A stretch of DNA of 28,809 nucleotides from a virus: IMG/VR virus record IMGVR_UViG_3300047276_000467, positions 1 to 28,809 of that record. One strand, 5' to 3'. Under the pieces are notes generated by a model, which searched no databases, was not told where the DNA came from, and saw nothing but the letters and a program-made list of their open reading frames with translations. The position numbers and the translations under genes were made by a program. Within the stretch, counting starts at the first letter, position 1, and each line of letters starts with the position of its first letter. Of the stretch, positions 1 through 28,809 are shown piece by piece.

Positions 1-194
1 ACAACCAACGCATCAACACCGCTCGCATCCTTTATGGAACCATCCAGCCCATCAGCATCGAGGAGGCCGTGGAGGCTCTGATGGACATCGAGATGCACCC
101 CGAACTCTACCTCACCAACGGCGAAGCTTGCCGTGGCTACGAGAAGCTCCGCTCGCTGGTCGAGGGCAACAACCTCAACACCTCTAACAACTAA
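1..194 (+). CDS. C-terminal end of an unknown phage protein (5' end outside window)
   Basis: An open frame runs from the window edge (first full codon at 3) to a TAA at 192-194, giving about 63 residues rich in Glu, Leu and Asn and ending in an Asn/Thr/Ser-rich tail. Codon use matches the downstream genes (mostly C- or G-ending codons), and the stop overlaps the next start (TAATG), which supports it as the upstream member of the same rightward operon. The visible part has no motif I recognise. Because the start lies outside the window, neither length nor function can be judged. Confidence 0.6.
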   Translation, partial: NQRINTARILYGTIQPISIEEAVEALMDIEMHPELYLTNGEACRGYEKLRSLVEGNNLNTSNN

Positions 195-661
195 TGCCCA
201 ACCTCGCCGTATTCCTCACCGCCGGTTACCTGGCAACCCTGCCGACCTGGATGGATCACACCAAGCACGCCGACCACCGGTTCCTCGCCGCCGTGGCGAT
301 GGTCGAGAGCGGCAACAACGCTCGCGCGATTGGCGACGGCGGCAACGCCCTGGGCAAGTTCCAGATGTGGCCGGCCGCCTGGAAGGACGCGCAGACCTGG
401 GCGAAGAAGCACGGACGGTTCGTCTGGACGCGCTCGGCCTGGCAGAACGAGCGAGCCCAGGAGGAGATGGCCTATTGCTACCTCAAGGTATGCCAGGAGC
501 GCCTGGTTGCCGCCGGCATCGACAACCCTTCGCCTACGCAGATCTACCTGTGCTACACGATGGGGTTCAAGGCGTTTAAAGATATTGACTTCGATGTCGC
601 GAAAGCTCCTCCTCGCAAGCTCAACGCCGCCGTGCGTGTCACCGCCATCTTCTCCAAATGA
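194..661 (+). CDS. Lysozyme-like / lytic transglycosylase-fold protein, candidate endolysin
   Basis: The 155-residue product has an SLT/goose-lysozyme-like core. AVAMVESGNN carries a Glu (E38) where the catalytic acid of soluble lytic transglycosylases sits, followed by a G-x-FQMW segment (54-59) like the family's G-hhQ motif. This implies cleavage of peptidoglycan glycan strands, either at lysis or in the virion. Residues 3-16 are hydrophobic and could be a weak export signal or just the first helix. The start overlaps the preceding stop (TAATG) and its own stop overlaps the next start (ATGA), so it is translated within the early/replication operon, far from the holin and spanin-like genes on the other strand. 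The fold call is by motif only, so a structural muralytic enzyme is an alternative to an endolysin. Confidence 0.6.
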   Translation: MPNLAVFLTAGYLATLPTWMDHTKHADHRFLAAVAMVESGNNARAIGDGGNALGKFQMWPAAWKDAQTWAKKHGRFVWTRSAWQNERAQEEMAYCYLKVCQERLVAAGIDNPSPTQIYLCYTMGFKAFKDIDFDVAKAPPRKLNAAVRVTAIFSK

Positions 662-1101
662 TCACCTATCTCGCAATCGACCCAGGCGCTTCCGGCGGCC
701 TGGCTATGTACAAGAAGGACGGCTCTGTCGAAGCGCACGCGCTCCCGGAGCTGTCCTATGATGCCATCTCCGATTTGGTGATGGATGAGTATACCGTGGT
801 AATCGAGGATGTACCGAAGTTCGCTGGCCGGATGATCCCGCAGTCATCCACGGCCACCCTGCACTTCAACTACGGTTACCTATGCGGACACTTTGAGACT
901 CGCGGCTACCGTGTCATCAAGGTTCCCCCGCAGACCTGGCAGAAGACCATCGGCATCGGCAAGAAGGGCGACCTTTCCTCTGCCCAATGGAAGCGTAAAC
1001 TCCGCGATGAAGCTCGCCGGCGCTTCCCAGGCCTCAAGGTAACCTTGGACAACTGCGATGCGCTCCTCATCCTGGAGCACGCGCGCCAGAACAATCTCTA
1101 A
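658..1101 (+). CDS. RuvC-like Holliday junction resolvase
   Basis: This 147-residue RNase H-fold nuclease would cut four-way or branched DNA during recombination or before packaging. The acidic residues of the RuvC family are visible: D8 in AIDPGASGG at the end of strand 1, E50 in VVIEDVP, and the C-terminal pair D131/D134 in TLDNCDALLI. Length and motif spacing fit phage RuvC-like resolvases. The start shares ATGA with the upstream stop, indicating coupling. It sits directly before the RecT-like and RecE-like genes, consistent with a shared recombination module. The family call is firm from motifs; substrate preference is inference. Confidence 0.85.
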   Translation: MITYLAIDPGASGGLAMYKKDGSVEAHALPELSYDAISDLVMDEYTVVIEDVPKFAGRMIPQSSTATLHFNYGYLCGHFETRGYRVIKVPPQTWQKTIGIGKKGDLSSAQWKRKLRDEARRRFPGLKVTLDNCDALLILEHARQNNL

Positions 1102-1110
1102 CCAACAACA

Positions 1111-1317
1111 ATGATCAAGAAACTCAAACGCTCGCCCCAGCACCGCATTGTCGGCCACCTGGACGATAACAACAAATATGTCGTGACCAGCGATGGTCGC
1201 GTCTTCCGTGAGCTCAAGGCTACGCGGGTCAACGATCGCGACTATTACAATGTCGTCATCGAAGGCGTACTGCGCCGCATCGCTCGCTCCAAGCTCAAAG
1301 AAGAAGCCAATGGATAA
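1111..1317 (+). CDS. Small basic protein, NUMOD4-like at most
   Basis: This 68-residue basic protein has a central segment (VVTSDGRVFREL and a following YYNVVIEG) that resembles the short beta-hairpin repeats (NUMOD4-type) found beside HNH homing endonucleases. No HNH motif is present, so it may be a stand-alone DNA-binding fragment or an unrelated small protein. The leader (accaacaaca before the ATG) has no Shine-Dalgarno. Its stop overlaps the RecT-like start by 8 nt, suggesting coupled expression with the recombination genes. Function is not recognised. Confidence 0.6.
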   Translation: MIKKLKRSPQHRIVGHLDDNNKYVVTSDGRVFRELKATRVNDRDYYNVVIEGVLRRIARSKLKEEANG

Positions 1318-2050
1318 CGACATCGTCCCCATCCAGCCGGCCGAACTCCAGGTCACCGGCGGTATGTACGACCGCATCAGCGACCCGATGCTGGCCATCA
1401 AGACCCTGGGTATGTCTATCTTCAAGTCCGGCATCTTTGGCCTGGATAAGCCCGAACAGGGCGAGATCCTGGCGATGCAATGCCTGGTCGAGAAGAAGTC
1501 TCCCCTTGAGCTCGCACGCACCTACCACTTCATCCAGGGTCAGCTGGCTATCCGCTCGGACGCGCTCCTGGCCAAGTACCAGCTCGCTGGCGGCAAGGTC
1601 GAGTGGATCGAGCGCACCGATGACGAAGTGCGCGCCCGGTTCTACCGAGCCGACCAGTCCGCGGTGATCACGGCATCGATGAAGGAGTATGTCGGCAACG
1701 GAACGGCCACGAAGGCTGACGGCAAGACCCTCAAGGATAATTGGAAGCGCTGGCCTCGCCGGATGCTGACCGCTCGCGCGATCTCGGAAGGCGTGCGCCT
1801 CATCGCGCCGGAGTGCTGTTTCGGAACCTATACTGTCGAGGAATTGGAACAGCCAAAGGTAGTTGATAAAAAGAGCTACTCCACCCTTGACGAGATCATC
1901 CCGGAAGGCAAAGTGCCTCAAGCCATCCAACTCCTCCAGAAGACTCATCATCTTCTCGTAGGCGAAGACCTCTCTCATCTTTCACCCGCAACTGTCGAAA
2001 GCATCCTCAAGAAGCCCCAGGCCTTCATTGACGCTATCAATTCCCTATGA
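1310..2050 (+). CDS. recT: RecT-family single-strand annealing protein
   Basis: The 246-residue product is a RecT-like recombinase that would coat single-stranded DNA left by the partner exonuclease and anneal it to complementary DNA. The strongest evidence is the family signature at residues 145-163 (WKRWPRRMLTARAISEGVR), a Trp/Pro/Arg-rich helix typical of RecT proteins, preceded by an LELARTYHFIQGQLAI segment at about 66-81 and followed by a GTYTVEEL turn. The frame is open further upstream, but the ATG at 1310 gives the family-like N terminus and overlaps the previous gene by only 8 nt. Its stop shares ATGA with the exonuclease start at 2047, the usual arrangement for a RecE/RecT pair. 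Confidence 0.8.
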   Translation: MDNDIVPIQPAELQVTGGMYDRISDPMLAIKTLGMSIFKSGIFGLDKPEQGEILAMQCLVEKKSPLELARTYHFIQGQLAIRSDALLAKYQLAGGKVEWIERTDDEVRARFYRADQSAVITASMKEYVGNGTATKADGKTLKDNWKRWPRRMLTARAISEGVRLIAPECCFGTYTVEELEQPKVVDKKSYSTLDEIIPEGKVPQAIQLLQKTHHLLVGEDLSHLSPATVESILKKPQAFIDAINSL

Positions 2051-2841
2051 GCCATAATCCCGAATACGACAACATCATCGCGCTGAACTACAGCGGCGCG
2101 AAACAGATCCTCCGCTCGCCGGCGCACTACAAGGCCTGGCTTGATGCCCAGGCCGAAGAAGAACAGAAGGACTCGCCGGCGCTCAAGCTCGGCCGCCTGG
2201 TTCACCTGGCGTGCCTCCAGCCGAAGGAGTTCCTCGACCGCGTGAAGATCGAGCCCGAAGTGGACAAGCGCACCAAGACCGGCAAGGAGGTCTACGAGCT
2301 GTTCAAGGCCTCCCTGGCCGAAGGCGATGAGACCGTTGACAACGAGACCTACGCGCAGATCGATGCGATCGCCGAGTCGGTCGAGAAGGCGCTGACCTCC
2401 CTCAAGCTGGACACCAGCGTCTGGATCACCGAGAAGCCATACACCAAGGAGCACGAAGGCGTGACCATCAAGGGTCGCCCCGACCTGGTCACCAAGCTGA
2501 AGGGATGCGAGGCGCTCCAGATCTTCGACATCAAGACCTGCCAGTCGGCCGAGCCGGCGGCGTTCGCTCGCGATGTGGCCAACTTCAAGTACCACCTCCA
2601 GGCCGCGTTCTACGCGGAGCTGGTCGGCACGGAGAACTTCTTCCTCATCGCCGTGGAAAAGGAACCGCCCTACGCCTACCGTATCTACACGCTCGATGCC
2701 GCCGGCCTGTCCGAAGGCAAGGCGCTGATGCGCGATGCCGTGGCCGCCTACAAGCAGTCGATCACCTTCCAGACCTGGCCGTCCTATACGCCCAATGTTT
2801 GCGAGTTGCCTCTGCCGAAGTGGGCTCACATTCTCACCTAA
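2047..2841 (+). CDS. RecE-like PD-(D/E)XK exonuclease (DUF3799 type)
   Basis: The 264-residue product is an exonuclease of the exonuclease VIII/RecE C-terminal family that would resect double-stranded ends to make single strands for the RecT-like partner. Visible family elements are GRLVHLA (49-55), KGRPDLV with D146, the core D161-x-K163 in IFDIKT, and YHLQAAFY (182-189) with the conserved Gln. Together these form the usual G-H / D / D-x-K / Q series. The length fits the stand-alone nuclease domain without the long N-terminal part of E. coli RecE. It overlaps the RecT-like gene by 4 nt (ATGA). A 32-nt A/C-rich spacer with no Shine-Dalgarno follows. Confidence 0.85.
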   Translation: MSHNPEYDNIIALNYSGAKQILRSPAHYKAWLDAQAEEEQKDSPALKLGRLVHLACLQPKEFLDRVKIEPEVDKRTKTGKEVYELFKASLAEGDETVDNETYAQIDAIAESVEKALTSLKLDTSVWITEKPYTKEHEGVTIKGRPDLVTKLKGCEALQIFDIKTCQSAEPAAFARDVANFKYHLQAAFYAELVGTENFFLIAVEKEPPYAYRIYTLDAAGLSEGKALMRDAVAAYKQSITFQTWPSYTPNVCELPLPKWAHILT

Positions 2842-2873
2842 CCCAATAATACCAAACCCAAACTAATACGCAT

Positions 2874-3236
2874 ATGTCGTTTAAGTTCGATCCCAACGCC
2901 GCCTCCGAGCGCAAGTACATCACCAAGCCCGGCACTTACGATGTCGTGGTCAAGAGCTGGACGGAAGCCTGGCTCGCCCCGCGCGCCGACTTCTACATCC
3001 GGTTCTTCGTGGCCGCCAGCGCCACCAAGGAGGAGATCAACCGTCTCATCCAGCGCGGCGACTTCGATGTGACCGATGACTTCCTTCGCGAGATCGCCAC
3101 GCGCTCGACCGGCCGCGCGATCCGCGTGGTCGTCACGGAGAAGAAGTTCTTGAAGCGCGATGGAACCGAAGGCGTTGCCTACCAGGGCTCGTTCTTCCGT
3201 CGCCTTCCCAACGGCCCGGACTCCATTCCGTTCTAA
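2874..3236 (+). CDS. Small protein with SSB-like C-terminal tip, candidate ssDNA-binding protein
   Basis: The 120-residue product opens with MSFKFDPNAA and a GTYDVVVK segment. This resembles the beta-rich start of DUF669-type phage proteins that accompany recombination genes. It ends in PDSIPF. The final Ile-Pro-Phe after an acidic residue matches the tip of bacterial SSB (DDDIPF), which recruits exonucleases, helicases and RecO-type partners. Its place between the RecE/RecT pair and an SF2 helicase supports a role in handling ssDNA. The leader before the ATG at 2874 is A/C/T-rich and lacks a Shine-Dalgarno. The stop overlaps the helicase start (TAATG). OB-fold membership is inference. Confidence 0.6.
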   Translation: MSFKFDPNAASERKYITKPGTYDVVVKSWTEAWLAPRADFYIRFFVAASATKEEINRLIQRGDFDVTDDFLREIATRSTGRAIRVVVTEKKFLKRDGTEGVAYQGSFFRRLPNGPDSIPF

Positions 3237-4687
3237 TGGAAGCTCCCTCCCTTCGTGAGTACCAGAAACAGGCGATCCACGCCTGTCTGGACGCGCTTGC
3301 GAAGGGAGTGAACCCGCTTCTCATCGCGCCTACCGGAGCCGGCAAGACGGTGATGGCCGGCGCGATGATGAAGGCCTGGCAGGAGGCCACCGGCCTCCCT
3401 TGCTATTTTTTCGCGCACCGATCCGAACTCATCGAACAGGCAGAGGCCACGATGGCGAAGTTTGAGATCATCGGGAAGGCGTTCAGCGTCTTCCAGAAGT
3501 CATACGATGCCGACCGTATGGACTGTGCCTTGTGCGTCTTTGACGAAGCTCACCACGCCGTGGCTTCATCCTGGACGAATGTCGGCAAATTTTTCCTCGG
3601 CCCGAAGGTGGCCATCACCGCCACGCCCGACCGCCTGGACAACCAGCGCCTGGAAGAAGCCGGCTTCGTGCGCGTGTTCGACATCAAGATCTCCGAGCTC
3701 ATCAACCAGGGCTTCCTGGTTCGCCCGATGGCGCAGAAGCTATCGGTTTCGATCTGCGACAACATCATCGAGAATTACACCGATGCGATCGAGCAGGTGG
3801 CAAAGAATGTCGTGGACGAGTTCTACCGCTACAAGCGCAACCGGGCGATGGTCTTCCTGCCAAGCGTGGAGGCCTCCCGCAAGTTCAGCGCCGCCCTTCG
3901 CGGCCTGGGTATGGAGTCGTCCCACCTGGATGGAACCTCCGGCAAGCTACGCACCCTGGCCGTCAATGACTTCAAGGCCGGCCGCACGGAGTTCCTTTGC
4001 AATGTCTCGTTGTTCACCGAGGGCTTCGACTGCCCGGAGGTTGACTGCGTGATCCTCTTGCGCGAGACCAAGTCCCGCGCGCTCTGGTCGCAGATGATTG
4101 GCCGAGGCCTACGATCTTCGCCTGGCAAGAAGGACTGCCTCATCCTCGACCCGATGTGGGTCAGCGGTACGCATACCCTTACCCCGGCCGATGCCTTTAC
4201 CTCGCACCCGGATGCCGTGTGCAAACCTTCCCTTGGTCTTTCAGATCCCCTGGGGGAGGCTCAACTTGAAGACCAGGATGCCGAGCATCGACTTCTCAAC
4301 AAGCTCAAGCGCCTGGAGGCAGAAGAAGATGCCGAGGCGGCCAAGGAGCGCGGTCTTATCGACCTGTCTGTGGTAGTGCCTATGTTCGGCTTCGTGCCGC
4401 CTCCTATGGAGCAGGGCGAGGGCGTTGTGTCCCAGGAGCAACGCTATCAGCTTGAGCGCTTCCAGGTCTTCGCGCCGGCCGACCTGGGAGCCAAACAGGC
4501 CGCTTACATCCTACGCAAGATGTACGAGCGCCAGAAGCTCGGCCTGGCTACGGCTCGCCAGGTTCGCAAGCTCCGTCAGTTCGGCCACCGGTTCGCCAAC
4601 AACTATACCTTTGAACAGGCCGGCAAGGCCATCTCTTCCGACTGGCGTATCGCCGGCCGCACGCGCCCACGCAGGATCTTCCGATGA
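3236..4687 (+). CDS. SF2 DEAH-box DNA helicase (Rad25/UvrB-like)
   Basis: The 483-residue ATP-dependent helicase or translocase shows SF2 motifs in order: Q-like REYQKQA (7-13), Walker A PTGAGKT (32-38), AHRSELIEQ (Ia, 60-68), DEAH (103-106), TATPDR (129-133), the motif V region TEGFDCPEVD (261-270) and motif VI QMIGRGLR (286-293). The stretch between motifs Ia and II is shorter than in typical Rad25-like helicases. Residues about 320-483 form a C-terminal extension ending in a LATARQVRKLRQFG segment. The neighbours suggest it unwinds replication or recombination intermediates. The start overlaps the preceding stop (TAATG), and its own stop overlaps the next start (ATGA). Confidence 0.9.
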   Translation: MEAPSLREYQKQAIHACLDALAKGVNPLLIAPTGAGKTVMAGAMMKAWQEATGLPCYFFAHRSELIEQAEATMAKFEIIGKAFSVFQKSYDADRMDCALCVFDEAHHAVASSWTNVGKFFLGPKVAITATPDRLDNQRLEEAGFVRVFDIKISELINQGFLVRPMAQKLSVSICDNIIENYTDAIEQVAKNVVDEFYRYKRNRAMVFLPSVEASRKFSAALRGLGMESSHLDGTSGKLRTLAVNDFKAGRTEFLCNVSLFTEGFDCPEVDCVILLRETKSRALWSQMIGRGLRSSPGKKDCLILDPMWVSGTHTLTPADAFTSHPDAVCKPSLGLSDPLGEAQLEDQDAEHRLLNKLKRLEAEEDAEAAKERGLIDLSVVVPMFGFVPPPMEQGEGVVSQEQRYQLERFQVFAPADLGAKQAAYILRKMYERQKLGLATARQVRKLRQFGHRFANNYTFEQAGKAISSDWRIAGRTRPRRIFR

Positions 4688-5031
4688 ACGAAGAAGAATT
4701 GCTCGACACGATCACCCGGCAACGGCTGACTATCTACCACCAGGAGCGCCGCATCGAAGCCCTGGAGAAAGAACTTTCCCAAGCCACCCATATGAACCCG
4801 AACGATATCATCAACCAGGCCTTCATCCAGTTGCAGACGAGCAACGCGCTGACGGCTTCCAAGCTCCGGATCGAACAGCTGGAGAAGCAGAACGCCGAGC
4901 TCATCAAGCGAGGCGGCGTGCTGTGCCAGGTCGTGCTCGACCTGTCCAGCTACGCTCCGGAAAACGCCATCACCAAGGCCGTTGTCCTGGAGTCCATCGA
5001 GAACTGGAACAAGGCGCGCGATGTCCGATAA
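4684..5031 (+). CDS. Hypothetical coiled-coil protein
   Basis: This 115-residue protein has two heptad-like stretches, residues about 5-35 (ending near ALEKELSQ) and about 55-80 (LRIEQLEKQNAELIKR), consistent with a coiled-coil dimer. It has no signal peptide, membrane segment or catalytic motif. It is coupled to the helicase by an ATGA overlap and overlaps the next start by 11 nt. It is the first of four consecutive small, charged, helical proteins (4684-5912), which may be paralogues or partners of one another. Function is not recognised. Confidence 0.65.
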   Translation: MNEEELLDTITRQRLTIYHQERRIEALEKELSQATHMNPNDIINQAFIQLQTSNALTASKLRIEQLEKQNAELIKRGGVLCQVVLDLSSYAPENAITKAVVLESIENWNKARDVR

Positions 5032-5254
5032 CACCGAAGATGGCATCCGTGAAAGCCTGGCCAGGAGCGTCCTGCGCTTGGGCAACGAGGTGCGCGAGCT
5101 GACCGATAAGCTCAAGAAAGCTGAACGCCGGGCCGAGGCCTTGCGCGAGGCCGGCGATGAAATCTGGTACTGCTACCGCCACCGGGAACCCCTGCACGAA
5201 GCGATCCGGGAATGGGTCGAGGCGCGCGATGGATTGAAAGGAGACCAGCCGTGA
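5021..5254 (+). CDS. Small charged helical protein
   Basis: The 77-residue product starts at the ATG at 5021, which gives MSDNTEDGIRESLARSV. A longer in-frame reading from 4982 would lie almost wholly inside the upstream gene and has a Ser/Arg-rich, non-coding look. The body is one long predicted helix (about 10-50, LTDKLKKAERRAEAL), then an aromatic turn (WYCYRHREP) and a second helix. It overlaps the upstream stop by 11 nt, and its TGA overlaps the next GTG start (GTGA). Function is not recognised; coiled-coil self-association is likely. Confidence 0.55.
   Translation: MSDNTEDGIRESLARSVLRLGNEVRELTDKLKKAERRAEALREAGDEIWYCYRHREPLHEAIREWVEARDGLKGDQP
5237..5243 (+). promoter_or_regulatory. Strong Shine-Dalgarno deciding a GTG start
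   Basis: AAAGGAG lies 7 nt before the GTG at 5251. It is one of few clear ribosome binding sites in the left operon and supports 5251 rather than the upstream in-frame ATG at 5212 as the start of the next gene. Confidence 0.7.
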
Positions 5255-5541
5255 GCCGATTTAAAGCCATCGGGCATTTTGTCTACGAGAAGGGCGACCG
5301 CATTGGCGTGACTCTTGACGAAGCCGCCGTCGAACTTACCCAGAAACTAAACGCCTACCAGATGCGAGTGGAGCGACTTAAGGCAGAGGTTCAGCGTTTA
5401 GAAGAAGAAAAGAAACTTCCGTTTGCTTACGGCGGGAAGCAACTGCTCGTAGATCTAAACAAGTTGCTTACGGCTCATCGTAAATACTGCGACATTAACG
5501 CGATTGATTATACGCAGATGGAAAAGGATGCGCTGTCGTGA
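5251..5541 (+). CDS. Hypothetical coiled-coil protein, GTG start
   Basis: The 96-residue product is read from GTG at 5251, chosen because a Shine-Dalgarno precedes it and it overlaps the upstream stop by 4 nt (GTGA). The N-terminal 25 residues are beta-like (RFKAIGHFVYEKGDRIGVTL). A heptad-patterned helix follows (about 30-55, VERLKAEVQRLEEEKK), then a helical C terminus. Base use is visibly less GC-rich than in the replication genes (more A/T-ending codons), as in the next gene, hinting at a separately acquired pair. No enzymatic motif is seen. Confidence 0.6.
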   Translation: MSRFKAIGHFVYEKGDRIGVTLDEAAVELTQKLNAYQMRVERLKAEVQRLEEEKKLPFAYGGKQLLVDLNKLLTAHRKYCDINAIDYTQMEKDALS

Positions 5542-5912
5542 ACGAGGAAATGGATTTGGAACGGAAGTGCTACGAACTTGCACAGAAGTGCCGATGGCTT
5601 AATGCCGAATTGGATCGTATGAAGGACTTTTGCGATCGCACAATCATCCCTAACGAAGCGTTGGAAGCCGAAAACAATCGCCTCAAGGCCGAGCTAAAGT
5701 TCGCCGAGCATCGGATGATCTGCCTGGCCGAAGCCCTGGCCGATACCCGCCTGGGCTTCCAGAAGAAGATTGAAGTCCTCCAGGAAGGCCTTTCCAATCC
5801 GAAGCGTGACCAAGGCACGAACAAAACGGATAACAAAGGAAAACCTTCCCGACCTGGAGGAAAGGGCCAAATCGTTAGGGATAAGCCTAAAAAAGGCCGA
5901 GGAGCTTATTAA
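5538..5912 (+). CDS. Hypothetical coiled-coil protein with basic disordered tail, GTG start
   Basis: The 124-residue product starts at a GTG at 5538 that shares GTGA with the upstream stop. Residues 1-90 are helical with Leu/Glu/Arg heptads (LEAENNRLKAELKFAEHRM). The last 35 residues are Lys/Gly/Pro-rich and look disordered, a typical nucleic-acid-binding tail. A second plausible frame begins inside the tail-coding part (5806-6090), so either the genes truly overlap or the frame changes near 5800. The stop overlaps the next start (TAATG). Function is not recognised. Confidence 0.55.
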   Translation: MNEEMDLERKCYELAQKCRWLNAELDRMKDFCDRTIIPNEALEAENNRLKAELKFAEHRMICLAEALADTRLGFQKKIEVLQEGLSNPKRDQGTNKTDNKGKPSRPGGKGQIVRDKPKKGRGAY

Positions 5913-6090
5913 TGTCCCAACCTTCGTCACCCCAGAGCCAACCACGCGAAAGCGCCGTAAGTCGAAAGACAAACGGTCTGCCGGCGCTCGGTCGAGCGAT
6001 AATGGCCGCGAAGCGGGGGAACCATTCCTTCGTGATGATGAGCTTGGATGCCGCGATGGAAGTCCACGCGGTCACCAAGAGGATCCATAA
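5806..6090 (+). CDS. Possible overlapping basic protein in a third frame
   Basis: This 94-residue frame can start at GTG 5806 (or ATG 5770). Its first half reads like a real small protein: TKENLPDLEERAKSLGISL is an amphipathic helix with a natural DLEERA..LGIS pattern, followed by a Lys/Arg cluster (RKRRKSKDKR). Its codons look as ordinary as those of the flanking genes. It overlaps the end of the 5538-5912 gene by 107 nt and the 5912-6160 gene by 179 nt, which is unusual. It could be a true overprinted gene, or the middle of a longer protein if bases have been lost or the ribosome shifts. Confidence 0.4.
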   Translation: MTKARTKRITKENLPDLEERAKSLGISLKKAEELINVPTFVTPEPTTRKRRKSKDKRSAGARSSDNGREAGEPFLRDDELGCRDGSPRGHQEDP

Positions 6091-6160
6091 GCTAAATTAC
6101 CAGAAAGAATATCAGCGCAGTTATCGCAAGGTACTGCGACAGAGGGCTAATATGAAATGA
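5912..6160 (+). CDS. Small basic hypothetical protein
   Basis: The 82-residue product starts by TAATG overlap with the upstream stop and ends by ATGA overlap with the phosphoesterase gene, so both ends fit the operon's coupling pattern. The first 25 residues are Ser/Pro/Gln-rich. The remainder is helical and strongly basic with several Tyr (KLNYQKEYQRSYRKVLRQR), suggesting nucleic-acid contact. The competing frame at 5806-6090 covers most of it. Function is not recognised. Confidence 0.55.
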   Translation: MSQPSSPQSQPRESAVSRKTNGLPALGRAIMAAKRGNHSFVMMSLDAAMEVHAVTKRIHKLNYQKEYQRSYRKVLRQRANMK

Positions 6161-6882
6161 AACGAATATCCCAAGGGTCTGGCTGGAAACGCTTTATGGC
6201 CTTGGGATGCTCGCACGGCAACTTTGCCGACCCGGAAGCGATTGCGGCGGTGTTGAAGTTCAAGAAGGACTTTAAGCCGCACCGGGTAATCCACCTGGGG
6301 GACTTCATCGACCTGTCTGCCTTTATGGGCGGCACGGATGGTGAGGGCGAGAAGGTTCGCCCCGATCTGGATGCCGGCCTGGAGTTCCTTCGCCAGTTGG
6401 AGCCGACCGATGTCCTGGCCGGCAACCACGAAGACCGCCTGTGGCGCGACCTCAAGTCCAGGAACGAGCTCCGCGTCCTGGCGGCCGAGACGGCCATCGA
6501 GGAGATTGAAGCTACCGTGCTCAAGCTCCACGCCCAGTTCTACCCTTATTCCGGGGTTTGGCAGAAGATGCAGATCGCCAACTTTATGTTCACCCACGGA
6601 ACAGTCTATGGGGAGAACGCTCCGCGCGATATGGCAGAGATGTACGGCAATGTGATCTTCGCCCATACCCATAAGACCGGCCAGATGACCGGCCGGCGCA
6701 TCGACTGCCCCCAGGGGATCTCTGTCGGTACGCTCACGCGCAAGGGCGCGATGGAGTACGCCAAGAACCGGCGCGCCACGCTGTCCTGGTCGCAGGGCAT
6801 CGTCTACGGCGAGTACAATGATACGCACCTTCACCCGATCCTTCATTCCCAGAACCCCGATAGCAAATGGCGCATAAGCTGA
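6157..6882 (+). CDS. Calcineurin-like metallophosphoesterase, motif I Asp missing
   Basis: The 241-residue product has the metallophosphoesterase signature: LGDFID (47-52, motif II), GNHE (89-92, motif III), THGT (146-149) and AHTH (169-172, final metal-binding His motif). The family hydrolyses phosphomono- or diesters, often nucleotides or RNA ends, using two metal ions. Motif I is normally D-x-H; here it is C18-S-H20, so the bridging-metal Asp is absent, which could change metal use or activity. The start shares ATGA with the previous gene. It overlaps the following small gene by 16 nt. The substrate is unknown; nucleotide metabolism or RNA repair is inferred from context only. Confidence 0.8.
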   Translation: MKRISQGSGWKRFMALGCSHGNFADPEAIAAVLKFKKDFKPHRVIHLGDFIDLSAFMGGTDGEGEKVRPDLDAGLEFLRQLEPTDVLAGNHEDRLWRDLKSRNELRVLAAETAIEEIEATVLKLHAQFYPYSGVWQKMQIANFMFTHGTVYGENAPRDMAEMYGNVIFAHTHKTGQMTGRRIDCPQGISVGTLTRKGAMEYAKNRRATLSWSQGIVYGEYNDTHLHPILHSQNPDSKWRIS

Positions 6883-7124
6883 AGAAATCAAAAGCCCAGG
6901 AACTCTTGGAAAGGCTTTTCACCGTTACGGTAGAGAAGACCGAGAAAGTTCCAAAGGGCTTCTATAGCGTAGATGAATGGTGCAAGAAGCTCGGCCTTGG
7001 CCGTAGCCGTGCAAGCCAATACCTGGCGGCTGGCGTTGTCGCCGGCATCCTGGAGGAGCGCAAGTTCCGAACCTATGAAAAGGATCGTTACTATCGCCGC
7101 CGATACTTCCGAGAAATAGTTTGA
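6867..7124 (+). CDS. Small helix-turn-helix protein
   Basis: The 85-residue basic protein has an HTH-like segment at about 33-60 (YSVDEWCKKLGLGRSRASQY), a pattern seen in small DNA-binding or excisionase-like phage proteins. A Tyr/Arg-rich end follows (RYYRRRYFREIV) that could form a wing or a DNA backbone contact. It overlaps the phosphoesterase by 16 nt and is followed by a 40-nt spacer with a hairpin. It may act as a regulator or replication accessory; no close family is recognised. Confidence 0.6.
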   Translation: MAHKLKKSKAQELLERLFTVTVEKTEKVPKGFYSVDEWCKKLGLGRSRASQYLAAGVVAGILEERKFRTYEKDRYYRRRYFREIV

Positions 7125-7135
7125 CGAAGGTTTAG

Positions 7136-7160
7136 GTTGGGCGAACATCGCAAGCCCAAC
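7136..7160 (+). other. Stem-loop just before a start codon
   Basis: A perfect 7-bp inverted repeat (GTTGGGC at 7136-7142 and GCCCAAC at 7154-7160, 11-nt loop) ends 4 nt before the ATG at 7165, in one of the few spacers of the left operon. No U-tract follows, so it is not a standard terminator. It may modulate ribosome access or processing. Confidence 0.4.
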
Positions 7161-7164
7161 AACT

Positions 7165-7377
7165 ATGCCTGGCATCAAACTTGAACCTCACGAAACTTTT
7201 AAGAAGGCCATCGTTGGCCGTACTAAAAAAGGTTTCATCATCTACTCCTATGTGAAGCTCGTTGAGATCTACAAGGAGATGAACGGATGGAATGACGAGG
7301 AGTGCGCGGAGTGGATCGACTACAATGTCGAGAGCCTTGCCTGTATGGGTTTGAAGATCCGCTATCCTCGCAACTGA
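7165..7377 (+). CDS. Hypothetical 70-residue protein
   Basis: A compact protein with a helical middle and a conserved-looking core (WNDEECAEWIDYNVESL), a type often seen as an uncharacterised ORF beside phage replication genes. The leader before the ATG is A/C-rich (cccaacaact) without a Shine-Dalgarno. The TGA is followed by an 19-nt spacer to the primase-helicase. No catalytic motif, signal or membrane segment is seen; function is unknown. Confidence 0.6.
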   Translation: MPGIKLEPHETFKKAIVGRTKKGFIIYSYVKLVEIYKEMNGWNDEECAEWIDYNVESLACMGLKIRYPRN

Positions 7378-7396
7378 TTTACAAGAGCCACCCACA

Positions 7397-9379
7397 ATGA
7401 CCGCCCAAGACCGCATCAAGGGTGCGAGGAACTATCTCGCAAAGCTTCCCCCGGCTATCGCCGGCCAGGGAGGCCACCCTGCCACCTATCGCGCCGCATC
7501 TATCCTCGCCCACGGCTTTGAGCTGGGTTGGGACGATGCCTGGGCGCTTCTCCAGGAATGGAACAAGACCCATTGCTCTCCGGCCTGGAGCGATAAGGAT
7601 CTTCGCCACAAGCTGAACGATGCCTTCGTCAAGCCGCACGAACGCCCGAAGGGCTGGCTCGGCGGCCGCGAGCGCACGGTCGGTTCCAATGGCCGGCTGA
7701 TGTTCGACCCGAAGCGCGTGGCCGAGATTGCTTTTGGCTCCGTGCCTCTGACCACGGCAGACCTCCTCCTGGCGGCCTTCAAGGACGATGATGTCATCAG
7801 CATCACGCACGAAGCCGGCCAGACCGAGGATGGCCGCTTCTTCCCGGCATCCAAGGGCAACTTCCTCACCCGCGCCGAATGGATTAAGCGGTTCTTCGGC
7901 CCGGATGGTAAGAGCATCTTCACCGGCCTGGAAGCCGGCGCGTGGATCCGCATCAACCCCTTCAAGCCGGACGACTTCAGCGGCACGGACGGATCGGTCG
8001 GAAGCTATCGAAATGTCCTGGTCGAGTTTGATAAGAAGGACAAAGAGGAGCAGATTGCCATCTTCCATCAGTCCAACCTCCCAATCACCGCGCTCATCGA
8101 CTCCGGAGGCAAGAGCATCCACGCCTGGGTGCGGGTGGATGCGGAGAGCAAGGAGCAATGGGAGGAACGCCGGAACACCGTCTACGAGTTCCTGGCTGAC
8201 CACGAACCCGATCCGCAGAACAAGAACCCTTCCCGCTGGTCTCGCCTGGGCGGCGTGATGCGTGGCGACAAGGAGCAGAAGATCCTGGCGCTCAAGGTCG
8301 GCGCGGAGGACTGGGATAGCTGGGTTGTCTGGCGAGATGGCCAGGATCTCCCGGAGGAGCTCAACACGGACTTCCTGGAAACTTACGATACCCAGCACGA
8401 CCCTAACCATATGATCGGCCACGGCCGCTGGCTTTGCCGTGGGGGCTCGCTTCTAATCACCGGCCAGTCCGGCATCGGCAAGAGCTCGTTCACGATGCAG
8501 ACCGCTTGCTCCTGGGCGCTCGGTCGTGAGCTGTTCGGCATCCCGGTCAAGAAGCCGCTCCGCATCGGCGTAGTCCAGGCCGAGTGCGATGTCGGCGACC
8601 TGGCAGAGGCCTACCAGGGGGTCACCTCTGCGATGGGCTTGTCAGCCGCCGACCGCCAGGTGCTCAAGGAGAACCTCCGGTTCTACACCGAGACCACCAA
8701 GACCGGCAAAGACTTCGCCGACCTGGTACGCAAGATCGTGGTACGGATGAAGCTCGATGTGATCTTCTGCGACCCCCTGCTCTCGTATGTGGGGGGGGAT
8801 CTGTCGAAGCAGGAGGTGGCCTCCCACTTCCTCCGCAATCTTATCCAGCCCATCCTTAAGGACACCGGGTGTATCATCGTCTTCACCCACCACGAAGGTA
8901 AGCCGAAGCCGAAGGAGGTCACCGAAGGCCAGACCATCAGCGATATGGCGTATAGCGGCCTGGGGAGCTCCGAGCTCGTCAACTGGGCGCGCGCCATCAT
9001 CAATGTTCGGCGCGAGTCGAAGGACTACCCAATCTTCAGCTTCAACCTTACCAAGCGCGGCAAGTTGGCCGGGATGCGTACCCAGGACGGAAAGCCGACC
9101 CTGTCTCTCAAGCTCCGGCACGCCGAGGGCAAGGTGCTCTGGGAGGTCGCACCCCTGTCATCCAAGTTTGAGCTCCTCAAGGTCGGCGAGCAGTACGCCC
9201 ACTTCGCCACCAAGCCGTCCACCGGCCGTGGGGCTATCCTCAAGGAGTTGGAACAGGACTACGGCCTCAATAAAGACCAGGCCGAGTCCGTGCTGAAGGC
9301 TATGGTCACTAATGGCATCCTTTCCCCTAAAAAGATCGGAGCGGCCTTGTTCTACGAAGGAACGGCCTACGGAGAATGA
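7397..9379 (+). CDS. Primase-helicase fusion (AEP-like primase plus RepA/RecA-fold helicase)
   Basis: The 660-residue product appears to combine three parts. Residues 1-90 form a helical domain resembling those next to phage primases. Residues about 100-310 look like an archaeo-eukaryotic-type primase: a VLVEFD acidic pair (E210/D212), then SGGKSIHAW (236-244) carrying the S-x-H-like motif, then SRWSRLGGVMR (279-289) as a basic third motif. Residues about 335-560 are a RecA-fold ATPase with Walker A GQSGIGKSS (356-364), Walker B near VIFCDPL (455-461) and THHEGK, as in RepA/AAA_25 helicases. It would prime and unwind at the replication fork. The last 100 residues may be a winged helix. The ATPase is secure; the primase call rests on motifs. 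Confidence 0.8.
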   Translation: MTAQDRIKGARNYLAKLPPAIAGQGGHPATYRAASILAHGFELGWDDAWALLQEWNKTHCSPAWSDKDLRHKLNDAFVKPHERPKGWLGGRERTVGSNGRLMFDPKRVAEIAFGSVPLTTADLLLAAFKDDDVISITHEAGQTEDGRFFPASKGNFLTRAEWIKRFFGPDGKSIFTGLEAGAWIRINPFKPDDFSGTDGSVGSYRNVLVEFDKKDKEEQIAIFHQSNLPITALIDSGGKSIHAWVRVDAESKEQWEERRNTVYEFLADHEPDPQNKNPSRWSRLGGVMRGDKEQKILALKVGAEDWDSWVVWRDGQDLPEELNTDFLETYDTQHDPNHMIGHGRWLCRGGSLLITGQSGIGKSSFTMQTACSWALGRELFGIPVKKPLRIGVVQAECDVGDLAEAYQGVTSAMGLSAADRQVLKENLRFYTETTKTGKDFADLVRKIVVRMKLDVIFCDPLLSYVGGDLSKQEVASHFLRNLIQPILKDTGCIIVFTHHEGKPKPKEVTEGQTISDMAYSGLGSSELVNWARAIINVRRESKDYPIFSFNLTKRGKLAGMRTQDGKPTLSLKLRHAEGKVLWEVAPLSSKFELLKVGEQYAHFATKPSTGRGAILKELEQDYGLNKDQAESVLKAMVTNGILSPKKIGAALFYEGTAYGE

Positions 9380-9434
9380 CAAAAACCGACCGCCAAGGCG
9401 CTTTGGTTGACTGGTTGGTATCCTGCTATACCCC

Positions 9435-9446
9435 TTTCGGCCGAAA
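9435..9446. terminator. Palindrome at the convergent operon junction
   Basis: TTTCGGCCGAAA is a perfect 12-bp palindrome between the end of the rightward operon (9379) and the holin stop (9451-9453). Being symmetric, it could act on both strands. It lacks a long stem and a U-tract, so terminator function is only a positional guess. Confidence 0.3.
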
Positions 9447-9450
9447 CGCC

Positions 9451-9756
9451 CTACGGCTTGAAGCTCTTGATGGATTTGATAGACCTGGCAATCAACTCCG
9501 GGGAGGCAAAGCCAGCAAAGCCGGCAACCGAAAGGTGAAAGGTGTTAAGCGCCTCCGTGAACCAGCCCTTGGAAGCCATACCGACCAGGACGGCGACCAG
9601 GCCGGCCAGGACGGTCTGAACGGCCAGGGCTGACCAGCTTTCCTTCTTGTCAGCGCAGATAGCCCGGATGAGGAACGCCCCGACCCCCATAGTGGCCGCA
9701 ATAGCTCCATCCCGGACTTCCGGGGGGAACTCTGGAGGTTGAGGGGAAGGGCTCAT
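9451..9756 (-). CDS. Phage holin, three membrane segments
   Basis: The 101-residue product has three hydrophobic segments at about 17-34, 42-61 and 72-88, with a short charged loop RAICADKKESW between the first two and a basic C terminus. The pattern, including a Gly/Ala-rich last helix ending in GFASPEL, resembles LydA-type holins. It would accumulate in the inner membrane and open it at a set time. It overlaps the upstream lipoprotein gene by ATGA and is the last gene of the leftward operon, beside the spanin-like gene. No second in-frame Met suggesting an antiholin start is evident at the N terminus. Confidence 0.75.
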   Translation of the reverse strand: MSPSPQPPEFPPEVRDGAIAATMGVGAFLIRAICADKKESWSALAVQTVLAGLVAVLVGMASKGWFTEALNTFHLSVAGFAGFASPELIARSIKSIKSFKP

Positions 9757-10445
9757 CGCTTGTTTACGGCATCACGGACTTTGTCCCAGAGATACCAGAT
9801 CCCCAGGCCGGCGGCGGCGACCAAGGTAGCGCCGGCGATGTAGGCGAAGTATGGGGAGTCGATGATGAAGGGAATGGCTCCGCAGAAAGCGCCGGCCAGG
9901 AGGATTGGGATACCAATCCGGACGGAAGCAAAAGCACAGGCAAGGCCACCCATCACGGCCAGAGCCGCGCCGGTGATAGTCCAGATGTTCTGGGAGGCAT
10001 CCTTCTTCACCTGTTCAATCTCGGCGGTCAGCTCCTTGATGCGAGCGTCCTTAAGGTCGGAGACGCGCTTGGCTTCGGCCTGGTCGGCATTAGCTTTGGC
10101 CATATCGGCTTTTACTTTCTCCAGGAACTTGCGGCCGAAATCGGCGGCGGCATCATACTCCTTCGGGTCGGCCTTGCTGGCGCGAGCGCGCGCGATGGCA
10201 AGATCTCCCTCGTTAGGAATGGGAAGGAAGGTTAGGGCCACGCCGGCCTCGGCCTTGACGATGTGAGGCTTGTCGGCGTTCTCCTGGACTACGGTGACTG
10301 CGGCGGCGACCTTGTTGCTACGGATGTCGATGTCTTCTCCGACCTTCTTGATCACGCCGCCGTCAACCGGGGCTTCCGGCTGTTTGGGAAGTTCACCCTT
10401 GGTGGCGCACCCGACCAGGAGGACGACTGGAAGGGCGCGCCACAT
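9753..10445 (-). CDS. Lipoprotein with coiled coil and C-terminal membrane segments, candidate u-spanin
   Basis: The 230-residue product begins MWRALPVVLLVGC, a short lipoprotein signal with lipobox L-V-G-C (C13 lipidated). Helical, Ala/Lys/Glu-rich sequence at about 100-150 looks like a periplasmic coiled coil. Three hydrophobic segments follow at about 154-174, 177-195 and 199-221, with a basic end. A lipid anchor at the outer membrane plus a C-terminal inner-membrane anchor is the layout of a unimolecular spanin, which fuses the two membranes at lysis; known ones have one C-terminal segment, not three. The frame stays open upstream, but the ATG at 10445 has a Shine-Dalgarno and gives the lipobox. 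It is coupled to the holin (ATGA). Confidence 0.6.
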   Translation of the reverse strand: MWRALPVVLLVGCATKGELPKQPEAPVDGGVIKKVGEDIDIRSNKVAAAVTVVQENADKPHIVKAEAGVALTFLPIPNEGDLAIARARASKADPKEYDAAADFGRKFLEKVKADMAKANADQAEAKRVSDLKDARIKELTAEIEQVKKDASQNIWTITGAALAVMGGLACAFASVRIGIPILLAGAFCGAIPFIIDSPYFAYIAGATLVAAAGLGIWYLWDKVRDAVNKR

Positions 10446-10449
10446 AGGA

Positions 10450-10578
10450 TTACTCCTTGGACTTGAGAGCGGCCAGGAGCTCCTTGCCCTTGGAGAGCTT
10501 GGAGCTGTTGGCGTTCTTGACTCCGGCGTAGAAGCCGCCGGCAAAGCCGATGACGAGACAGACGAAGGCGATGATCAT
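10450..10578 (-). CDS. 42-residue single-pass membrane protein
   Basis: The frame read from ATG 10578 gives an N-terminal hydrophobic helix (residues 2-20, IIAFVCLVIGFAGGFYAG) followed by a Lys-rich cytoplasm-type tail. The start lies 4 nt after the tail-fibre stop (10583-10585), and the gene ends 4 nt before the spanin-like start. A longer in-frame reading would overlap the fibre gene and is Arg/Ser-rich shadow sequence. Its place between fibre and lysis genes suggests a lysis accessory (second holin, antiholin or spanin partner). This is positional inference. Confidence 0.55.
   Translation of the reverse strand: MIIAFVCLVIGFAGGFYAGVKNANSSKLSKGKELLAALKSKE
10453..10458 (-). promoter_or_regulatory. 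Shine-Dalgarno of the spanin-like gene
   Basis: AAGGAG on the minus strand lies 7 nt before the ATG at 10445. It fixes the start at the lipobox-bearing reading rather than at the open frame further upstream. Confidence 0.7.
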
Positions 10579-10582
10579 AAGA

Positions 10583-13072
10583 TTAGGCGGGACGAAGTCC
10601 GATGCGGTAAGATGTTCCGTTGATGGTAACCAGGAGGTCGAGCGTGTCCGTGCCACCACTATGAGCGGCAGTACCAGTAGGATTAATGACAACGCCGTTG
10701 AACGAGATGCCATTTCCGTCAACCTTGATGGCGGCCGTAGCGTCCGGGGCAACGCCAACGCCAACCTTGCCGTACTGGTCAACGACGAAGCGGGTAGCAT
10801 CGGGCGTGGTGCTGTCCTCAATCTCAATGGCGTTACCAGTACCCTTTTGCGTGACGCGAAGGGCGGCCGTTGCAGAAGTAGTGTCGATGATCTGCGAAGC
10901 GGAGAATGTATTAGTATTACTGGTATTTACCAATATACGCCAAGCGCCTGTTCCGTCACGGAAGTTAAGGTTTGTACCTCCAGTAGAAATCCAAATGTCT
11001 CCGAAGTTAGTTGCGCTAGCAGAAGTGCCTCCAATGCCGATGTTCAATCCAGCGGCTCCAGATACAGAAGTGAAATTAACTTTCCCTGTGAAGGTCGCGC
11101 CAGAGAGTTTTGCGTAGTTTGCATCAGCAACGGTCTGGGTAACGAAACCATACGGATTTCCAACCAATGGGTAATAGGTAGTAGCCGCCGCACTAGTCGT
11201 CAAATACGAAGACATCCCAGCGAGCGTCTGGAACTTGGCATCAGACCAGGCTTCGGATGCCACAGTATTGATCGAAGATGTCGAGTTGCTGAAGCGCAAC
11301 TTTTCAGACTGATACCAGAAAAGTCCAGGGACTGGAGAAGGATCTGGGTTGTATCCTGCTCCGATGTGAACTCGTCCGTAGGAGTCTGAATAAACGAAGC
11401 CTTGCGTTTGAACCCAAGACTCGGTGGCGTAGCCCTGTTGAGAAACCCAACTCTCCGTTGCGTAGCCGTTTAATTGAACTTGCAGAACATATGCAGTAAG
11501 ATTTCCAGTAACCCAAGCCTCGGTTGCGTAACCAGAAAGGTAAGAAGCATCAATAAAGCCAGCAGGATTGCTGGCATCGTACTTACCGTCTAAAGCACCC
11601 TGCAAATCGGTCTGGTCTGAAAGTGTACCAGTAATGCTACCCCAAACGGAACTATAAGAAGGGACAACCTCCCACATACCATTCTTGCGGCCATACAAGT
11701 TGCCATCAGCGCTTGCATCCTGGATGTAGCCATTCGGGTTGCTGGCATCGTACTTTCCGTCCAGCGCGGTCTGGAGATCAGTCTGGTCAGACAGCGTCCC
11801 GATGATATTACCCCAGGTAGCGCCAAGGCCAGAGATGTCGGACAGGGTGACGAACGGATTGGCGAATGAGGGGGAACTGGCGTAAGCAAGGGCGGCAATC
11901 ACATCCGTGCCATCATTGTTCACAAGTCCGAGATTGCTCCAAATCTGGTTCTGCGTGGCTCCATCCGGGTTTTGATCAAGGTCACGGCGCACGAAGCGCG
12001 CATTTGCAACCTGTTCGGACATAGCCGTACCAAGGGGAAGGGGCTGGAGAACTCCGTTGGAAATGACATCGGAGCTGACAAAGCAGGGAACCTGGATCAG
12101 CGTCTGCGGGATACCACCGGCTTCGATGGCAACCTCCAAGGTGGTCTGGCGGCCGGCAAGGCCACCGATGAACTGATGAACTTCGGCCGTGCTGAAGTTC
12201 ACATTGCCGACATAACCTAGGTATCCAATAAGACCATTGCCGTCTGCGGTAAGAATTACTTCTTCCTGGAAGACGATATCGAACTGGGCTTCACCGGTCT
12301 TATAAGCCTTGGCGTTAGGGAAGTCTGCGGAAATCTTGGTCGTGATGTTGTCGGCCGTAGCGGAGTAAGAGAAGTTGTAGCTCTTGGTAGAAGCTCCAGC
12401 CACGGTAATGTTGTAAGATCCTGCTTTCGGAGCCGGCTCGATGCCAAAGCGCCAGGTCTGGGTGGTTCCGTTCCAGGCCGTGATTTCCTCAACAGACATC
12501 ACCGGAGCCGGGAGGGGATCCCAATCGACCCCAAGGGCTACAGGAGCCTGGCGAAGCTCGATGTAGATGACTTTACGGAAATCTGCCGTACCCTGTTGAA
12601 CCAGGCTGATAGACTCGTAGGACGAAGGGACAAGCGTGTCGGATCCGATGCCGATGTCCGGCTTGGCTCCGTAGGTGTTCCAGGTGACGGTATACCCATC
12701 GCCATTGAGGGCGCAAGTGACACCGCCGGCGGCCTGGACAGAGGCCAGGGCGTTGAGCGCGGTCTGAACCTGGGCTGGGGTAGCGTTGAACGGCATATCA
12801 GCCGTCTCGATGCTATCGACAGACAGTTGCCAGGTTCCGGAGGTCGGGAAAGCGTTGACCTGGCCAACGGCCAGCTTGATGGACGAACCGGCCGGAAAAG
12901 CCACCTCGTAGGGGATCTTGCCGATACCAGCGCCGGCCAGGATGTGGAGCTCAATGCGCGCCGTGTTGCCTTCGTAGAAGACAGGGTTCTGCGCGGGGGA
13001 GAATGAGCTCGGCCCTGCAAGCAGACGGTTGCTCTCCGGAGCCATCCATAGTTTCAGCGTAGTAATAGCCAT
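10583..13072 (-). CDS. Tail fibre / receptor-binding protein with repeats
   Basis: The 829-residue product appears modular. Residues 1-360 are beta-rich and probably attach to the tail. Residues about 415-560 carry repeats (two WGxIxGTLSDQTDLQxALDGKYDASNPxGYI-like units at 420-450 and 477-507, and three GYATE[AS]WV units), a pattern common in phage fibre shafts. The C-terminal 260 residues are Ser/Thr/Gly-rich with GKVGVGVAP and a final beta motif typical of fibre tips. DNA for the shaft and tip is visibly more A/T-rich and contains the rare CTAG, suggesting exchange of the host-specificity part. AAAGGA lies 2 nt before the ATG, too close for an ideal ribosome site. No tail-fibre assembly gene follows. 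Confidence 0.75.
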   Translation of the reverse strand: MAITTLKLWMAPESNRLLAGPSSFSPAQNPVFYEGNTARIELHILAGAGIGKIPYEVAFPAGSSIKLAVGQVNAFPTSGTWQLSVDSIETADMPFNATPAQVQTALNALASVQAAGGVTCALNGDGYTVTWNTYGAKPDIGIGSDTLVPSSYESISLVQQGTADFRKVIYIELRQAPVALGVDWDPLPAPVMSVEEITAWNGTTQTWRFGIEPAPKAGSYNITVAGASTKSYNFSYSATADNITTKISADFPNAKAYKTGEAQFDIVFQEEVILTADGNGLIGYLGYVGNVNFSTAEVHQFIGGLAGRQTTLEVAIEAGGIPQTLIQVPCFVSSDVISNGVLQPLPLGTAMSEQVANARFVRRDLDQNPDGATQNQIWSNLGLVNNDGTDVIAALAYASSPSFANPFVTLSDISGLGATWGNIIGTLSDQTDLQTALDGKYDASNPNGYIQDASADGNLYGRKNGMWEVVPSYSSVWGSITGTLSDQTDLQGALDGKYDASNPAGFIDASYLSGYATEAWVTGNLTAYVLQVQLNGYATESWVSQQGYATESWVQTQGFVYSDSYGRVHIGAGYNPDPSPVPGLFWYQSEKLRFSNSTSSINTVASEAWSDAKFQTLAGMSSYLTTSAAATTYYPLVGNPYGFVTQTVADANYAKLSGATFTGKVNFTSVSGAAGLNIGIGGTSASATNFGDIWISTGGTNLNFRDGTGAWRILVNTSNTNTFSASQIIDTTSATAALRVTQKGTGNAIEIEDSTTPDATRFVVDQYGKVGVGVAPDATAAIKVDGNGISFNGVVINPTGTAAHSGGTDTLDLLVTINGTSYRIGLRPA
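11408..11533 (-). repeat. Three GYATE[AS]WV units in the fibre
   Basis: Three copies of an 8-residue unit are encoded here at residues 514-521, 536-543 and 548-555. The spacing is uneven. These Tyr/Trp repeats probably stack in a trimeric shaft. Confidence 0.7.
11552..11815 (-). repeat. Two diverged ~93-bp repeats in the fibre shaft
   Basis: Positions 11723-11815 and 11552-11644 encode near-identical 31-residue units (TLSDQTDLQ, ALDGKYDASNP). The DNA differs at many third positions, so the duplication is old and kept at protein level. Confidence 0.8.
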
Positions 13073-13102
13073 AGTCCTTTAAATAGCCCTCTGTCAAACA
13101 GG

Positions 13103-13534
13103 CTAAAAACTGGTAAAACCTTCGATTGACTCAACGCTGAAGGCGGTTTCTTCACTTTCAATGGTTTGCCCATAGTAGTTGAACTGAGCATCATCCGTGA
13201 TGGCAAAAGTGATGGTAGTGCCACCCCCTGTTGTAACAGTCTTACCCTTTATGTAAGACCACTCCTTATCTGGGATAAGGCCGCCTACGCTTGGTGAGTT
13301 ACCAAAGAAAAACCGATTTAATGAATAGGACTCATCAATTCCGACTTCAGCGATAGGCTGAACCTGGAAGATATACCTAGCAATCAAAGGAAGCCTAAAC
13401 AACACAGAAGAAGGACTTGAAGCATAGATACCATAAGGGTACACAACATTATTAACGCCACCATTCCAGCCAGATGAGTTCTTGGCATATACGCATCGCA
13501 TCTGCCCCCAAGTAGATGGTATCTGTGAGGCCAT
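13103..13534 (-). CDS. Hypothetical tail-tip-region virion protein
   Basis: The 143-residue product is read from ATG 13534, whose A is the last base of the preceding TGA (TGATG). The longer open frame upstream is a shadow of the 776-residue gene. It is beta-rich with many aromatic residues and Gly/Ser turns (NGGVNNVVYPYG, TTGGGTTITF) and has no signal or membrane segment. It lies between two large tail genes and directly before the fibre, so a small tail-tip, collar or fibre-adaptor role is likely. The DNA is A/T-richer than in the head genes, like the fibre. No family is recognised. Confidence 0.55.
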   Translation of the reverse strand: MASQIPSTWGQMRCVYAKNSSGWNGGVNNVVYPYGIYASSPSSVLFRLPLIARYIFQVQPIAEVGIDESYSLNRFFFGNSPSVGGLIPDKEWSYIKGKTVTTGGGTTITFAITDDAQFNYYGQTIESEETAFSVESIEGFTSF

Positions 13535-15864
13535 CAGATGCCAGCGTAGTAATAGGTAGCCGTGTTGGTTCCAACCTTGATACGGTCTGCCCATACGGAA
13601 CCAGAGAGCAACTGGCTCTTCTCCCCGGCCGTGATGCTCGCCACCACGATATAGGCCGCCGTATCCGTGTCGGCCGGGACTGCCGTTCCAGACTCGATGG
13701 TGACGGCGATCGGGAAGGCCGCCGTGTTGCTGGCGGTACACTTAAGCCAGATGAAGCCGTCCTGGAGCGTGATGACATCATCCTTGTTGCTCGGCTCCTT
13801 GTTATTGACCGTCCCAGAGCAGACCTTCCAGGTAGCTGACTCCCCGCTTGTTCCATACTTATTGACCTGGAACGGATGCTCACAGGTATCTCCATCGCAA
13901 CCGTTAGCCTCAAAATAATAGTCCTGCGAAACTCCGTGAGTAGTCCAAGAGCTTGGAACCTGTCCATCAACAACAGGGAACATACCTGTGAAACTCACAT
14001 CACCTTCAAGGTTATCACAAGCGAGCATATCTTCACGGTTGACCACCTTGTCGAACGCAGGGCTTGCGTTGGATTGAATGGTATATGGGTCTTCTTCGCT
14101 GGTGACACCAGGCTTGTTCATAATCTGGGTTCCGTTGAACTTCGGTTCCGTGTCCAGGATAAGGTTTCCTGTATGATACTGATCGATGACATACTCATTA
14201 TCCCAGGAGTCGAAACTGCTTACGGCTACAAGCGGAGAAACATTGGTCTTCTCAAGGCCATTGATGAAGGTCACATAGTAATTCTTCTTGCTTGTCTGCG
14301 TCACCATTATGTTGCCCTGGAGCGCCGGGATCTGCTGTAGGGCATTGAATAGGTCTACGGAGTTGTATCCATCAGTAGCCGGGACTGGATAGAAAGGCGC
14401 GGAAGGGATACCGTCATATGAGAATACAACGAAGCCGTCTTTTGGAAGGACAGGGAAATAGATGTTCTGGATCTCGTTCCTGTTTTCCGTAGCTGATTGC
14501 ATCTGGAATACCTGCGTGGTAGCAGGAGTAGCCGGCTTGGACTCGATGCGCGCAATCATCTTGATATCAAATCCATACTTCATCGGGTTGAACCAGGTGG
14601 AATGGCAATGCATCCAGTCTGCGAACTCCTCGGTGCTGGCCGCATCATAGCCGGTCATCTTCTGGATGTTCATCGTCTGCGTGTACAGACCAGGGCCGGT
14701 TTCCTTGAATAGTTTGCTTACATTGTCTCCATAGGCATCAATCAAGGCCAGGAAGGGCTTCCGGCCGGCGACAGGCGTAGGAAGGTCAAGACTTGGGCCG
14801 CTCCACACATCCCAGTAACAGGCGCAGAGATACCATTGGCCTTCGCCGTTGATCTTGTAGCCTCCACCGAACTCCATCCATCCATCTTCTGCGTCTTCTC
14901 CTTCTTTCCTCCATCCGGAAGGAACGACCTGTACCTTCGTGTATTGATACTGCATCTTCTGCGAGACGGCTCCGGTCTGAACCCAAGGCATATTGCTCTG
15001 GGTGTAGGACACAGTACCATTGCCGATCTTGAGAAGCATATCTCCGCTGGAGTCCACATCGATGCGACATTCAAACGGAGCTGGTCGTGTCTTTTGAACT
15101 GCCGTGGAAGGTAGTTGCGGCGGCAGGAAAGGTTCGCTTACCTGCGATCCTTGACCGCTTCCAGGAAGGGTCATAGACCCGATGAAGTTCTGCGTGATCT
15201 GCCAGCCGCCGGCTACAGGAGGATCTGCTTCCGGATCTGGATTTACATAGGTTACGCTACCAATCTTTACGACTTCCCATACGGCTCCTTCTACAGGAGG
15301 CGAGAACGGCAACACCACAGGACAGCTTGGAACATAGTCGGCCAATGCTACGATTATCGGATCGATATCCGTTGGTAGCATCGTTGCCTTGAAGACGAAG
15401 ATGCCGATATCCACTCCGGAAACATTGGGTACACGGATGCCTCCGTCACCGATGAAGTTCGATGAGTCATCATCGATGACCGGGAAGGTAGGAAGATCAA
15501 ACCAGTTCTCAATCGTGGTCTGGGTGGTGCAAGTGACAGGCATCGGAACGCCCGGTACTTCCATCAACTTCGGACTCCATACGACCTCGCCTTTGACGAC
15601 ACGGATGATTGAAAATCCTTCAAGGCCGAGAACATTGTAAGGTTCTGCCAGGATCTGGAACTGCTGAAGTAATAGAGATGTGTCCTGGTATGGGATGTCG
15701 ATGGACATCGCCGTACCGAATGCTCCCTGGGTGTAGGCGATATTGTTCTGCGTGAAGTTCGCAGTATCGGCCTTGGCGGCGACTTCGTTAAGCGCTCGCG
15801 CGCTCAACGGTTCTCCATTTTGGAAATTGTAGGTGCTGTTTCCGTCAAAGCCTTCGATGCTCAT
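13534..15864 (-). CDS. Large unrecognised virion protein, probable tail-tip/baseplate component
   Basis: The 776-residue product starts MSIEGFDGNSTYNFQNGEPL followed by an LSARALNEVAAKAD helix, a start typical of structural proteins that dock to the tail. The rest is beta-rich with many Pro/Tyr/Trp residues. Four Cys lie close together near residues 653-672 (NGCDGDTCEHPF and later), possibly a small disulfide or metal site. It takes the place where lambda-like phages put tail-tip genes (L, K, J), but I see no J-like hub, NlpC/P60 or LysM motif. The stop overlaps the next start (TGATG). Function is inferred from position. Confidence 0.6.
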   Translation of the reverse strand: MSIEGFDGNSTYNFQNGEPLSARALNEVAAKADTANFTQNNIAYTQGAFGTAMSIDIPYQDTSLLLQQFQILAEPYNVLGLEGFSIIRVVKGEVVWSPKLMEVPGVPMPVTCTTQTTIENWFDLPTFPVIDDDSSNFIGDGGIRVPNVSGVDIGIFVFKATMLPTDIDPIIVALADYVPSCPVVLPFSPPVEGAVWEVVKIGSVTYVNPDPEADPPVAGGWQITQNFIGSMTLPGSGQGSQVSEPFLPPQLPSTAVQKTRPAPFECRIDVDSSGDMLLKIGNGTVSYTQSNMPWVQTGAVSQKMQYQYTKVQVVPSGWRKEGEDAEDGWMEFGGGYKINGEGQWYLCACYWDVWSGPSLDLPTPVAGRKPFLALIDAYGDNVSKLFKETGPGLYTQTMNIQKMTGYDAASTEEFADWMHCHSTWFNPMKYGFDIKMIARIESKPATPATTQVFQMQSATENRNEIQNIYFPVLPKDGFVVFSYDGIPSAPFYPVPATDGYNSVDLFNALQQIPALQGNIMVTQTSKKNYYVTFINGLEKTNVSPLVAVSSFDSWDNEYVIDQYHTGNLILDTEPKFNGTQIMNKPGVTSEEDPYTIQSNASPAFDKVVNREDMLACDNLEGDVSFTGMFPVVDGQVPSSWTTHGVSQDYYFEANGCDGDTCEHPFQVNKYGTSGESATWKVCSGTVNNKEPSNKDDVITLQDGFIWLKCTASNTAAFPIAVTIESGTAVPADTDTAAYIVVASITAGEKSQLLSGSVWADRIKVGTNTATYYYAGI

Positions 15865-15867
15865 AGT

Positions 15868-16791
15868 TTATCCGACAGTAGCGTCGTCGCTATAGGGATA
15901 AATGTCAGAGTCCCATCCTGCAACACCAGAAAGCATAAGGTCGGCCTGGCACTTGTAGAGCGCGCCGAAGATCTCGACATTGACCCCGGTGATGATCCAG
16001 TTCTTCTTGGTAGCCTTCTGACCCTGGGTGGCCACGAAGTCCAGGCCATCGTCTGGGATCTCGGTGTAAGGAGCTTGGAGCTCGAAAGGCCCGAAGTTTC
16101 CGGAGGTGACCCAACCGACCTTCTGGATGGCTTCCTTGGCAAGAGTACCATTGGTGGTATAGCAAAGGAGCTTCATCGTGATGTTAGGACGGAAGTAGTT
16201 CTTCACGCCGGCCTTGCGGTTGACTTCCTGGTCTGACTTCTGGGAGGGCAAGAAATCAACGAACTGGTAGGAGGTCGTCTGGCCGCTGGTGCTGGGGATC
16301 CATTTGGCGCGGAAAGGGTTTTCTGCGGCGTTGACTTCGATGGGCGGGGGGTGATTGCCGCCCAGGATGGCTCCGCTGATCTGGGGAACCTGGTTCTTGG
16401 TGAAGTTCGGGTGGGACTGGATAGGCTCCGAGACGGCAGAGCTATGCACGGTAACCTGGGTGAGCGTGGTCTCGCCGCTGATCTGCGGATCGATGCCGGC
16501 GTACTGGACGGTAGCCTTGACGAACTCGCCGGCCATCTTGTTCATCGAGCACTTGACGACCGTGCAAGCACCATACGAAGACATATTGGTGATGTTTGCG
16601 TCAGCGAGAGCATCACCTCGCTTAAAGTTCTGCGTGATTTCATCACCGACAGGTTGGTCTGCGATGAAGTTCAAGGTGAGCTGTACGAGTCCGAAGCCAT
16701 CAGCTTGCATCGTCCAATCGCTTTGCAGAACCCATTCAGAACCCTGGTTTCCAAGGGTTAGTGATGTGCTTGAGTTAGAGTCGTAGGCCAT
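15868..16791 (-). CDS. Unrecognised virion protein directly after the tape measure
   Basis: The 307-residue product is beta-rich, Ser/Thr/Gln-rich, with no membrane segment or enzyme motif. It follows the tape measure by 3 nt and precedes the 776-residue protein by 3 nt, the position of distal-tail or minor tail proteins in lambda-type gene order. The leader (ggttactaattt before ATG) lacks a Shine-Dalgarno; the short spacing suggests coupling to the tape measure. Best guess is a distal tail or tail-tip protein, by position only. Confidence 0.6.
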   Translation of the reverse strand: MAYDSNSSTSLTLGNQGSEWVLQSDWTMQADGFGLVQLTLNFIADQPVGDEITQNFKRGDALADANITNMSSYGACTVVKCSMNKMAGEFVKATVQYAGIDPQISGETTLTQVTVHSSAVSEPIQSHPNFTKNQVPQISGAILGGNHPPPIEVNAAENPFRAKWIPSTSGQTTSYQFVDFLPSQKSDQEVNRKAGVKNYFRPNITMKLLCYTTNGTLAKEAIQKVGWVTSGNFGPFELQAPYTEIPDDGLDFVATQGQKATKKNWIITGVNVEIFGALYKCQADLMLSGVAGWDSDIYPYSDDATVG

Positions 16792-16794
16792 AAA

Positions 16795-18201
16795 TTAGTA
16801 ACCTGGAGCCAAAAGGCGTTTGTTGTAGTGAGGAGCGTTCTTATCTTCCTTTGGAAGGAAGCGGGTGTTCTCTGCCGTCTCGCGCGTATATTGGGCGATG
16901 TCTTCCATCGGGCCTCGGTTGATGGCAGAAAGGGTGTCACCACCACCCATAGCCTGGAGAGAGCTGGCCATAGGCAGGGAGCCGGTGTTGAAGTCAACCT
17001 TGCCGGCTTTGAGATCGGCCACGAACTTGGGAAGGTCAGCCAGGATAGCATCCTTTCGGCCGGCAAACTCCTTATTGTCTTCAACGAACTTCTTGATGGC
17101 TTGAGCCCATTGTTCATCGGACATATTGTCTTCGCGCATACCGAAGTCCACGCTCTCGTCAGACCAGGGAGTAGTGATGCCGGACTCACGGCGGTTATAC
17201 ATCAGCTTAAGAGCATCGTATCCGGTATCTGACTTACTGATGGCGTTTGCGACACGAAGCGTGCTTTCGACATTATCAGCAACCATAACCGGTGCGGCTA
17301 CGATTGAACCAACGAAATTGACGGCAGACTCCTTGAGCGTGTCGATTGCCTTGGACATCGAGTTAAGCGCCCGGACGGTGTTGTCGCTCATAAACGGAGC
17401 GGACTCTCCGAACTGCTCGATGCCTTCCTTGCCCATACGGAGCATCGGGATAAGTTTATGGAAGCTGTCTCCGTAGATGGAAGCGCCGATAGCGGCCACG
17501 CGCGCGTCATTGCCGTTCTTCTTGTAGATCTCGGCCAGCTTCATCAGAACATCCTGGGAGGTCACGGCTCCGCTACGGATATCCTGCATAGTAAATCCAA
17601 GGCGCTCCAGGGCTACGACAGTTTCGCCGCCGGAGAACACACCCTTGCCCATCTTCTGTTTTCCGACCTCAAGGGCGGTGTAGAGATCCTTGGAGTCAAC
17701 GCCAGCCTGGCGAGCGGCATACCCGAACTTCTGAAGGTTTTCTGCCGTGATGTCGGTGGCGCGGGAAATGGCAGTAAGCTCGCTGGCCTTCTGCATAGCT
17801 CGCTGGGCGTTCTCGCCAAACCATTCAAGTATTCCAACGGCAATCTTGAGCGGGGAGAAGCCTCGCTTGATGGAGTTTCCGAGGTCTTTTTCAAACTCGT
17901 CCAGGATGTCTTCGGCCGGCTTGGCCGGCTTGCCGCCCTTGCCACCCTTGCCACCCTTGCCGGAGCTATCGCCAGAACCGCCTCCAGCGCCTCCAGGAGG
18001 CGTTACAGGGGGTACAGGAGTACCTCCACCGCCTCCAGCACCTCCAGCACCTCCAGAGCCAGGCCGAGGGCCGGGCTGGCGGCCCCCAGCCGGCGGCCGG
18101 CGAGGACGCTTGGCGCGCTCGATCACATCGGGGATCTTATTAGCCTCCTGCTCTACGGCGCTAATATCTACCGATAGTTTGATCTTTAGGTCTTCAGCCA
18201 T
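16795..18201 (-). CDS. Short tail tape measure protein with Gly/Pro linker
   Basis: The 468-residue product starts MAEDLKIKLSVDIS, a common tape-measure opening. It then has a 67-residue Gly/Pro/Lys linker (31-97) and a helical body with the usual tape-measure motif (ISRATDITAENLQKFGYAARQAG, then DVLMKLAEIYKKNG and IYGDSFHKLIPML). One hydrophobic segment (about 300-320, AVNFVGSIVAAPVMVA) could aid DNA entry. If the classical 0.15 nm per residue holds, the tail would be about 70 nm, or less if the linker is not extended. It follows the chaperone-position gene with an 8-nt overlap and has its own Shine-Dalgarno. Assignment rests on motifs, length and order. Confidence 0.75.
   Translation of the reverse strand: MAEDLKIKLSVDISAVEQEANKIPDVIERAKRPRRPPAGGRQPGPRPGSGGAGGAGGGGGTPVPPVTPPGGAGGGSGDSSGKGGKGGKGGKPAKPAEDILDEFEKDLGNSIKRGFSPLKIAVGILEWFGENAQRAMQKASELTAISRATDITAENLQKFGYAARQAGVDSKDLYTALEVGKQKMGKGVFSGGETVVALERLGFTMQDIRSGAVTSQDVLMKLAEIYKKNGNDARVAAIGASIYGDSFHKLIPMLRMGKEGIEQFGESAPFMSDNTVRALNSMSKAIDTLKESAVNFVGSIVAAPVMVADNVESTLRVANAISKSDTGYDALKLMYNRRESGITTPWSDESVDFGMREDNMSDEQWAQAIKKFVEDNKEFAGRKDAILADLPKFVADLKAGKVDFNTGSLPMASSLQAMGGGDTLSAINRGPMEDIAQYTRETAENTRFLPKEDKNAPHYNKRLLAPGY
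17911..18111 (-). repeat. Low-complexity Gly/Pro/Lys-encoding region in tape measure
   Basis: The DNA holds short imperfect tandem repeats: 9-mers of the type GCCACCCTT (encoding GKG) near 17940-17960 and CTCCAGCAC-like 9-mers near 18020-18050. It encodes GGAGG, PPG and GKGGKGG runs. Such repeats are prone to slippage and length change. Confidence 0.75.
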
Positions 18202-18772
18202 TGGATGACTCCTTACCTTTTAGCGACTTGGCAAACTTGATGGCGGCAAGATCGTCCTCGGAAACGATGGTGGTATCGGCTCCCTCTGCGATGGCCAGGG
18301 CGCTGTGCATCCAGACGGCCTGGCACTCCGGCATAGTCCAGGCCTGTTCAAGGCTGATGCCGCATTTGACCAGGTTGCAGATGATATTCAACATCCAGGG
18401 TACGCCACGGTCTTTTCCGTTGCTCTTCTTGTTATCCCAGAATGTAGGCCACTTTGCGTTCTCGTTGATATAGGACATCACCTGGGCAATCTGCTCCAGG
18501 AACAAAGCCGAGTTGTCTGTCATCTTCTTCATCCACTCACGATCGTGGTCTGTTGCCTTCATACCGGACACATCGATGATATCCGTTGTGGATAGGATGC
18601 GCGCGGCGATGATGACATCCATCGGCTTCGCCTTCAATCCGTCCGTTAGGAACGGAGAATTGAAAGCCTCAAGCAAAAGACGATGCCGTAGGCATAGCTG
18701 TTTGGTCGTATAACCGCAAATACTCCTCTGCTTGTGCAGAAGAGTAAATGCTTCAATGAAACGGCCGTCCAT
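18194..18772 (-). CDS. Tail assembly chaperone-position protein
   Basis: The 192-residue product is mainly helical with Trp/Met/Cys-rich segments (EQAWTMPECQAVWMHSALAIAEGAD) and an acidic/charged end. It sits immediately before the tape measure, where lambda-type phages encode the chaperone (G/GT) that keeps the tape measure soluble. I see no convincing slippery sequence, and the downstream frame is +1 and has its own start and Shine-Dalgarno, so the G/GT frameshift pair seems absent. Overlap with the tape measure is 8 nt. The call rests on position and helical character. Confidence 0.5.
   Translation of the reverse strand: MDGRFIEAFTLLHKQRSICGYTTKQLCLRHRLLLEAFNSPFLTDGLKAKPMDVIIAARILSTTDIIDVSGMKATDHDREWMKKMTDNSALFLEQIAQVMSYINENAKWPTFWDNKKSNGKDRGVPWMLNIICNLVKCGISLEQAWTMPECQAVWMHSALAIAEGADTTIVSEDDLAAIKFAKSLKGKESSNG
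18209..18214 (-). promoter_or_regulatory. Shine-Dalgarno of the tape measure gene
   Basis: AAGGAG on the minus strand lies 7 nt before the ATG at 18201, inside the end of the upstream gene. This independent ribosome site argues against obligatory frameshift expression of the tape measure. Confidence 0.7.
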
Positions 18773-18786
18773 AGGCCGGTCGCCTA

Positions 18787-19122
18787 TTAGGCGATCTCCT
18801 GGTACTTGATGGCGCGGATCGAGACCTTGCGGTAGTCCATATTCGTACCACGGTCGGTGACTTCCTTGATGATGAAGTTCTCGCCGTAGTAGTCCAGGCG
18901 ATCGCCGGGCTGGACGACAGAATTGGTCTGAAGGATACCTTCGACAGAAAGTTCGTAGCGGAAATCGTCCAGGCGGTCGGTGATGACTCGGCCTTCCTCG
19001 TCCTTGATTTCAACATCAAGGGCGTACTTCATACTGATATCGTCAGACTGGAGGGTAAGAGCGGTGACTTCGCCCTTGAGTCCGAAGATGTGAGCCACGC
19101 CAAACTCTTGTTCAGTTCCCAT
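18787..19122 (-). CDS. Candidate tail tube protein (V position)
   Basis: The 111-residue product is almost all beta strand with alternating hydrophobic residues (GLKGEVTALTLQSD, YALDVEIKDEEGRV, YELSVEGIL, DRLDYYGENFIIKEV), and a KVSIRAIKYQE end as in small phage beta-sandwich proteins. It lies where lambda has the tail tube gene V, but is shorter than most tube proteins, so a head-tail or tail-completion role is possible. The leader (cttactact before ATG) lacks a Shine-Dalgarno. A 7-bp inverted repeat (18780-18794) straddles the stop codon. No enzyme motif is seen. Confidence 0.5.
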   Translation of the reverse strand: MGTEQEFGVAHIFGLKGEVTALTLQSDDISMKYALDVEIKDEEGRVITDRLDDFRYELSVEGILQTNSVVQPGDRLDYYGENFIIKEVTDRGTNMDYRKVSIRAIKYQEIA

Positions 19123-19150
19123 AGTAGTAAGTTATACGGATAGCCCAGCG

Positions 19151-19579
19151 TCAAACTTGAGGGGGCAGGACGCACATAAGGGTAAATGAGATGGAATTAC
19201 CATAACGGCGCTGACTCATACCCTCCTCGTCATTCTCGATCCAGATCTCGTAAAGCTTGCCGTATTGGCTACCCCAGAAGGCCTTCAAGGCGGCGCTATC
19301 GGTCAATAGGCCGTGAACCTTGGATACCCGCATCCGGTGGGTTTCAAGGGTCTCATCGTCAGCCGAGCTGTAGACATATACCTTGAGGTTGACCCGGTAG
19401 TTGCCGTAGTTGGCCGCTCCAAGGCTGGAAGGCTTGATAGCCCCATCGGCATAGGCGATGATTGCCGGCAGGACACGGATCTCGTTGGTGATACCCTTAT
19501 GGATGGATACCCCGGTGATTTGGTTGGCCAGGTAGGCGGTTACCCGGTCTTCCACGATTGATCGGATGGAGGTGCTCAT
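19151..19579 (-). CDS. Tail terminator-like protein (U position)
   Basis: The 142-residue alpha/beta protein has an N-terminal helix (MSTSIRSIVEDRVTAYLANQ), a beta strand region (RVLPAIIAYADGA, YRVNLKVYVYSSAD) and a central helix (ETHRMRVSKVHGLLTD). This resembles the lambda U/tail-terminator fold, which caps the tail tube at the neck. Its order, after the Z-like gene and before the tube-position gene, agrees. The start overlaps the upstream stop (TAATG), suggesting coupling. No direct motif exists for the family, so confidence comes from pattern and position. Confidence 0.6.
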   Translation of the reverse strand: MSTSIRSIVEDRVTAYLANQITGVSIHKGITNEIRVLPAIIAYADGAIKPSSLGAANYGNYRVNLKVYVYSSADDETLETHRMRVSKVHGLLTDSAALKAFWGSQYGKLYEIWIENDEEGMSQRRYGNSISFTLMCVLPPQV

Positions 19580-20556
19580 TAGAAGGGTGCTTCGGTTACG
19601 ATGAAAAGGTCTGCGTTTTCTGCTCGCCTGGCAAGCTCAAGTAGCTCCAGGGCTTGTCCACGATGGATCATCGTCCGGACGATGTCATTACGGATGGCGT
19701 ATCCGCGCCGGTTCAAGGCGCTCTCAAAACCCTTAACGCCAGGAGATTTTGACATACGGTAGTGCTTTTTGTTCTCGATGGTAATTGCCGGCTCCGACTT
19801 GTTGTCGAGCTCATCATATACTCCACCGGTTCCCCATTGGTTACCAACAATCCAAGCCGGAGCCTTCCAGTTATCTCCGAGTAGAACAGAAGTGGTATAC
19901 CAGCCGGCCTTTAGTCGGCCTACGCGCTTCTGGGCGCTACGGATATAACCGGAAAGATTTCGCTTATAATCCGTGATAAAGTACTCTTCTCCAGATCCGC
20001 GCGTGTCATAGTCTGCCGGGCCGCCACGATTGAGTTTATGTAGCATTTCAATCGTGGCTTCGCCACCTCGCGCGTATTCAAAGTTAGGGCCGCCTGTAGA
20101 AAGCATACCAGGCTGATCGTCATCCATAAACGCTTTCTGGAAGCGAAGGAACCCTCCAACGCCAAACTCTCCTTCAAGCCAATGTGGTACAGGCAGGTTC
20201 TCGCGCTTTCGGTCGCCGATGAACATAGCAAAGACGCCGTAATCATTATTACGAGCGACATCGCCATAGGTAGCGCCGTATAGGGGCTTGAACAGCCGCC
20301 CAATCTGTCCTTCGACAACGGCCATACCGTGTAGCTGTGCGGCCTTGCTCGTACCTTTTCCAGGCCCCATAGTATCTTCTACAGGTAGGGTATAGTCGAG
20401 CATCTCACGACACATCAACTTCGCCTGTTTCGTCAGAAGCTTTTTGTAGCTACCTCCGAGCGCGATGAGGTACAATGTCAGATGCCGGCGAAGGCCATCT
20501 GCATCAATCTTGATATCCTCTCCGGCGAATACTGTAGTTAGATCTGGTTCGCTCAT
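19579..20556 (-). CDS. Tail completion / connector protein (Z position)
   Basis: The 325-residue product is rich in Gly, Arg and aromatic residues with a helical N terminus (LRRHLTLYLIALGGSYKKLL). Its order, after an FII-like connector and before the terminator-like gene, matches lambda Z and HK97 gp10-type proteins that finish the tail so it can join the head. It is longer than most of these (about 150-200 residues), so an inserted domain is likely in the Gly/Asn-rich centre (about 140-260). ATGA overlap joins it to the upstream connector gene and TAATG to the next gene. Position is the main evidence. Confidence 0.5.
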   Translation of the reverse strand: MSEPDLTTVFAGEDIKIDADGLRRHLTLYLIALGGSYKKLLTKQAKLMCREMLDYTLPVEDTMGPGKGTSKAAQLHGMAVVEGQIGRLFKPLYGATYGDVARNNDYGVFAMFIGDRKRENLPVPHWLEGEFGVGGFLRFQKAFMDDDQPGMLSTGGPNFEYARGGEATIEMLHKLNRGGPADYDTRGSGEEYFITDYKRNLSGYIRSAQKRVGRLKAGWYTTSVLLGDNWKAPAWIVGNQWGTGGVYDELDNKSEPAITIENKKHYRMSKSPGVKGFESALNRRGYAIRNDIVRTMIHRGQALELLELARRAENADLFIVTEAPF

Positions 20557-20891
20557 TGCACCTTGGTCTGCACCTTGGCAACCAGCCAGGCAGACGGAGG
20601 CCGGTTGGCTAAAGCCACGATGCGGTAATCCTCTCCGTTGAAGGCGATGATATTGCCATAGGCGAACAGCCCAGGGTGAGCTTCTGCCGTGGTGCGAAGC
20701 ACCTTTACCTCGAAAGTAGTCTGATTAAGGAAACCACCGGTCTCCATATCCTGGAGCACCATCGGCTGGGTAACCATAGCTTTGAAGGCCACAGGCGTGC
20801 CTCCAGGGACTTGCTTGATCGTGATGTCTTTGCCGATCTCGCTCAAGATAGCGGCCGCATCAGCGGTAAACTCGGCGAAGATGTCGGGCAT
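20553..20891 (-). CDS. Head-tail connector (FII-like)
   Basis: The 112-residue product has an N-terminal helix (FAEFTADAAAILSEIG), then alternating strands ending in AYGNIIAFNGEDYRIVALANR, a pattern found in lambda FII-type attachment proteins (a GxxY/F..V strand near the C terminus). Length (lambda FII is 117 residues) and position after the major capsid gene agree. It would seal the portal and receive the tail. It begins after the capsid terminator, so it needs read-through or its own promoter; no clear promoter is visible. Confidence 0.6.
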   Translation of the reverse strand: MPDIFAEFTADAAAILSEIGKDITIKQVPGGTPVAFKAMVTQPMVLQDMETGGFLNQTTFEVKVLRTTAEAHPGLFAYGNIIAFNGEDYRIVALANRPPSAWLVAKVQTKVQ

Positions 20892-20908
20892 ATAGTTAGC
20901 AGTCCGTC

Positions 20909-20943
20909 AAAAAGAAGAGGCCCACCTCTTGGAGGTGAGCCTC
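20909..20943 (-). terminator. Intrinsic terminator after the major capsid gene
   Basis: On the minus strand a 12-bp stem (arms 20932-20943 and 20917-20928, one G-U wobble, 3-nt loop CAA) is followed directly by TTCTTTTT (20909-20916). This is a strong rho-independent terminator for leftward transcription. It lies between the capsid stop (20987) and the connector start (20891), so it would cap the very abundant capsid transcript while partial read-through feeds the tail genes. Confidence 0.85.
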
Positions 20944-20959
20944 TCTGCATTGGCGCGGC

Positions 20960-20980
20960 GAGGGGTGGACTTCACCCCTC
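20960..20980 (-). other. Hairpin just downstream of the capsid stop codon
   Basis: A perfect 8-bp stem (GAGGGGTG 20960-20967, CACCCCTC 20973-20980, 5-nt loop) lies 6 nt after the stop of the major capsid gene and before the terminator. There is no U-tract. It may stabilise the 3' end of the capsid mRNA against exonucleases. Confidence 0.6.
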
Positions 20981-20986
20981 TGAAAC

Positions 20987-21883
20987 TTACGAGAAGGTGA
21001 TCTTCTGGAGCGCGTCCGGGTTGCCCTTGCCAGAGCCGATCAGCCAGTTGGCCGAGAGCTTGTGCAGACCGGCAGACCAGTCGTACCAGTAGCGGAGAGC
21101 GTAGGAGAACTGGCTGTCCGGGTCGGTCACGATCGTCTGTTCGCCACCACCGGTGGTCGGAGCGGCAGGGACGCGGGTCACGACAACGAGGCCTTCCTTG
21201 CAGGAGACGACACCGTTGAGGCCGGTTTCAAGGCCAGCGGCATCGAAGCCATTGTACTCGTAGAAGTCGATACCGTGGATCATACCGAGGCGGTTGCCAC
21301 GGATGACATCAGAAGTACCGATGGAGAACGCCTGGGCGATCACCGGGTCGGAAATCAGCTGCTGGTAGGCATCGGGAGAGACGAGGGCGGCACGGCCTTC
21401 CTGGGGAAGGTTAGCGAGCGTAAGGCTCTTGGCGATGTTGGAGACGGCGATACGGTTGAAACCGCTCTGCGCGCCGTCATAGCCGGCCTCGAAAGAGTTG
21501 TCCACCTTGCCGAGAACCTGGTCGAACAGGGACTTGACGACAGCGTTAGCCATCGGAGCCATAAAGAGGCGGCGAAGGCGTTCCAGGGAGAGCGTGGCGA
21601 CTTCGTAGTCGGTGAACGCAACCGTGACGTGTTTTTGGTCAACCAGGGTCACAGGGACATCGGTCGAGACAGCGTCAGAGGCGACGAAGCCGGTGGCGCG
21701 ATCGTAGTTAGCCGCCGTGAACTTACCGGCGTAGCGGGTGTGAACCGTAGTACCGCGCTCGGCGACATAAGCGCCGAAGTCGGTGACAGCGATCTTGGTG
21801 AGGGGCTGAAGCTGGGGAACAAGCGTCCGCAGGGACTCTTCGGCCACAAGCTGGAGGGTCAAGCCCCCGATAGCGTTAGACAT
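20987..21883 (-). CDS. Major capsid protein (HK97 fold, P22-coat-like)
   Basis: The 298-residue product forms the head shell. The segment about 45-120 (RYAGKFTAANYD, then STDVPVTLVDQKHVTVAFTDYE, then a long helix SLERLRRLFMAPMANAVV) matches the pattern of P22-coat-like HK97-fold proteins: an E-loop-like region, a conserved [ST]TDVPV strand and a spine-helix-like segment. The C-terminal strand-rich end (YALRYWYDWSAGLHKLSANWLIGSGKG) resembles the A-domain/P-domain end of such proteins. The gene follows the protease and scaffold and is followed by a strong terminator, as expected for the most expressed gene. It holds the only ACGT in the window, coding for its K-H-V. The leader lacks a Shine-Dalgarno (aatacactact). 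Confidence 0.8.
   Translation of the reverse strand: MSNAIGGLTLQLVAEESLRTLVPQLQPLTKIAVTDFGAYVAERGTTVHTRYAGKFTAANYDRATGFVASDAVSTDVPVTLVDQKHVTVAFTDYEVATLSLERLRRLFMAPMANAVVKSLFDQVLGKVDNSFEAGYDGAQSGFNRIAVSNIAKSLTLANLPQEGRAALVSPDAYQQLISDPVIAQAFSIGTSDVIRGNRLGMIHGIDFYEYNGFDAAGLETGLNGVVSCKEGLVVVTRVPAAPTTGGGEQTIVTDPDSQFSYALRYWYDWSAGLHKLSANWLIGSGKGNPDALQKITFS
21627..21630. other. The only ACGT found in the window
   Basis: This palindrome encodes His-Val (CAC-GTC) in the major capsid protein. His-Val cannot be written without either ACGT or CATG, the two avoided tetramers, so the site is forced by the protein sequence. Confidence 0.75.
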
Positions 21884-21910
21884 AGTAGTGTATTAGGGTT
21901 GAGGGTGAAA

Positions 21911-22372
21911 TTAGCGAAGGCCAGAAGCGCGGAGGATGGCGGCGCGGTTCTTGGTGTAGAACTCGGAGGCGGCCTTGGCATCCTTCTGCTTGAGGGTAGC
22001 CCATTCCTGGGCGACTTCTTCATCGGTCTTGCCGGCTTCGGCGAGGAGAGCCGGGGAGACTTCGACCGGCTCGACACCGACAGAGGCGGCAATCTTGGCG
22101 GCCTTCTTGGCGGCGGTCTCAAAGGACGCTTCGACAGCGGCCTTTTCCTTGATAGCCTTCTCGGCGGCCGCAACGGCCTCGGCGAGCTTGGCTTCGTTGG
22201 AGGCGATCATAGCTTCAAAGTTGGCCAGCTTGGTGGCGACTTCGGCAAGCTCGGCTTCCTTGGAAGCAAGAACTTCGTTCAGCTTGGCGACCTGGGCGGC
22301 GTGCGCTTCAGCTTCGGCAGTCTTGCCGGTGAACGCTTCCTTGAGCTTCGTAAGGGTATCTTCGAGAGACAT
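21911..22372 (-). CDS. Scaffolding-like coiled-coil head protein
   Basis: The 153-residue product is Ala/Glu/Lys-rich with long heptad-patterned helices (about 10-100: VAKLNEVLASKEAELAEV and following) and a compact helical end (about 115-150). Position between the head protease and the capsid gene, and the coiled-coil character, are typical of scaffolding proteins that template the procapsid and are then removed by the protease. A head decoration role is less likely given the composition. The leader (ctctaacaaatccct) has no Shine-Dalgarno. Confidence 0.7.
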   Translation of the reverse strand: MSLEDTLTKLKEAFTGKTAEAEAHAAQVAKLNEVLASKEAELAEVATKLANFEAMIASNEAKLAEAVAAAEKAIKEKAAVEASFETAAKKAAKIAASVGVEPVEVSPALLAEAGKTDEEVAQEWATLKQKDAKAASEFYTKNRAAILRASGLR

Positions 22373-22404
22373 AGGGATTTGTTAGAGATAGCGATGAGTC
22401 AAAG

Positions 22405-23217
22405 TTAGACCGCCTCGACAGCTTCGTCCATCGAGCCGTAAAGGCCGGTGACGAGGCCGCGCGCGGCGGCCTTTTTGCCGGAGAAGACCTGGCCTTCCAT
22501 ATCGGCATCCTGGGCGAACATACGGACGCGCTTTACGGCCGCCTTGAACTCGGCGTGGGTCTCATTGACATCGTCCTGGAGTAGCTGGCGCTGTTTATCG
22601 GACAGAGTCGTACCCTCAATACCCATCGCCTTGTATTCGCCGGACTTGATGACTTCCATCTTGATGCCTTCGGCGGCGTAGGCTTCGGAGAAATCGGCGA
22701 AAGCGATATACACGCCGATCGCACCGACATCGGCGCTGGGGGACGCGCAGAAGCGCTTGGCCTGGGATCCGATGAAGTAAGCGGCAGAACAGGCCTCGCT
22801 GTCCGTGTAGGACATAGTCGGCTTGGTCATCTTGAAGATTTGATTGGCCAGCTCCGGCACGCCGGCGGTAGTGCCGCCAGGAGAGTTAATGTCGAAGATG
22901 ACATTCTCGACAGCCGGATTTGCTTCGGCCTGGGCGACATACTCGGAAATATCGTCCACATCGACCGCTCCGCAGAGTTTCTCAAGGTCGGAAAGACCTT
23001 TTCCGATGACACCCTGGATAGGGATGATGGCGGTATTGCCGTGGATCTCCATCTCGCGCGGCTTACCGAACATCAGTTCAAGCATCTGGCGAACATCGGA
23101 GGCCTTGGAGTCCAGGTTGAAGGTGACATCCTTGGTACTCTCGATGTAGGCCTTGGCCTTGGTGGGCTCAAGCATCAGAGTTCGGCCGGTCTTTAGGGCT
23201 TTGATGAGATGGTTCAT
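22405..23217 (-). CDS. S49 (SppA/lambda C-like) head maturation protease
   Basis: The 270-residue product is a serine protease that would process scaffold and perhaps portal in the procapsid. S49 features: strand IPIQGVIGKG (66-74), NVIFDINSPGG (105-115), nucleophile S144 in EACSAAY, DVGAIGVY (163-170) and catalytic Lys K196 in SGEYKAMG. The oxyanion segment SPGG is intact. Unlike the lambda C gene, there is no long C-terminal scaffold extension; the scaffold is a separate gene, 32 nt downstream. The leader is A/T-rich (about 12 consecutive T/A pairs) without a Shine-Dalgarno, unlike the neighbouring overlaps. Confidence 0.9.
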   Translation of the reverse strand: MNHLIKALKTGRTLMLEPTKAKAYIESTKDVTFNLDSKASDVRQMLELMFGKPREMEIHGNTAIIPIQGVIGKGLSDLEKLCGAVDVDDISEYVAQAEANPAVENVIFDINSPGGTTAGVPELANQIFKMTKPTMSYTDSEACSAAYFIGSQAKRFCASPSADVGAIGVYIAFADFSEAYAAEGIKMEVIKSGEYKAMGIEGTTLSDKQRQLLQDDVNETHAEFKAAVKRVRMFAQDADMEGQVFSGKKAAARGLVTGLYGSMDEAVEAV

Positions 23218-23244
23218 TGTGGTGTAAAAAATAAAAAGAAGAAA

Positions 23245-24867
23245 TCACTCCCCCATAGGGTCTTCAAAGGTGTCGTCCTCGCTGTCGAGTTCTTCGACCT
23301 CCTTCTTGGCCTTATTGGCTTCGCGCTTCTCGTTTTCCTCGTCTTCGTCCATACCGGCATCGTCTTCGTTCTCTCCGGGTTCTTCCCCGGTGATATCGGC
23401 CAGACCGACATTGGTAGGCTTGATCAGCATCCAGAGAGGCACATCGAACTCCTTGGCGGTATCGACATACATCTTGGCTTCGATGGCGCGGCGGCGCAGG
23501 AGCTCGGAGAAGTGTTCGCCTTCTTCCTGGCAGTTCTCGCCGATGGTCTTGAGACCCATCTCGATGTCGGCACGGTTCTGGGCGGCATCTCGGCCGGCAT
23601 CGACCGTGACGCGCTTGGGGGTAGTCCAGATGACCTTTTCCCATCCTTCGACGCTGGGCAGTTCGCCGCGAGCGATGGCATCGCCGATCACATAACCCCA
23701 GACAGGGGTGAGGAAGCGGTTGATGAGGACAGACTGGATGTACTGGAACTTGCGGTCTGCCTTGGCAACGATGAGGCGCATAGCCGCACCGGAAGCCGCA
23801 CCTGGATCGCAGATGAACTCATACGGAAGAACGCCCATCACGGAGTCACGCTGAAGGTGCTCCATAAAGCCGTTGAAGGTCGGGTTCGGGCGGTTGGACT
23901 GGAAAGACTCAAGCTTTTCACCAGGGGAGAGAGCCAGGATCTTGCCGCCGATGAAGGTAGAAGCTTCATCCGGGTCGGTAAGGCCATTGCCGCTGACATC
24001 CTGTGGGCGCATACCAAAAGCCTCAAAGTCGGACTGAGCTCCGTCAAATTGGGCGGTTTCGCGCGAAATGGTGCGGGTGATATCGCCATTCATCTTCACC
24101 GCAAACTTTTCAAGCGAGATGATTTCCAGCATATCCACGATATTATTGATCGAGTGCTGAAGGGGGCTGTAGGCGCGAGCACCGGAAGCGACTTCCGGCT
24201 CGTAGATGTGCATAATCGCCGGGGCGGGAACTCGCCGGCTGGAGCCGTCAGAGCGGATGATATTGTACCAATCCGGCTTACCGTAAGGGCCAAAATGGAT
24301 GCCATCCACCTCGTTGGGCGGCGGGGCTCCGCTCTGATTGCTGGAGACTCGGTGAGCCTCAATCATCTGGAGTTTCGGCTCGTTGGAGCCATCGCGCGTC
24401 TTGATCACGAAAATCTCGCCGTCACGATACATCAGACGAGGAATGATCTTCTGGATCTCGTAGAAATTGAAACGACCGGTGATGTCGCAGGGGTTGCGCG
24501 CCCAGGCATCGAAGTACTCTTCGTACTTGTGATCCATAGCCGAGTTGCCGGTGCGAGCCTGGGCTCGGATACCGTTACCGACCGTGTAGAGCGTGACATC
24601 TGACAGGATCTGACGGATGATGCCGGCGTTCAGCTCCATCCAGCGCATCTTGCGCGTGGTCTCAAGACGGTCGAAGACCGTCATCGTCTTCTTGAAGTCA
24701 GTCGGCCAGGACGACCAGATCCAGGAACGCTTATTTGAGAACTTTGCGCTCTCGAAATTAGAGAAGATACCGGGGCCGCCGGTAGCCTGTTTCTTCAGCT
24801 TCGGATCAGCTCCAGCGCCCTTTTTAGTGGGCTTTGCGGAAGCTTTCTTGAGTTTTTTGCGCGCCAT
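23245..24867 (-). CDS. Portal protein (lambda B family)
   Basis: The 540-residue product forms the dodecameric DNA channel at the head vertex. It shows lambda-portal features: FDRLETTRKMRWMELNAG (65-82), SDVTLYTVGNG, a DGEIFVIKTRDG strand, an IMHIYEPEVASGARAYSPLQ segment in the middle and PYEFICDPGAASGAAMRLI. The N terminus (1-30) is Lys-rich. The last about 46 residues are very acidic (EDDAGMDEDEENE and EELDSEDD), plausibly a flexible tail in the head interior. It lies between gpW-like and protease genes, exactly as lambda W-B-C. The 6-nt spacer to gpW suggests coupling. Confidence 0.9.
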   Translation of the reverse strand: MARKKLKKASAKPTKKGAGADPKLKKQATGGPGIFSNFESAKFSNKRSWIWSSWPTDFKKTMTVFDRLETTRKMRWMELNAGIIRQILSDVTLYTVGNGIRAQARTGNSAMDHKYEEYFDAWARNPCDITGRFNFYEIQKIIPRLMYRDGEIFVIKTRDGSNEPKLQMIEAHRVSSNQSGAPPPNEVDGIHFGPYGKPDWYNIIRSDGSSRRVPAPAIMHIYEPEVASGARAYSPLQHSINNIVDMLEIISLEKFAVKMNGDITRTISRETAQFDGAQSDFEAFGMRPQDVSGNGLTDPDEASTFIGGKILALSPGEKLESFQSNRPNPTFNGFMEHLQRDSVMGVLPYEFICDPGAASGAAMRLIVAKADRKFQYIQSVLINRFLTPVWGYVIGDAIARGELPSVEGWEKVIWTTPKRVTVDAGRDAAQNRADIEMGLKTIGENCQEEGEHFSELLRRRAIEAKMYVDTAKEFDVPLWMLIKPTNVGLADITGEEPGENEDDAGMDEDEENEKREANKAKKEVEELDSEDDTFEDPMGE

Positions 24868-24873
24868 AATGCT

Positions 24874-25116
24874 TTAAAGACCTCGGAAGTTGTTGAGCAT
24901 ATTGCCCACACGGACGCGGTCGATGCCGCCGTAAACTTCTGGAAGCTTGATCTGGAGGGCGTAACGGCACTCCAGGAGGATGGTCGGAGGATCGATAGGC
25001 CAGTCCTTGCGGATGTCCGTACCGGAGTCCTTATATTCCATAATCGTCTTACCTTCGGTGACCAGGGAGATCGCTTTGGCGCGGATAGCCTCGATCTCCG
25101 GCACATCAAGGGTCAT
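24874..25116 (-). CDS. gpW-like head-tail joining protein
   Basis: The 80-residue product is read from ATG 25116. It matches the small lambda gpW pattern in size, order (between TerL and portal) and outline: an N-terminal helix EIEAIRAKAISLVTEGKT, a strand pair, a second helix and a C-terminal GGIDRVRVGNM segment like gpW's basic end. It would bind the portal to close the filled head. An in-frame ATG at 25164 would add 16 residues of no obvious family character. The upstream region contains a large inverted repeat and no Shine-Dalgarno. Confidence 0.7.
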   Translation of the reverse strand: MTLDVPEIEAIRAKAISLVTEGKTIMEYKDSGTDIRKDWPIDPPTILLECRYALQIKLPEVYGGIDRVRVGNMLNNFRGL

Positions 25117-25190
25117 AAAGATGCCCTTGGGGGAGGTAGACCCACGATAATGCACGAATGCCATAACAATTAGCGCATAGTCAAAGGTGG

Positions 25191-25254
25191 GCCTGTAACC
25201 CTCCCAACAACACGCATCGAGAGCCACCCAACACGAAAAAAGAGGGCTACAGGC
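25191..25254 (-). other. Long inverted repeat between TerL and gpW genes
   Basis: Arms at 25191-25203 and 25242-25254 form a 13-bp stem on the minus strand with one G-U pair and a 38-nt loop that begins with TTTTTT. It is the only substantial non-coding stretch in the late operon (25117-25258). It could be a regulatory leader, an RNA-processing site or part of a promoter/terminator region. Its distal arm starts 2 nt after the TerL stop. Confidence 0.6.
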
Positions 25255-25258
25255 TTAA

Positions 25259-27112
25259 TCACAGGGTTGGCTTGTCTTCCGGTTTGTCAACAGGCTTTTC
25301 TTCGGCGTTCTTGTTCTTACCACGGCCAACCAGCTTGGCCATCAGCGCGGGGAGCATCCCGATGACCTCGCAGTCCCACAGGTGGTTGGCGCGCTCGCCA
25401 ATCTGAAGCCAGATCGGCTTGCCGGCCTCCGTGCGGGTACGGTGCTCGGATTGCATCTGCTTGCGGTACTCTTCGCCGGCATCCTGGGGGTAGGTGTGTA
25501 GGCCAGCCCTGCGTAGGCGGGTGATGGAGTCCTTGAGCACCAGGTTGGAGAACATAAACATACGGCAAGACTGCTTTCCGACCTGGACAATCTTGGCCGG
25601 CGAGTAAGGCCGGTAGGCAATCTTTACTCCGTAGGGGGTGGATACCTTCCAGGGGAACTCGTTGTTACCGGAGCCCTTGGTGGCGTTCCAGCCGTAGCTC
25701 GCGCAATTCCGGTAGACTTCGTCCATATTCGGGCCGTCACCGGAGTCCACGAACACGAAGGTGTCCGGCACACCCCATCGGCGTTGCTCGTTCCGGACAT
25801 CCTCCCAGGACTCCATATACCCCCACCATACCAGGCGGGAGCGACCTTCGGCGCTCCAGGAGCGGACGACACCGTAGAAGCCCTTGCGTTGCACATCGAC
25901 CGCCAGGAAGCGGAGCCGGTTGAACATCGGCTTGGAGCGATCTTCCTCGGTGAACGGAGGTGGGCATAGCTTGCCGTTGAAATTGGCGGCCTCATCAGCC
26001 CAGTCCTCGCCCATAAGGTATCCGCTGGGCAGGACTTCGCCTCCGTTGTCATCCGGATCGTCAGACCAGGGCAAGGCCAGTCGCTTCTGTTTGAAGTCCT
26101 TGCGTTTGCTTTCTTCGCCGTGCTCATCGAAAGATTGGGATGCCTCGATACATTCAACGGCCAGGTCTCCCCAGGACAGACCCCACAGCATAGCCAGGGA
26201 ATTAAAATGAAATCCTCGCCGGCCTTTCGGCGCGTTCAGATTGATAGGCAAATACTCGGCCTCCTTGCACATCTCGGCTCGGACGCTGTTTCGGTCAAGG
26301 TAGGTGTGCTTGCAATGCTTGCACTCGTAGGTCGTGCCGGAGCGAACCTTGTCCAGATCCCATCCGTTGGCCGTCTTTGCGTCTGCCGGGTACTTGATCT
26401 GCACCCACTCGAAAGCCTGGCGCGTACCGCAGGACACGCACTTGAACGACCATTCAGACCGGTCTGTGGAATTAAATAAATCGGTGAACTCATCACCCTC
26501 CACGCCCCCCTGTGAGACGAAGACCGATTTGCCCTGCCAGGTGAAGGCGGTTCGGCGAGCCAGGGCTTGCTTGAGGTGACCTTTAGGCCATTGCCAACAT
26601 TCGTCACCGCCGAGGAAGCGGATGGATCGGCGCTGGAGGTTGCGCTCGTTGTTCGCGCCAAGCACCCAGGTGACATTCCGTTCAAACTGGGTGGTGTGCC
26701 ACTTGCTACGCTCGGCCTGGGAAAGCCGGTCGCGCGTGGGCGGCGTGTTATCCCACAAAGGCCGGAGGCGGGTCTGTTGCCAGTCCTGGGCGTTCAAGTC
26801 CACATCCTGGAGCAGGAGCATCGGGCCGGGTGTGCGGGAAGGCACGAAGGCAGACCACAGCTCAAGAACCATCGACTTGCCACTCTGGACATTGCCCATC
26901 ACCACGATGGTCTCGACCTCCGGATCCTGGAGCGCGCGGAGGATGGGCGCGAGATATGGTGTTGACTCTATGCGGAACGGCCCTGGTTGTGGGGAGTAAG
27001 GCACATTCTTGATATTCTTCTCAAGCCAGTCGATGATGTCACCGTCCGGGTCTGGCGCGAGCAGACTCCGGAGCGCGGCTTCAAACAGGATCTCCGTCTT
27101 GCTGGATTTCAT
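25259..27112 (-). CDS. terL: Terminase large subunit (GpA family)
   Basis: The 617-residue product packages DNA with an N-terminal ATPase and a C-terminal nuclease. Visible: Walker A GNVQSGKS (73-80), an acidic pair D170/E171 in FLGGDECW, a zinc-ribbon-like pair C225-x2-C228 and C264-x2-C267, and nuclease acids D406 (FLAVDVQ) and D456 (FVFVDSGDG). These match phage lambda GpA/PF05876 terminases, which usually cut at cos sites, so this phage may have cohesive ends. It overlaps the TerS gene by 32 nt. The stop lies beside a large inverted repeat. No cos site was identified in the window. Confidence 0.9.
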   Translation of the reverse strand: MKSSKTEILFEAALRSLLAPDPDGDIIDWLEKNIKNVPYSPQPGPFRIESTPYLAPILRALQDPEVETIVVMGNVQSGKSMVLELWSAFVPSRTPGPMLLLQDVDLNAQDWQQTRLRPLWDNTPPTRDRLSQAERSKWHTTQFERNVTWVLGANNERNLQRRSIRFLGGDECWQWPKGHLKQALARRTAFTWQGKSVFVSQGGVEGDEFTDLFNSTDRSEWSFKCVSCGTRQAFEWVQIKYPADAKTANGWDLDKVRSGTTYECKHCKHTYLDRNSVRAEMCKEAEYLPINLNAPKGRRGFHFNSLAMLWGLSWGDLAVECIEASQSFDEHGEESKRKDFKQKRLALPWSDDPDDNGGEVLPSGYLMGEDWADEAANFNGKLCPPPFTEEDRSKPMFNRLRFLAVDVQRKGFYGVVRSWSAEGRSRLVWWGYMESWEDVRNEQRRWGVPDTFVFVDSGDGPNMDEVYRNCASYGWNATKGSGNNEFPWKVSTPYGVKIAYRPYSPAKIVQVGKQSCRMFMFSNLVLKDSITRLRRAGLHTYPQDAGEEYRKQMQSEHRTRTEAGKPIWLQIGERANHLWDCEVIGMLPALMAKLVGRGKNKNAEEKPVDKPEDKPTL

Positions 27113-27737
27113 CGGCTTGCGGGTTTACTGTCTCCTCCTTGATCACCTCGATAGAAACAATCTCCTGGACTGCTTCCTGTGCTTCTTCGGCCTGGTTGGA
27201 CAGTCGCTGAAGGATGCGGGTCACCTCTGACTCGATTGCCTTCATCGCCGTGCCAGGAGAGTCTGGGTTTGCTTTGACGGCCAGCTTGGTCGGTAGCTGG
27301 GAAAGCTCGTTGCGGATCGAAAGCAGAACCTTGCCGAAGCGGTCGATGGCGGTCTGGGTCTTGATGTACTCCTTGGCGGCGATGCCGCGCGCGTGGAGTT
27401 CCTTCTCCAGGGTGACCAGGGTCTTGACCAGCTTGTCGTAGGTGGCGTAGCTCTTGGACTGGTTAGGAGATTGCTCGTCCAGGTCTCGCATATACTGGCG
27501 ATAGGCCAGCGCCTTGAGCTCCCGGTGCTGTTCTACCAGCTGGGCGAAGTCCTTGTCCTCTTCGTTGGTTTCGGAATTAAAAGAAACGGAGTTGTCGTTG
27601 CGCCGGTGGGCGCGTGAGTTGTACCAGGCTTCGGCCGACTCGATGGAGTCGGTCGGCATACCCTGGTTGATGAAGCCGTTGATGGCTTGCCTTGAGATGC
27701 CCAGGCGCTCGGCGATGTCAACCGGTCGGACGCTCAT
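27081..27737 (-). CDS. terS: Terminase small subunit (Nu1-like)
   Basis: The 218-residue product has an N-terminal winged-helix-like HTH (residues 5-28, VDIAERLGISRQAINGFINQGMP), as in lambda Nu1, that would bind the packaging site. A helical, charged middle (about 60-200) probably makes the oligomer, and an acidic tail (PQADEIQQDGDPV) contacts the large subunit. It directly precedes and overlaps TerL by 32 nt. The ATG shares ATGA with the previous gene's stop. It is slightly longer than Nu1 (181 residues). Confidence 0.8.
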   Translation of the reverse strand: MSVRPVDIAERLGISRQAINGFINQGMPTDSIESAEAWYNSRAHRRNDNSVSFNSETNEEDKDFAQLVEQHRELKALAYRQYMRDLDEQSPNQSKSYATYDKLVKTLVTLEKELHARGIAAKEYIKTQTAIDRFGKVLLSIRNELSQLPTKLAVKANPDSPGTAMKAIESEVTRILQRLSNQAEEAQEAVQEIVSIEVIKEETVNPQADEIQQDGDPV

Positions 27738-28219
27738 TTCTTCTTACGCGCATTTGAGTACGCTTTGCAGAGTTTCTCGGATCGCATATAGATGCTGGGT
27801 TCCAGGCCTACGCGCTTCTGGATATACTTCACGCGCCAGGAGATCATCGCCTTGGAGGTGTCGTGGCGTTTCGCGAGATCGCCCATCGACTTGTAGCCAG
27901 GTACGCCCAAGGCCATCTTCATACAATCCGCGTGGAGCTTCACTTCGGGCGACCGGGAGCAGTCGAAGGCATCTATCACCCTGGCGACCACGCTGACCAG
28001 CAGGTCTTTCATCGGGCCGGCATTTTCCGGTACGCCCGGCTTCACGCCGTGCTTCTCGATCCACCACTCGTTCGTGATGTAGCGGTTCGGGCCTTGAGGT
28101 GGATCCGGATTGGTGGGGTTGTCCAGGTTGACTCCGGACTCCTTGAGCTTGATCCTGTCTTCCGGGGAAAGACCGGCTAAAAAAGAAACCCACACTTCAT
28201 CGAGGGGGCGGGGCTTCAT
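27734..28219 (-). CDS. DNA-binding protein with C-terminal HTH
   Basis: The 161-residue product has a helix-turn-helix near its C terminus (111-135, SMGDLAKRHDTSKAMISWRV) preceded by a helical linker (VVARVIDAFDCSRSPEVKLHADCMKMAL) and a Pro-rich N terminus (NPTNPDPPQGPN). The end is Lys/Arg-rich. It is coupled by ATGA to both neighbours and lies before TerS, so it may control late genes or packaging. A sigma-region-4-like reading is possible from the HTH alone but cannot be proven. Confidence 0.6.
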   Translation of the reverse strand: MKPRPLDEVWVSFLAGLSPEDRIKLKESGVNLDNPTNPDPPQGPNRYITNEWWIEKHGVKPGVPENAGPMKDLLVSVVARVIDAFDCSRSPEVKLHADCMKMALGVPGYKSMGDLAKRHDTSKAMISWRVKYIQKRVGLEPSIYMRSEKLCKAYSNARKKK

Positions 28220-28422
28220 CGGTCGCGCAGGTCTTTCAGCTGTACGATGGTGGCGGCAATGACACGCGCGTCTTCGATCATTCCATCCAGCAGGTCACGG
28301 CTATGCTCGTCTTTGTGGACTGCGTGATAGGCCAGGCCGGAGTGGATGAGCTTGCCCACGATGACGGAAAGCTTCTCGATGCTCGCATCGAATTGTTCCT
28401 TTTCTGTCTCGGTCAAAGCCAC
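28216..28422 (-). CDS. Small hypothetical protein, GTG start
   Basis: The 68-residue product is helical and charged, with His-rich centre (HSGLAYHAVHKDEHSRD). The start codon is GTG at 28420-28422 (minus strand), because the expected ATG is absent at that place. Its stop shares ATGA with the next gene. No motif is recognised; it is part of the leftward operon before the DNA-binding and terminase genes. Confidence 0.5.
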   Translation of the reverse strand: MALTETEKEQFDASIEKLSVIVGKLIHSGLAYHAVHKDEHSRDLLDGMIEDARVIAATIVQLKDLRDR

Positions 28423-28458
28423 TATGCCAAAGTTCTTATCCCTGGCAAGTGACCATTG

Positions 28459-28809
28459 TCAAGGGGCAATCTCTGTCCGGTAGTCGATGAGGTAGTTGCC
28501 GTCCGGCTGACGGACGAACAGGCCGGCCTTGATACAGCTCCGGGTGAGCGACCAGGCCTTGGTCGTGTTGAGATCCTCGCCGTACACCTCATTCCAGTTC
28601 TCGGCCACCTGGTCGCGGAGCACCGAGGCGCTCATCGGCCTGGCCGGCAGGAGGTGGACGATGGCGCGGACGGAGTTCACACGCTCGGCGGCCTTCTCGA
28701 TCTTGGCGCGGTTGAGCGCGTCCAGGTGGTTGACCATCGTGTCTCGCTTCTCGCGCCAGATCTTGCGCCAATAGCTGGCGAAGTGGGGGCGGCGGTTCTG
28801 GGGCTGTTT
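28459..28809 (-). CDS. DNA-binding-like protein, 5' end outside window
   Basis: The reading frame stays open to the window edge, beyond the ATG at 28737. The upstream codons (HFASYWRKIWREKRD) look coding and continue the same helical, basic character, so the gene is taken as partial at its start. The C-terminal part (SASVLRDQVAENWNEVYG, then a turn and LFVRQPDGNYLIDYRTE) has a winged-helix-like shape. It may be a regulator or a replication/packaging accessory. Total visible length is 116 residues. Function is not recognised. Confidence 0.55.
   Translation of the reverse strand, partial: KQPQNRRPHFASYWRKIWREKRDTMVNHLDALNRAKIEKAAERVNSVRAIVHLLPARPMSASVLRDQVAENWNEVYGEDLNTTKAWSLTRSCIKAGLFVRQPDGNYLIDYRTEIAP

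What the first reader, a model, noticed from the sequence alone, without database searches (positions are those of the whole stretch)
1..28809. Two palindromic tetramers, CATG and ACGT, are almost absent
Reading all lines, I found no CATG and one ACGT, where about 110 of each would be expected in 28.8 kb by chance; other palindromic tetramers are common except CTAG (seen at 11016, 11194, 12217, 13377). Codon choice confirms it: Asp-Val, Asn-Val and Tyr-Val use GAT/AAT/TAT before GTN; Met follows T-, A- or G-ending codons (GGT-ATG, CAT-ATG); no start codon is preceded by C. Known cause for such avoidance is restriction: CATG and ACGT are sites of known 4-base systems (NlaIII-type, MaeII/HpyCH4IV-type). 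The inference is a host (or host range) with two such specificities. The counts are by eye.
Basis: partly seen in the sequence, partly recalled or inferred. Interest (0 to 1): 0.85.

Follow-up and report, generated by a model that had tools for sequence, protein, structure and literature searches.

The report
Phage genome stripped of restriction sites
This bacterial virus has removed from its DNA not two but about eighteen different short sequences that bacterial DNA-cutting enzymes look for, and its close relatives have each removed a different set, so each genome is a record of the enzymes its lineage has had to survive.

Summary
It is also a small part of the pattern. About 18 motifs are erased at once: 14 symmetric ones, each of which I recognise as a known Type II restriction specificity (CATG, ACGT, CTAG, CGWCG, CTNAG, GCWGC, GGWCC, GAWTC, CASTG, GGYRCC, CYCGRG, GKGCMC, RAATTY, GRCGYC), plus 4 asymmetric ones (CCTGA, ACGGG, GCRGGC, GGCGGA). 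Together 18 sites remain of about 956 expected. The window is a tailed-phage contig (IMG/VR) with 46 relatives found through the terminase. Relatives erase 6-28 motifs each, in different combinations. The state is nearly binary (O/E <0.1 or >0.3) and flips between contigs 91-95% identical in DNA, mostly by single, mostly synonymous substitutions. No methyltransferase was found in the window; six relatives carry a C5 one. Distant outgroups and unrelated phages erase far less, or less completely. Best explanation: selection by many Type II restriction systems in the host population, probably Verrucomicrobiota (phylum-level inference only). Restriction avoidance is known; the number, completeness and turnover of motifs are unusual.

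The parts
1..28809 (.). Whole contig: about 18 motifs erased; 18 residual sites against 956 (range 886-1024) in 200 codon-shuffled versions
21627..21630 (.). only ACGT, inside the major capsid gene
11016..13380 (.). all four residual CTAG sites (11016, 11193, 12217, 13377), within the tail-protein region
   Evidence: post hoc P about 6e-4 for all four falling in 10583-13533
194..1101 (+). transglycosylase-like protein (194-661) and Holliday junction resolvase (658-1101)
   Evidence: PHROG hits
1193..2841 (+). weak RecT-like match (1193-2050) and PD-(D/E)XK nuclease DUF3799 (2047-2841): recombination pair
   Evidence: Pfam
3236..4687 (+). DEAD/ResIII-fold helicase (generic helicase, not evidence of a restriction system)
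   Evidence: Pfam
6157..6882 (+). calcineurin-like phosphoesterase
   Evidence: Pfam
7397..9379 (+). primase/helicase; 68-96% identical in relatives
   Evidence: PHROG, relatives
10583..13072 (-). tail protein (829 aa)
   Evidence: PHROG
16795..18201 (-). tail tape-measure protein
   Evidence: PHROG
20987..21883 (-). major head protein; closest named phage P8625 (29%)
22405..23217 (-). S49 head-maturation peptidase
   Evidence: Pfam
23245..24867 (-). portal protein
   Evidence: PHROG
25259..27112 (-). terminase large subunit, used to find relatives
27081..27737 (-). terminase small subunit
   Evidence: PHROG

Best explanation
The genome belongs to a tailed phage, probably of Verrucomicrobiota, whose lineage has been exposed to many Type II restriction systems. 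Each unmethylated recognition site is a chance of being cut on entry, so variants without the site are favoured. Once exposure to a specificity is sustained, essentially all its sites are removed by single, mostly synonymous substitutions. The window has done this for about 18 motifs and, unlike some relatives, shows no methyltransferase of its own. The erased set differs between close relatives because the restriction systems met differ from lineage to lineage. Shown here: the absences, their statistical strength, their binary state, their turnover between relatives, and the way sites were lost. Inferred: that restriction enzymes are the selecting agent, that the host population carries the cognate enzymes, and the host phylum.
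For: 18 sites observed against 956 expected, while the same caller finds nothing in four codon-shuffled copies of the window. All 14 symmetric motifs match Type II specificities known to me, including degenerate ones (GGWCC, GCWGC, GAWTC, CASTG, GGYRCC, CYCGRG) while sister words stay common (GCSGC 147, GASTC 55). Across 39 clade contigs the O/E is bimodal: CATG 20 below 0.1, 0 at 0.1-0.3, 19 above; GCWGC 20/0/18; CASTG 23/0/4; GAWTC 8/0/29; controls TCGA and TGCA never erased. Between 91%-identical contigs L021 and L024, CCTGA goes 20 to 0, AGCT 17 to 0, GCWGC 7 to 0, GGCGGA 6 to 0, while non-erased motifs change in both directions. 39 of 50 such losses are one substitution, 30 of 50 purely synonymous; for CATG/GATC between L020 and L019, 33 of 37 and 28 of 37. 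No methyltransferase hit in the window. Outgroups L043, L048 and P8625 have 0, 1 and 2 erased motifs.
Against: No host genome was linked and no cognate enzyme demonstrated. The four asymmetric motifs match no specificity I can name, and a large survey saw avoidance only for orthodox Type II sites (PMC6286503). For AGCT, 11 of 12 single-step losses are C-to-T on one strand or the other, so deamination of host-methylated cytosine may contribute there.
Confidence: 0.87

Rival explanations
1. Mutational or repair bias (very-short-patch repair, deamination of host-methylated cytosines, dinucleotide bias) depletes these words without selection.
For: Site-destroying single substitutions are transition-rich (53:19 over two pairs, against 664:602 overall), and for AGCT nearly all are C-to-T on one strand or the other.
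Against: Counts are zero rather than low; codon shuffles and Markov models do not predict it; CCTGA losses are half transversions at several positions; the affected words differ between 91-95% identical genomes; intermediate O/E values are rare.
Confidence: 0.05
2. The phage avoids sites of its own sequence-specific nuclease or defence enzymes.
For: The window encodes a PD-(D/E)XK protein and a helicase.
Against: The nuclease is DUF3799 next to a RecT-like gene, a recombination-exonuclease context; about 18 unrelated specificities cannot come from one enzyme; the erased sets change while terminase and primase stay mostly 64-96% identical.
Confidence: 0.02
3. CRISPR PAM avoidance.
For: PAM depletion in phages is published (PMC4246573, PMC12174588, listed; abstracts only).
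Against: Most erased motifs are 4-6 bp palindromes; no 5- or 6-mer is depleted on one strand only in eight genomes.
Confidence: 0.01
4. Assembly or library artefact (restriction-digested DNA, contig chimera).
For: The record is a metagenomic contig.
Against: A digest breaks contigs at sites; it does not remove about 940 sites from a continuous, 94% coding sequence with intact genes. Relatives from other IMG/VR records show the same kind of pattern with other motifs.
Confidence: 0.01

Closest known systems
Restriction-site avoidance in phage genomes (Rusinov et al. 2018, PMC6286503, who cite Sharp 1986 and Rocha 2001)
   Same: Elimination (O/E < 0.1, expected > 15) of Type II recognition sites in a dsDNA phage
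   Different: About 18 motifs in one 28.8 kb genome, four of them asymmetric; the survey.1% of host-matched Type II site-genome pairs eliminated and under 0.5% for other types; erased sets turn over between close relatives
Anabaena phage A-4L, Faecalibacterium phage FP_Epona (31.7 kb part), T7 (run here as comparators)
   Same: Several erased motifs: 14, 15 and 14 with the same caller
   Different: Fewer completely erased (E>=20, O/E<=0.05): 7, 6 and 3 against 15 here; missing sites per kb 14.1, 17.9 and 12.5 against 32.0
Verrucomicrobia phage P8625 (Puniceicoccales sp. IMCC8625)
   Same: Same head-gene order (TerL, portal, protease, coat) and the same kinds of replication genes; TerL 25%, head protein 29% identical
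   Different: Annotated with its own DNA methyltransferase; only GTAC and GGNCC erased
GANTC depletion in a pelagiphage subgroup (PMC9516812)
   Same: Motif depletion in a subgroup of related aquatic phages, discussed together with host methylation
   Different: One motif rather than many

Membership tests
Phage restriction-site avoidance (Type II) | Sites eliminated: O/E < 0.1 with expectation > 15 | tested here: met
   17 of 18 motifs (codon-shuffle null rather than the survey's CB); CTAG is 4/26.7-32.7, at about 0.12-0.15
Phage restriction-site avoidance (Type II) | dsDNA tailed phage | tested here: met
   terminase, portal, head, tape-measure hits
Phage restriction-site avoidance (Type II) | Host species encodes a restriction enzyme of that specificity | not testable with these tools
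   Host not identified. Only circumstantial: a Lake Biwa Verrucomicrobia MAG has an MTase closest to M.SinI (GGWCC) (PMC6329791), and GGWCC is erased in 24 of 36 contigs
Phage restriction-site avoidance (Type II) | Mainly non-temperate phages | tested here: inconclusive
   No integrase or repressor among the proteins scanned, but the contig's completeness is unknown
Phage restriction-site avoidance (Type II) | No other anti-restriction route such as own methylation | tested here: met
   No PF00145 or PF01555 match in the window; PF02086 not searched genome-wide; base modification not excluded
Avoidance of Type III sites | Strand-biased absence of asymmetric sites is one escape route | tested here: not met
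   Asymmetric motifs are absent on both strands; no strand-only depletion in eight genomes
P8625-like phages | Homologous head module and gene order | tested here: met
   distant, 25-29% identity

The most novel reading that the evidence does not exclude
Natural phages of one clade carry a combinatorial, nearly binary erasure code of roughly 6-28 motifs that is rewritten within a few percent of sequence divergence, and it includes asymmetric motifs of restriction systems not previously seen to drive site loss (Type IIG-like or undescribed specificities). The restriction repertoire of an uncultured host population could then be read from phage sequence alone.
Probability: 0.4. Interest if true: 0.78.

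Novelty: new member of a known kind. Interest (0 to 1): 0.62.

Why it matters
It is a very strong and clean case of multi-specificity restriction avoidance, and the relatives turn it into a comparative system: the same genes, at 91-95% DNA identity, with whole sets of sites present or gone. That allows the tempo and route of site erasure, the choice between erasing sites and carrying a methyltransferase, and the restriction repertoire of uncultured hosts to be measured. The erased sets are specific, checkable predictions of the methylated motifs expected in the host.

Tried and rejected
Near-identity search of named phages: no match. CRISPR-spacer route to the host (window DNA against 388 Verrucomicrobiota genomes): real hits are portal- and terminase-homologous stretches at 64-70%; eight of the short hits were checked and lack CRISPR repeats. 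A control scan for terminase relatives in another phylum could not be run because the E. coli genome is not held as a centre. TRD-to-motif decoding of the relatives' methyltransferases was not attempted. No repressor or integrase found. ATTCKA (1/17) was dropped from the motif list as borderline; CCGCGG (1/15), GTCGAC (0/11) and CACGAG (0/10) look depleted but have too low an expectation to claim. A wider census of named phages was not possible; nine unrelated phages or phage segments plus P8625 served as comparators.

Full report
Observation. Exact counting gives CATG 0, ACGT 1 (21627) and CTAG 4 in 28,809 bp at 57% GC; first-order Markov expectation is 115, 77 and 79. The sequence is 94% coding, so I used a stricter null: 200 shuffles of synonymous codons that keep every protein and the codon usage. 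They give means of 95.7, 75.0 and 26.7, with minima of 77, 58 and 16.

The pattern is much larger. A scan of 5- and 6-base words showed more zeros, and a stepwise motif search against the codon-shuffle null (O/E at most 0.15, P below 1e-6) returned 19 motifs for the window, of which I keep 17 as called: CATG 0/90, ACGT 1/72, CTAG 4/33, CGWCG 8/103, CTNAG 2/74, GCWGC 1/66, GGWCC 0/60, GAWTC 0/50, CASTG 0/33, GGYRCC 0/52, CYCGRG 0/31, GKGCMC 0/23, RAATTY 1/18, CCTGA 0/61, ACGGG 0/45, GCCYGC (= GCRGGC) 0/51 and GGCGGA 0/29. The eighteenth is GRCGYC 1/60, which contains the called GACGCC 1/33; ATTCKA (1/17) is dropped. Together 18 sites remain where shuffles carry 956 (886-1024). Four shuffled versions of the window gave no motif at all, so the caller does not invent them. 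From my own knowledge the 14 symmetric motifs are the specificities of NlaIII, MaeII/HpyCH4IV, BfaI, Hpy99I, DdeI, TseI/ApeKI, AvaII/SinI, TfiI, TspRI, BanI/HgiCI, AvaI, BaeGI/BseSI, ApoI and BsaHI/HgiDI; the search was not told any of them. I cannot name enzymes for the four asymmetric motifs.

What the window is. An IMG/VR virus record. Early genes read rightward (transglycosylase, Holliday resolvase, weak RecT match, DUF3799 nuclease, helicase, phosphoesterase, primase) and structural genes leftward (terminase, portal, S49 protease, head, tape measure, tail). No methyltransferase was found (with Pfam on the larger proteins).

Relatives. The terminase finds 46 viral loci, mostly 62-96% identical. 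The same analysis on 16 larger relatives gives 6-28 erased motifs each, in different combinations: for example G005 lacks GATC 0/120, AGCT 0/118, CATG 0/100, GCGC 0/85 and CGCG 0/82; G008 lacks GTAC 0/83, CCGG 0/47, AGSCT 0/56 and ACSGT 0/37. Distant outgroups (L043, L048, P8625) have 0, 1 and 2. Nine unrelated phages or phage segments give 0-15 motifs; the number completely erased (E at least 20, O/E at most 0.05) is at most 7 there and 15 in the window, and missing sites per kb are at most 17.9 against 32.0. So multi-site avoidance is not unique to this clade, but its extent here is well above these comparators. They are a small, hand-picked set, not a census.

Binary state and turnover. Over 39 clade contigs the O/E of many motifs is bimodal with an almost empty 0.1-0.3 class (below 0.1 / 0.1-0.3 / above: CATG 20/0/19, ACGT 15/0/24, GCWGC 20/0/18, CASTG 23/0/4, GAWTC 8/0/29, RGCGCY 8/0/21, ACGGG 20/1/10), whereas TCGA, TGCA and GGCC are never erased; CTNAG and YCGCGR are less clean, and contigs are not independent samples. 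On the terminase tree single motifs need up to 8 changes of state (CCTGA), 6 (CTNAG) and 5 (CATG, GCWGC). Between L021 and L024 (91% identical over 9.7 kb) L024 has lost CCTGA 20 to 0, AGCT 17 to 0, GCWGC 7 to 0 and GGCGGA 6 to 0, while unselected motifs change both ways; between L019 and L020 (92%) CATG is 0 against 16 and GATC 0 against 21. Most losses are one substitution (39 of 50; 33 of 37) and purely synonymous (30 of 50; 28 of 37). The direction of change in the L019/L020 pair is not certain.

Mechanism. The simplest account is selection by Type II restriction, with enough different systems in the host population to act on many motifs. Alternatives were weighed: mutation bias (CCTGA losses are spread over positions and half are transversions, though AGCT losses are nearly all C-to-T on one strand or the other, so deamination may contribute there), own nuclease, PAM avoidance (no strand-only depletion) and artefact. 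Asymmetric motifs are absent on both strands, which fits enzymes that cut at single sites rather than Type III pairs.

Own methylation as the other route. Six relatives (G006, G007, G013, G014, G016 partial, G018) carry a C5 methyltransferase gene near the primase gene; the five complete ones have the PCQ and ENV motifs, and G013's is 662 aa with a long central region. The full-length contigs without one (window, G001, G005, G008) are missing 27-33 sites per kb, the ones with it 17-32: suggestive, not significant.

Host. The nearest named phage is P8625 of a Puniceicoccales bacterium, with the same head-gene order. The terminase profile, scanned against genomes of all phyla by conserved peptides, hit one contig, an Akkermansiaceae MAG, and found about 14 strong relatives among 388 Verrucomicrobiota genomes. 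I put Verrucomicrobiota at about 0.65; no other phylum could be scanned as a control. Some genomes of that phylum are rich in methyltransferases: G218 has 5 listed C5 and 11 N6/N4 family matches (matches can be pieces of one gene, and the C5 search scored at most five candidates per genome). A Lake Biwa Verrucomicrobia MAG has an MTase closest to M.SinI (GGWCC) (PMC6329791), and GGWCC is the motif erased in most contigs of this clade.

Position against the literature. Site avoidance is established; Rusinov et al. (PMC6286503) report elimination for 7.1% of host-matched Type II site-genome pairs and essentially none for Type I or IIG. The window is therefore a new, extreme member of a known kind. 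What is unusual is the number of simultaneous, near-complete erasures, the inclusion of asymmetric motifs, and the rapid, binary turnover among relatives. My literature searches covered only the open-access library and cannot exclude a prior report on this clade.

Noticed in passing
G006 9359-10516, G007 2019-3203, G013 1684-3672, G014 10584-12149, G016 22324-23079 (partial), G018 22126-23214: Relatives carry a C5 DNA methyltransferase near the primase gene, 362-662 aa in the complete cases, with a long variable middle in G013 and G014 (possibly multispecific); window, G001, G005 and G008 have none.
   Followed up: partly
window 10583-13533: All four remaining CTAG sites lie in the tail-protein region, which may be a more recently acquired or exchanged module.
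   Followed up: partly
window, whole: GGSCC is also low (25 against about 100 by Markov expectation) although GGWCC is the fully erased half of GGNCC, and GGCC itself is over-represented (268 against 182).
   Followed up: no
L019 vs L020: GATC and CATG are completely absent in one and at normal density in the other at 92% identity; L018, outside that pair in the tree, also lacks both, so parallel erasure or very fast regain is implied.
   Followed up: partly
Anabaena phage A-4L (L110): The asymmetric word AATC/GATT is entirely absent (0 against 229) along with GATC and GGCC.
   Followed up: no
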